Shown here: positions 1 to 64,000 of the stretch, one piece after another | Layout: each line of letters starts with the position of its first letter | Position numbering within the stretch: position 1 is the first letter of the stretch | Source: Spinacia oleracea | Taxonomy: Eukaryota > Streptophyta > Magnoliopsida > Caryophyllales > Amaranthaceae | Direction of reading: 5' to 3' | Length of the DNA: 64,000 bases | Assembly: GCF_020520425.1 (NCBI RefSeq) | Contig: NC_079491.1 | Location: 6,869,143 to 6,933,142, forward strand | Made by a program: the position numbers and the translations under genes | The notes under the pieces: model-generated | The model's input: only the letters and a program-made list of their open reading frames with translations | What the model was told of the DNA's origin: nothing | The model's database searches: none

Positions 1-1
1 T

Positions 2-106
2 TTTGGTGTTGGAGAATCCGGCATTTGTTGTTACGTAAATGGGGCGACAACTCAAGATCATAGGACACATTCTTTCTACAAACAAATGTCTAAAATTACG
101 AATTAA
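2..106 (+). CDS. Unrecognised C-terminal coding fragment at window edge
   Basis: An open frame of 34 codons ends in TAA at 104-106 and is cut by the window start. The residues look protein-like (a CCY motif, then DHRTH, then FYKQM). I do not recognise the family. It could be the last exon of a gene lying to the left, or chance. Confidence 0.25.
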   Translation, partial: FGVGESGICCYVNGATTQDHRTHSFYKQMSKITN

Positions 107-614
107 AGTAAGATGTTAATATATTTCATTTACAAACTTTGTCTTATGTTCAAACAACTTAATGGTCTCATTACACTCTAATTTAATCAAGCACTACTTA
201 TGGATTTACATATTTCTACGTTACTAATTAATTTACAATTCTTCATAGGTCTTGACTCTTAGAATATTGGTTTGATAATCTACTCAATAGTCATCATCTA
301 TTTAAAACGTGCCAATTTATTCTTGAATTAATTAATATATTTTTTCAATTCATCTAGCTAGGTTTTCATTTTTCTTAATCCGTGTAGCTAGGTTATCTTA
401 TATCATATCATATATCGTTATAAATAAAAAGGTACAAATACAATTAAATGTTTATTCATCGATTTTATCTTTGAGGGGAATTTTAAATAAACTCAAATAA
501 GTTTAGGACAAATAAATATATCAAAACGCAATTTATAATTAAAATAAGTACTGTATACAAGTTCAGATGGGTGATTTAGATTAGTGAAAATAATCTAGTT
601 AGATCACAAATCTA
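107..614. other. AT-rich intergenic DNA
   Basis: Nothing recognisable: AT-rich sequence with no convincing exon or element ends. Confidence 0.5.
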
Positions 615-1137
615 TCTATACTAATATATTAAAAGGCGTTGCGAAAAATGTTTATGTGCCACGTAGTACTCTCCTGTTTACGCCACGTCATTCACGCACC
701 AAAGGTTATGGGATGTTGTTGACAATTTAAAATCAATACAATAAGGTTCGAACACAGGACCTCAAGTTTGGAGAATAACTCTGATTACCATCTTAACCAA
801 CCTCTAATTGTTGTTTATCAATGCACGTTAATTTATAAATACATGTTAACATGAAGTCTAAAACAACTAAATTTCTATGTTACCTCTTATTTCTTATGGA
901 CTATATTGGAATAAAAATAATAATTAAAATATTAGAAAAACCATGAATTAAACAATTAAAACATTAAGAAAATTACTTGGCATTATAAAGGTAATGTACA
1001 TGTGTAATTGATGAACTTAATGAATCTTTTCACTTTTATGGTCTACATGTATTTTAGTCAAATATTGAGTTGAAAAAGAATTTCGAATTTTAATTATTCA
1101 AAGTAGCAACCGGGACATCGCCCGAGCTGCACACTAG
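615..1137 (+). mobile_element. Non-autonomous Helitron (copy 1)
   Basis: The 5' end is TCTATACTAATATATTAAAA and the 3' end is a GC-rich hairpin (CGGG..CCCG) followed by ACACACTAG-like sequence ending in CTAG. It is inserted between A (614) and T (1138), as Helitrons do, with no target duplication. It has no coding capacity. It shares termini and internal sequence with the copies at 1.4, 18.4, 19.6 and 24.5 kb, and carries a tRNA-like segment on its minus strand. Confidence 0.75.
745..799 (-). other. tRNA-like box A/box B segment in Helitron copy 1
   Basis: Read on the minus strand, TGGTTAAGATGG matches the pol III box A consensus TRGYNNARNNGG and GTTCGAACC matches box B GWTCRANNC. The span from box A start to box B end is 55 nt, as in a real tRNA (positions 8 to 62). 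No complete cloverleaf was found, so this is a tRNA-derived piece, not a tRNA gene. Confidence 0.55.
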
Positions 1138-1389
1138 TTATTATTTAAAGGTGGTGTACAATAAATATTGTGCTTCCTCCGTATATTTTATAATGTTACT
1201 CATGTTTTCTATTCATATGGTCAGAGTGTTGGATTATGTAATTAATCTAGATATTTTGTGAATATTCTTGGATATTCTTGGATATGATGCGCATAAATAG
1301 AAAGTATTTAAGATGGGATGAGAAAGTTTGTGATGTTTATCAGCGACAACACAATGAGAAGATATATTGAGCACTGATTAATAATTTAA

Positions 1390-1952
1390 CTAGTTTGTGG
1401 CCCGGGCGTTGCTCCGGGTTTTACTTTTAGTGGGATTTACTTATTTTAAATATGTGCGTATGTGGTGCTATTATCTGATTTCCATGCAAGATCAGTGGCC
1501 GATCAACAAACTTCCTTCCCATATCCGAAAATCAAAACAAAGTCGAGTTCTCTTTTTCATGATTAGTTGATTATTATACTCTTGTTAATGTTTCCCTCTT
1601 CTGCACTCATAATTACACTCCATTACCATAAGTTTTTTATTTTTTAAGCTTAAGTTGATAAGAGAAGAATTGTACATTTATAAGTTAAGTAAATAATTCC
1701 CTTTTGTTTTTTTTTCCCTTTAATTCATTATTATTCATTTTAAAAAGAAAAAGATATAACATCATTGTGGCTAGCTAAGATGGTAAGAATTGTAACTTTT
1801 AATTCAAGAGGTCTAGTGTTCAATCCTTGCTATATGCTTTTTTGGTTGTCAACTACATGACATAGTATTTAGTAGGGGTGATGTGGCGTAATAAGGAGGG
1901 ATCTACGTGACACATATACGTTCTTATAAACGCCTTTTAATATATTAAATAG
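1390..1952 (-). mobile_element. Non-autonomous Helitron (copy 2)
   Basis: Reverse orientation. CTAG at 1390-1393 adjoins the hairpin GGCCCGGGCG..CCGGG, which is the 3' end. The 5' end near 1952 reads ATTTAATATATTAAAAGGCG on the minus strand, a diverged form of the copy-1 start. It carries the same internal tRNA-like segment (1772-1826). The 5' terminus is slightly decayed, so its exact base is uncertain. Confidence 0.65.
1772..1826 (+). other. tRNA-like box A/box B segment in Helitron copy 2
   Basis: TAGCTAAGATGG (box A consensus) and GTTCAATCC (box B consensus) span 55 nt. Confidence 0.5.
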
Positions 1953-2230
1953 TCTTATATGCACGCGATGCGTGCAGGAGTATATATAAATCTTAAACTT
2001 GTGATTATTACATTTAATCACCACAAATAATAAGCAAGCTTCAAGTTCAACTGGTATTTTGTTAATCTCTCATTCGCAACAAAAGTGCATACGCTAGAAA
2101 ACCTTCTTAAGTGTCTGAACTTAAGCATGCCTTGCAACTACATTCGCAGTTAAATAGATCAACCAAGTATATACAACACACAATCACATAAGCGTTGTTT
2201 CAGCTAAAGTTGTGTATGTGTTTTTTTTTA

Positions 2231-3732
2231 CGGATATTTCATGAAATGCCCTCGAGTTTTTCCATAATTCACCAAACGCCCATCAAGTTTCAATAATTCA
2301 TAAAATACCCCTCACAATTCGTACAAATACCCAACATACCCTTACTAATAACGGACCGTTAGTCTGCCGTTAGCCAAGTTTTCAATTCACCCAAATGCCC
2401 CTATTCTGAAACTTATTTCACCAAATGCCCCTATTGTGAAACTTTTTTCACCAAATGCCCCAAACTTAAATATAGCTATTTTGATGTTTCAGCGACTAGT
2501 TTTTGTGTTTGAAAGGTAGTTGTTGGTCACGGTCGACTATAAAAGCCCCTTTGCTGAATGGTTCTTGTAAGTTAGATGTTATTTTGATTTGCTTTGCTAA
2601 TTTCATAAGATTTTTGTCATGAGTTTTCTTTCAAAATCATCATCCACACCCAATGAGTCCACATATATATTAGAGTACCTACCAAATTTTGTTATTGTGG
2701 TAGGAAATTTGTTATTCGAAGCTCTAATACAACACTCAATCCACAAAGGTTGTACTACAAGTGTGATCCTTGAAACAATCTGAGATGGTGAAAGGGAGTA
2801 GCTGAGCAAAAAAACAAGGGGCAACAACACGAAGGAAAATGCGGGGGAAGCTTAGACGAATGAGAAAGTATTGAAAACAGGCGAAACAGTAAGATGCAAG
2901 AAGAATTGAAGCAAATGAAGAAGAAGCTAAAACAACAACAAAAAGTAGTCAAAGTTGTAATACAAATGGGGATATTAATGTTTGTAGTTTTACTGTTTGT
3001 AATCATGAAGTAAACACAAGTAATGAGAAAAAAAATTCACATTTCATAAATAATTGATGTTGCATAATCTGCACAAAATACCAAAGTGGGAAGCATTTCT
3101 GTTTTTAGCTTCACTTACAAAACATCTTTGCACCAACTACATTTAATGTTATTTTCTACTCAACGAATATGTGCAAGATCAAAACAGATGTGCAAAAAAC
3201 TACCCCAAAAAGCATTAGCAGCTATCCAGAAGAGCTTGTGGAACACCACTTCAACCTCCATTCCTACCACAATAACAAAATTTGTTAGGTACCCTAATAT
3301 ATGTGGAATGATTGGGTGTGGAAGATGATTTTGAAAGAAAACTCATGACACAAATCTTATGAAATTAGCAAAGTAAAGTAAAATAACATCTAAAATACAA
3401 GAACCATTCAGCAAAGGGGTTTTTATAGCCAACCATGACCAAGAACCACTTTTGAAACACAAAAACTAGCCGTCTGAACATCAGAATAGCTATATTTAAA
3501 TTTGGAATTTGGTGAAATAAGTTTCCTAATAGGGGCATTTGGTGAAATAAGTTTCAGAATAGGGGCATTTGGGTGAATTGGAAACTTGGCTAACGGCGGA
3601 CTAACGGCCCGTTATTAGTAAGGGTATGTTGGGTATTTGTACGAATTGTGAGGGGTATTTTATGAATTATTGAAACTTGATGGGCGTTTGGTGAATTATG
3701 GCAAAATTCGAGGGCATTTCATGAAATTTCCG
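2231..3732 (+). mobile_element. Mutator-like element with long TIRs and a GRF-type cargo gene
   Basis: Terminal inverted repeats of about 475 bp (2231-2707 and 3258-3732) begin CGGAWATTTCATGAAATGCC. A 9-bp target duplication, TTTTTTTTA, flanks it at 2222-2230 and 3733-3741, which is diagnostic of Mutator-like elements. There is no transposase. The interior holds a degraded GRF zinc-finger gene, and the right arm contains an inverted copy of the front of the same gene. Pieces of the same TIR family recur at 35.1 kb. Confidence 0.85.
2619..3013 (+). pseudogene. GRF zinc-finger protein remnant inside the MULE
   Basis: A frame over about 2657-2770 encodes VPTKFCYCGRK, then NPQRLYYKC. This fits the plant GRF zinc finger (CxCG..NPxRxFxxC). 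It is followed by a stop in frame. An ATG at 2619 opens a serine-rich start in a neighbouring frame, consistent with a one-base indel before the finger. A clean 39-codon tail (2894-3013) has a Lys/Gln coiled coil, then a hydrophobic membrane segment, the usual C-terminal layout of plant GRF proteins. The order finger, coil, membrane anchor supports the call. It is broken and unlikely to make a full protein. Confidence 0.6.
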
Positions 3733-3836
3733 TTTTTTTTAAATTAAAATAGTACAGCAGCAAATCAAGGTTCATGTTCATGAAAATTAGATAAATTGAC
3801 ATCTAAAACAGATGTAGCTCTGATAAGTACAAATCC

Positions 3837-4148
3837 TTATGAGACTCCTCTGGCTGGTACATCATATTGATACCACTGTGAGCCTTGCTTCCTCCCTAGC
3901 TTCATGGCCATGCGGTCAGCAAGTGGCTGGTGTGTGTGTTTTTTTTAATAACAGAATGGTCTGCATTATATGAAACCGGATTCTTGTATCTCACTTTTCC
4001 AACAATGGAGATTATTTTTTTTCCTTTTTTACATGATTGACTGCAAAAGAAACTTATTATTGGAAGCTCTAAACCTCATGAATGATCTTTTCATGGTTGT
4101 CATCATCTCCATCGCAATCAGGATCTTCAGCTGACATTCCGGAAGAAT
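3837..4148 (-). pseudogene. Two-exon C-terminal gene fragment, family not recognised
   Basis: Two minus-strand pieces splice in phase. Exon 4075-4148 encodes an acidic stretch (SAEDPDCDGDDDNHEKIIHE) and has an AG acceptor and a GT donor. Exon 3837-3926 follows and encodes PLADRMAMKLGRKQG then SQWYQYDVPARGVS and a TAA stop. The phases agree (74 nt = 2 + 24 codons, then 30 codons including the stop). I could not name the family. With no upstream gene body and other fragments nearby in the opposite direction, this is most likely a captured C-terminus. Confidence 0.4.
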
Positions 4149-4654
4149 CTGTTCAAAGGGGGGCATAATATATGAGATATAAACTGATGCCTCTAGTCAA
4201 CTCCAAACCTCAGGTAAATGGGCACATAATTGAGTCATATGCCTTCACTATCGGCTAAGAAATTAAAAACATAAGTAGCATTTACACTTTAAAAATAATG
4301 TAAGGAGTAGCAGATTTCCTTCTTAATGGAAGTTATTTAAGCACTTATTCAATTTTACAGGTATGTAACACCATTCAAGAGACGGCAAATAAGGCCGATG
4401 CTCCAAAAAGCATCAGCTATATTCTGAAAGATTAAAACCCGAGAAATAGTTCAAAAATGATCAAAGAATCCGATCCTCATGCCCTATTTCACAGAGTCCA
4501 GATCAACAACTTTACAATAAACCATCGTAAGACACACAACAACATCCAGAAGCTAGTCCCAAGACTGAACCCGAGAATTTAAAAACCCATAAATATTAAT
4601 TTATTAATTCCATTTTTAAAAAATCAATTATTTCTCTTTTGTTTCTCTCTACAG

Positions 4655-4746
4655 GAGATGCTACTTCGAAGCGCATCAACGCCTCTGCTAAACTCATGGG
4701 CAATGAACCACTCTCCTTCCGTACCATCCACCCCAACTTCTCCTGA
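4655..4746 (+). pseudogene. Exon-like fragment, plus strand
   Basis: After a polypyrimidine-CAG acceptor the frame reads DATSKRINASAKLMGN, then EPLSFRTIHPNFS and a TGA at 4744-4746. The sequence is well behaved and coding-like but unassigned. Its strand is opposite to the neighbouring fragments at 3.8-4.1 and 4.9 kb, which suggests capture of unrelated gene pieces. Confidence 0.35.
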
Positions 4747-4895
4747 ACCTAAATCTCAGCATAGACCTAAGACTGGACCCGAGAATTTAAAAACCCTAAA
4801 ATTTCCTTACTTTCCCCCCCAAAAGCTAATATTTGAAAACATAAGAATTTTATTTTTAATTTTAGGGGAAATTGAATAATGAATCGAAAATTACC

Positions 4896-4955
4896 TCAAG
4901 TCCAACACCTTCTCCGTGAAGAGCTTTGATGTTGTCGATGTTGCCATAAGCGACC
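4896..4955 (-). pseudogene. Twenty-codon exon-like fragment, minus strand
   Basis: A clean 60-nt exon lies between CAG and GTAATT and encodes VAYGNIDNIKALHGEGVGLE. Both splice signals are good. The family is not identified. It may belong with the C-terminal piece at 3.8-4.1 kb as an earlier exon, or be an independent capture. Confidence 0.35.
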
Positions 4956-6974
4956 TGCTGGTACAACACTTAAGCCTTTGATTGTTGTTACACCTTCAGC
5001 CTTTGCGTGCATATAAGACTACACTTCAGCCTACATAAAAGAGTACATGTTACATCTAAGATCAGATATAATAATGAGGATTTAACCCAAATCAAAAACA
5101 GCAACCAACTTGGCAACAATTTGATTAAATATGTAATATGAACCCATTTTGTCAACTTACCTTTCAGCAATTACCACCAACCAGCAAATAACTCATCAGA
5201 CATAAAATGTTCAGCTACTAATCTCACTCCTACAGCCAAATTCAATCAAATAATAACAAAGTCAGAGGTACCCAAAAACTAAAAGCTAGCTATAAATCAA
5301 ATTGATGAAAATATTGAGAACCAACTTAAAAATTGAATTGAAAATGTTCAAGAGAGAGCAAGAGAGCTACCAGCCATTGGTATTTGGTAGTGTTGAAGAA
5401 AATGTAAAAGAATGAACAAAGATACGTGTGTATCATAGTTCGAGAATCGACTCATCTAACGGCTGAAAAAGGTATACTGCCGTCTTACACGACAGCCGGA
5501 AGAACTACATGCCGGAAAATAATAAAAAACAAAATTAAATGATCAACACCAATTAAAAATCCTAATAATTATCAAAACAGAAAAAACATCCCCAAATATT
5601 TTATTATTCAAATTCAAAATCCATACCTGTAATCGCATTGAAACATGACATAATTACAGTCAACCCTAAATATCTCAGGTCATATCACTCTTCTAATTCT
5701 TTATTTTTACAGAATCGATCAAACTTTCTTCTTCTGTCCTTGGCTGCTTCAGTTAGTGGAAGGAATCTCTTGAAACATGTGGTGGCTGCTCATCGACGCA
5801 AAGCAGCAGCTCTTGCACGCACACCCTCTCGAGAAGCAGTCATATTTGATGAAGAAGGACTTCTTAGAGCTGGTGATGCAGGTGTAGCAGGAGCTCTTGC
5901 ACTACATCTGTTTCTTTTTCAGCCTACAATCAAACAAACAAATATTTATCTTTACCATTTTATACTCCAATTAAAATAAATTAAACTAAATTAAATTTCA
6001 AAATTATAAGAATGCCTGGTTACCTTATTTGTCAGCCATCCTGATGTTTATCAGTTCCAAATTTCAACTAGTGTGCAAAGCCCCAAATTTCAACCCTGTC
6101 AAATCCAATCAAAACTGACTTGAAATATAGAAAGAGGGGGAGAGAGACATACAACTTTCTATGAATCGCATTTGATAAATAAAATAAAATAAAATAGGGA
6201 ATTGACGCCAACATAAACAAAAGTTGGTCCGGATCAACCACTATACTACCAGGAAATATAGTTAAGGTTTAGAAATTGAGGGAAATATAACCTGGGTTGT
6301 GTGAGGCGGCGACGCGTAACTCCGGCGGTGGAGGCCAATTGATGTTCCTCTCCTTGACGCCACTGTTGTCGCTTTCTATGGCACCGGATCTAAGGAAGAG
6401 GTATGGTGGTTGTGAATATTATGACGCTCGGTTAAAGATAATTTCAATAACATAACGTAAAATAACAAATTTACCAACAAAAATTGTAAACCTAAAATGA
6501 CGAATTGAAGCCTGACAAATTCTAGTCTGAACTAAGGGGAAAAGAAAACCTTTCAGCGGTGGCAACATTTAGAGAGACGTCATCGGGCAAGCGAACCGGA
6601 GAGCATCCACTGTGACGGATCTTCCTTCCATAGCCGCTGTGGCGGCGGCGCTAGCGACCGGATGAACGGAGGAGTGGTTTATGCAAAACTCGCAGAACTC
6701 ATGAAGGGGATTGAAAGAAGGCATATCGGAGGCCGATCTGAAGAGAAAGTATGAGATTGGGGCTCTCTAACCCTAGAAATGGCTTTGTTGTTTGGTGAGG
6801 GTCTGAGGGAAAAGTGAAGAAAGAGAAAAGTGAGAGGGGAGAGTCTGAGAGGCTCATCAACGTGGACACGGAAATGGGAGGGGGTGAGGGTATTTTCGTA
6901 ATTTACTCAGTGGACACGAAAAGTTATTTTACTGAATTGCCCCTCCCCTCTTGGCTTATATAATAGAGATATAG
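4956..6974. other. Fragment-rich repeat region without a complete gene
   Basis: It holds an open frame at 5638-5979 (+) of unknown nature; its opposite strand also reads Ala/Arg-rich. A GC-rich patch lies at 6300-6670. I see no complete gene. A short direct duplication (AAGACTGRACCCGAGAATTT) lies just outside, at 4561 and 4771. Confidence 0.4.
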
Positions 6975-6975
6975 A
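6069..6975 (-). mobile_element. Putative Helitron with clear 5' end at 6975
   Basis: On the minus strand the sequence after A (6976) is TCTATATCTCTATTATATAA, a classic plant Helitron 5' end. The 3' end is uncertain. The nearest candidate is CTAGTGTGCAAAGCCCC at 6069, without a convincing hairpin. The element could instead extend further left and include the gene fragments at 3.8-5.9 kb. Confidence 0.35.
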
Positions 6976-7215
6976 TACTACGAAGTCATAGTTACTACTT
7001 CATTGAGTATTCAAGTCGAAATTAACTTTGAGGAGCGATAATGTTTGACATAAGAATGCACAACTGTTTACCTTGTGATTAATTGCTTAGACAGAAAATA
7101 AATCGCAAACACTAAGATCAACATTGCCAAACATGTCACAACTCACAAGTAAACTAGAAATATAACTTTTAAAGTAATTCATCTACATATTAAGTCAGAA
7201 AAGCAAGTGTTTGGA

Positions 7216-8303
7216 TCAGTTGTAGAGCATATACTCTGGAGTTGCACTGAACTTGTGGTATCCACTGATGACTTTATGCACTGCATCAAGGAAATCTTTC
7301 TCTGTGACAATTTTCCTTCGAGCACGAATCGCGAACATTCCAGCTTCATTGCACACACTTCTTAAGTCTGCACCTGTTAAAAATTAACCAACACCTTAAT
7401 TAGCTTCTGTTAATAATTAAAGAAAAAGGGGGCTAATTAACTTGATTCGATCACGTACCTGTACAGTTGGGACAAAGGCGAGCAAGTAGTTCAAAACGAA
7501 TGCCCCTTTTAATGCTCATATTCTTGGTATGAATCCTGAATATCTGAGTCCTACCCTCTAAATCTGGAAGCCCAAACTCAACCTTCCTGTCCATTCTTCC
7601 AGGACGCACTAGTGCAGGGTCAAGAGTATCAGGTCTGGATCAAAAACATCATTATAAGACTTTATCATTCAAAATCTATCAACTTTGATTATTAGGAGAA
7701 AATAGCATTATGAGGATGGATATTTAGGAGAAATTTTGGGCTCTGTTTGGTAGGGTCGTCTTTTCCCTTTTCAATCATTTTACGTTGTTTGGTTTGGCAA
7801 GGAATGGAAAACAATTTTCCATAACTCTCTCCAAAGTGGAAAATCCTTTTCCCTTTAAAAAGGAGTGAAATCATTTCTACATTTTCTCCTTACCTCCCCT
7901 CTCCCTTCTTCCCCTAAATCTTCACTATCTCCTCCTATTTTATTTTAAGGAATCAAACAAAGCAAAACTAGTTTGGAATTGTGTTTTTCCTTGAAAAATA
8001 TTTTCCACTGAAAACGTTTTACACCAAACCAAACAGAGCTAGCGCGCCTTGGTGTAGAAATAGCATTATTAGGAGAAAACATATTTAAACCTGTTAGTGG
8101 CCATAAGAACTTTGACGTTTCCACGAGCATCAAATCCATCAAGCTGATTTACGATTTCAAGCATAGTACGTTGTACCTCATAGTCACCACCAGCACCATC
8201 AAAATAACGTGCACCTCCTATCGCATCTACTTCATCAAAGAATATAATGCACCCCTTTTTTGACCTAGCCTCCTGCACCGTACCATACCATACCATACAT
8301 ATA

Positions 8304-8364
<61 letters not shown>

Positions 8365-11122
8365 TTAGCAATTAATTGATGTAACACTCAATTAAGTACT
8401 TAACAGTATTGTATACTATACCTTGAATAGTTGACGAACCATAACAGCACCTTGACCAGGAGACTTACGAACGAGCTCAGTTCCATTGACACGAATAAAA
8501 CAGGCATCAGTTCTGTTAGCCACGGCTTTGGCTACCAGTGTTTTTCCTGTACCGGGTGGACCATACAACAGTACTCCCTTTGGTGGTTCGATACCTAGCC
8601 TTACAAATTTCTCTGGCGCAACCATAGGTAATTCAACAATCTGCAAATTAAGAGAAACATAATATGGTAATGCTGTACAATTACTGAATCAGAAAACTAT
8701 AAATGCTGAAAGTAAAGGAAACTTGAAAGAAATATAGAAAGATGACTAACTTCTCGGATCTGTTGAATCTGTTCTTTGCATCCACCAATATCGTTATACG
8801 TTATATCAGGCTTCTCCTCGATTATACTCTTAGAAGCATCGCGATGATGTCTTGGAGGTAAGGGCATACGTATCTGCCACGTGATCCGATCAACCCTGTT
8901 CAAAATAAAAGTACACCTAATTTACCAGTAGCTACTTTTGTTTCAGAGTTAATTTCTGACACTGAGTGAATTAAGGAGCATTCAAGTAAGGTAGACCTGA
9001 TCAAAAAAAATACATGTCATGCCGGGTTCGGGCCGGGCCAAGGCATAAAAATCAGCTCGTATGTCGGGCCTGGCCAAAATCTGGTTTAGATTTTTGGTGC
9101 CCAAAACCGCTATTTCGGGCCTAAAATGTCGGTCTTTCGGGCCACTTACGGTGCAGGTCAAATATATAACTAAAAGTATAGTTTTACGATGCCCCAAACC
9201 CGATATTTTATAAAAAACGGGCCTAAAAATTCTGCCCAAACCAGCCAAATTTCTGCCGGGGCAAAAAAAATCAGCTCGCGTGTCGAGCCGGGGCAAAATT
9301 CGGACCGGTTTTGTGGTGCCCAAACCCGTTATTTCGGGCCTAAAATGTCAGGTTTTCGGGCCGGGCCTAAAATTGAAACTTTGAGTGTAGTTTTACATTG
9401 TCCAAAACCCGTTAAATTTCTAAAAGTTTCGGGCCAGGCCCGAAAATCGGGCCTAAAAATTCTGCCCAAACCCGCCAAATTTCGGGCCGGGCTCATGTTC
9501 ATCAGGTCTAAAGTAAGGTGACACAATTAGATAATCTAAATAAAAGTTGTTATGGCAAAAGCTAGATCTTTACTGATTATCAGAGACGAGACGGAAACTA
9601 AAAAGAATTTAGGATGATATTCACTTAGTGGTGATTGGTGAAGTTAGGAAATAGATGAATACAATGATTCTGCATGTTAAGATCAGGGAATTGAAGTAAC
9701 AGACAAATAGTATTTTTAATTAGTAATAATCAGTAAAAATATGGATCAATTAATTAAGGAATTAATTAACATACCCAACACGCATGCCTTCTTCTATATC
9801 AGTTGGAGAAACTCTACCATCCAGCTTAACGATCATCTTACGCTGAAACAGTAATAGATCGATTAAGTTTATTGAATGAAAATACTGATAGATCGAAAAA
9901 ACTGTATGTTTAATTACATTTTCTACACATTTAATGATGCAAAAAATCAAAGAGGAACACCAGATACTATACCAATCTCCCCACAAAATTAACTGCATAT
10001 TTAGCTTCTGGAGTGTTAGGGTTGATTATGCTGGTGCATCTCGCAACCTGTACATCAGTATCAGTATCAGTATCAGTATCAGTATCAGTATCAGTATCAG
10101 TCCCAACACTCATTGTCATTACCCCATTGCCTCAAAGAAGCTCCCGCAAGAAGCGGGGTAAGGGGGTCGGACGTACGCAACCTTACCCCTGCAATTGCAG
10201 AGAGGTTGTTTCCAATTGACCCAAAAGCGATAACGGGACGACAACCGAACAACCATCTTCTACTTCATGGAAAGGAAGCGAAGAGGTTATAAGAGCCATT
10301 TTGATTTAATCCATTACATCCCATGGCCAAAAGAACAAATGAATCTTTGACTCCATTGGAAATGGACATTATCAGTCCCAACACTATTAACAAATTTTGA
10401 GACTAATATGTAAATTAATGTAATGAAACAGAGATTAGTAATAAAAACAGTTATTATTATTATTACCATAAGAGATCTTTCCCACATTTGCCTATCAGAT
10501 TTGAGATCCCATTTGTCAGGAGTTGCCAATCCTGTATCAGATTCCTCGATTCCTGTCATACAATTAACAAGATGATTAATTAATTAGTTCAACCCAGAAA
10601 TTTAAAACAAGAAGAAGAAAAATCCAGACTTTTTTCCATAAAATACCTTGAAAAATGTGATAACAACTTCGATAATACTACAACATAACTAGAATTAACT
10701 ACTAACTGACAAAATTCATACAGTTGTTTCATAAAATCTTTGGAGATGATACAATGCAATTACAGACTATAATAACAACTTACTGACTTGATAATTAATT
10801 AACATTACAATTGAATTATTATGTACCGCGTAAATCGGCAACTCTCTGAACAATTTCCCTTATTTCCTTTTCCAAATTATCAATGCTGGTTGAGTAAGCA
10901 GAACTGTTCTGCATATATCATCAAACTCAAGTCTCAGAAAAAATTATCATCAAAATTAAATTAACATAACTTTTTCCCCTCTTAATCTTTACTTAATTAA
11001 AACCTACTTAATTGAAATGAGGAAGGAGATGTTTATCTCACATAGGTTTTCAAAAATTCAATGTCGAACTCGTCCAGTGGTGTCACTTTCTTGTCCTCGT
11101 CATCTTCATGTTCTGTTCCCAT
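7216..11122 (-). CDS. RPT1: 26S proteasome regulatory ATPase, RPT1-like, divergent pore loop
   Basis: AAA-ATPase of the 19S base, which unfolds ubiquitinated substrates and feeds them into the 20S core. Exons (minus, in coding order): 11042-11122, 10827-10908, 10467-10552, 9985-10047, 9775-9842, 8751-8895, 8422-8640, 8091-8272, 7459-7634, 7216-7373. They total 1260 nt, 419 aa, close to plant RPT1 (about 426). Seen: acidic start [10 protein letters not shown], coiled coil, [25 protein letters not shown], Walker A GPPGTGKT (202-209), Walker B IIFFDE (to 262), RPGRMDR arginine fingers, C-terminus ATPEYMLYN. Odd: pore loop 1, normally KYVGEG, reads KSPGQG (Ser235), and the following Arg is Val. 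No frameshift is seen. It is probably a diverged second copy; whether it works as an unfoldase subunit is uncertain. Confidence 0.9.
7740..8039. mobile_element. MITE in RPT1 intron, GCTCTGTTTGG ends
   Basis: It has terminal inverted repeats GCTCTGTTTGG / CCAAACAGAGC and the same body as the Tourist-like MITE at 48982-49322 (AAAACGTTTT and TTTTCC-rich halves). The target duplication is not clear here. It lies in the intron between exons 8 and 9. Confidence 0.65.
8309..8361. repeat. (TA)n microsatellite
   Basis: About 26 TA units in the RPT1 intron; length is likely to be variable. Confidence 0.9.
8993..9510. mobile_element. GGGCC-rich element with 9-bp duplication in RPT1 intron
   Basis: Inverted ends AGACCTGAT / ATCAGGTCT are flanked by the 9-bp direct repeat AAGTAAGGT (8984-8992 and 9511-9519), indicating a Mutator-type insertion. 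The interior is made of repeated CGGGCCGGGCC / CCCAAACCCG phrases and is far more GC-rich than its surroundings. It has no coding potential of its own. Confidence 0.65.
10050..10100. repeat. (TATCAG)n hexamer microsatellite
   Basis: Eight units of the hexamer TATCAG sit directly next to RPT1 exon 4 (9985-10047), within the intron's acceptor end on the minus strand. Length change here could affect splicing. Confidence 0.85.
10103..10226. mobile_element. SINE fragment (Au-like)
   Basis: It contains GCTCCCGCAAGAAGCGGGGT, a GGTCGGACGTACGCAACCTT stretch, then ACCCCTGCAATTGCAGAGAG and TTGTTTCC. This series is characteristic of the Au-type SINE family common in dicots. It is partial and I see no tail. 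It lies in an RPT1 intron. Confidence 0.5.
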
Positions 11123-12100
11123 TTTTGTATCTGGGTTGTTTTCTTCAGAAACAAGTAATTTGACTCATTAATCTCTGATCAAAACAGATTAGGTGGAAAT
11201 TTGATCGTTTTAATACGTGATTATACCCTTTTTGGAGTACAATTTTACATGATAATAACTTAGAATTAACAGAAAGTTCAACAGAAATGTAAGTTTTTCT
11301 CCAAAAAAATCACAATTAAAACCAAGTTAACACCCAAGAATCCAAGATTACGTGCCCAAATGATTGAGAAATCATAGATTAATTAATTTTTCTTAAAATC
11401 ATTAATATTAACCTAGAAGTATAACAGTAATTAGTAATTACAACTCAAACACGGAATTCAATAACCAAGAACTATGAATTAATCTTGCATGCAAATTAAA
11501 TAAATTAAATAATTCATGGGTTTAAACTTTATGGAATTGTATGATTGAATTTGAAGCAAGAAATCGAAAAACTAACCGATGAATGCAAAAAAGAATGAGC
11601 TGAAACTCTGAAGTTTGATCAAAGTCTGTTTGGGTTTCTTGAAAATGAAGTATTTAACAGAATTACAACGTACTGAACTGAAATGGGTGACGATGTTAAG
11701 TTGACTCAATTAGGAAATGGTAGGTTTTAAACAGGGGGTAAAGATTTCAATCTTAACTAACTTTTTCTATGGGTTTTCTTGATTGTTTTCACGATATAGA
11801 ATAAGTTTTTATTCCCGGGGTAAGAATTAAGAAGAGAGGCTTAAAAGGCAAATGATTTAAACGGAATAAATCTAAGACCTCAAGTCTTCAATGTCACCTT
11901 ATAAACTTCCTTAATACGGAGTAGTTCCTTAACTAAACGAGTTAAACTAAATATAGTACTATCAATATATCCGGGTTGGAATCCCGTACGGGTACCATAA
12001 ATATAAAGGATTGTAGGTATGTTGTAAGGAGTAATTCCTAACTTATGTGACAATTTACTATTGGGCTGGGCGATACTATAAATGACGTGGTGATTCCAGT
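11123..12100 (-). other. RPT1 upstream region
   Basis: Upstream of the RPT1 ATG. AT-rich, probably containing a 5' UTR (perhaps with an intron) and the promoter up to about 11.7 kb. No clear TATA box could be assigned. Confidence 0.4.
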
Positions 12101-12480
12101 GGATTAATTAAGCAGGGTGTCAATTCGGACTATCAGGTCCGGGTTGAAACGAGTTTATTTGGCTATCAGGTCGGGTTGAAAAATTAACGAAATGATTCCG
12201 GATAGTGGACACGTGTTCATATCGGACCTGGTTAATATCCGGTCGGGTTCATTCGGGTCAGGGAACAATCGTGTCAGGTCAGGTTGGGTTGTAAACAAGT
12301 TTAGTCGGGTTGTAATAGGTTCGAGTCATATCGGATCGGATTCATATTTGGTCAGGTCAAGTCGGTTCGGGTTGGAACACGACATGTTGTAAACAGTTTT
12401 AGCGAGTTATAACAAGTACATATCATATCGGGTCGGGTTCATATTGAGTAAGGTCAATTCAGATCCAAATTAGAAACATT
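12101..12480. repeat. GGGTC/CGGGTTG-rich degenerate repeat
   Basis: Short phrases such as GGTCGGGTTCAT, CAGGTCGGGTTG and GTCAGGTCAGG recur many times. This resembles the GC-rich bodies of small transposons elsewhere in the window, but no ends or target duplication could be fixed. Confidence 0.4.
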
Positions 12481-12580
12481 ATCGGGTTGTTACTAAAATC
12501 ATAATTTCTTCTCTTGGCACATTTGACGACTCTAGGTTAGCCTTGAAGTCTAAACAAATGTGCTCGTCAAGAGAGGGGAA

Positions 12581-12688
12581 ATAAATCAAATAATTAGATA
12601 AAACAAAGGTCAATTAATTAAGGTAAAATAAGTTATAAATCAAATAATTAGATAAAACAAAGGTCAATTAATTAAGGTAAAATAAGTT
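12581..12688. repeat. Perfect 54-bp tandem duplication
   Basis: Two identical adjacent 54-bp units starting ATAAATCAAATAATTAG. They are identical, so either young or an assembly artefact. Confidence 0.9.
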
Positions 12689-13101
12689 CAGATAAGACTC
12701 GTTGAATTCAAATTATATATGTTTAGGGAAGAAACTAAAGTAAGCAAGGACTATAGAATACACACAAGTGAAGTAGGAACCCAGAAGATGATACTCTTTC
12801 AAGGCGCTTTTCATAAGTAGGAATACATGAACAAATTGGGACACATGCTATTTACTATCAGATCAAAATGATAACTGTATGTGTATTCTACCACTTCGCG
12901 GTCTGAAGTTATAGTAACAGAACCGAACCTAAAAATGGCATGTACAAAGAATTTAGCCATGAAAAACCACAAAATCCGAACACCTTTACAATGAATCAAT
13001 CAAAAGATAATAGCAGAGTGGATACACTATACACCCACAAGTTCTAAGAAAGAAAAAAAAAGGATTCAAAGTTTTGCAGCAAATGAACGAATTGAATACC
13101 A

Positions 13102-16100
13102 TTATGTACATTGTATGGTGAAAGCTTTCTCGGGGTTGTTTGGATCGATTTCTGAGTGATGAGGGAAATCATTAGGCATACTTGGAGCAGAAAGACCAGC
13201 TTGGTTAAAGACTTGAACCACCTCTTTGTGCACAACTGCATTTCCTTCGGATGTCAGGTGCAACCCATCACTGTCAATGGCAGAAATTCCGAAGATCAAA
13301 AAAAGTTCAGATGTTAACCCAACAAGGAAGAGAAAGCAACAGTGATTCTCTAAATAAATAAAAAGCAGACCTTAAGTATTTTCTTTGCCAGCCCTCATTT
13401 TCTTGCATCTTAGACCATAGATTAATGGAGGGAATACCCAATTCCTCTGCTAATGAAACACACTGATTTGCATATTCCCCTGTCGTTTCATTTGTTCGTT
13501 CTGGAAGCTTCATTGCCTTTTCACCATACACTGACCTAGCAGAAAAGTAGAAAATGCAACTTTGAGCTCCTCAAGTACTCGCTTACACATTCACACTATT
13601 TAGGGAGGATAATAAACGTATCAAAAAAACTGAATGTCGAGCAGAGGAAACAAAGCAATAAACGAATGCAGATAAATTGTTAGCCTTCGCCACAGGAAAG
13701 TAATTACAGTTATGGTGTCACTATTGGTCCTGGTATGCATCAGAAAATACAAAATTCTTCCTTTTTCAAAATTTGCCACAATATTGATTATGAAAGCCAT
13801 TTTCACCAACTGTCCAAATGTCTACCACTATAAATACAAAATGTGTTGAGGAAATTTTTCTTACAACTCTTTCAGAGATTTCCCAGGGGCCAACATAAGT
13901 TAACTCCCAAATAAAACTAATGGCCTTCATTAGGGGGGAAAAAGGGAGGGTTTCCAGTCTTTAATGAGTCTGGTGTACTTCGAACCAAGAAAATCTCAGC
14001 TTTACACTCATCAAAATTTTATACAAATCACGAAAGAATCTCGATTTCTCAAGGGTGTCAAAAGTATTCTTCAGTATGGATCTGAAGTGGCGCTTTTCAA
14101 TCCAACATCATTTACAAACATGAAAGAAAATGGACTTCACACAACATCGAAACTTATATTGGAGTCATGGAGAACTCTCTACAATTCTTAGCAGTCAAAA
14201 AGAAAAGGCCAAAGCACCATAACATGAAAATAATTTGAGGTTCGGTCATATGATAGGTCTCAAATCTCAATGGCCATTGAAAAACCCAAAGGCACAATCC
14301 AATTTCCATCACGATTTTCTCTCTTAATGAAAACTTGTAAGGGAAACCTTCAAACGGATTTGAAGGAGTAACTTTGGATCTAGTGTCATACATTCACCAA
14401 AGGGAAATATCGACTAAGAACAATCTTTGATGATAGGTAGATATTGGGAAGACTCTCTTACATATTCTTTTTAAGACTTTAAAACGACGTACTTGAGTTT
14501 CCCAAAAATAAGTATAGCCTACACTTTGACATAGGACAATAAATTTGGAGTTTTGGGTAAATTTACAGCCTCGAAAGCCGTCATTGGCGAATCCCCCCTA
14601 AGAAACCACCAGTACCCACAGACAAGGTAACAACCATTTAGCTCACTTTCCCCAGTTACCCTCTAAAATAAAAGCTAACATCTCAATTTTATCCTTTTGT
14701 CAATTTTACCTTAAAACTGAAAAGTGAAGCGTTTTAGATTTCCGTTCTTCAACCTTGACCCTATGATCTAGACTGTTAAACCATGATAGAAGACACATTA
14801 CGTTAAAGTTTTATATGCTAATCTAACAATCCACATCATGTATCACGAGTTATGACTATATCACATAGACCTTTGAAAGAAGTCTCAGAACATGATTTAT
14901 TGCAGTAGACCTCTGAGATTTTTTCTTCTTCTAGAAACTAATATCCACTAGGCCAACTAAAACCTCTTTCACCAAAATTGCACCAGAAAGCTATCTATAT
15001 ATGTACATAAAGGAATGCCCCTACATCTGATAATTAATCCAAAACTACCATTCTGCTAACTAAAATGTCAGCATTCATGAACCATGGCTAGTCCGTTTAA
15101 TGTATACCTTCTGTTATCTCGCCAAACAAGGTCCACCTGAAAAGCTTTACAAAGAACGACACAAGTGTATTTTACAAAAGACCACGGACATGTCACATGT
15201 ATAAGAAGAGTAGACTTACTGTGCATATTCCATGCGGCCTTGCTCGTCAATAGGTGGGGGAGATATAAGCACCACTAACATGGTGGGGGAGCATCTCTGC
15301 AATTTATAGGGACAAGTGATTTATATACAAGCAGAAAGTGATGATCATAGATACAAGTCGAACCATCAAAGAATATACTTGAGGGTAAAATATGTAGCAT
15401 GAAAACAACGGGTCCAGTACAAGTTCCAAACTTCCAATAAGTCTGAATATGAAGAAGGAACAACTTTTACAGAACTTTAGAAAAACGACCTAAAAAACAA
15501 TTTTAGTGTTCATACTCACAAAGCGTGAAATAACAAGCACTGATTAGCCTGTTTTGACTGTAAAACCAGAATCTGAAAATTCTTAGACGCAGGGATACGT
15601 TTCTACTGGCACTGATACTATCTCTTTCACTCAAATCAATTGACTCGAATTAGAACAAAAGTATGTATGCAAATTTCAGCATTTCCAGATAAATCAAATG
15701 AGAAAGTAAATATTATAAGTGGACAAGACTATTGTTTAGAGACATCCTGAACTGGAAAATGAGACTACTGACTTGCAAGTTGCAACAAAGTATTAACACT
15801 AATAAGTTCACAAAGACAGGAGAAAGGATAACCTTCAAGTGCAGAACAATCTTTCTAAGGTTCTCTTTGTATTCCTCAATAGGAACATGTTGCCGTTCAC
15901 TATTCCTCCCAAGCAAAGCCGCGTCATTAGCTCCAAAAAAAATGGTGGCCGCAACAGGAGGATTAGCCAAGCCCAGCTGGAATTACGGTGGAGGACAAAA
16001 GATAAAAATAATATTATGGTCAGTGTGTAGACAGGAAACCAGTAAAAGATCATTCACATAGATGTCAGAGAGCACAAGCCTCCAGCTTAAGACTGGAGTT

Positions 16101-18094
16101 CAAGTTCCATGTTATCAACCTATGACAAGGGAAGCATTGCATAACCCCCCCCCCCCCCCCCCCACCCCACCCCTTCCTCAACCTCAGCTTATGATGAACT
16201 AATACCAAACTCACCCAGTCACCCACATTACTCAGGTAATTCATCTCATCTCAATTCTCAAATACCCGTGATAGTTCTTTACACTCCGAAATGAACACCT
16301 AAGACTTTACTTTGGGTCAAAGACATGCAAAAATTATTAACACAGTAGTCTGCCATCTCAACAAAAATATGTCTACAACTAGTAGCCAAGTTCTATCCTA
16401 GTCCAAGTAATATAGCCTTACACAGTTTGAAAAGGGATTGTCAGCAGATTATAGGTTACTTATCCAATAATTTGCACTAGTGAAATGTGAAGCCATAGAA
16501 GCCAAAAAAACTTAGCCCCGATAACATGTGTGCTTCCAAAACAGCGAAAAAATCTGGCCTTGTTATCCATATAAGTATACAACTCGTATTCAAGGAAATA
16601 GTTCCAAATTCTCACAAATTAGCTCGAACTTTAGGAATTATCAACTTCCCCAAAACCACATCTTATCAATCTTACTTCCCCAGTACACAAGTATGATACT
16701 GATCAAAAGACTTTTCCTTATGAACAGCAATGGAAATTCTCATATTCCCCGTATTAATGATTCCAACCCAAACACGCACCATTCATTCTAATTCAAAATT
16801 TTCAACACCCGAGAGGGTTTGGCAACCTAGAAATTGATGCTACTGAGTACTGACACTAGACCAACACCCTTGAACAAGTCAACAAACAAAAATACATTTT
16901 TTCATCTCAACAAATACATGTCCACCACTAATAGCTAAAGTCCTAGTCCAAGTAACATACACTTACACAGTTTGAAACAGGGATTATCAGCAGGTTATGG
17001 TGAATAGTTCATTATCCTATAATTTGCACTGGAGACTCAATAAGATGTGTGCTTCAGAAACAGAGAAACAATCTGCCTCATTATCGCTCACGTTCAAATA
17101 AATAATTCCAAATTCTCACCAATTAGCTCCTACTTTAGGAACTGTCATATTCCCAAAAAATCACCCCTCTTATCAATTTCACTTATCTCAGTCCACAAGT
17201 AAGATCAACAGACATTTCCTCATGAACTCCAGTGGAAAATTCTCATATTACCCATATTGATGACTCCAATCCCAAATACGCACCACCGCTTCTAATTCCA
17301 AATTACCCACATCCAAGAAGCTTTGGCAACCAGGAAGTCAGTGCTATCGACACCTAATTCAATTAGACCAAAACCCTTGAACAAAAAGAAAAATCATCGG
17401 AATAATCAAAAATAGCTAAGTTTAATCATCTCATCTAAGTCTAAAAATCATTTCCCTCCACAAATCCAATCAAAGTTCACATCTTGTAGAAAATTTCAAT
17501 TTTCTAAAACACAATCTTAAATTTCACATATAACTACAATTGTCTAACACCAATGTTTGGCACAACCGATTAAGGTCCCATGAAAAACACAATATGATTG
17601 GATATAACAACCACTATTTTTAAATCTCATCATCTTCCATCAGCAACTTCCACCATCACAAATCACTCATTTTTCCCCTTTTCTTGGTTTTATTTGGGAA
17701 TTCAAAGAAATATGTGCACTAGAAATAAACTAAAATAAAATACACACATTTGATCTAGGTTTTAACTTATAAGAGTTGAAACAAGTGGAAAAAACATACA
17801 AGAGGGAAAATATGATGCAAGAGAAACAATGCCCATCTGGTGTTGTACCCACCATAACCTCGATTCAGTATATCAGCCTGCAAAATGTTCAATAAAATTG
17901 AGGAAATCTACAATGTAAAGCAAAATGTTGGAAAACAAATCAATCAGAAATCAGGGAAATGTAGTGAGAAGAGGAAATGGTGGAACCTTGCGAGAGAAAT
18001 TGTCAGCAAGAGCAGAGCCCCAACCACTAGGGCTGAAGGATTGTTGTGTGATGGAGTCCCCAAATAGTATGATTTGTGGCCTTATGCCTTTCAT
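13102..18094 (-). CDS. GDSL/SGNH esterase (IAH1/CPRD49-like)
   Basis: Hydrolase of the SGNH fold, plant GDSL subfamily related to isoamyl-acetate-hydrolysing esterase. Exons (minus): 17987-18094, 17800-17877, 15833-15976, 15220-15296, 13371-13535, 13102-13270. They total 741 nt, 246 aa, normal for this short subfamily. Block I FGDSIT carries the nucleophile Ser14; block II has RGYGGYNT; block III FFGAND has Asn79; block V SDGLHLT gives Asp192 and His195. All catalytic residues are present. The middle has the family phrase LISPPPIDEQGRMEYA. No signal peptide is seen, so it is probably cytosolic. The first ATG in good context begins MKGIRPQI. Introns are long (up to about 1.9 kb). The natural substrate is unknown. 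Confidence 0.9.
16144..16163. repeat. Poly-C tract
   Basis: About 20 consecutive C in a GDSL-gene intron, followed by CACCCCACCCC. The exact length is likely unreliable. Confidence 0.85.
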
Positions 18095-18813
18095 CTTGAG
18101 CCACTGTGATTCAGAGATATGGGCAAAGAAGTGAAGAACCAGTGAAAGTTTGTTGGAACTGTGTCGATAAAATTGAGGAACAAATTGGGATGTGATCGAA
18201 CCCGAATTTTATTTTATTTTTTGACCTATTTCTATTAGCCCCTTTTAAAAATCCAATCTTAAGTCGTTTTGAATTAGCTTAGCTTCCGATAATAGTCAAA
18301 AAGTTAAATATTGAGTAAGTTTTATTATCAAACACGGGTTCATTCGGGAAATAAGTACAAAATTAGTGTGTAGCTCGGGCGATGCCCCGAATGTTAAATT
18401 GAACACTTGAATTTTTAGATTTATTTTTGAGCTCAATATTTGATAAAATACATGTACACTATAAAATGGAAAACATCCATCATTTTTGTCTACTACACAC
18501 ACTATGTCGTTTATCGTGGGAAATATATTTTCAATTACGTACACCATCTTACAATTTGTATAATTTCTTTTTCTAGTGGAACTAAGTGATTCTAATTAAT
18601 AAAAATCAAATTAGATATATGCAGCTATGCAAGGCATTTCTGTAGTTGATGTTGATGACAATTATGATATCATGTTTATTCATGGTTGTCCTAATTTTTT
18701 TTTTTCCAAATAGTCAATAGAAAATTAAAAGTCACATAAAAATTTATTATTTTAGACTTCATGTTAACATTTATTTATAAATTAATGTGAAGATATATAC
18801 CACAATTGGTGGT

Positions 18814-18868
18814 TGGTTAAGATGGTAATGAGAGTTATCATCCACACTTGAGGTCCGAAATTCGAACC
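18814..18868 (+). other. tRNA-like box A/box B segment in Helitron copy 3
   Basis: TGGTTAAGATGG and ATTCGAACC span 55 nt. Box B has one mismatch at its first base. Confidence 0.5.
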
Positions 18869-18953
18869 TCATTGTATGTATTGATTTTTGGTTGTCCATG
18901 ATATGACATATCATTTTGTGAGTGAATGATGTGGCGCAAAGAGAAGAGTAATA

Positions 18954-19281
18954 CTCCCTCCGTCCCGGAATACTTGACCTGTTTTCCTTATCGGGCCGTC
19001 CCTTAATACTTGATCTGTTTCTAAAAATGGAAATATTCTAACAAATATTATATTATTTCTCACTCCACCCCTATTAACCCACCTACCCCCTACTCCATAC
19101 AAAAAATAATTAAAAATTCAACCCCTACTCTCCCCCACCCCACCCATTTACACATTTCCCACTAACTACATTAAAATAATACCCCACTATCAACTACTAC
19201 TTATTAAATTAAATAAGTCAATTCAAGACCCTTAAACTCTGTGCCGGTCAAACCGGGTCGAGTATTCCGGGACGGAGGGAG
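18954..19281. mobile_element. Stowaway MITE
   Basis: Inverted ends CTCCCTCCGTCCCGGAATAC / GTATTCCGGGACGGAGGGAG with a TA duplication (18952-18953, 19282-19283). The family is Tc1/mariner-related. It is nested in Helitron copy 3 and therefore younger. Confidence 0.9.
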
Positions 19282-19627
19282 TACGTGGCAAATAGACGTT
19301 TTCCAACGTCTTTTAATATATTAGTATAGATATAAACTTTTGGTGGGTTTTCATTCTAAAATTGATGGAATGATAATAAAATGAGTAGTCGAAGTATTAG
19401 TTGGTAATATTTTCTCTATTTTTTCAACGAGGATTGTCCACACAAACAAACAAGTTGATTAAATAAGTAAATATCATATTTTGAAGGCAAGATAAACACG
19501 AAAAAGGTTAGGATATTATAGATAAACCGAAGAAAAAAAAAATTAGAGCAACATCAAGGGGTCTTATCTTAAGACTTTTCTCATATGTCATGTCAGATTT
19601 CCACTAATATTTAATTAATTAAACTTT

Positions 19628-20092
19628 TGTAACAAGGATCGAACACCAGACCTCTTTGTTGAAAGTTACACTTCCTACCATCTTAGCCAACCACAACTTA
19701 TGTTATATCTTTCTATATTAACATATATATTCTTTTGACGTTAAATAATACATTAAATAAAAGTGAATGCAAAGAAAAAAGGAAAAAAGAAAATGATTAC
19801 TTAATTTATAAATGTAGAGTTATTATTTTTCTAGCTTAAGGCTCAAAAAAAAAAATGGTGCAATAAATCAACTAATTATGAAGAAAAGTATCTAACTTTG
19901 TTTTGATTTCCGAATGTGGGATTTCATAGTTGGGAAGTTTGTTGATCGGCCACTGCACTAATCTTGTGTCACCACCGTAATTTGATGTCATTTGATGTCG
20001 ACGACGACTCCATCTATATGTGCACATATTTACAAAATAAATAAACTCAAATAAAAGTAATAAACCGGGGCAACGCCCGGGCTACACACTAG
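19628..20092 (+). mobile_element. Helitron (copy 5), 5' end missing
   Basis: The 3' end is intact: GGGGCAACGCCCGGGC hairpin, then ACACACTAG ending at 20092. The expected TCTATACT start is absent. The internal tRNA-like segment (19636-19689, minus) is almost at the left edge. The insertion is bracketed by an imperfect direct repeat TTTAATTAATTAAACTTT (about 19610 and 20093), unusual for Helitrons. Confidence 0.6.
19636..19689 (-). other. tRNA-like box A/box B segment in Helitron copy 5
   Basis: Minus-strand TGGCTAAGATGG and GTTCGATCC both match consensus and span 54 nt. Confidence 0.55.
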
Positions 20093-20373
20093 TTTAATTA
20101 ATTAAACTTTGTTAAGACTTCTTCAGACTCAATCAAATTCAGTTCTTCACCCCTCAACTCATTTAAAACATCTCAAATAATATAACATTTTAATTTATTT
20201 TTTTAATTTAACTCACATATTGAGTCTTAGTTTTACAAGATTCGATTTAAGACTTTGTTAAGACGAACCCACTTCAATGCTACAAATTGAAATGTTTGAT
20301 CTTAAAACTAGGTGAATCATATGCCATGTCAGCAAAATTCAAGTCTTAAGACTTGGCGCTGATGTTGCTCTTA

Positions 20374-23300
20374 GTACTAAGTATTGGTTGTTTTGGGTCT
20401 ACCTTGACCAGAAATTTGGGAATAATTGATTATATTCCAGGCATTGGGCATCATTTGAAGATCCAATTCTTTTTCTTTTTTTATTTTTTTTATTTTAGGA
20501 TTATACCCGAATCGACCCAGAACCCGCACCAACTATATCCACTTTTAGCAGATTTGGAGATAAAACTTATTTGGCCAAAGGTCAAACTCCACCCGGCCCA
20601 TGATCACCTCCAGATGGACCTAGATCATTCAAGAGAGTTATAGTTTCTTTTGCTATTGAACCCATATTTTTAGTTGGCGGCCCATCAAACTTCAAGTTTA
20701 TGATTCATGGATGAGGTTTCCAAGAAATGGGACTTGGCTTATCTAATCAAGTCGGCGCAGTCCTACACGAAAAAAGCATAACACGACACGGACACAGAAA
20801 AAGTACATCCCGGCACGGCAATAAGTCGTGGACTATGGGCTCGGTTCAGACAACACTTTTTGGGAAAAGTATGATTGGGCATGGTGCTATTGTACTACAC
20901 AACAAAGCACGTTAATTGTAGTGAAATAAAGATTAGGCATGAGGCTCATTACAGCTCGACACGTGGGCTTGGGTCATGAATTCATGCATAAGCCACCCTT
21001 TTAAAATTTGCGACCAACACTAAACAAATGAGTTTGACATGGACAACACCCATTTAGGCCCATAGCACTAGGAAAGAACGACCCAACACGGTACATGGTC
21101 ATCTTTTGGCTTATCTTCAAACGGAGTAAGTATGATTATAATCTTTCTCAGTAAGAGTAATATTTTACATAATCTAATGTAACTCAATAGTACTATGTCG
21201 GTAGCTAAACTTCATAGTGTCTCAACAATGTCATGAGGTGACTTCTTTCGAACTAATTTCACAATTGTCTTTCGATAGGTCTTGTATACAACAAGTATAA
21301 TTTCATACAATAAGTTTGACTTTACAAATTTATACAGAGTAGTACGCTTGCTTATTTAACCTTTTTAAATCTGATTGGAACTTACTACACTTAAAAATTA
21401 TGCTTTTCAGGTGAAATGAACGCACCTTGTGTATGTAATTATGTCTTGTCCCACTTTCATGTTAGCTTTCTCTATTTTGCAAGTTGATTGTGAATAGAAG
21501 AGTAGAGTTGGTCTGATTAATCTGATGGAGTACCAGAGTTGGTTGCCAACATGAACATCCACACAGTACGTCATCAACGATAGTAATCCAATTTAAGTAA
21601 TCTTATTCTTATCTAGACTAGTCCCAATGTCCCATACTCCCATACCGAACTACTTTGTACGTAACAACTAACAAGTGAAAAATGCCTTGAATGTTTCATC
21701 ACTGAAAAAAAAAGGCAATTTGGATAATAAATTATCCGGCAACTAGTGCACTAAATTTATAAACTTTCTATCCTTAGAAATGTATTTTAAACTCTTAGAT
21801 AGACCATCACACGTCTTTTGATTCCTTTTACATTCCGCATAAAATAAGTGTAATAAGTATCACAAGGATATGATAATTGACAAAAACCTCACGAAATACG
21901 TCTCCTTGTAATATAAACAGACAAATAACCCGTATAATTTTAGATTCAAGCTAGTAAATTAGAGGAAAACACCGTATTTCTCAAAGCCACACGGCTTTCA
22001 CCTTTCATGAGAAAAAGTAAAACTTATAAAATGCATCTGGGAACACCATACACCAAGCATGTGTTACATGTGATGCCAAAACTCGACTCTTCACATGCCA
22101 ACAGCCAACAGCCAACACGGGAGTACGATTCTCGTTGCTCTCGGGTGCACGTTATACATACATGTTACATTGAAGAGAAGCATACATATGTACGGCCGAG
22201 GAACTCGATCTTGTAAGATGAGAAGTTGTTTAATCCAACCAAGGAATGGAAATCCAGTGAGATGAACTTTTTTTATACAAGTGCAAGGACCTATAATGGG
22301 CTCCCATAGTGGTTAACAATCTTTATCTAAACCAAAACAATAAAAGCAAAGTGATAGAATGACATAACATAATGTTACAATCATATTCCACTAATATGTG
22401 TTTCTATAGTACGATGACCCCCTCTTTTTTCCTTTGATAATGCCATCATCTTTAAGATTAATGTGACCCCTCATTATGTGAATATGTGACCCCTTGTGTT
22501 CTAGCTTCCACATGCACGAAAATCGTACGAATCGAATCAATGCTTTGTTCTTTTCACGTTATTCTTATTGCATATTGCTTATTTTTCTAAAAATCATATC
22601 AGATAAGAAAAATTAGATCAAACTAACCAGACTAGAAAAATAAAGATAAACACTCACAGAAAACATTCAGACCCACATCAGGAAAAATCAGACCAGATAA
22701 AACCAAACCAAACCAGTGACTAGAAAAATCAGACATGGTAAAGAGCACAGAGCCCAAGTCATAATCTTGGGGCGTAATAACAACCATGCTTACCTTTCAA
22801 CCCCGAGATCAGAACTACCCTTTATCCGGGAGGGAGGGTTTAGGTTGTACTTAGGTTAGGTACCTTTTATGGTTGTAAGAGGACCATGTTGACATGTTGT
22901 ACTTTACAGTATGGATACATACAATCTAGGGAAAATGCATAAACATCAGGAGCTTTCAGTTTTGAGAAGAAAGTGGTTAACTGGTTACATTACAATATTA
23001 ATGGCATGCCCAAATTACAGATTCATGTATCAGTCGTTCAAGATGATAAGCATTACATCAAATCATGTATCCATCATATAAACAAATTATTGGGATCATT
23101 TCAATTTGAAAATATATCATACACCTACCTAGATCATTTCTTCACTTGTTTTCTTTTTTTAACAAAAATCATTCAAGTTGCTAAATAGTAACAACAAAAT
23201 CAAACAGAACAAAAGTAATTAGGTAAGAAGAAAAAAGAACTCTCAACACATAGATAACAAAGCAAACAGAAGACAGGTGATGGATGCAATGCATGAGTGT

Positions 23301-24162
23301 CATGTTCCTTAACATTTTCCCTTTGCCTGTAATCATAGAAGGCTATGTAGGACAGCTTTTTACTGCCTATTGCCATACCTGGTTGGAAAAGTTACCCATG
23401 GTGCAGCTCATAGCCATTATTGGATGGATAAATCATTCGGCAACTTGAAGACGCCTTTGCCTCCCTCGAGCACTCACTGCAAAAGGGAACACATAGCCTT
23501 TAAGGAAAAAAACAAAGAAGATTGAACAAAGCAGATAAAAGCTGAGTAAAGAGGTCACCTGATAAGACATGAAAAGATTGTATTGGACAATTATTTATCA
23601 GATTCACTGATCAGCAAAGCAACTGTTGAATTCCATGATGTTCGTGGATGTTCTCGTACTTCTAGCACTGAATTACGGAATTCAAGGGACTTCAGATGAT
23701 TTAAGTAACAGCAAACAACTACAGTTTACAGGAAGTCTCAATGATTAATCACCTGAACTGCAAGTTCTGAGCTTGTCAAGGTATCTACCTATAACACAAG
23801 GAGTCTGACCATAGTAGTACACAACCCATTCCATGATCTTATTCCTTTTAGACTGCAGCATTTATTGAATCAAATATGCGGGAGCAACAAATCCAGATAT
23901 CCCATAAATGTTTGAATCGTAGTTAACCAAACAGAGAAACAGTAGGGATTCAGAAGTCTGAGTAGAGATAATTTTAATACTTGCTTCTTCATTATCATAG
24001 TATTAACTATCTATAATCCTTTTGACTGAAAATTACAAACAGATAATCTACACAAATATGATTGGTTAGTATCAGAACCACTAGCACAAAACATAAAAGT
24101 ATATTAATAGGCCTCTCGAGCACTTTTCACTAACAGCTATACTATGAAGGAAAATAGACTTC
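20374..24162. other. Intergenic region and BOR 3' flank
   Basis: No convincing gene. A patch at 20.75-21.1 kb has repeated GCACGACACGG-like phrases, probably an old transposon. Just beyond the BOR stop, at about 23430-23480 (minus), an AG acceptor precedes a short frame SARGRQRRLQVAE with a stop; this may be a 3' UTR or alternative terminal exon of BOR. Confidence 0.35.
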
Positions 24163-27100
24163 TTAGCTCGAAGATGAAGCATGACCATTTCTTCCAAGTA
24201 GAGAATTAGGTCGAGGACTGGGGATTTCAACTATCTCAACCCCTTCTGGACTCATTCCGGGACCTTTCCCCTTCCTCAGTTCAGTAATTCGAGGACTGTA
24301 TACTCTCTGAGACAACCCTGGGCTAGAAGCATGCCTCAAATTCTCAGGGGAAACTGGGGCAGTGCTGGTTACCTTTGGACTTTGAATGTGGCGGATTTCA
24401 CCTCTGCTCCTTGTCATCATACTATCAAGGAACTCTCCATTGTCTATCTTAGTCACAGGAGTTTGCGGATCTTGAACCTGTACAGGTAGTAGTTACCAAG
24501 CAGACCATAAGACATTGTTCAACAAGTCTTAAGAGAAAACTAGTGTGTGGCCCAGGCGTTGCTCCGGGTTTTACTTTTAGTAGGGTAATTTTTTGTAAAC
24601 ATGAACCCATTTTTAAAAAGAACGTATTTTATATTTATATGAAAAAATATAACATGCGGAGTACGTTGTAGCTAGTTAAGATGGTAGAAAGTGTAACTTT
24701 TAATTCAGGAGGTTCGGTGTTCGATCCTTGTTACATGTTTTTTGGTTGTCAATAACATGTCACGATGCTTATTAGTGGTAACGTGGCGTATGGTTGTCAA
24801 TAACATGTCATGATACTTATTAGTGGTGACGTGGTGTATGGTTGTCAATAATATGTCATGATGCTTATTAGTGGTGACGTGGCGTAATAAGGAGGGGTAT
24901 TACGTGACACATATACGTTCTAATAAACGCCTTTTAATATCTCAGTATAGACTAGGTTGAAGGATTTGGAATGAACTTACTTCATATGACATTTTGTAGG
25001 TAATGGCAGGTGCCTCCTCGTATTCAGCTGCATCTAAATCCTGAAGATGGGCTCCCTTGAAAAATCTTGGCAGAACATACTGTCTAACTGGGACAAGAAG
25101 CATAATGAACAAGGGGAAAAGAACTCCTGCTATTGGGATCCATGTTATGCCAAAACACAGCAGCAAGTATACAGTCTGGAAAATTGTGAACAGTGCAATC
25201 GTTTTGAAGGGAACTGTCTCAATGAAGGTTGCATGCTGCTCATCGAGCACCCTGAAAAATGTCATCATAAACCACATGTAAGATAGTAAGGCTTATAAAC
25301 CACTCTACAAGAAAGCTTAAAATTAGAAGTGGGGCATACTTATATCGTCGACCAGGAGCTGTAAAAAGTAACAAAATTCTATCCCAACACTGATTTCCTG
25401 GTAAGCTTTCAATGGCCATGAAAGCAAAGTACCCCCAAAGAACTGCTGTAGGGATTTTCTTTAAGACAGGCATAGCTGCAACACAGCCACCAACCATTAT
25501 TGCCTGAAGCAAATTGCTGAGACGTTGTTCTTTTACTTCAATGGGCAGAAGATCGTCTATGTCCTTATCAACATCAAAAACAGTTTCATCAACCGGTGTG
25601 TCAATGTCACCACCATCTGAGAATTTCTGAATTGTTGATTCTTTCAACTCCTTCAGTCCCTGTTAGAAGATCTGAGTTAATATAAAGGAGGCGAGAATGC
25701 GAGATAATAATCCTCACTAATGCTGGAAAACAGTTTGAGATCAACTACTTTACCAGAGAAGATGGTATCTGATAGACAAGAGGTGTCTGCATTTCTTGGT
25801 AAGCATCTTGCATGTTTCTGTATAACTGACCCAAGTTTGAATTATTTTGTATGCTATCTTTTGCTGCTGCTACAAGTTTATTTCTCAGAATCTGTTACAA
25901 AAGCCAGTGAATCATTTTAGAACCTCATCTCATAGATTTGTACAAATATTAGCCAGATTTTGAGTGAATGATACCCGGTGTTTGAGAGTAGCCAAGCTTC
26001 TTGTATGCATAGGAGATTGAGGAATGACTCCATTTGAGGGGGGAATACCAATAAGACCGCAGAATATGACCTGGATAACCAAAGTCACAAATGATATCAA
26101 GCTTTATACATTTTTAAGCCTAATTAAGTAATCAAATTTAACTCCAAATATCATGAAGAAATTAGTTCAATCCTGGAATTAATTGCTTACCAGAAAACCA
26201 AGGAGAAGGAGATCATAATGGTACGCGGAAGGTTTCTTCAAATTAAACTCCTTTTGTTGAGCCAACTGAGAAGCAACACTATGATCAAAATAGTAGAGGA
26301 CAGCAATCATGGTGGCTGGGATAAAAGCTCCAACAATATATAATGCAGGCACATCCATCATATCCTGAAAAACAACAAAGCTGCACTTCTTACAAGGTTC
26401 TGAAGCAAAGAAACACACAATTTAGTTCTGTTTTAGGAAATTTAACATGCAACACAATATAAGCACCTTGATGACAGTCCAGTTTGAATAAGCGCCAGGA
26501 GACCAAGGATTTGGACTGAAAAGACGCCTAGGAATGCCGTTTGGAACATTATGAGCTGGTGCATAAGATATAGCAGTCCATGCAAGCACCAAAATTGGGA
26601 CACCGTAATCTGCAATCAATCCCCGTAACCAACCTGTTCATTTTAAATCAAGCAAAGATGTAAATGACCAGATAAAAGACCAAGCAGCATCAAACACTAG
26701 TGAGGTTGGACATCGAAGAGCTTACCATTACCTTAAAAGTCAAATTACATTAAAGAAACCTAAAACACACTTTTCTATCCATGAGATCAAGAATAAAGAT
26801 CCAAAGAGAATGTATACCTGCACCATAGCGCCATGATCTAGCTTTGCGACTTTTTAATGCAGTTAAAAGAAGGCCAAATGACATAACAAGTGCAAACATT
26901 CCATTGCCAAAACGCCAAGAGGGATGAAATGCAGTCTGATTTGGATTTTCCCTCTGAGGTACACGAAATTCCTCCACCGCTCCCTGCAAAGTAACATTTA
27001 GGTAGAATCAAATAAAAGTGCTAGTAAAGCCAAACAAAAGGGTCAGAACAGCATCAAATAAGTGGTTTTTGTTTTCTTTTACACACTCAGAACTTGGCAT

Positions 27101-28010
27101 TGAGATTGATAATGCTCTTAAAAAATCAGTAAGGAGGAAATCACTAAGCATATCACACTCACACGAATAGCCTGCTGCATGAAGAGCATTGCAATAAGCA
27201 GACCGAACAGCTCACCAGCTATGCGTGTAAATCTATTGATAATGGAGCATGCTCCCAATACGGCCAACAAGAAAAGCAAAAAGGCTGTCCATACACAAAC
27301 CCTGCATGAAGAATGACAAAAAGTTGACATTTACAGAGTATTAAGCAAAGCTTTTCTCATGTTTTATATAGCTGATTCTTCAAAATTACCAAGCTGTCCA
27401 CGCCAAGTAAAGTCTGTGTCCCAATTCTTTCCTCTCCTTGGCAAAGTTGTACATAAATGTGTACATTAGAACTGTTGGTTCAGCTACCCCTAGAATGAGC
27501 AGCGGCTGTCCTCCAAAGATTGAATGGATAATGCCACATATTGCTGTTGATGCTAGAGTATGAACTGCAGTCAAAGAACCATCTGCAATAACATTTGAAC
27601 AAAACATGTCATCCCAAATGCTCGATTGACACAGCATCAACAAGTAATACATTTACTCTGGAGAAAAACTTAACAGTATGCCAGTACCAGTAGTTCTTTC
27701 TAGCTGTTCCCCAAAAGATATGACTGGAATTGAGGAAGCAAAGAAAACATAAGTTGTTGGAGCTAAAATCCTGAACCAAGAACATAGGAACAACTAATGT
27801 AAGCTTCCTATAAAACTATAATATGCTCCTAGTTAAGAAAGGACAACCAAAAGCTCAAATCAAATGACACGAGATTGGAACTAATGGCAAGAATGGTGTC
27901 ACAAACCTAATTCCAGCACGAAGTCCCCCGGTCCAATCTTGTTTGTAGCAAAGAAGTCTTGCTTTAAGATCATTCTTAATTCCGCGAAAAGGAACAAAAG
28001 TTTCTTCCAT
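24163..28010 (-). CDS. BOR1: BOR1-type boron exporter (HCO3- transporter family)
   Basis: Plasma-membrane efflux carrier for boric acid/borate, SLC4-like fold; loads xylem and supports growth at low boron. Exons (minus): 27907-28010, 27688-27770, 27390-27582, 27163-27301, 26818-26983, 26467-26633, 26191-26364, 25975-26070, 25754-25891, 25340-25659, 24981-25251, 24163-24477. They total 2166 nt, 721 aa (Arabidopsis BOR1 is 704). Seen: start [101 protein letters not shown], and a Ser-rich cytosolic tail. The endocytic-type Tyr motifs YRNM and YQEM are kept in the large loop. The intron before the last exon holds a Helitron. Intact and probably functional. Confidence 0.95.
24673..24727 (+). other. 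tRNA-like box A/box B segment in Helitron copy 4
   Basis: TAGTTAAGATGG and GTTCGATCC, both full consensus matches, span 55 nt. Confidence 0.55.
24743..24886. repeat. Three tandem 48-bp units within Helitron copy 4
   Basis: The unit beginning TGGTTGTCAATAACATGTCA repeats at 24743, 24791 and 24839. The other Helitron copies have this sequence once, so it expanded in this copy. Confidence 0.85.
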
Positions 28011-29520
28011 GATCAGTCGCGATAACAATGCCCCTTCCTTCTATGGATGTTTTATTATATCCCAGTATCCAACTAAACTGAAGACACTTGACAAGGACTA
28101 AACTCACTCAAAAAATCGAAGTGACTCGAGAGGCATATACTATAATCAAGTTTCCATAAGGAGGGATTATGGATAGAAAGCTATTGATAGGTGATCATAA
28201 CAAAACAAAATTTGTGGTTCAACTTGCTCATTGGATAGTGTAAAGGTGGAGAGCTTACATCTTAATAAGCCCAAACCTAAGTAGTTGTGGTTAGTTGATA
28301 TACAGCTACAATGAATGAAAGAATAGTGCTTGATCAAAGTGGTTTAAGGGATGACAAGTTCCTATTGTTTACTTGAGCTCCATAACTAGGGATGCCAACC
28401 AAGATTAACGAGGCGAATTCATGGCAAAGTATAGGATGGTAATACTTAGCGGAGGAGATGAACAAATTCCATCAAATAATATTCCAACTAGCGGCTAACT
28501 GCAACAGAATTAAGATCCATTTGAAGACTAAAACTGAATTTTCATCTACAGAAATCCCTCATCAACAAAAACAACCACTCAAAACCAAGTAAATCAATTA
28601 CATGGTACGGCTCTAATAAACTGAGAAACTCTCAATAACACAACCTCAAATTCAAGAATACTAAGAGTTCGAGCTTAAAGGCAACAAATTAGCGAAAACC
28701 CATAATCACACACTTGATTTAGAATAACTTAGGACAAATTAGTGCAAATGGGCATCTCACAGAAGACAGAAAAACAGTTCCGGAGTGAGAAATTAGCGAA
28801 AATTCATGGCTGAAAACAGTAACAATATTGGTCTAACGCAGTTTAAGGCAAATGGGCATCACCTAAAACACAGAAGCACAACTCTGAAACAAAAATTAGC
28901 GAAACCCCATCAAAGAAAAATACAGAAAGAGTGCCTTAAAACAAATTAAGGCAAATAGGCATCACCTAAAACACAGAAAGACGAACTCCGAAACAAAAAT
29001 TAGCGAAAACCCATCAAAGAAAAATGTTCTAGAACAACTTAAGGGCAAATGGCCATTCCAGAAACAGTTCTAAAATGAGAAATCAGTGAAACAGTAGAAA
29101 GACTGATTTGGAGTAGATTTTAGGAACTGGTACTAGGATTGACAGTTTAAGAACACGAGAAATCACAGAAAAAAGACAAAAAAAAAAAAACTGTAAAAAT
29201 GATGATATGAAACAACAGAATATAGGAAGTGACAAAAATGAGACGGCAAATAAGCCAGAAAAACAACAGGGTAACAGCTATGCAGGCAATAAATGAGAAG
29301 AAAACGAGAGTGACAGAGATTGAAAGGGGTTTCAATTTGTTAAGGTAAACGAAATAAATGAGCAAATTTGGGAGGTTAATTTTAATTTTGTGGTGGGAGA
29401 AATGTGTGAGTTTGAGCATAAATATAAGAAAGAAAGAATTCTGAAACAGTTGAGAATTTGAAAGAGAGTTTGGAAAGAGGGGTCAAATTAAACGCAAGCT
29501 TATTAGGCGGGGAGAGAGAC
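28011..29520 (-). promoter_or_regulatory. BOR leader and promoter region
   Basis: The leader upstream of MEETFVPF probably includes an intron: an acceptor-like TCTTCAG lies about 70 nt before the ATG. An upstream ATG near 29419 heads a 90-codon frame in what may be the first leader exon. In Arabidopsis BOR1 upstream AUGs mediate boron-dependent translation, so such ATGs deserve notice. No TATA box was assigned. Confidence 0.4.
28685..29080. repeat. Degenerate tandem repeat, about 100 bp x 4, in BOR leader intron
   Basis: Motifs GGCAAATGGGCATCACC and AAATTAGCGAAAACCC recur together at about 28.69-28.75, 28.79-28.85, 28.89-28.95 and 29.00-29.05 kb, about 95-104 bp apart. Confidence 0.75.
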
Positions 29521-30794
29521 TGATTATATATTTAATAAAGGGTTTTCAAAGTGTAACCAAAACCCAAACCAGAAAATGCAGAACCAATGTGACATCCACT
29601 GCATTTTTTTAATATTTTATTTTTGGTTTGCTTTGCTTTTTCGGCTGAGTAGGCTTTCTAATCACTTTTTACTTTATTTTTTTAATTATGGGTTACTAGG
29701 TTCTTGATAAGGACCTTTAATGTTATGTTCACTTCCTCTTTACTTAGACCTTATTTTCACTCATTTAGTTGTATAAAATAAGATAATATAAGATAAATAC
29801 AGATAAAATACTATAATAATTTATATAGGATAAGATAAGGGTCAATAGTTCAAATGATACATCTTTATGACTTTCCTTAAGGGTCAATAAAATGAGATAA
29901 TAATAAGATAAGATCATTGAAATTCAGGTGAATAGAATGGTACTTAGAGGATGTTTGTTTAGTGGGAAATGTTGTTGGGAATAAGAATTCATTTCCTAAC
30001 TTGGTATGTATTTCATGTTTGTTAAGTGAGAATGGGAAATGTTAAGTTCGACTCCCATAATTTTATTTCCTAGAGAGGGGGTGGGAATTGATGAAGGAAA
30101 TTGAGAAAGGAGCAAAATGTCTAAGATGTCATTAATGAATAAGAAATATGAGTTGTATTATAATGGTGCTTGGGTAATTCTGTAATGTAATCTCAATATG
30201 TTTCTCATCACTCCCCCACTAAACCCTAAATTTCAATAATAGATGATCTTGTGAAAACTCAATATTGTATAATCATTAATTAGGGGTTGATGATTAACGA
30301 AATTAATGGCCGTTAGTTATTAAGAGTATTCGGATGTATTTGTGTAAATTTAACTGGTGGATTTGGAAACTTTGAAGGTATTTGGTGATTTTTGAAAACT
30401 CGGGATAGTTTACAAAAAAATCGTTGTTTTAAAGAAAATTTGTGAAAAATGACTTTTTATGCCACAGTTTGTGTGAAAAAAACACTGTTAATAGTTTTTA
30501 ACACACCTTAAACCCGACCAGATTCCGGACAAAAAGTCAAGTTTTCAGACATTGACTCCCACTTTTTCCCTCCAACTATGTTCGTCAGTTCCTAGGGTAA
30601 TTGCTAAATTAATAGTGTATTGTGTTATACGTAGTATATGCATGTTAATATTGGTAGGAAAAAGGTGGGAATTTTTTTGGCTAAAATCTGACTTTAAGGT
30701 GCGTTTATTTAAAACTATTAACACAAAAGGTGTTTTCTCACAAAAAAAAAAAAAAAAATCCAACACAGTAAAAGTTGTTGTAACAAAAATGGTA
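29521..30794. other. Intergenic DNA with decayed repeats
   Basis: AT-rich. 30290-30420 resembles the Mutator TIR family of 2.2 kb (GTATTTGTGTAAATTTAAC, GGTATTTGGTGA). No gene. Confidence 0.4.
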
Positions 30795-31148
30795 CTCCCT
30801 CCGTTCCTAAATAAGTGTCACATTTGGGCTCCGGCGCGGTAATTAATAAAATTGTAAAGTGTGTAAGAGTTAATGATTGAGAATGTTTTTTTTGGGGAAA
30901 GGTTAAAGTAGATAATTGTTTAATTGAATAAAGTACAAATAAAAGTGGATGTGGGGATTGAAAGTGGAAAAGTGTAGAATATGTAAGTAAAAGTAATCAT
31001 GATTTATAGAAAAGTGGGAAAAGTGTATGGAAAAGTGTGAAAAGTGTATGGAAAAGTGGGAAAAATATATGTTCAAAAAATAGAAATGTGACACTTATAA
31101 GGGAACGCCAAAAAAGAAAATGTGACACTTATTTAGGAACGGATGGAG
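30795..31148. mobile_element. Stowaway MITE
   Basis: Ends CTCCCTCCGTTCCTAAATAA / TTATTTAGGAACGGATGGAG with TA duplications (30793-30794, 31149-31150). An inner patch repeats AAAAGTGTATGG three times. Confidence 0.9.
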
Positions 31149-31465
31149 TAATATAGAAGGTATTACTCACAATTTTCCTTATTTTAATTATGAAATGAAT
31201 TTGGTTATCTTTTTTCTTGAACTACACTTACCTGATTTTACATTTTTCTTTAACTTCGTCTTATGTGAACTTATTTTTGAAGTGCATTAAACTTAAATTA
31301 CCATAATTTCTTTTTTTCTTAAGTGAAACTAAGACGAATATAACAGTATAACACGCACACTAAATAACCATATCGTAATTGCTTTTGTTGTATTTAAGTG
31401 ACAAGTGTCAGTGATGGTGGATAGAAGTCGATGTATTAAATCCAACCGACATTTTAATAACAAAA

Positions 31466-32275
31466 CTAGTTTGTGGCTTGATGCCCCTTGTTTTTACTTT
31501 GATTTTTTTTTTTCTAATGAGTCATTTGCCTGTTATTTGAGTTTCAATCTATAAAGTACACGATTAAAGTTGACAAACAATAAATACAGCACAAAATAAG
31601 TATCTTTCAACCCAACTACCCAAGCAAGATGTATGTGAGGTGAGTATGATCGAAAGCATAATTAAAAGATAGTTAAGTTCGTAATTAAGACTTCTACCTC
31701 AGTTCTTAGTATTTTCGGATTCAAACTCTATGTTCCGGTGTTGAAACAATGAGATTCATATGAAAAGCCCTTGTGTAGACAGTAGACGAGGAATATCTTG
31801 CTTGTTTGATTGTGTAAAGCCAAATGTACTTGCACAATGACAAAGTCACTAGCCTCAGGGGTGTTTTCGAGGAAAGTCCCTCTGAGGCCTAAGTAAGTAC
31901 TTTGTTCGGATTCTAAAGAGAGTTCTCTAGAATAATAAGTGTTTAGACGATAAATTGGACGTACCTTGAATTATAAGTTTTAGCGGCTTATTTATAGTGT
32001 TTGAGTAGTAAATGTTGTTTAGGGCATCTATTGTCAAATTGGCCTTGGGCCATTTCGATAAGGCTTAGAGCCATTCGCTGGTTGGAGCTTATGTCGTATT
32101 TTAGCCATTAGACTGGACTAGGCCCAATTGAAAGTCAATTGGGCACCCAAACACTCTATAATAAGTAATTTTTATTGCCATTAAAACTGTTTACAACAGA
32201 GTAAATGACATGACATATTTTTAAGCATAGGGATGTTACGTGACACGTATACTTTCTTAGCAACATAAGACATGC
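31466..32275 (-). mobile_element. Decayed Helitron (copy 6) with an LTR remnant inside
   Basis: CTAGTTTGTGGC..GCCCC at 31466 matches a degraded 3' end. The far end (ACGTGACACGTATACTTTCTTA) matches sequence near the 5' end of copies 2 and 4. A weak tRNA-like segment (31670-31726) remains. It is older than the other copies. Confidence 0.4.
31795..32160 (-). mobile_element. Probable solo LTR fragment (fossil)
   Basis: The minus strand shows a TATAAATAAG promoter-like motif followed by a GGCCTCAGAGGGACTTTCCT stretch, in the style of a retrotransposon LTR. No internal domain is present, so this is a broken remnant. The family is uncertain. Confidence 0.35.
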
Positions 32276-34630
32276 AACTTATTTGCAAAAATAGTATGGA
32301 TCACAATATGATTATTATCGTGGACCAAGTACATATATATGAGATTTTAACTAAACATTAATATGCAAAATGTAATACTCCGTTATTTATAGGTACACTC
32401 GAATATGTAATATATTTTTCAACGATTCCCCTACTAGTTCCGTAGCGGCCACCGGAATGTCTATCGGTCCGTACAAAATGAGTCTCATAAGATGAACAAG
32501 CGGGTGGGAGATGTACTTGTGCGAGCAAGTAGCATCTTTGTAACGGCTACCGACTCCAATATTAATATTAAAACATAATTGTAAAATTGTTACAAGTAAA
32601 TAATATTATCACACTAATAATATACTTTACATGATGCATGCAAATTTTGTTCGATCTACCTTTCGATATCTTACGGGCTCGATTAACTTATTAATGATAT
32701 GTTAGTTTTCTTTAATGATACGTTAATTCCAATTTAGTACTCCATAAAATAATAGGCTAGCTTTGATGTATAAGCATCTTATCTTATTACATTCTCCTTG
32801 TCTTTCTCCAACCCCCTTGTGTTTCTTGTCTCCTTGAGATTAATTTAATGAGGTTAACGATCATTATCTGGTATGTCAGTTACCTTAGTTGGTAGAGTTT
32901 TAAAGGTTGTATAATAAATGATGAAATAAAAGTTTTGATAAGATAAGTTTAGAAAAAATAAGGGTACAAAAATTTATATAAGACCAACTTCTTACCAAAT
33001 AGTTATACTTTTTAATCAAATACTTACTCAATTTGATCAAATAATTATATAATCTACTGTTATTAATTATACTATACAATCAAATAGTTAATTATACATT
33101 CTAATCAAATACTCAGTAGCTATAGTTTCTAGTAAGATAATTATCAATTTTAAGGTGACATCAGCCGTTTTACGCATATGACAGTCTCATATAAGACATA
33201 CTTGAATATTGAATACTCAAGTACAATTTAAGTACGTTTATAACAGGATTAAAATTTGATAACTTCTGATACAATTAAAATAAGCTAATTATGATCCTTC
33301 TATATCGTATCGATATAGATTCAATTGCAAAATCAAAATCTAAAACCAGACAACAAAAGAACTCGTGAAAACTCAAACAAAATTATGCAATTGATTATTC
33401 AATTCGATTGAATTTGTATTTAATAAATAAATATATTTTGTTAATTTTAGGTGCATGCTTAATTAAGTTAAAATTTAACAAAGTAGTTAACCATAATTAA
33501 ACATGATTTTGTTTCTAGGAGCTTATGTAAGTAAGATTTCCCGTTAAAAAAAAAAGAAAAGAAAGTAAGATTGTAAGAATGATGAGAGAAGTGAATAAAT
33601 TATCATAATATTATTATTTAAAATTAAGGCTATAAATTAACTACAAGTGGGAAACAACAAAGCCCAAAAGTAACAAGTTTTGTTGGTAATATTTGGAGCT
33701 ATTATGGATAACAAACATGATAAATTGATAACTTATGAATTGAAACCTAATATTCTCATCATCAAGTTGCAAAAGTGGACTAGCTACCTTAGATTATATT
33801 GGAGATAAGAGTACGTACTACTTGTGTATTGGTGCAAATTCAATCGTTAAGCCCATGCAATTCCATCATATTATAATGGATGTTATTAGTTATATGCATG
33901 AACCTCCAATGATGCATAAGACAACCATTCAATTACATCATTCTTTTTTTCTTTTGCTTTCTTACATCATTCTTAATGGTTTATTAAATACAATCAATCA
34001 ACTCGTTCATACAAATATGGTAAACTTTATTTGACATACACATAATTAAAAGCACGAGACATGATTAGCTACTGGTATGATATGCTTGCAATTAATAGTA
34101 CAAATACGATTATATGACATGCTAGTAATTAAGAGTATGCATACATGATTCAAAGACTATCCATGATTGTAATTAAAAGTACAACATGTATTCACTTGTT
34201 AAGCATGCATGTAATTAAAAGTCTATACATAAAATAACTTGACTAATCATGTGTTCTATTTAAATCAACAAACATAGCCAACTAATCAAGTAACATGAAT
34301 CATATAATCAATCCACATTCAACATGGTCATCAATACATGTCTACTGTCTAGACATGTACTCCGTATGTACGTAATAAAGTACGTACTAATATTAATCAC
34401 CTATTTAATTAAATTTTCAACAACATTAATTTATATATTTTGAAAGTCCATAATTAATCTAAAAATTAATCCTTTTATACTAATAATTCTCAATTATTTA
34501 ATGAAACCCTAGCATAAAACAATATTAAAATCATGATCTTTGTTTGCTTAAGATCGGCAACTACTCCTCCAATACGAAAATAATTATGCATTATCAATGC
34601 GCATCAAGGGTCAACAACTGTGCTCAAGAA
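32276..34630. other. AT-rich intergenic DNA
   Basis: No gene seen. Scattered AT-rich sequence. Confidence 0.45.
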
Positions 34631-34710
34631 CCAACACAAGTTCTTCCGGCGCATTTTGTCCTCACCATGTGCACCCAGCCAAGCACGCTTAACTGTGGAG
34701 TTTCTTTGCA
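34631..34710 (-). mobile_element. 5S rRNA-derived remnant (Cassandra-like)
   Basis: The minus strand contains AACTCCACAGTTAAGCGTGC and then TTGG, near-identical to the 5S rRNA internal promoter region, followed by GGGTGCACATGG and AAGAACTTGTGTTGG, which match diverged 5S 3' sequence. It is too diverged for a 5S gene. Such 5S pieces are typical of Cassandra TRIM LTRs or 5S-derived SINEs. Fossil. Confidence 0.5.
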
Positions 34711-35099
34711 TGTGGGCTCTCTAAAAGAAATATACATCTTGTTGCTATGAGTAGTATATTAAATTCTATTAAGCAATCATGAGGGATGTTGCACATCATT
34801 TTTCAATTGAGTTAGCCAGAATTAGTCACGAGATTGTAATTTAAAGAGGGTGATTAATTTTTGGGTTGTAATTAACAAAAACAAAGTTTGAGGTTGTAAC
34901 CCGTAAAGTGGTAAGTTTTTAGGGTTGTATTTGACAAATTTTCCTTAGTTGAACATTTTTTAGAACCAATTTAGTATGAAAATGCGAGGAAAAGTAAAAC
35001 TGTGTAAAATCTAAAGAATTTAAATGCGCATGTTAGAAAATAGAGTATGATGTGGAATAAGGATGGAAAGGGAAGGAGGGTTTTTTTCAAATAAATCAT
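34711..35099. other. Decayed repeat sequence
   Basis: 34.84-34.94 kb has GGTTGTAATTAACA-type phrases recalling the ends of small transposons; nothing complete. Confidence 0.3.
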
Positions 35100-35225
35100 T
35101 CGAAAATTTCATGAAATGCCCCGAGTTTTTCCATAATTCACCAAACGCCCATCAAGTTTCAATAATTCATAAAATACCCCTATTTCAATACTTAATACCC
35201 CAACTACCCCTATTTCAATACTTAA
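35100..35225. mobile_element. Partial TIR of the 2.2-kb Mutator family
   Basis: ATTTCATGAAATGCC, then TTTTTCCATAATTCACCAAA and CGCCCATCAAGTTTCAATAA, match the outer TIR at 2231 closely. The rest of the element is missing. Confidence 0.65.
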
Positions 35226-36005
35226 TATATACCAAATACTTTTAATGAGTCATCGACCCTATACACAAAATCTTGTTTACACTGGGTGTACAATAATTTA
35301 CTGTACACCAAACCCAAATTGAACAACTTCCCTTATATGGGCCGGACTCACACGTGCGAGTTTAATAAGCGCAATTTTTTTTCGTATATTCTCTTTTCAA
35401 ATTACATGGTCTGTTTTCACTTTCTCTCTCCTCCTGCTATCTTTCCTCACGATATCTTTCCTCACGCTTTGTCTCTCATTTTTCTGTCAATTTTCGCATA
35501 TTTTTTCAGACTTTTCTTGACAACAATTGAAGACATTGGCTCAATTTCATAATCAAGGTTACAAAATTACATGGTTCAATCGAATTAGAGGTAATTCTTA
35601 ATTTTAGTTTTGTACTTTGTGTGATTTTACGCAATTGATTTTTGATCTTATTGATTACGTTGTGACGAAGTTTATTATTGAATTTGTATTGGAATGCTGG
35701 GATTGCTGGTTGATTTAATTGGTTGAATTGATGACATAACGCAGTGTCAATTAGTTTAAGGAGGAAGGGAATAATGTCAATTAGGATTCTCTCATGTATT
35801 ATCCATCTAAATGGAAACAAAAGGAGGGAGAAAATGGAAGTCTAATCATATCATCAACTGCTTTGGAAACTTAGTATGAGCATCAGTCGTATAACATCGA
35901 GTTCATTTAGAAAGATATGGAAGACTACCAGTCTGAAACCACAAGAAAAAACATAGTAATAGTTGACTATTTTAGCACTATTTTACTCGTAATCTTTCTA
36001 GTAAA
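35226..36005. other. Intergenic DNA
   Basis: No gene or element recognised. Confidence 0.4.
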
Positions 36006-37246
36006 TAAAGTTGTGGAAATTATTCTAAAAGTTAAGACAGTCTTCCGTCGTATCAAACCTAACTTTTACTTTTAATAACTTAACTTTAACGACTAAAAGT
36101 CTTACTTTTATATTTCTACCTTTTTTTCAGCTAATGTGAGTCATCCAATCTTTTTACTGCACACATTGTAGTTTTCTGTGTTAAACTTGTAGTTTTGTAG
36201 GTTAAAGTAATGGAAATTGTTCTAAAAGTTAAGACAGTCTTTTTCATCTCAAACCTAACTTTTACTTTTATTAACTTAACTTTAAGCGCTAAAAGTCTGA
36301 CCTTTATATTTCTCCCTTTCTTCGGCTAATGTGAATCATGCAATTTGTTTTATTTCACACCTTGTAATTTTATGTGTTAAAGTTGTGGTACTATAGGTTA
36401 AAGTTATGGAAATTATTCTAAAAGTTAAGACAGTCTTCCGTCGTATCAAGCCTAACTTTTACTTTTAATAACTTAACTTTAACGACTAAAAGTCTGACTT
36501 TTATATTTCTACCTTTTTTTCAGCTAATGTGAGTCATCCAATCTTTTTACTGCACACATTGTAGTTTTCTATGTTAAAGTTGTAGTTTTGTAAGTTAAAG
36601 TAATGGAAATTGTTCTAAAAGTTAAGACAGTCTTTTTCATCTCAAACCTAACTTTTACTTTTATTAACTTAACTTTAAGCGCTAAAAGTCTGATTTTTAT
36701 ATTTCTCCCTTTTTTCGGCTAATGTGAATCATGCAATTTGTTTTATTTCACACCTTGTAATTTTATGTGTTAAAGTTGTGGTACTATAGGTTAAAGTTAT
36801 GGAAATTATTCTAAAAGTTAAGACAGTCTTCCGTCGTATCAAGCCTAACTTTTACTTTTAATAACTTAACTTTAACGACTAAAAGTCTGACTTTTATATT
36901 TCTACCTTTTTTCAGCTAATGTGAGTCATCCAATCTTTTTATTGCACACATTGTAGTTTTCTGTGTTAAAGTTGTAGTTTTGTAGGTTAAAGTTATGGAA
37001 ATTGTTCTAAAAGTTAAGACAGTCTTTTTCATCTCAAACCTAACTTTTACTTTTATTAACTTAACTTTAAGCGCTAAAAGTCTGATTTTTATATTTCTCC
37101 CTTTTTTCGGCTAATGTGAATCATGCAATTTGTTTTATTTGTACACCTTGTAATTTTATGCGTTGAAGTTGTTGTTCTGTAGGTTAAAGTTATGAAAATT
37201 GCTCTAAAAGTTAAGACAGTCTTCCGTCGTATCAAACCTAACTTTT
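36006..37246. repeat. 393-bp dimeric tandem repeat upstream of ISU
   Basis: The anchor GTTAAGACAGTCTT recurs at 36031, 36228, 36424, 36621, 36817, about 37013 and 37210, a monomer of about 196.5 bp. Two monomer types alternate: one continues CCGTCGTATCAA, the other TTTCATCTCAAA. The true unit is therefore a 393-bp dimer, present about three times. The units are nearly identical. Confidence 0.95.
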
Positions 37247-37326
37247 AGATATACGATGCAACCGGTAAATTTTCCGGCAAGGTCAACTTTGACTTCACAT
37301 TTCCAACATTTTGGACAACATATAGG

Positions 37327-37334
37327 CACGTGTC
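37327..37334 (+). promoter_or_regulatory. G-box/ABRE-like site in ISU promoter
   Basis: CACGTGTC lies about 160 bp before the ISU start codon, in the short unique promoter between the tandem array and the gene. It is a consensus plant G-box/ABRE core; function not shown. Confidence 0.4.
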
Positions 37335-37491
37335 CACACCGCCAAATTCTCACCCTAAACAACCGACTTAACAAATATCTCATCCCTGCCTACGGAGTAT
37401 AAGGTCTATAACCACCCAAAACCCCCAAATATCTCTCCTCCTTCAATCATTTTCAATTAAACAAAACCCTAATTCAAAACAAAAAATAAAA

Positions 37492-40350
37492 ATGTTGCGT
37501 CAAAGCTGTAAGAAGATCCTAGCGCACGCCCAATTGCAACCCCAGTTGCGCGCGACACCTTTGGTGCTGCCGCGCCACTACCATGAGAGGGTGGTGGATC
37601 ACTACAACAACCCTAGAAATGTTGGGTCCTTCGATAATAACGACCCAGATGTGGGGACGGGTCTTGTGGGTGCTCCTGCTTGTGGGGATGTTATGAAGCT
37701 TCAAATTAGGGTTGATGATAAAACTGGCAAGATTGTTGATGCCCGTTTTAAGACTTTTGGTTGCGGTTCTGCTATCGCTTCTTCTTCTGTTGGTGTGTTT
37801 TTTATTTTTTTATTTTTTTATTCTTCTTTTTTGAATTTGATAATTTGGGTGTTAATTTTTCGATTTTAACTGGCCTGGGTTTGAATTTCTTGGGACTTTT
37901 GTTTAATTTGCTTGATCAATTCGCATGCTTAGTTTTTGGTGAAGCTTTATATTCGATTGTTTATGTTCTTGTAACTGCATTAATTTGATTTCTGCTAGTT
38001 ATTGGAAAAATTAATTGTAATGAAGTAGCATATTTGAGATTCAACTAGACTTATGGTTGCTTCTTTCATAATTATCTTGGGAGTTATATGTAATGGATTG
38101 ATGTCATTTTCAATTGAGACTCGGCACCTAATTGAAGTTCATAGCCGAGCCTGCAGCTGAATGTGTGAGGTGCTAGGGTTTTTTAAATGGAGAAGACAAG
38201 TAGAATTTAACCTTTGAAGTCCAAGGAACCCACAGAGGTTAAGATGATCGGTTTCTGTTGGGTGAATTCGTTAGCAGTGTTTGATTTTCTATCAAGACAC
38301 ATCTGCTTTTTGGGTGATGAATTTTATTTGGTTTAGGACTTTAGGGGAAACTCGATTCGATAATTGGCCCATCTCTGAATAGCAAAGCTTTGCATTCTAG
38401 ACTTCAAAGTCGACAACCTATTATCGCACCTTCTTAAGCTATGTACTTGGGTAAAGATTTTACTTGTAATTCTATGAGAAAAAAGTTTGATGATGGAGAG
38501 TATTCATGCATGAATACTTAGATCATAAATTCATAATTGCAGGTTATAAGATGTTTGGATATTGCAACCTTTTGTTCTTCGTTTGTTAATGATTACTATG
38601 AAACATAGGGTTTGACTAGGCTCTTTTTATCCGTTGGATCTCTGTATCATATTCATTGAGCCAGTTGCTTTCGTTGCCAAGCACATAACACAATTTGCTT
38701 TGATGCCACTCCCAGATTCTAATGTGGCTTTAAAATTTTAAAGTAATTCTAAGCAGCCTATATAGACCTAGAAGTTTGTCACTCGGGTTGTTGTTTGTAG
38801 CTATGTTGGCTTGTCATTGAAAAAGGGATACATAGCTGTATTAATGGAAGCCTGTGGCGTAATCATTGCTCCTTGCTTGGCATCTCAGCTAACAGAGGCA
38901 CTACCACACTATTTTATTGTGTTAGGTCCAGTATCTTCTGGTCATATATGTTACGAGTTGTCAGGGGCAATACATTGAATTTTTTCAGAAGATTCACTCT
39001 CCTGTAGATCAGGCTCTGGTGTGTTGAACTTCACGTGGATAGAAAAGCAAGAAAGTCTTTTAAAGGTCATAATTGATCTTATTGAGAGCATTTCTTCTTC
39101 TAATGTTGTGTTATCTTGATGATGCTGGTTCTTGTAATTATTAAAGTTAATCTGTGTGCAGAAGTTGTCGTCTATTAGCCTATCTGCTATATTGAATGCT
39201 GTTGTTTATTTGGAGCTCTATAAATGCATCTGTGTGAAAATTCTTACTGGAATATCGTTTTGTTTCTTTTTCTTCAGCTACTGAGTGGGTCAAAGGGAGA
39301 CAAATGGAGGATGTGGTGACAATAAAAAACACGTAAGTTGCTAAACTCCTGGTCTGATATAGTTTTTTCAATTCTCACTTAAGTAATTTTTATCATGATC
39401 GTATGACGACTTATCTTATCTAGAGAATTACGGAGTATTTTCTTATCAAGTTATTGTATTCAGCGAGGCGAAACCCTTCAGTTTAAGTGTGGCTTTGGGA
39501 TGAGAGTGGTATATCTGGACCCGGCTGTTTTTTTTCTTCAAATTCTTCTATCACCATATCCAACCAGTACCACAAATCCCTTGTTTATGTGTTATAACCA
39601 TTATGACTGTCCTAAATGTTATGGATTAGGTCCTTTGAAGGTTATCGATGGTGAAAGTATAAAAGCATCCATGATTAAGAATTTTCAATTTTGGCTAAAG
39701 ATGTGGCTAACCAAATGTTTCATTAAATCACTTATTCGTTTCCGTCTGAAGTAGTTAGCTAATAGACCACGTTACAATTTAAATGCATGATCGGAAAATC
39801 CTCTGGCAAGTCCTGTTTACATAGGTGTGTGGTGGTGATATCGCTGTGATGGTATATCACGTAAATTATTGTTTTGTGGTGTTGTAACACTCAATCTTGT
39901 GGCATATGTATGCTGTATTTCTGCGGAGTCATACCACAGAAGATATTTGATGCTTTTATTTTTATCACATTAACATCTACGTAACTTTGCATTGTAGAAG
40001 ATATCTTTGATGAATCACGGATGATCTTTATTAACCAACTATCTGGTTTATCATAGACTAACCACGACAAGACTAGAGTGTGTGAACTTACATGTGGTTG
40101 AACAGCTGCCTAATTTCCCAACTGTATTGTATGAGAAATTAGTTTGATATATTATAACCGATTGATGATGGAAATTTGTGTAATGATTTTCAGGGAAATT
40201 GCAAAACATTTGTCACTCCCACCTGTGAAACTACATTGCAGTATGCTTGCTGAGGATGCAATCAAAGCTGCTGTTAAGGACTACGAAGCAAAGCGTGCAA
40301 AGCAAAGTGGTAGCAGCTCTGAGGCTGCATCGACCGAGAAGGCTGTCTGA
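37492..40350 (+). CDS. ISU1: Mitochondrial Fe-S cluster scaffold ISU (IscU)
   Basis: Scaffold on which NFS1/ISD11 and frataxin build [2Fe-2S] clusters in the mitochondrial matrix before chaperone-assisted transfer. Exons 37492-37792, 39278-39332 and 40194-40350 total 513 nt, 170 aa, as for plant ISU1. The N-terminus (Arg, Gln and Leu rich, about 30 residues) is a transit peptide; the mature part begins YHERVVDHYNNPRNVGS. The three ligand cysteines are present: Cys64 in GAPACGD, Cys91 in FGCGSA, Cys134 in LHCSM. The chaperone-recognition motif LPPVK (127-131) is intact. The tail is acidic and Ser/Ala-rich and variable. The first ATG is used. Introns are about 1.5 and 0.9 kb. Complete. Confidence 0.95.
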
Positions 40351-41809
40351 GGCTTGAAGTGGATTCTTTCATTCATCTCAGAGGTGGAAGACTGAGATTA
40401 GTGATAAGCTACTGTTAGAATATGATCGCCGTTTTGTATAAATAAATGTTGTACCAGCATCACTTGGGTATAATTTTGGCAAAGTTGTCTTGAACTAGGT
40501 TTACCTTATATCGATCATTATGTACATTAATTTTGCTATTGTGGATTGTCTTGTCCAAATATACCTTCTTTCAGATGATAATGAAGAAAAATACGTTTGG
40601 AACTGCATATTTGTTTTATTTGGAGATCTGCACATATGTGATATTTGATTAAACCTGCTGCATGCAAGTTTGCCAAGAACTTGTAAACTGTTGTTAAGAT
40701 TGATTTTAAGCAAGATTAAGGAAAAATATTAAGAGTTCTGTTTAGGTTGTAATTGCTACTAGTACTACATTACAAAGAGTGAAAGACTATCAGATTTCAC
40801 CATTTTCTGTCACAATCATTTGTTGTAAAGAGCTAAAAATCGCGCTTACCATGCGTCTTACCTGCTTTTATCAAGTTACCTTTTACATTCCAAATCGATC
40901 TCTCTGTATTCTTCTCTTCCCGTACAACCAAACCACCGCCACCACAATAAGAGTAACTCCGGTCACTGCCACAATTGTGCATACCTTTTCCCTTATCACC
41001 CACCTATTGTGCATCCCTTTTCCCTTATCACCCACCTACTATTATCGTTCAAATATTCCCTAAAGCAGTATATATAATGAGAGACTACTCACAACAGAAG
41101 CTACGATGGTGGGTTAATGTGACTGAAAGTTGAGACATCATCGCAACATGCTTTTTTCTTGAATTTTCATGCTAGGTACACCAGAACTAGCAATTTCACA
41201 AGCTGACGCATTGAAGCAGTTCACTATGGGGTCCCTTGGCAAACACCTTGGTTAAACTTTGCTTTTTTGACATGATCCAAGATAGTAATCTACTTGAATT
41301 CTAGTACAAATGTCCATTCAATGTCAATAACAGAAAAAAGTGAAGGACTAGAGCAAAGATTATGTTAAAATAACATGACCATCATTATAATCCTGATTCA
41401 AAAAGGTTAGTATTCTGACAACTTCAGAAAAGGAAAACAGTTTAGAGCCTAAATATTAAGAATATAATGCCCTATTAGTAAGGAAGTAAACATGAACTGT
41501 TGTGGAACAGTCGTGTTACAAATCTAGCTAAATTTTGGCTCCCAAAATATGCTTGGATAACTTCTCCAAACTTATAGCCCTTGCTCGATTGCTCCTCATA
41601 TTTGGATATTTGCATGTCGTCCCAAATGAAAAGTTTGACATTTATCAAGCTATTCCAACTTGAAGTACTTGACAGCCAATAAGACGCAATTGAAGTAGTA
41701 TGAACAAATCCTATGTCCAACAAATAGTGAAGAGCTTTCTCTTCATGATTCAGTCAAAAATTGTACATGAAGTAAAAAATTGGTTGTATATCATTTTTTA
41801 TAAGTGATA
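40351..41809. other. ISU 3' flank and intergenic DNA
   Basis: Includes the ISU 3' UTR (AATAAATG near 40440 may be a poly-A signal) and an imperfect duplication of TTTTCCCTTATCACCCACCT (40988-41040). No clear gene apart from the weak frame listed separately. Confidence 0.4.
40883..41010 (-). pseudogene. Possible membrane-segment exon fragment
   Basis: The minus strand reads REKVCTIVAVTGVTLIVVAV, then VWLYGKRRIQRDRFGM and a TAA: one hydrophobic helix followed by a basic tail, as at a membrane protein C-terminus. There are no recognisable partner exons. It may be a fragment or chance. Confidence 0.2.
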
Positions 41810-42068
41810 CTTCCTCCGATTTTTAATACTTGCAACGTTGTTAACTTTCACGCATGCCTATGCAAAACTTTGATCATTCATATCTTTAATTATTTTAAGC
41901 AAAAATTATAAAAAGTTAATATTTTGAAAATACAAATTGAGACGAATCTAACAAGATCCTACATGATTATGTTTTATCTTACATATAAATAACCAAACAA
42001 TAGTCAAAATAGAATATGTGAATAGTGTAAAATACACAAACGTTGCGAGTATTAAAAGTTGGAGGAAG
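41810..42068. mobile_element. Stowaway-like MITE
   Basis: Ends CTTCCTCCGATTTTTAATAC / GTATTAAAAGTTGGAGGAAG with TA duplications (41808-41809, 42069-42070). It also has inner inverted GCAACGTT / AACGTTGC. Confidence 0.85.
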
Positions 42069-42070
42069 TA

Positions 42071-43885
42071 CTTAATAACTAATGAGAAATGTTCTTTTTT
42101 GTTTGTTTTTGAAAGCACTAATGAGAATGTTTAAAAAGAGAATGCAAAGGTGTCCCCCGAAATATATTTGACAGACCCAAAACAGGTGCAACAATGCTTG
42201 AGGAGACCTAGGCATAAAAACAGAAAACAATTCACCTCAAGTAGGCATTAACCATAGAGAACAGCAAAATCTCAAGATAAAGAACTGATATGATCTTATC
42301 TACAGAGATGGGAAATAACAGGCATTCCTACAAAAGAAGTACTTGGATACAGGCTCCAGCTATACAAGAGAGTCAAAAGGAGATAACTTGAAAGCTTCAC
42401 AGATTAACACACTATGCCCCAACAAATCAGCCGATATCCCTTCTTCCATGTGCCCCACCAAGTTTCAAAAGGAATCAACTTTCATTATTTTCTACTAATT
42501 CTCTCGCCTTCTCTTTAAGTTGACAAACCATCTTTGACCTAGCCTGCTTGAACCCAAAAGGCATCAACTAAAGAAAAGTTCAGATTCCATTAAGAGATCA
42601 GATAAGAGGTCGTACCATGATACTCAGACTAAAACACAAGTACGTATCAAAGTGCCATTCTCGACCACTCAAAAAAAGTTTGTATTTTGGTCCAAAATGA
42701 AGTGCAAGAGTCCATATGTTGAAGCATCGAGCATCCAGCATGGGTACCAGAGAACACATAGGAAGTAACGGCAGCTACTTGCTAACCTGAAATAACTTCC
42801 CTTCAAAACATCATCCGTACGGATCTTTCTCATCACAGATGCCTAGATAAAAGTCCAACTTTCCCCCTTTGTTAACGACATGATGCAAAATCCTTTTCAC
42901 CATCACCATTCACCAGTACACTGCCACGTTGCTTTTTGACTCCAAAAACGTAGCAATATTTCCCTTTAACTAAGACAGTACCTTTTTCCTTCAAACTACT
43001 ACTCCTATACACCAAGGTCCAGGATAGCGTTTGTTCCTTCTCATCCATTTTCTCCACCAAAAACTTTAGCCTCCTACCCAAACAACCAAAAGCGTTTATT
43101 CCACTGTATAGTGCTCTCCCTAAGAAGCTTCACTTCCAAACGAAGCTGTGGATACCAGAAGCATTTAAACACATTAACCAATTCGCTGCGAAACCCCTAT
43201 ACCTCTAGCGACACATTTTCGAACCTGATCAGTCACTTTAATATCAATACTCTGGCCTCTGGCACTAACTCCCAGAGAATGATCGTCCCAATTAATTGAC
43301 TAAAGAAAACTGTATATGAGTGAAGTTTTGGTTAATTACTGGTAAAATTTTACGTTTGAACTACTGCATAAAAATAAATTGACACAGCTTCCAAAAACCG
43401 TTCACCTTCTGAAGGTAGGCTGTGTTAATCAACCCTTAGCAACACCTGTGTTGTGTTGTGGACTTGTGGTGACAGTGTCAAGTGTTACGAAGCCAAATTC
43501 TTAGCAGACATAAAGATTAAAAAGAAGTCTCCACAATCCCCTCGCCACGGGAATTTGTGGAGCATGATGCTATCATGGACTTAATTTACTTTAGTCAAGT
43601 CCTATTTACTGGGAAGGAGATAGAATCATAGAAGGCTCCACTGGATGTAAAAACTTGGGTCTTATATGGTGCTTACATAATTACGTTACAAGTTAGATTA
43701 GCTAATCTAGCACTTCGGGCGACTCGCTACCCAGTAACCAAACACGCTACAAAGATAACAATCCTTAGTAGGCCCATTGTCGTATTATCCAGCAAGCCAG
43801 TGAAAAAAAGCAAAATTTCCATGCAACAAACTTTAAGAAAGAAAACACAATTGTACAGAATTCAGCTGCAAGTAGAATAGAGAAC
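42071..43885. other. Intergenic or decayed gene region
   Basis: No coherent gene. Minus-strand frames here (for example 42872-43081) have no recognisable homologue. Confidence 0.35.
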
Positions 43886-44009
43886 CTGGCGAATAAGACA
43901 ACCAACAAAGGCAAGCAGAATTGAAGCTAGAAGCCCAGCAATGGTTCCCTCAACACTTACAGCACCTTCGGTCCCTCTTGGAACAATTTTGAATGTTGTA
44001 ACCAGGTAC
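43886..44009 (-). pseudogene. VTE6: Isolated exon of a DUF92/VTE6-like protein
   Basis: A single 124-nt exon with good AG and GT borders encodes 41 residues, YLVTTFKIVPRGTEGAVSVE then GTIAGLLASILLAFVGCLIRQ. This is the signature of DUF92 membrane proteins, whose plant member VTE6 is the chloroplast phytyl-phosphate kinase of tocopherol synthesis. Neighbouring exons, which should hold the rest of the membrane domain, were not found within several kb on either side. It is probably a gene remnant; alternatively exons are separated by introns longer than I could follow. Confidence 0.6.
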
Positions 44010-44472
44010 CTGCTCACGTATTGCAAACCTTTTAACTCATGCATTGTGATTACATCAAATTACAAAAATAAAAAGTTGTAAAATACAATTTCCAAATGGT
44101 GGGGATATTATTAGGTGATCAGTATTACAATTCTCTATTAAGTTATTTTAACTGTATTTACTAAAATTAACCAGAACTTATTCATAAACAGAAAAGGTTG
44201 AAAAGAACAAGCGCTTGCATCTAATATCTAAGCACCAATAGTGAGCACAAAAGAAAAGAGGACCCAATAACTGTTTTTCTGGACAAAACAAGGGGAAATA
44301 ATAGAGAGGATCTATAGATTGCAGAGAAAGAAACACCTACTAAAGAATGTGTCCCTTATTTATTTTCATACTTGGCCATCCAAACATAGCTATCTATTTC
44401 TAATAACTTGATCACTTAGACGCCAACGGTATCCTGTGTAAATGGCAAAACTCTGAAACTATAAATCATCTA
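44010..44472. other. Unannotated DNA
   Basis: Nothing recognised. Confidence 0.4.
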
Positions 44473-44727
44473 CTTCCTCTGGGTTTCTTTAGTTGTACCA
44501 TATTGACTTGGCATGTTTGCCAATGCAAAACTTTGACCACTAATATCTCTAATTATCTTTGAGGAAAATTATAAAAAGTTGATAGTTTGAAAATTCATGT
44601 TGAGACAAATCTAACAAGATCCCACATGAATATAATTTACCTTACATATAAATAACAAGGGTCAAAGATAAGTATGTGAATAGTGCACACAGTCAATATG
44701 GTACAACTAAAAGAATAACGGAGGAAG
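44473..44727. mobile_element. Stowaway-like MITE
   Basis: Ends CTTCCTCTGGGTTTCTTTAG / TTAAAAGAATAACGGAGGAAG-type, inner TTGTACCATATTGAC mirrored by GTCAATATGGTACAA, TA duplications at 44471-44472 and 44728-44729. It is related to the MITE at 41810. Confidence 0.85.
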
Positions 44728-44766
44728 TATATTCCTTTTCCTGTTCTCCCATCTTTGACTTATGGG

Positions 44767-45692
44767 CTATGTTACTCAGACACGAGTGTCGGTGTCGTGT
44801 CTGACACGGTGTCGGAGTGTCCGACACTTCGATCCAAATATTTACAGACACTCCGACACGGTCAAAGGAGTGTCTTGACTTATTTTTTAGACACGGCTCC
44901 AAAATAAAGTGTCGGAAAAAAAAAAGACACTTTATAAAATAATTTTTTTTCATATTTAGTAAATAAAAAAATAAAGATTAAAATATTAATAAAAGTAAGG
45001 TAATAAATTAAAAACAGAAAAAAATACAAAGAATCCAGTATTGGAAAAAGTAACAAATAAAATAACAGAAAAGAAAATTAAATGACTTTTGGAGTTTAGA
45101 GGGAAATGTATCAGGCATTTATTAAAAACGTAAAAAAGAAAAGAAAAGGTGCAAACAGTAAATTTCCTAGAATTCTAGAAAAAGGCAGGTGGATTTGTCC
45201 CACTTCCCACCACTAATTTAATAATAAAAAGTTAAAACAATAAATAAAAAAGTGTAAAGTTCCTAGATACCTAGAAAAGCACGTGGGTTTGTCCCACTTT
45301 CCACCCCCTAATTTAATTAAAAAAAAAAAGGTAAAAAAAAAAGAAAAGTAAAAGGTGTAAGTTCCATAAATGACGGGAGAAGGAAGAAGGAACGCCGGAA
45401 GCCATGGCTATGGCTGATTCGGAGTAAATTTCAACGAAAATCAAAATTGAATAGTCCATTCCACTCGTTTTTTCTTCTACAATAAAAGCCCTAATAATAA
45501 TTTTCTTCTCTCCTTCCTCGGCCTTCAATTGTTAGAGTTAGGGTTTTGAAATCCCGATTTCGACACTTCTTTTCCGACCCTTTTCCGACACCGGTGTCGA
45601 CACCTTCCCGGACACGTGTCGAGCGTCGTGTCGCGGGTCGGGTCGTGTCGACACCGACACCCACCGTCCGACGAAGTGTCGGAGTAACATAG
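44767..45692. mobile_element. hAT-type non-autonomous element, GTGTCGG-rich ends
   Basis: Ends CTATGTTACTC / GAGTAACATAG with the 8-bp duplication CTTATGGG (44759-44766, 45693-45700). Both subterminal regions are packed with GTGTCGG/CCGACAC motifs, likely transposase-binding repeats. The AT-rich middle contains no transposase. Confidence 0.85.
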
Positions 45693-45700
45693 CTTATGGG

Positions 45701-46487
45701 CCTTACGGCAGGAGAGAACACAAACCATTTGTTGATTCAAACAAAATTTAATTGGTATAGCACTTGATATTACATTTTAGATCTTTTCTGAAATTACAGG
45801 TTGAAGTTAATTATACTACTTGATTTGAGATTTCTTAAATTACTAATTTAAATTAGTATAGGTCAGCCAAACGACATAGTGAAGGAATAACTTTAATCTA
45901 CTATCTCTTCCATATTTGTATATGGATGGTCAAATGGCCATGTCACATAATAATGTCGATTATACAGTAGTAGGTATCAAATTAGCTTAGTGGCTCAAAG
46001 GTAATACAGTGAGGAGTTGATTGCACTACGGCACGCAAGTATTTAATACTCCTTCAACCTTTAGTTCAAGTATATATTTCGACCAGATGTCCTGTTTTCT
46101 GAAGAAAGGTAATATTTTGAGTGGTGGTGTTGATGGCAATCTTGCTTTATGATCCAGGGATGCTCAATTCTTTGGGACATGTTCTACACTTCATATGCCT
46201 GAATCCTGACTTGAAATATTTAACTATCTTTAACAAGAAACCATGCTAGCCTGACCAGGCATACTTTTGTTTCATAAGAAAAAGCATTTTATTAAAACTT
46301 AAAAAGGGTAATCCAGAAAGAGGAAAAGCGTCCTCATAAAGAAACTCTATCAAAATTACAGATTATCCCAATTCCTCTCCCTGGAGATTAATTCGGGAAA
46401 CCCCCATCCACCTCCATAAAGAAGCTAACAAGGTCACTTTATCCCAAAACAAATCACATAAGGGTAGTAACATTTTTAAAAAATCTG
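45701..46487. other. Repeat-like intergenic DNA
   Basis: 46.26-46.49 kb and 48.29-48.45 kb were contiguous before the RTE inserted. This sequence looks like an older dispersed repeat but is not identified. Confidence 0.35.
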
Positions 46488-46506
46488 AGCCTTTTCTAAG
46501 CCAAAT

Positions 46507-48270
46507 GGCACTGAAAAAGATGGGACGCAAGAGGGCAGTGGGGCCCGATGGTATACGTATCGAAGACTGGAGATGCTTGGGAGAGAGAGGGTTGTATGGT
46601 TAACAACTCTTTTCAACAAGATTTGGGGAAGTAATAGGATGCCATTAGAGTGGAGGAAAAGTACTATCATCCCCTTGTACAAGAATAAGGGTGATGTCCA
46701 GGATTGTGCCAACTATCGAGGAATCAAACAAATGAGTCATACTATGAAACTTTGGGAGCGGATTATTGAGCTGAAAATTTCGGAGAACCAGTTTGGATTT
46801 ATGCCTGGGAGATCGACTATGGAGGCCATTCATCTTATAAGGCAACTAATGGAGAATTATCGGGATAAGAAGAAGGATTTACATATGGTTTTCATTGATT
46901 TGGAGAAGGCGTATGATAAGGTACCAAGAGAAATTCTTTGGTGGGATTTAAGTAGGAAAGGAATTCCGAGGAAGTATATTGATATCATCAAGGACATGTA
47001 TGAGGGAGTTAGCACGAGTGTGAGAACTAGTGTTGGTAAGACCGAAGAATTCCCCATTACGATTGGAGTGCATCAAGGTTCCGCACTTAGTCCGTTTCTT
47101 TTTGTTATATTCATGGACGAATTGACGAGGTTAATCCAAGATGGTATACCCTGGTGCATGATGTTTACAGATAATATTGTGTTGATTGATGAAACAAAAG
47201 GAGTGGAAAATAAGTTGGAATTATGGAGACAAACTTTGGAATCTCGGGGTTTTAGGATGAGTAGAAACAAGACGGAATATATGGGAGTGTAAGTTTAGTG
47301 GAGTCCAAGATAGAGAGACAGGGGCGATTATCTTAGATGGGAAAATTGTCCAAGGCTCTGAAATGTTCTGTTATTTAGGATCTATTATCCAAAAGGATGG
47401 AGGATTGGATGGCGATGTGGCCTATAGAATCAAAGCAGGTTGGTTGAAGTGGAAAGGTGCCACGGGGTTCCTATGTGATTCAGGCATGCCCCAAAGATTG
47501 AAGGGAAAATTTTACCGCACGGCAATTCGACCGGCTTTGTTATACGACACGAAATGCTGGGCAGTGAAACATTGTCACGTGCACAAGATGAATGTGGCGG
47601 AGATGAGCATGTTACATTGGATGTGTGGGCATACAAGAAATGATCGTTTGAGGAATGAGATTATTAGGAAGAAAGAAGGGTTGCACCGATTGATTTTAAG
47701 ATGGTTTGGACATGTAAGCAGAAGATCAAGTGATGCTCCAGTTAGGAGGATAGAAAGGTGGCAAAGTGATAGCATTGCAATGGGTAGGGGAAGACCTAAG
47801 AAAACTTGGAGGAAGGTGATTGAGCACGATATGAGCTTTCTTGGGATTGAGGAAAGTATGGCGTTGGATAGGACAGAATGGAGGGAGAGAATATACATTG
47901 ATGACTTCATTTGACTTATACAGCTTCAATGTTTCTGATTCTCTCTATTTTTTATTTATATTTTTTATTTTATTTTTAAAATCCTTTCAAATTTTTTTAA
48001 TTTCACATGCTATTTTGAAATGTACTTATTTATCTTATTTATTTATTTTAAATTTTACTTATTTTTTATTATCTCTTACAATATTTCTTCTATAATATAT
48101 ATACATTTTTCTCTCATCTTACTTTCATTAATTTCACTTTCTCTTCCTTGTTTTTTCTTTTTACTTCCTGCTCCTTTCTGGTTTGATTGGTGACAATGAC
48201 GATCTCCTACGACGATTCATGTTAGCCGACCCCAAATCATTTTGGGACTAAGGCTTTGTTGTTGTTGTTG
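46507..48270 (+). mobile_element. RTE-clade LINE, 5'-truncated
   Basis: Non-LTR retrotransposon. A reverse-transcriptase frame starts near 46507 ([15 protein letters not shown]) and continues with [15 protein letters not shown] and [13 protein letters not shown]. The usual FADD catalytic box reads FTDN. One extra G near 47282 shifts the frame; a second frame (47363-47914) holds the RTE C-terminal domain (FCYLGSIIQKDG, RPALLYDTKCWAVK, LRWFGHVSRR, GRGRPKKTW). The 3' end has CCCCAAATCATTTTGGGAC and a (TTG)n tail, typical of plant RTE. The 19-bp duplication AGCCTTTTCTAAGCCAAAT lies at 46488-46506 and 48271-48289. The endonuclease is lost by 5' truncation. Inactive. Confidence 0.92.
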
Positions 48271-48289
48271 AGCCTTTTCTAAGCCAAAT

Positions 48290-48981
48290 AAACCAAATTG
48301 CCATTACTGCATCTCGCTGGAACAACTTCTTATCCTTTGCCCTACCCAAACCCACAATCCTGACCTGGCATACTGACTGTTACAATTGCTTTTTTTCCCC
48401 CAAAGCATGTCGATGTGCATTATCTTTCTACAGCTATAACTGTTACTGTTTCTTAATTTCGGCACACATGACCTATCTTATTGACAAACGCACTAAACAT
48501 AATAGACTGGTCTAGGGCCAGGGCCGCTATGGGGAGTGAGAGTATATCTTTATGGATAACTTGGGAAATAAGTTGAGAAGTAGTTAGAATAGATAGCTAG
48601 GAAGGAAAAGGGAAACATAATATCCATACCTACAGAGGAGATAAGATTATGGATGCACAATTCGGAAAATGCCCCAAAGGGTGCACATATACCCTTTGCC
48701 GATACATTCCCACTATTCCAAGTCCCATCTTTCATGACTCAATATTACCCGTATTATTTTTTAGTCTTTCATTTAGAGTTTCTCTTTTGATGAAATCCTC
48801 ATGACAGCACATTATTGGCACTGAGTTCCTTGCAAAATACTTTGGATACTTTTTACTACAGTCTTAATGATTGCAAAAGGGTTTGTTAGGCATCTACCAC
48901 CAGGTTCATCTGTATTCCTCGTGACAAGCCTTTCCCTTTCTCCCATATGACTAGGAAGTCCAAAGTTTCCATTGGCCCTTA
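48290..48981. other. Unannotated DNA
   Basis: Continuation of the pre-RTE target sequence; no gene. Confidence 0.35.
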
Positions 48982-49322
48982 GGCTCCGTTTGGTAAGGCG
49001 TAAAACGTTTTCATTGTAAAATGATTTTCCATGGAAAACATTTTTCAAGGGAAAACACAATTTCAAATTAGTTTTCCTTTGTTTGGTAACTTAAAGGAAA
49101 ATGGGAGAAGATGGTGAAGATTGAGGGGAAGAAAGGAGAGGGAGGTAAGGAGGAAAGAAGGAAAAGTGGTTTCCCTCCCTTTCAAATGGAAAAAGGTTTT
49201 CCACCTTTGAGAGAGTAATGGAAAATTGTTTTCCTTCCCTTACCCAACCAAACAACGTAAAATGATTAAAAAGGGAAAAACCGTTTTCCATGAAAACGTT
49301 TTACGCCCTACCAAACGGAGCC
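48982..49322. mobile_element. Tourist-like MITE
   Basis: Ends GGCTCCGTTTGGTAAGGCGT / ACGCCCTACCAAACGGAGCC with TTA duplications (48979-48981, 49323-49325). The long mirrored AAAACGTTTTC arms suggest the whole element folds back. Sister copy at 7740-8039. Confidence 0.85.
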
Positions 49323-49502
49323 TTAATGTAAAAGAATTCACTCTCACAATGATTCCAAATAGAAGCAACTCAATGAGCAGTGGAGCCCACACACACTCTC
49401 AGTGCACTCTAAATGGACATGCACCGTGTCTAACCATCTCCTTTGCTCTTTTCCAGGGAGAAATATACTTTGTTTGGTTGATGAGCGGAAGAACGTGACA
49501 AT

Positions 49503-49802
49503 TTGCGTTTTCAGCTCTACCATTTGCTTTTTGTCAGGGATAATGATAAATTCTCATATAAGTTCCAAGGACTTCCAACCACAGTACCATATCTAGGATC
49601 AGGGTTTACCAAACATGTGAACATGCAGAAGAGTTTTAAGAAATCTGAGTACCGTGTCACTCTTTGGAATGCAACAAAAAGGGGAAACCTGAATTCAGTT
49701 GGTTCCTTTGGTGGATTTCACATCCTTTATCTTGGACATAAAAACGATACGGTATACAGTACTTATGAAATAATTAAGTTTTCCCCTATTGAAAATGGAT
49801 AG
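49503..49802 (+). CDS. Unrecognised 99-codon open frame
   Basis: The frame (YHLLFVRDNDKFSYKFQG, YLGSGFTKHVNMQKSFKK, TLWNATKRGNLNSVG) has protein-like composition but no family I recognise. It may be an exon fragment of a decayed gene, or chance. No partner exon is established. Confidence 0.2.
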   Translation: MRFQLYHLLFVRDNDKFSYKFQGLPTTVPYLGSGFTKHVNMQKSFKKSEYRVTLWNATKRGNLNSVGSFGGFHILYLGHKNDTVYSTYEIIKFSPIENG

Positions 49803-50169
49803 CAGAACATCTTATATTCCCCTAATTGTGCAATTCAAATTACATCTTAAGCTTTTCTAGTAATCATATTCTTTTTATGATTTTCAATTTTTTTTAACAT
49901 TGACTAAAAAGATCACTGATCTTGGAGGGGAAAATATTAATGCCTCGTGTAAGTTTGAGTTTTGACATTTATCACTCTGAAGTAAATAGACATTGCTTCT
50001 AGTATTTACTTTGAGAAACGTCATCGACTTCTGTAAGCTTAAATTTGAAAGCTATCTTTCTGCGTCAAATGCAATATTTGAAGTGCAGCAAAGAGACAGT
50101 GATCTTACTAAGAATCCAGTAAAACCTTTGGTAAACTCACACTAAGAAAATGTAGAGAATTAATAAAGA

Positions 50170-50740
50170 AAAATGGTTTTTTGTGAGAAAGTGCCTATCA
50201 AATGTTCACTTGTGGAAACAAGTACCTTTAAAGTTTTTCATTTACAAAAACTACCTTAAAAACACAAAAGTTTGAGTGGCACTACCTTCCGTTAACATTC
50301 ACCGTCAACTTCCCTCCATTATTACCACTTGAAATGTTATTTTTGCCCCTTATTACACAATCAATTATAACCCTAGTTCCCAATTGCACATCAATTACTT
50401 AATTCTTTCTTTTGTTCTACCCTTATAATGTAGAATGTTGTTTCTAGGAAAGTATACTTCTTAGCTTAGATTATCAATGGGGTTGACATTTGAACTAATT
50501 AGAGGTAAGAAGAGTTAAATATACATAGAATTTGTAACGGAATGAAAATTAAGTAGCGACAAGTTTAAAGTAGGCCCCATTAACGGTAAATTATGTTGAA
50601 ATTCATTAAAAGGTAGTGCTAGTTAAAGTCGGTGTTTTTTAAGTATTTTTTTTTCTAAAATAAAACATTTAAAAGGTAGTTATTTCCAAAAGTGAGCAAT
50701 TAATTGGTGGTTTTGAAAAATATCCGAAGAAGAAATTTAA
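50170..50740. mobile_element. Possible fold-back element
   Basis: The left part (ACTACCTTAAAAACAC, CCGTTAACATTC) is mirrored loosely by the right part (CATTAACGG, AAAAGGTAGTG, AAAAGGTAGTTATTT). Exact ends and duplication were not found. Confidence 0.35.
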
Positions 50741-51107
50741 ACCTAAATGAAGAAAAAATTAGGGAAAAGCAAGTAAGATATGATTGAATTGATGAAAACC
50801 AGGGCGAATAATCATCAATTACAAGGTTAACCAATTTTCGTGAGGTCGGTGTTCTCCCCAATGATGTTTTCTCCCTCTAACTGAATGACTCTGCATTATG
50901 CCTCTCATCCCCTTTAATTAAACCATCACTTAACTGCCTTGCACAAATACTTAAGAATCTAACTACTTTACTGCAAGATAGCATTGCTACTCTTCCCACC
51001 AGATCCAACAAACTCTATTGTGCATTCACATCTTTTCCCTTGGTATTTGGTATTCCTTCTAGAATAAGTGAGAATTATAGAAGGTTTATGATGGTTCTCT
51101 GCAGATC

Positions 51108-51458
51108 GTGTTTGCCTCTGACACAGTAACACTTATTCACTTTTCCTACCTTAAGTTGTCTAATTTATTTCATCGTCTTTTACTAGTTTCCTTCTCAAGG
51201 TACACGAACATTAACATCCCATTTCATCCTTTAAATGGCCTTCCCATTGAAATCGTCCTGAAATATAATGGTCATAACATCTCAGTAGAGGGATATAATC
51301 CTGAACATGTTGCAGTCTTATTCAAACCCCATAAGGTCCAGCCATCCAGGCCTTCAACAAATATAATCCAAGATAGAACCTCCAACTCTCCAAGTAAAAC
51401 TACAGTCCTCAAAGGTCAAGAATGTGGCTCATCACACATTATTCGCAAACAAGCATAA
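51108..51458 (+). CDS. Unrecognised 116-codon open frame
   Basis: The latter half (LPIEIVLKYNGHNISVEG, YNPEHVAVLFKPHKVQPS) looks coding-like; the first half is less so. No family recognised. It lies next to the last visible NADK3 exon but on the other strand. Low confidence. Confidence 0.18.
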   Translation: MFASDTVTLIHFSYLKLSNLFHRLLLVSFSRYTNINIPFHPLNGLPIEIVLKYNGHNISVEGYNPEHVAVLFKPHKVQPSRPSTNIIQDRTSNSPSKTTVLKGQECGSSHIIRKQA

Positions 51459-52540
51459 CAGTCGGCTGGCTAGACTCTAGAATAAGAATGTTGATAACAT
51501 AATAGTTATTGCTGCAGTCTCACCTGTTCAAAGTTGTTGACAGTAGCTGCACAAAGGTAGCCTGCACTTCTAGTAGCATCAAACTCGTCTTTGAACCGTT
51601 CCACCTGTGCCAGATAAAACAAGTTAGCTCAACCAACACAATTTCATGTGCTGAAATCTTTTGTTTTTTAATTTTTTTATTGGGGGAGGTGGGTTGGTTG
51701 TAGGGGAGAAAATAGTTAAAATCCTAATCTTTGAAAAAGAGGAAAATCAGCGAGTGATGATAAAAAAAAAGTGTACCTCTTCAACCTGTGTGGGATCCGA
51801 ATTTAGTCCTACAACTGGAACACTATCATCCATAAAGTGACTAGCTTGTAAAAGAGTGCCATCACCTCCAACAGTTACGACCAAATCCACGTCTCGGATT
51901 GGGCGAGATAAATCAGTGTGAAATAGAGTTTCCCACTCAACCGACTTTCGTTTTAGAACTTCCTGACAAAAGCTTATAGCATCCCTGTGAACTTGAATTC
52001 TGTTGTCCAAATGGCGAAGTGTCTGCAGTTTTGTACAGAATTAATTGTACCCGGGTGACAATTACCCAAAAAAAAATGGTCATAGTACCGCATCTGATAT
52101 AGCTTTACATAGTTACATGGCTTCAGACAACAACGATTACTCTAGTAGCATGACAACAGCTTTTAATTATTCAAGAAATCGTAACATTAGCATACATGTA
52201 ATGTACTGTTCATAAGATAGAAAACAAAACAAAATCCAAGTTCACCATTAAGAGTTAAAAAATGAAACCATGAGGACCCAACAAGTGAATAATCCAGACA
52301 GATAAACTTTTCAAATATGCAGTTTCCACATTCACTCGATTTTTCTGTGACCTTATACATCAAGAAGATGGCAAGACACAGATAGCATGAAGTAGATGAG
52401 TGAACTATCGAGATAGGTTGTCCATGCCAAGTATCAGAAGTTTCATGTTAGTGTGAAACATGAAATCTTTCAAGGAATTGGACAATTCCTTTCCCTGCAC
52501 CCAACTCGAAATGTGCTACTTCTTGATCAACGCTCAGATT

Positions 52541-55304
52541 GTGCAGGGGTGTGCATGGTGCTCTTGGTGCACCTGTCCCAAAACGCACATAAATAACAAT
52601 AAAACGCAACAAAAATAAAAACCGCAAAAAAAAAGAACATTAACAAAAGAACATTAACAAAAAGAACATTAACAAAAAGAACACTAACAAAAAGAACACT
52701 AATATTGACAAATCAGACAAAAGGTACAAATATAAAAAGCAGTTATATTTTTTCTTGTTCTTTTAAGTTCTGGAAATGTTCTTTTCCAACCAATTTACAG
52801 TATGTTCTAATTAAAAAATAAAACTTTGATGAACTTTAAAACCAGATTTATAATTTTTCTTGTTCTTTTAAGTTCTGGAAATGTTCTTTTCCAACCAATT
52901 TATGTTCTAATTAAAAAATAAAACGACGAACCTTTGATGAACTTTAAAGCCAGTTCTATATTTTTTCTTGTTCTTTTAAGTTCTGGAAATGTTCTTTTTC
53001 AACCAATTTATGTTCTAATTCCGTTATTTTATTTATCAAAAGATATCTGAAAACAACACTATAAACATGTAAAAAGAACAATTGCTGATTCTAAAAAAGA
53101 ACACACTGTTTTGATGCCACAGAAATAGAAAGTTATAAGAAAAGAACATTAAAATTTAAAAAGAACATAGAATTAAGAACAAGAAAATTTACCTTAATCA
53201 CCCGATGCACCTTCATCAACAGCATAAACCTCTTTGAATGAATAAAAAAATTCAAAAAATAGCGAAATTGAAATAGTATTTCGCTTAATAAACTAGTTTT
53301 TTGTAAACGTAATTCAATTAAAATCACATTTCAGAGAAAGAAGGAGGAGAAAATTTGTTTTGAACTTTCTCTCTCATAAAATCTCTCTTTTGTTGGGAGA
53401 AACTAAAAGCACTCCTCTTTCTCTCTCAAGAATGTGTTTCTAAAATGAGAATTTATGAATCCAATAGGAGAAATATTATATATATAGAAAATGAAAAATA
53501 AAAAAAATAAAAAAAAAGAGGGGGAAGGATAAGAAATACAAGCCATGTTCATGATAAGAACGGTGCACTTGTTTTTTTTTTTTTTTTGGGTTTTGTTGTT
53601 CTGTTCTTTTATGTTTATTAGATATAAATCTTAATGTTCTTTTATGTTTGTTCTTTTTTCAAAAGTACAGTATTGAAAGGCAAATGAAGCTTTTACTTGA
53701 CCCGCAACAAATGATGTTAAATCTTCAAAAACAGCTGAAAGAACAAGAAGAAAGGCTGAATAAACAGAGCAATTCCTCAAAAGAACAAAAAGAGGATGAA
53801 CCTAAAAGAACATTATAAATAAAGAAAAAGAACATTATAAATACAGAAAAGAACATATCATGTAGAACACTTATTTTAACCATGTAAAACAATATTACCA
53901 ATAAAAAAACGAACAACAATAGAGCATAAAAGAACATAATAAAGTAAAGAAAAAGAACATTAAAAATAGCAGAAAAGAACATATCATGTAGAACATTTAT
54001 TTTAACCATGTGAAAAAAGAACAACAAAAAAAGATAAAAGAACAACAAAAATGGTAAAAGAACAATTTGATCTGAAGTGTGTAATATCAAAAGAACAACA
54101 AGCTAAAGCAAAAAAGAACAAAGAACAACAAGCTAAAGAAAAAAAGAACAACATGTTCAATAATTATTTTCTGTATTATTACAATCTCTTAATACATATA
54201 TGAGAACCAATATATAAAAGAACAAAAGATAAGACTAAAAGAACATATAAAATCGAAAAAAGAACAGAAATCAAAATCACCAGAAATATATAATCAAGAT
54301 ACATTAATCATCAAAATTAGGAAAAATTGATATTATCAGTCCCAACTATGGCCGGTTTACGTTAAAAGGTCCCAACTTTTGATTATCTCATAGTGGTCCT
54401 AACTATAGAGAGTCCTTTCCAAAAATGGTCCCTTAGTTAAAATTAAGTGCTAAATAACTTAATTAAGACTCATATCTCTCGTGCAATAACCATATTTTTT
54501 AATTAAATGAAGTAAATAGAATAGTATGATATGCTTAAATCAACTTAATTAACAGTTTAATAAACTAAAGGACCATTCTGGGAAAACACACCTTAAAGTT
54601 GAGACCACTCTAGAATAATAAAAAGTTGGGACCTTTAAAAGTGAAGTGACCATAGTTAGGACTGTCAATATCAATTTTTCCTCAAAATTATCAAAATATA
54701 GAATCAAAATACATTAATCAAGGTTATTGAGAAATGCAGAAATCGAAATGATCAAAAAAATCAAAATAAATTGAAATGATGAAAATAATGAACATGGAAA
54801 TCAAAATCATCATAAATAAGTAATTCGTTTTAAAAAATTGAAAAATTACCTTCACAAATCGAATTATCAGCAGAGGAATTCAAATTTGAAGAAGAAGAAT
54901 CAATAGAATTTGACATTGAAGTAGAAAAATCAACCAATATCTGAGAATTTTCCATTACTTTCTCTCTCCTCTTCACAGTTTCTCTCTCCTTTCCATAGTT
55001 TTTCTCTCTCCTCTTCACAAATTCTGATTTGAAAATTATAAAAAAGAAGGTATATATACCAGAAAAATAGAGTGAAAAACAAAAGAACGAAAAAAAAGGG
55101 ACAGAGCCAGTCATTGTTCTTTTTTTTAACAAAAGAACAACGTTTGTTCTTTTTTTTAACAAAAGAACAACGTTTGTTCTTTTTTTATCAGAAAAACAGC
55201 GTTTGTTCTTTTCTTCTCCGGATTCAACAAGATATCCGCGTTTTATATTTATTGCATGTCGTTTGGGCACCAGTGCACTTGGTGCACTGTGCACACCCCT
55301 GCAC
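52541..55304. mobile_element. Large TIR element packed with AAAGAACA motifs, in NADK3 intron 1
   Basis: Ends GTGCAGGGGTGTGCA / TGCACACCCCTGCAC; the inverted match continues imperfectly inward for about 50 bp. Flanking 9-mers GCTCAGATT and CATCATATT agree at 6 of 9 bases, a possible decayed Mutator-type duplication. Dozens of AAAAGAACA/TGTTCTTTT motifs fill most of it. A minus-strand frame near 54954 starts MENSQILVDFSTSMSN and is Ser-rich, perhaps the first exon of a lost element gene. A block of about 110 bp (TTCTTTTAAGTTCTGGAAAT) occurs three times at 52.75-53.02 kb. The family is not identified. Confidence 0.6.
54320..54681. mobile_element. Small Mutator-type MITE nested in the 52.5-kb element
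   Basis: Ends GGAAAAATTGATATTATCAG / TGTCAATATCAATTTTTCC, next GTCCCAACTATGG mirrored by CCATAGTTAGGAC. Perfect 9-bp duplication TCAAAATTA (54311-54319, 54682-54690). Younger than its host element. Confidence 0.88.
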
Positions 55305-55951
55305 CATCATATTTGCGCTTCTTGATAGCAGTCATTCAACAGACACTTTTATTTACTAGAGTATAGACAGGGAAGTAGGCAGCTGAAATAGACATTCATT
55401 ATAAGTTTATAACAAGCATGTTTTGCAAAAGGCTAGAGGCTAAATCTACAACTTTTTGTCCTTGGAATTACCCAAACTTACGATTACTCAGTCCATTATG
55501 GTAAACTAGCATCTAGAACTCTGAGATTTTGAGTATTACCATGACTAAAATAAAAAGTGAAGTCCCTAAAATGTTCTGCTAGGTGCCTAGGTCAAAAATT
55601 ATTATCGTTCTGACAAAATCAAGATGGATTTCAGCAGATATGCACGAAAGACTCGACAAAAAGGATCTAAAAAAATAAAGTCTCCAATCTAAGAGTTACT
55701 CGAATCTCCATAAGTCCAAACATGGGATCATAGATGTTCTTATAGTTGCAAAACATTTTTCACTTTTATTGCAAACCCACCATACTACCATCATTTCCAC
55801 TGAGTTCAACTCCATAGCATTGTCTACCAAATTAGTAGATATAGCCACGGATAAGCCAAAAGTGCACTTTGACTAGATAGAAGAAAGTAAGATTCTTGCT
55901 TGTTATTATCATATGGTGTATCATTTAGGGGAATATCCTAATAGACAGGAT

Positions 55952-56092
55952 CAGTGTAACATAATTCGCTATATAATTCGCTTTTTCAATTCGCGGTTCG
56001 CCCAAAATGGGACAAATATAGGCGAAAACCGACCATAATTCGCTCTTTTCGGATCGCAATTCGCAGGGAGATTAGGGAATTATGTAACACTG
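55952..56092. mobile_element. 141-bp hAT MITE
   Basis: Perfect ends CAGTGTAACATAATTC / GAATTATGTAACACTG with the 8-bp duplication GACAGGAT (55944-55951, 56093-56100). Interior AATTCGC repeats in both orientations. In NADK3 intron 1. Confidence 0.9.
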
Positions 56093-56534
56093 GACAGGAT
56101 ACATGTATCTTCTAATTAATAGCCCAGTTATCTAAAGCAAGAGATTTGCGTAAAGGGGGAACAGTTCAAATGTGCAGTTTCAACATTGCAATGATATTAT
56201 ACATAGTTAACAGGATTTTTTATTGGACTAATTCTAACATTAACTCCACTACCAAAAAAAACAGTAAAGGTTTATAAGAGATATTTGATTAGCCTTTTAT
56301 TACGCAAAGCTAGGAAATTTGAACTACAAATTTCTTTCTAACTATAAATTAATTGAAGCTAACATAAACATTTGAATTCTTAGTGTTTGAATTAACCTAA
56401 AAAATTGGCTAAAACAAAAGGTGGGGATAACGAAAAAGAACCTTAGAATTGGAAACTCCAGAAAATGATTCAGAAAGGCGAAGATGGTGAACATCAAAGG
56501 GTTTCAAGAGCAACAAAATCTTTCTCCTGGCCAT

Positions 56535-57118
56535 TGTTTGTTCTCCTTGTCCATGTAGAAGCAATCGATTTTCCAGGTTCTGCGGTTCAATTCTGGGTGC
56601 CAAACTGAAACTCGCTGCTGAGGTTGTTAATGTGACACGCATCACACTGTGGCATCAGTGGGGGCGCCAAACTCACCGGCGGTGCTGAAACAAGCTGATG
56701 GTAGATTCGTAGAAATGGAATTTGGTTTTTTTTTGAGGGAAAGAAATGGAATTTGATTACATGTATGAATTATGATGAATGTGAATACTCGTGAATAACA
56801 TTTTGGGACGGGAAATGATAAATCCAAGAAAGAATTTTACTTCATCCAAGGAAATCAACTTTAAAATAATGTGGATTTCCTTGGAAGAAGTAAAAATTTC
56901 CTTGGATTTATTTTAACTCATATTCCGATTAGTCACTAATAACATATCGTTAATCATAATTTAATTTATTTTAATTTATTGATTATTCAAATTAAAATTA
57001 AAATTTATAAAACAATCTCCAAAATTTATTAAACAAAAAATATTCCACGATTTTTTTTTTTGGTATTTTCGTGGGATTTTTTAAAGATTTTTTTAATTAC
57101 TTAATTAACATAATTAAA
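56535..57118. other. NADK3 5' flank
   Basis: Upstream of the NADK3 ATG: probable 5' UTR and promoter, then AT-rich DNA. No other gene seen. Confidence 0.4.
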
Positions 57119-58088
57119 TCTATACCTAGTAGTATTTAAAAAGGATAACCATAAATTATTGGAAGCTATGTGTCACCATAGATTATTGGAAGTCATGTGT
57201 CATCTCTCATTTCATTCATCAATTCATTATTAGTTTTTATTTATTTATTTATTATTTCTATGTTTTACAACTTTAACTCCCTTCCATTTCATCTTCCTTT
57301 TCAACATCAATTACTAATAGTCTAATATACACATTAACCTCTTCCACTTCACCCCTTTAACATTCAATTAATTCAACATATAATTTATATATTTTTTCAA
57401 CCTTCAAAGGGGTGACAATTTCATCAAAGTCCGACGGATATTCGAACAACCCGAACCGAATTTATGGTTGAAACCCGATTAAACATTGTTGTTAAACAGT
57501 GGCGTGTGGATTGGGTGATGGGTCGGGTCGGATTCGGATGGAGCTTCATCCAACCCGTCACCCGATCCATCATCTGATCCATCAATCCATCCGTTAAAAT
57601 TATTAATTTTGTTTACTACAATTACGTAATTATTAATATAATCCTGTATGTATTACTTAATATTTTTTTTATTATTAGTATTTTTGGTTATTTTATAATG
57701 TAAATGTATCAAAATTATAATTCATTTGTCCACTATATTAACACATATTACTTTATATTGATTGATATTATAAATAAAGTTGACGATAATTTTAATTACA
57801 CCGGCTAATCATCCGATCCACCTGATTCATCCGCGGATGCATGATGGATGAGTCGGGTGTGGATGGAGGGTAAATGGAGTGACGGATGGGTTGGATGATG
57901 GATGAAAAGTTGACGGATGGAGGCGGATGAATCTCCATCGGCCCGATCTACCTCCGATCCATTGCCACCCTTACTTCAAATTACACCTCTATTTAATTCA
58001 TATATTACCAAAAATCACAAGTCCTCACTAATTAAAACTTTAAAAGACAACTGAACAACCATTATAATAGAACGGGCTCAAAAGCTAG
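57119..58088 (+). mobile_element. Helitron of a second family, with a nested element
   Basis: Starts TCTATACCTAGTAGTATTTA after A (57118) and ends ACGGGCTCAAAAGCTAG before T (58089), the canonical 5'-TC / CTAG-3' with AT target. It differs from the 0.6-kb family in its ends and lacks the tRNA-like segment. An inserted element occupies 57409-57973. Confidence 0.75.
57409..57973. mobile_element. GGATGG-rich hAT-like element nested in a Helitron
   Basis: Ends GGGGTGACAAT / ATTGCCACCC with the 7-bp duplication CTTCAAA (57402-57408, 57974-57980). Both flanks are rich in GGATGGAT/ATCCATCC words around an AT-rich centre. Confidence 0.6.
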
Positions 58089-58096
58089 TTATGATT

Positions 58097-61000
58097 TGTA
58101 ATCCCCCGTAATTTTATACATTTCATTTATATATTTTAACGTATATTTAATATATTTAAATAAGAATTTACGAATTTTGGAAATAAATAATATAATTAAC
58201 GTATATTTATTTATTACATTTTAATATTTTCAACGATTTACGAAATTGAAAATGATTTTAGAATTTTAAGTTAAAACGAATTCGAATTATGAAATTCCGT
58301 TCGATTGAAATTAGGAAGCAATCCTAACCATTTTGGATTCAACAAACTAAATCTTAATCCTAGCCCAAGTAGTAAAGCCCAAGTTAAATAAACTACCAAG
58401 TAAACCCATAACCCTCTCCTTGTTTTTACTTCACGTAAAACTCAAATCCCAAACCCTCCTTATTCCTCCTCCTTCACGTGAAACCAACCTCCTCCCTCTC
58501 CTCCTTGCAGCCCCCTCTCCGCCTGCGTCAACCACCATCAACAGCCGCCGCCGCGACCACCCTTCCACCTGCACGCCGCCGTCGGTAACTTCCTCTCCCC
58601 TCTGTTTCTTCTTCGATCTCCCTTTCCGTTTATCACTCCTCCTCTCCCCTTAATTGTGGCTTTCATTTTTCGCACAACCACCACCGAGGACCACCAGCAT
58701 TCGTCACTACGCCCAACCACGCACCACCGTGTGCGGCTCTGCCACCAGCCGTCCTCCGTCGATACCTCTTCCTCTTCCCTTTCGTTTTCTTTTGTTCCCT
58801 TTCGTTCCCCTTTCCCTTGTTGTTTATTCATCCTCCTCACTCGTGTTATGTTGTTGCGGCAGCCACCACCGCGCGCACCACCGCCCCATTGCCGCGCGCA
58901 CCACCGCCCCATTGCCGCCGCGCCGCCGCGCCGCTGAACCACCTCCGGCCAGCCTTCTTTCCTTCTCTCTTTTGGTTATTTCTTAAACCCTAAGTAATTA
59001 AATGTTTTAATTATATTTTATCAATTTAATTTATGTTTTGATTGAATAAATTTATGGTTTTTATGATTTAATTACTAATTTTTAGATTATATGTTGTCGA
59101 AATTAATTTAATTATTTTCAGATTTGTTAATTACGTTTAAATTAGGGTTTTAATGAAGTTTTATTAACTTAATTCATGTTTCGTGAATATAAATTATAAG
59201 TTTTTATGATTAAGTTAGATTTTCAGATTTTACATTATGCTTAATTGATAATTTAATTTTCAGATTACATAGTTGAATTGAAATAAGGAATTTAATTATT
59301 AAAGCATGGATTTTTAAGGTTTTAATGTTCTAAAATCATAATAGAATGATTATACATTATTAAAGCTATTATTTTTATGATCTTAAGAATGTTAATTATG
59401 TTTTGGAATAGTTGAAATTAGTTATGTTTCTGAAAATTTAAAGTACGATGTTTGCAAAGAGTTTTCAACGAATTTCAATCACTAATTTAATAATTATGAT
59501 GATAGGAAATCAAAGGTTTAAGTTTTGATATTGGGAAATGTTCTAAATATGTTTAGGATGCATTTAGAATGCTTTGTTATGGTTTCCAATGATTAGGAAT
59601 TGATTTAGGTACGTTTCTTGATTGTTTTAGGCGGAGAATTCTTTGTGGGCGACTTTTGAAAGTGTTAAAGTGGCCTATCAGTTTGTTTACACAAGGTACG
59701 TACATACCTGTGTGCTTGGAACGTGTGCTAATTGTTGAAACCATGTTGAATCTTGTTGTTGAACTTGGTTATGTTGATATTGTTGTTGAACTTGGTGATG
59801 TTGATATTATGGACGAACTGGGTTATATTGAATGTGCATGTTTAATACTGTTGGACAAACTTATTGAACTTATTTTGCACTATAAGAACTGTAACATGTT
59901 AGTATGGATGTTTGATACAAACATGTTGGTTGGGAACACTAGATTATTCTATATGATTGGGTTGGATCAATTGGTTGTTGTTCCCTTTCTATCTTTTCAC
60001 TACTTTATAAGGGCGGAGGACCTTGTTTAGTAAGTTGAAACTTTATGCCCATATACAGGGTTGCTCATGGTTAAAGGAAAGGTTGGTTAAGTTGGAATGA
60101 GTCTTGATTGATGCTTTTATGATCACTTACTTAATTCCAAGATAAAAACAGTTGTGAACAAATGTGAATTGTCTGTCTTATGTAATGGTTGAGTCATAAC
60201 GGAATCTCAATTTGTAAGTCATGTAAAGTGAAACTGAATAGCAATAGCTTTAGACTTTGCACGTCTGAAGTGACGGACAAACAGGAGTTGGGGTTCATGG
60301 TGGTAGCCCATGGCCTTTTCTGGGACCGGATTGATCACCGTGTCCTATTTTTATTTAAACGTTCCTCGATATCGCAGGTCACTGAGGTTACGGAGTCGCG
60401 CCCGTACCTCGTCTTCCTTAGTGAAGACTTCTGGATGGTCAACTCGGTCCATTGTCTATTTCAACTAAAATAATATTATGGTTATTAAGCCTAGCTTAGT
60501 CTAGTCAAGTATAATCGTCAATTTATTATGTTTTGTCTGTCTTTCCTTATATTTATTAGTATCATGTTAGGGTTGTTGGTTTGATAGTATCATGCTAGGA
60601 TTGTTGTTGTTTTAGTATGTAGTACTCAGCTTTGCTGATTACGTGCTTTGTTTGTGTGTGTTGATCATGGCTATGCCTTATTGATCCTGTGATGACCCAT
60701 CTTTGGTGAGCAGTCTCTAAGGACCAATAAGCGTTGCCCATCTACAGGTTTGAAGATGATGCATCATTGGGATCGGGATTAGAGAGCTTGTAGTTCTATT
60801 CGTTTAATTAAGTGATTTAATTTGTTAACTTGGATTTGAAATTTGTCGTACTATTCGTATTTCCTTAATTCAGTTAATTGGTTTGGACCTAATATGTAAT
60901 AGATTATTTATGAACCTAAAAGTTAGTTTTATGTTTTCCGCTGCAAAATTCTGAATAAGCCGTAACGTTTTCACACGGGCGATAATGCCTTGATAATTCT

Positions 61001-64000
61001 CTATGTTTTATATTAAAAGGTTATTTTAGAAAAGAGAGAATTGTCGGGGTGTTACAAAGTGGTATCAGAGCTAAGGTTTTATTTTAATAAATTTCTAGGC
61101 GCCTAACCATCTAGTTATTCAAAATAAATTTCTTAAAAATCGAGTTTCTACGGATTATAGTGTTCAAAAATTGGTACTTTTTTTTTTGGGGGGCCGATTT
61201 CCTTTTATCTTGTTTGAAAGTATACGATATTCCTTATTTACGTTCGAAATCAAATTATTTTTCCAAGTTAAAGTGATACTTTCGACATTTTTATTTTTCT
61301 TATTATTTATTATTCAAACAAATAAATAAAAATAATATGAATACAATTTTTTTTTTTTTAAAAAGGAGTTCAATTTTTTTTTAGTTGGTTTAAAAGTTAG
61401 AATTCGTTAGTTAGGAAATATAAAATCTTTTTCGAATTAATAACTTTATTTTCGAATTTATTCGCTACGCATTTCCTTAATTCATTTTACTTTATTTATT
61501 TTATATTTTTATTTATGTTATTATTCTATGTTATAATTTTCTTATATTATCGTTCTTTTACTTCGTCATTTAAATTATTTCAATGATTTAGTTTATGAGA
61601 GATGGGTAGTATAAGAAGGGCATATAAGATAGAATTATATGTGCATTAGTAGCTAGTCAACGCTAGCATTAGAAATTGATTGTCATGTACGTGCGTGTGC
61701 TAATTGTTTAAGTGTTACATTTACATGTGCATAAAGAATTGTTTGATTCCACCAAACTTATTGATCATTGAACCTTGTTTATGTTTTGGCTGGAAAATCG
61801 TTAGTGAGACCTTGAATTGTCTATTTCAGGAATAAAATGTTTCTTTCCAAGTATACCAACATAGGATCCTTCGAGAAACTTGATATAGAAACCCCTGATA
61901 TTTACGTGAAGAAAATTGTGTTTGGATGTGAATATTATGCTAAAGTTCATGGGCAACCTATCTTAATGAGAAAGGATATCATAGCAGCCACTATCATTAA
62001 TTGCTTACCTAACAAATTTCCATACCTAGAACTCAAGGAAAAGTTTAAAGACATGCATTCTGATAATGGAACTCCAAACTTGACTAAGTATGGGACTTGG
62101 GATGGTAGATGGAAATATGATTCAGAAATTCTGACCACCATTATTGAGGCGGCAGAAAGTGGGTTTAGAGACGGTAAAATCGTAGGGAGTCATGTTGGAG
62201 ATGCCGTTACAGAAGAACCTATGGGAATAAGTGTAAATAATGACCTAGAAGAAAATGATGTAGCTGTGGAGAATGAGAATGTAGGTGTTGAGGCAGAGAA
62301 TCCTAACCTAGTGGCCCATGAGCCAACCATTGAATTTCTAGTGATTCAGATGCATAGCTCGAAAGTGAACAGGAGGTGGCAAGTGAGCCTAATCAAGATA
62401 AAGATATGGAAGAAGATGAAGACCCTGGAGAAGAGTTTGATGATTTTGAGATCTAAATTTCACTCCGCAAGTTTCAGGAGCAATGGATAGGCAAGAGGCC
62501 ACAAATATTTTGAAGTCATAAATAGTTAATTAGCTCTTTTATGTTTTAAAGAATAAGTAGCGAAGCTACAACAGTTTAAAGTTAAAGTTTATTGAAGTTT
62601 GAAATGTTCTTTATTATTTTCAAGGATGTAATAAACCTTTATAGAGTTAGCAATAGAAGTTAAAGTATTCATTTCCAGTTTGAGAATTCCATTATTCGCC
62701 AACAATAGTTTATGTTTGTGTCATAGAACTTTTATGTTAATTTGAGGACAAGTGCGTTATTATGGTTTAGAAATTGTTATTAACATTCTTTTGAGGAATA
62801 GAGTTAGATTATTGATAATCCAAATGATCATGAGTTTATTTTGGGCACCCGAATGGGAATATTATTACTTATTTGTTGTGATTGAACTTCCATTCATTGG
62901 TTTTCAAATTGTATGTCCTTGATGGGGATATTTTCTTGAATGAGTGACGATGATTGCTCTATTATTGGTGTACATTCTTGAATAAGTGTTTGTTGATGCG
63001 ATTTCTATGATCAAATCTAAATTTCTTTCGTAGAGGGGACATATGAGTTATTTTAGGTCGCACACTAGAATGTCAAGCAATAGTGAGTTAGTTGCTACTA
63101 TTCGCCTTTTGGCGGGAAGACTGGCTGAAGAGAGAACTGAGCGTCCTGATTCTACTGGGGACATGTTTGAGAGACTAACCAAAGTTAAGCCACCATACTT
63201 TAAGAAGCAAGCTGATCCTACCTTTTTAGAGAACTGGGTTAGAGAGTTTGAGAAACTGTTTGGGGATGTGAACTGTCTTGAGAACAGGAGAGTGGGTCAA
63301 GTTGTACTGTACTTGGAAGATGAGGCTGATTTGTGGTGGAGAGAAAATGGGGTTAGACTTAGCGCTGTTGAGAGATTCAATTGGGCTTCGTTGTTACTGC
63401 CTTAAGGAAACTCCTTTAATGAGAAAGCAAAAGGCACAATAATTGATAAACCTCGTGATGGGATTGGCTAAATTTGTACAAGGCTAAGATAGACGTACTG
63501 TGAAATTCAGAAAGTAAATTTAAGGAACCATATTGGAAGATTGACCTCGTATAGATGTTTTGAGAAGTCCAAAAACCTTTAGTTTTTTCTGTAATGCAAG
63601 TGAGGACTTGATGAATAAGGAGTGTGAACTATTTTTCTGCAGTGTGTTAGAAGTGGGTAAAGAAGTTGGAGTGGAAATCAAGGATGTTGCCATTGTGAGT
63701 GGATTCATTGATGTGTTTCCGAGTGAAATTGCAAGTATGTTACCTGTTGGAGCCTTTGAGTTCACTATAAACTTAGTTCCTGGAACGACACCTATAACTA
63801 AAGCACCATATAGAATGACACCTCTCAAAATGAGCAAATTAAGACACAATTGCAAGAGTTGTTTTGTTAAGGGGCATATTAGGCCTAGTGCATCACCGTG
63901 GGGAGATCCTGTGTTGTTTGTTAAGGAGAAAGATAAGAGTATGGAATTATGCATCGATTTTAGGCAGCTAAACACCATCAAGAACAAGTACCCTTTGCCT
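58097..64000 (+). mobile_element. Ty3/gypsy LTR retrotransposon (fossil, runs off the window)
   Basis: Broken LTR retrotransposon, probably a chromovirus of Tekay type. The 5' LTR spans about 58097-61056 (TGTAAT..TTACA, unusually long at about 3 kb) and includes a CT- and GC-rich stretch at 58.4-59.0 kb. It is followed by a primer-binding site matching initiator Met tRNA (TGGTATCAGAGC). An unassigned leader open frame lies at 61837-62490, a gag part at about 63.0-63.4 kb and the protease/RT junction toward 64.0 kb. It carries several breaks. The 3' half and 3' LTR lie outside, so age cannot be judged; the decay suggests it is not recent. Confidence 0.85.
61060..61071 (+). other. Primer-binding site of the Ty3/gypsy element
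   Basis: TGGTATCAGAGC is complementary to the 3' end of initiator Met tRNA and lies just after the LTR end. Confidence 0.85.

What the first reader, a model, noticed from the sequence alone, without database searches (positions are those of the whole stretch)
615..24951. A Helitron family that carries a tRNA-like pol III promoter segment
Five Helitron copies (615, 1390, 18363, 19628, 24540) each hold a segment with box A TRGYNNARNNGG and box B GWTCRANNC (one copy with a single box B mismatch). The distance from box A start to box B end is 55, 55, 55, 54 and 55 nt, the tRNA spacing. Conservation of both boxes and the spacing while flanks differ suggests a captured tRNA or SINE head, possibly kept because it is transcribed.
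Basis: partly seen in the sequence, partly recalled or inferred. Interest (0 to 1): 0.72.

Follow-up and report, generated by a model that had tools for sequence, protein, structure and literature searches.

The report
Helitrons carrying a tRNA-derived promoter segment
A large family of plant "rolling-circle" jumping DNA carries, at a fixed place and reversed, a degraded piece of a transfer-RNA gene whose promoter signals appear to have been kept as the family diverged, so these elements may be transcribed by the machinery that makes transfer RNAs.

Summary
In detail: four strict box A + box B pairs in the window, all in Helitrons, plus a fifth with one box B mismatch; spacings 55, 55, 55, 54, 55. 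The genome (894 Mb; plant, probably spinach, inferred) could be searched. The five copies represent five abundant subfamilies, all with the segment antisense to the Helitron, box B about 130 nt inside the 5' end, followed by a T-run. It is tRNA-derived: one consensus matches the genome's own tRNA-Lys(UUU) over 55 columns, anticodon loop in register, far above shuffles. It is no longer a tRNA: no ARAGORN, Rfam or cloverleaf support. Single-copy variants are as frequent in the boxes as between them. Yet all four box differences between subfamily consensuses respect the pol III motif, true at 1 of 110 mask positions, suggesting the motif was kept in source elements. In the one sample chosen by a query lacking the boxes, boxes are no more conserved than flanks. 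Best reading: an old tRNA or SINE-head capture, now fixed in the Helitron, plausibly still a pol III/TFIIIC site. Transcription is untested. A DNA-transposon parallel to TRIMp3 elements (Cassandra, Helenus).

The parts
615..1137 (+). E1, non-autonomous Helitron, subfamily IIa: TCTATACTAATATATTAAAAGGCG ... hairpin ... CTAG
745..799 (-). E1 box A to box B, 55 nt, antisense to the Helitron
1390..1954 (-). E2, non-autonomous Helitron, subfamily I13; terminal TCTATACT degenerate
1772..1826 (+). E2 box A to box B, 55 nt, T-run downstream
18363..19330 (-). E3, Helitron, subfamily IIb, split by a short inverted-repeat element at about 18953-19281
18814..18868 (+). E3 box A to box B, 55 nt, one box B mismatch
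19626..20092 (+). E4, Helitron, subfamily I19; 5' end and T-run missing (sequence differs just beyond the cassette)
19636..19689 (-). E4 box A to box B, 54 nt; member of the subfamily closest to tRNA-Lys
24540..24951 (-). E5, non-autonomous Helitron, close to the 300-nt subfamily Ish, with a 48-bp unit repeated between cassette and 5' end
24673..24727 (+). E5 box A to box B, 55 nt, T-run downstream

Best explanation
These are non-autonomous Helitrons whose common ancestor acquired a tRNA gene remnant (best candidate tRNA-Lys(UUU), directly or through a SINE head) near its 5' end, in antisense. The remnant became a fixed part of the element and was inherited by at least five subfamilies. It lost the tRNA fold but kept the A box, the B box, the 54-55 nt spacing and a T-run 3' of box B. 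Shown: the anatomy, its constancy in the copies sampled, and the tRNA ancestry. Suggested by the data: the pol III motif was preserved in source elements as subfamilies diverged. Inferred, not shown: TFIIIC binds the boxes and pol III makes a short RNA (about 75-85 nt) running towards the Helitron 5' end and stopping at the T-run some 110 nt short of it; this would help the element by keeping that end open or unsilenced.
For: Five subfamily consensuses share box A, box B, spacing and T-run. Strict pair in 88 of 105 aligned copies; 85 of those 88 have TTTT within 30 nt 3' of box B. All 30 loci fetched with a 5'-end query that lacks the cassette gave a cassette hit: 27 at the usual place, one being E5 itself with its place shifted by repeats, one partial (L089), and one whose best hit lies in a neighbouring second copy (L075). 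tRNA match: I19 scores 132 against tRNA-Lys(UUU), shuffle mean 57.6, maximum 87 of 300; Lys still ranks first for I19 among 35 tRNA sequences. The part between the boxes alone is tRNA-like. Between groups the boxes are 19/21 identical against 87/136 for the rest (p 0.011, IIa-Ish) and 19/21 against 65/99 (p 0.018, IIa-I19); the rest here is box A through the T-run to the terminal 26 nt, which are left out, as is the sequence upstream of box A (14/32 in IIa-Ish). All four fixed consensus differences in the boxes fall on degenerate motif positions; sliding the same mask finds this at 1 of 110 offsets, mean 6.1 breaking differences.
Against: No tRNA fold: folding z-scores from -1.66 to +1.45; no Rfam tRNA match; ARAGORN 0. 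IIa-I13 is not significant (17/21 against 71/110, p 0.11). Other windows of the region are as conserved as box A (9 of 139 12-nt windows) or box B (25 of 134 9-nt windows). In the sample chosen without the boxes, shared variants are as frequent in boxes as in flanks (8 in 21 sites, 61 in 152, p 1.0), and the deficit against the stretch between the boxes is not significant (25 in 33, p 0.11). Counting all shared variants, motif-keeping is not significantly commoner than among single-copy ones (6 of 10 against 7 of 24, p 0.13); 4 of 6 two-copy variants break the motif. The nearest tRNA isotype differs between groups I and II. E4 has lost its T-run. No transcript data.
Confidence: 0.5

Rival explanations
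1. Passive passenger: the same tRNA-derived capture, but the boxes have no function; they look conserved because the subfamilies are not very old and the 5' part of the Helitron as a whole evolves slowly.
For: Single-copy variants are as frequent in boxes as between them; in the sample chosen without the boxes, box and flank shared variants are equal; the 5'-terminal 26 nt are 26/26 and the T-run-to-terminus stretch 59/85 identical between IIa and Ish.
Against: The stretch between the boxes diverged to 18/34 between IIa and Ish while the boxes stayed at 19/21 (p 0.004); the motif mask is free of breaking differences at 1 of 110 offsets.
Confidence: 0.38
2. On origin (compatible with either functional reading): the segment is the head of a SINE that inserted into the ancestral Helitron, not a tRNA gene taken up by the Helitron itself.
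For: Degenerate tRNA similarity without a cloverleaf and with ambiguous isotype resembles a SINE head; SINE insertion is the proposed origin of the pol III segments of TRIMp3 elements (PMC10886601, discussion read).
Against: The tRNA-like part is followed 10-16 nt after box B by a T-run, and I saw by eye no SINE body, A-rich tail or target duplication in the consensuses. No free SINE with this head was found, but no search able to find one beside the dominant Helitron copies was run.
Confidence: 0.4
3. The conserved blocks serve Helitron transposition as DNA (for example protein binding near the 5' end) and the likeness to pol III boxes is a relic.
For: The blocks lie in the conserved 5' part and occur in the copies sampled by a 5'-end query.
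Against: What is preserved fits the degenerate A/B motif with tRNA spacing; Helitrons without such boxes exist (recalled from general knowledge).
Confidence: 0.12
4. Chance resemblance to a pol III promoter.
For: The motifs are degenerate.
Against: 0 pairs in 60 simulated windows; tRNA similarity also outside the boxes; anticodon loop in register.
Confidence: 0.02

Closest known systems
Non-autonomous plant Helitrons
   Same: 5' TC, 3' hairpin plus CTAG, insertion between A and T, many copies, variable interior.
   Different: A fixed, antisense tRNA-derived segment with both pol III boxes and a T-run near the 5' end.
TRIMp3 elements (Cassandra, Helenus, Ajax)
   Same: A non-autonomous mobile element that carries a small-RNA-gene-derived pol III promoter but probably makes no functional small RNA (PMC10886601: abstract, section 3.4 and discussion read).
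   Different: Those are LTR retrotransposons that move through RNA; a Helitron moves as DNA, so any benefit of pol III must be different.
tRNA-derived SINEs
   Same: Degraded tRNA head with A and B boxes.
   Different: No SINE body, tail or target duplication seen by eye; the mobile unit is the Helitron.
Arabidopsis tRNA-Cys cluster overlapping annotated Helitrons
   Same: tRNA sequence associated with Helitrons (PMC10701932, passages read).
   Different: There annotated tRNA-Cys genes (11 of 13 unique transcripts with RNA-seq signal, per the abstract passage) sit in local clusters, and three Helitron finders gave no reliable prediction over them; [quoted passage not shown] Here a remnant sits in a dispersed, many-copy Helitron family with defined ends.

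Membership tests
Helitron (non-autonomous) | 5' TC and 3' CTRR | tested here: met
   24 of 28 rows with both ends recognised start TC, 26 of 28 end CTRR (E5 is in twice, and L008/L009 and L019/L020 are near-identical pairs; the other 7 of 35 rows lacked a recognised end)
Helitron (non-autonomous) | Short hairpin just upstream of the 3' end | tested here: met
   by eye: CCCGGAGCAACGCCCGGG or close variants before CACACACTAG in the elements listed
Helitron (non-autonomous) | Insertion between A and T without target duplication | tested here: met
   23 of the same 28 rows have A before and T after; empty sites not examined
Helitron (non-autonomous) | RepHel source in the genome | tested here: inconclusive
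   154 matches to PF14214 (150 of 353 candidates scored, list cut), many in long open frames, none of those listed inside the window; which one mobilises this family was not determined
tRNA gene | Cloverleaf recognised by tRNA models | tested here: not met
   ARAGORN 0 (bacterial setting), Rfam 0 at gathering score in the window, no tRNA among 3 matches up to E 10 in 16 copies, no cloverleaf in folding of five consensuses
tRNA gene | Sequence homology to tRNA | tested here: met
pol III type 2 promoter | A box, B box, tRNA spacing, T-run terminator | tested here: met
   by sequence only; B box GWTCRANNC is a published tRNA promoter consensus (PMC9073682 citing Paolella 1983, passages read); the A box consensus is recalled, one search found it in no held paper
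pol III type 2 promoter | TFIIIC binding and transcription | not testable with these tools
   no transcript or occupancy data
tRNA-derived SINE | Own body, 3' tail and target duplications | tested here: not met
   none seen by eye in the subfamily consensuses; the segment sits at a fixed place inside the Helitron; no dedicated computation

The most novel reading that the evidence does not exclude
A rolling-circle DNA transposon family has domesticated a tRNA-derived pol III promoter as a functional module: source elements with intact A and B boxes out-multiply others because pol III/TFIIIC activity next to the 5' end promotes strand opening or protects from silencing, making these Helitrons the DNA-transposon counterpart of TRIMp3 elements.
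Probability: 0.3. Interest if true: 0.8.

Novelty: new variant of a known kind. Interest (0 to 1): 0.5.

Why it matters
Small-RNA-derived pol III promoters are known in SINEs and in a few LTR elements. A many-copy Helitron family with one fixed in place would extend the pattern to DNA transposons, where an RNA template cannot be the reason for keeping it. It would make testable whether pol III or TFIIIC helps Helitrons jump or evade silencing, and it would mean that probably hundreds of potential TFIIIC sites (471 to 1,169 uncounted first-look candidates per search) are spread through what looks like a crop genome.

Tried and rejected
Rfam at gathering score on the window and up to E 10 on 16 copies: no tRNA. 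Folding of five consensuses: no cloverleaf. The acceptor-like stem TGTRGY/RYTACA in group I keeps pairing through wobble changes (all six pairs in 8 of 11 I19, 11 of 11 I13 and 24 of the 44 Ish copies that could be parsed of 51), but by eye it is absent from group II and the changes are one-sided, so I gave it no weight. A first count of mismatches per cell favoured the boxes strongly (71 of 2,202 against 244 of 3,532 between them and 420 of 5,654 in flanks, p 9e-10 and 3e-13), but cells share ancestry and most copies were chosen with box-containing queries, so I rest instead. A pattern scan of viral and prokaryotic collections gave 2 and 24 places; a profile found nothing above 6.7 bits in them, so I do not count them as relatives. 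Papers: none of the listings showed me a Helitron with a pol III promoter (titles and abstract beginnings seen, except where stated); others (Amaranthaceae SINEs; tRNA-Lys SINEs) gave nothing relevant. The library lacks most subscription papers, and Repbase could not be searched, so absence from print is not established. A spinach repeat survey (PMC6337768, passages) reports 1,297 Helitrons; the word SINE does not occur in its main text as held. PMC4524691 (passages) and PMC8010984 (passages) did not bear on the question. No cross-species comparison: no other plant genome is held.
Full report
Setting. The window is G000:C5:6869143-6933142 of an assembly of 894,210,420 bases in 242 contigs. The size and the six large contigs fit spinach; this is inference, no name was given.

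Check of the observation. The two motifs, scanned over both strands of 64 kb, occur as a pair four times, all inside Helitrons: 799(-), 1772(+), 19689(-), 24673(+), with 55, 55, 54 and 55 nt. The fifth copy, at 18814(+), has 55 nt and one mismatch in box B. Sixty simulated windows gave no pair at 50-60 nt. A profile of the segment finds these five and nothing else above 4.8 bits in the window. As the copies are homologous they count as one event.

Anatomy. The elements begin TCTATACTAATATATTAAAAGGCG and end CCCGGAGCAACGCCCGGGCCACACACTAG or a related form. Of 28 rows with both ends recognised (of 35; E5 is in twice and two near-identical pairs are included), 24 begin TC, 26 end CTRR and 23 have A before and T after. 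The tRNA-like segment is on the strand opposite to the Helitron in all five window copies and in the subfamily sets; in the Ish consensus box B lies at 129-137 and the T-run at about 113-118 from the 5' end. In E5 it lies farther in, because a 48-bp unit is repeated there. E3 is interrupted by a short element with inverted ends, and E4 lacks its 5' end.

Genome-wide copies. Six searches gave 471 to 1,169 first-look candidates each, of which 40 are scored, so the family is large but uncounted. I obtained 60 loci of 3 kb, 20 of 0.6 kb and 30 short ones. From the 60, two were set aside as the window's own E5 (L001, L061), three for lack of a recognised 5' motif (L004, L005, L006) and four as duplicates, leaving 51 for subfamily Ish. 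With IIa (21), IIb (11), I13 (11) and I19 (11) this makes 105 copies, four of them from the window. In the 30 loci fetched with a 5'-end query that excludes the segment, every locus gave a segment hit: 27 at the usual place, E5 itself shifted, L089 partial, and L075 with its best hit in a second copy nearby. The segment is therefore a constant part of the copies sampled, not an occasional capture; these copies are, however, the best matches to E5's 5' end.

Promoter features. Every subfamily consensus has T[AG]G[CT]TAAGATGG, a B box (GTTCGATCC, GTTCAATCC or GTTCGAACC) at a box A start to box B end distance of 54-55 nt, and a run of at least five T starting 10-16 nt after box B. The strict pair is intact in 88 of 105 copies, and 85 of those have TTTT within 30 nt. 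E4 itself has lost the T-run.

tRNA ancestry. Against tRNA genes of the same genome (22 distinct sequences) the I19 cassette aligns best to tRNA-Lys(UUU), score 132 against a shuffle mean of 57.6 and maximum of 87 in 300; the alignment covers 55 columns with one gap and includes the loop CTTTTAAC in register. I13, Ish and IIa also exceed all 300 shuffles; for IIb 3 of 300 reach the score. With 13 more tRNAs Lys stays first for I19. Using the stretch between the boxes alone, 1, 9, 11, 1 and 42 of 1000 shuffles reach the observed score (I19, I13, Ish, IIa, IIb; 33 of 35 tRNAs could be parsed). Group I is nearest to Lys or Asn-like tRNAs, group II to Arg-like ones (isotype names are my reading of anticodons, and the tRNA set is not complete), so the isotype is not settled.

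Not a tRNA. ARAGORN found nothing (bacterial setting), Rfam no tRNA, and the consensuses do not fold clearly better than shuffles (z from -1.66 to +1.45).

Are the boxes kept? Variants seen in one copy only are as frequent in boxes as between them (24 in 105 sites against 41 in 169, p 0.90), though rarer than in flanks (253 in 593, p 0.002); variants shared by copies are rarer in boxes (10 in 105 sites) than between them (38 in 169, p 0.012) or in flanks (138 in 593, p 0.004). Most of these copies were chosen with a query containing the boxes, which biases this. In the 27 chosen without it, shared variants are 8 in 21 box sites, 25 in 33 between and 61 in 152 flank sites: no difference from flanks (p 1.0) and a non-significant one from the middle (p 0.11); single-copy variants do not differ either (p 0.30 and 0.62). 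Between group I and II consensuses the boxes are 19/21 identical against 87/136 for the rest (IIa-Ish, p 0.011) and 19/21 against 65/99 (IIa-I19, p 0.018), but 17/21 against 71/110 in IIa-I13 (p 0.11); the sequence upstream of box A and the terminal 26 nt are left out of the rest. Sliding windows show other stretches equally conserved: 9 of 139 match box A and 25 of 134 match box B. The four box positions fixed differently between consensuses, and each variant found in three or more copies, obey the degenerate motif; single-copy variants break it in 17 of 24 cases. Taking five such positions by hand gives 5 to 0 against 7 to 17 (p 0.007); taking all shared variants, two-copy ones included, gives 6 to 4 against 7 to 17 (p 0.13). 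Sliding the motif mask along the alignment of consensuses, only the true position of 110 has no breaking difference; the mean is 6.1. I take this as moderate evidence that the pol III motif was maintained in source elements.

Mechanism. Shown: anatomy, constancy in the sample, tRNA ancestry. Suggested: maintenance of the motif. Inferred: TFIIIC recognition and a 75-85 nt pol III transcript towards the Helitron 5' end, stopping about 110 nt short of it. For a DNA transposon the benefit cannot be an RNA template; I favour open chromatin or reduced silencing near the end where the transposase acts. None of this is tested.

Known relatives. Kojima's TRIMp3 elements (PMC10886601; abstract, section 3.4 and discussion read) are LTR elements with small-RNA-derived pol III promoters, thought to arise by SINE insertion. 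[quoted passage not shown] I found no report of this arrangement in the searches named in Tried and rejected; Repbase and most subscription papers could not be checked.

Noticed in passing
window 2230-3733: A long inverted repeat: arms of about 480 nt in three near-contiguous pieces (96%, 89% and 93% complementary) around about 550 nt, perhaps a TIR transposon or MITE.
   Followed up: no
window 18953-19281: A short element with inverted ends (ACTCCCTCCGTCCCGGA ... TCCGGGACGGAGGGAGT) inserted in Helitron copy E3, so it is younger than that Helitron.
   Followed up: partly
window 24730-24886: A 48-bp unit present three times between the cassette and the 5' end of E5, and once in E2: tandem growth inside a Helitron.
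   Followed up: no
window 28686-29025: Direct repeats about 104 nt apart containing AAATTAGCGAAA.
   Followed up: no
window 12581-12688: A perfect 54-bp tandem duplication.
   Followed up: no
G000, whole genome: 154 matches to the Helitron replication-initiator domain PF14214 (150 of 353 candidates scored), many in open frames of over 1,000 aa, so possible autonomous partners exist.
   Followed up: partly
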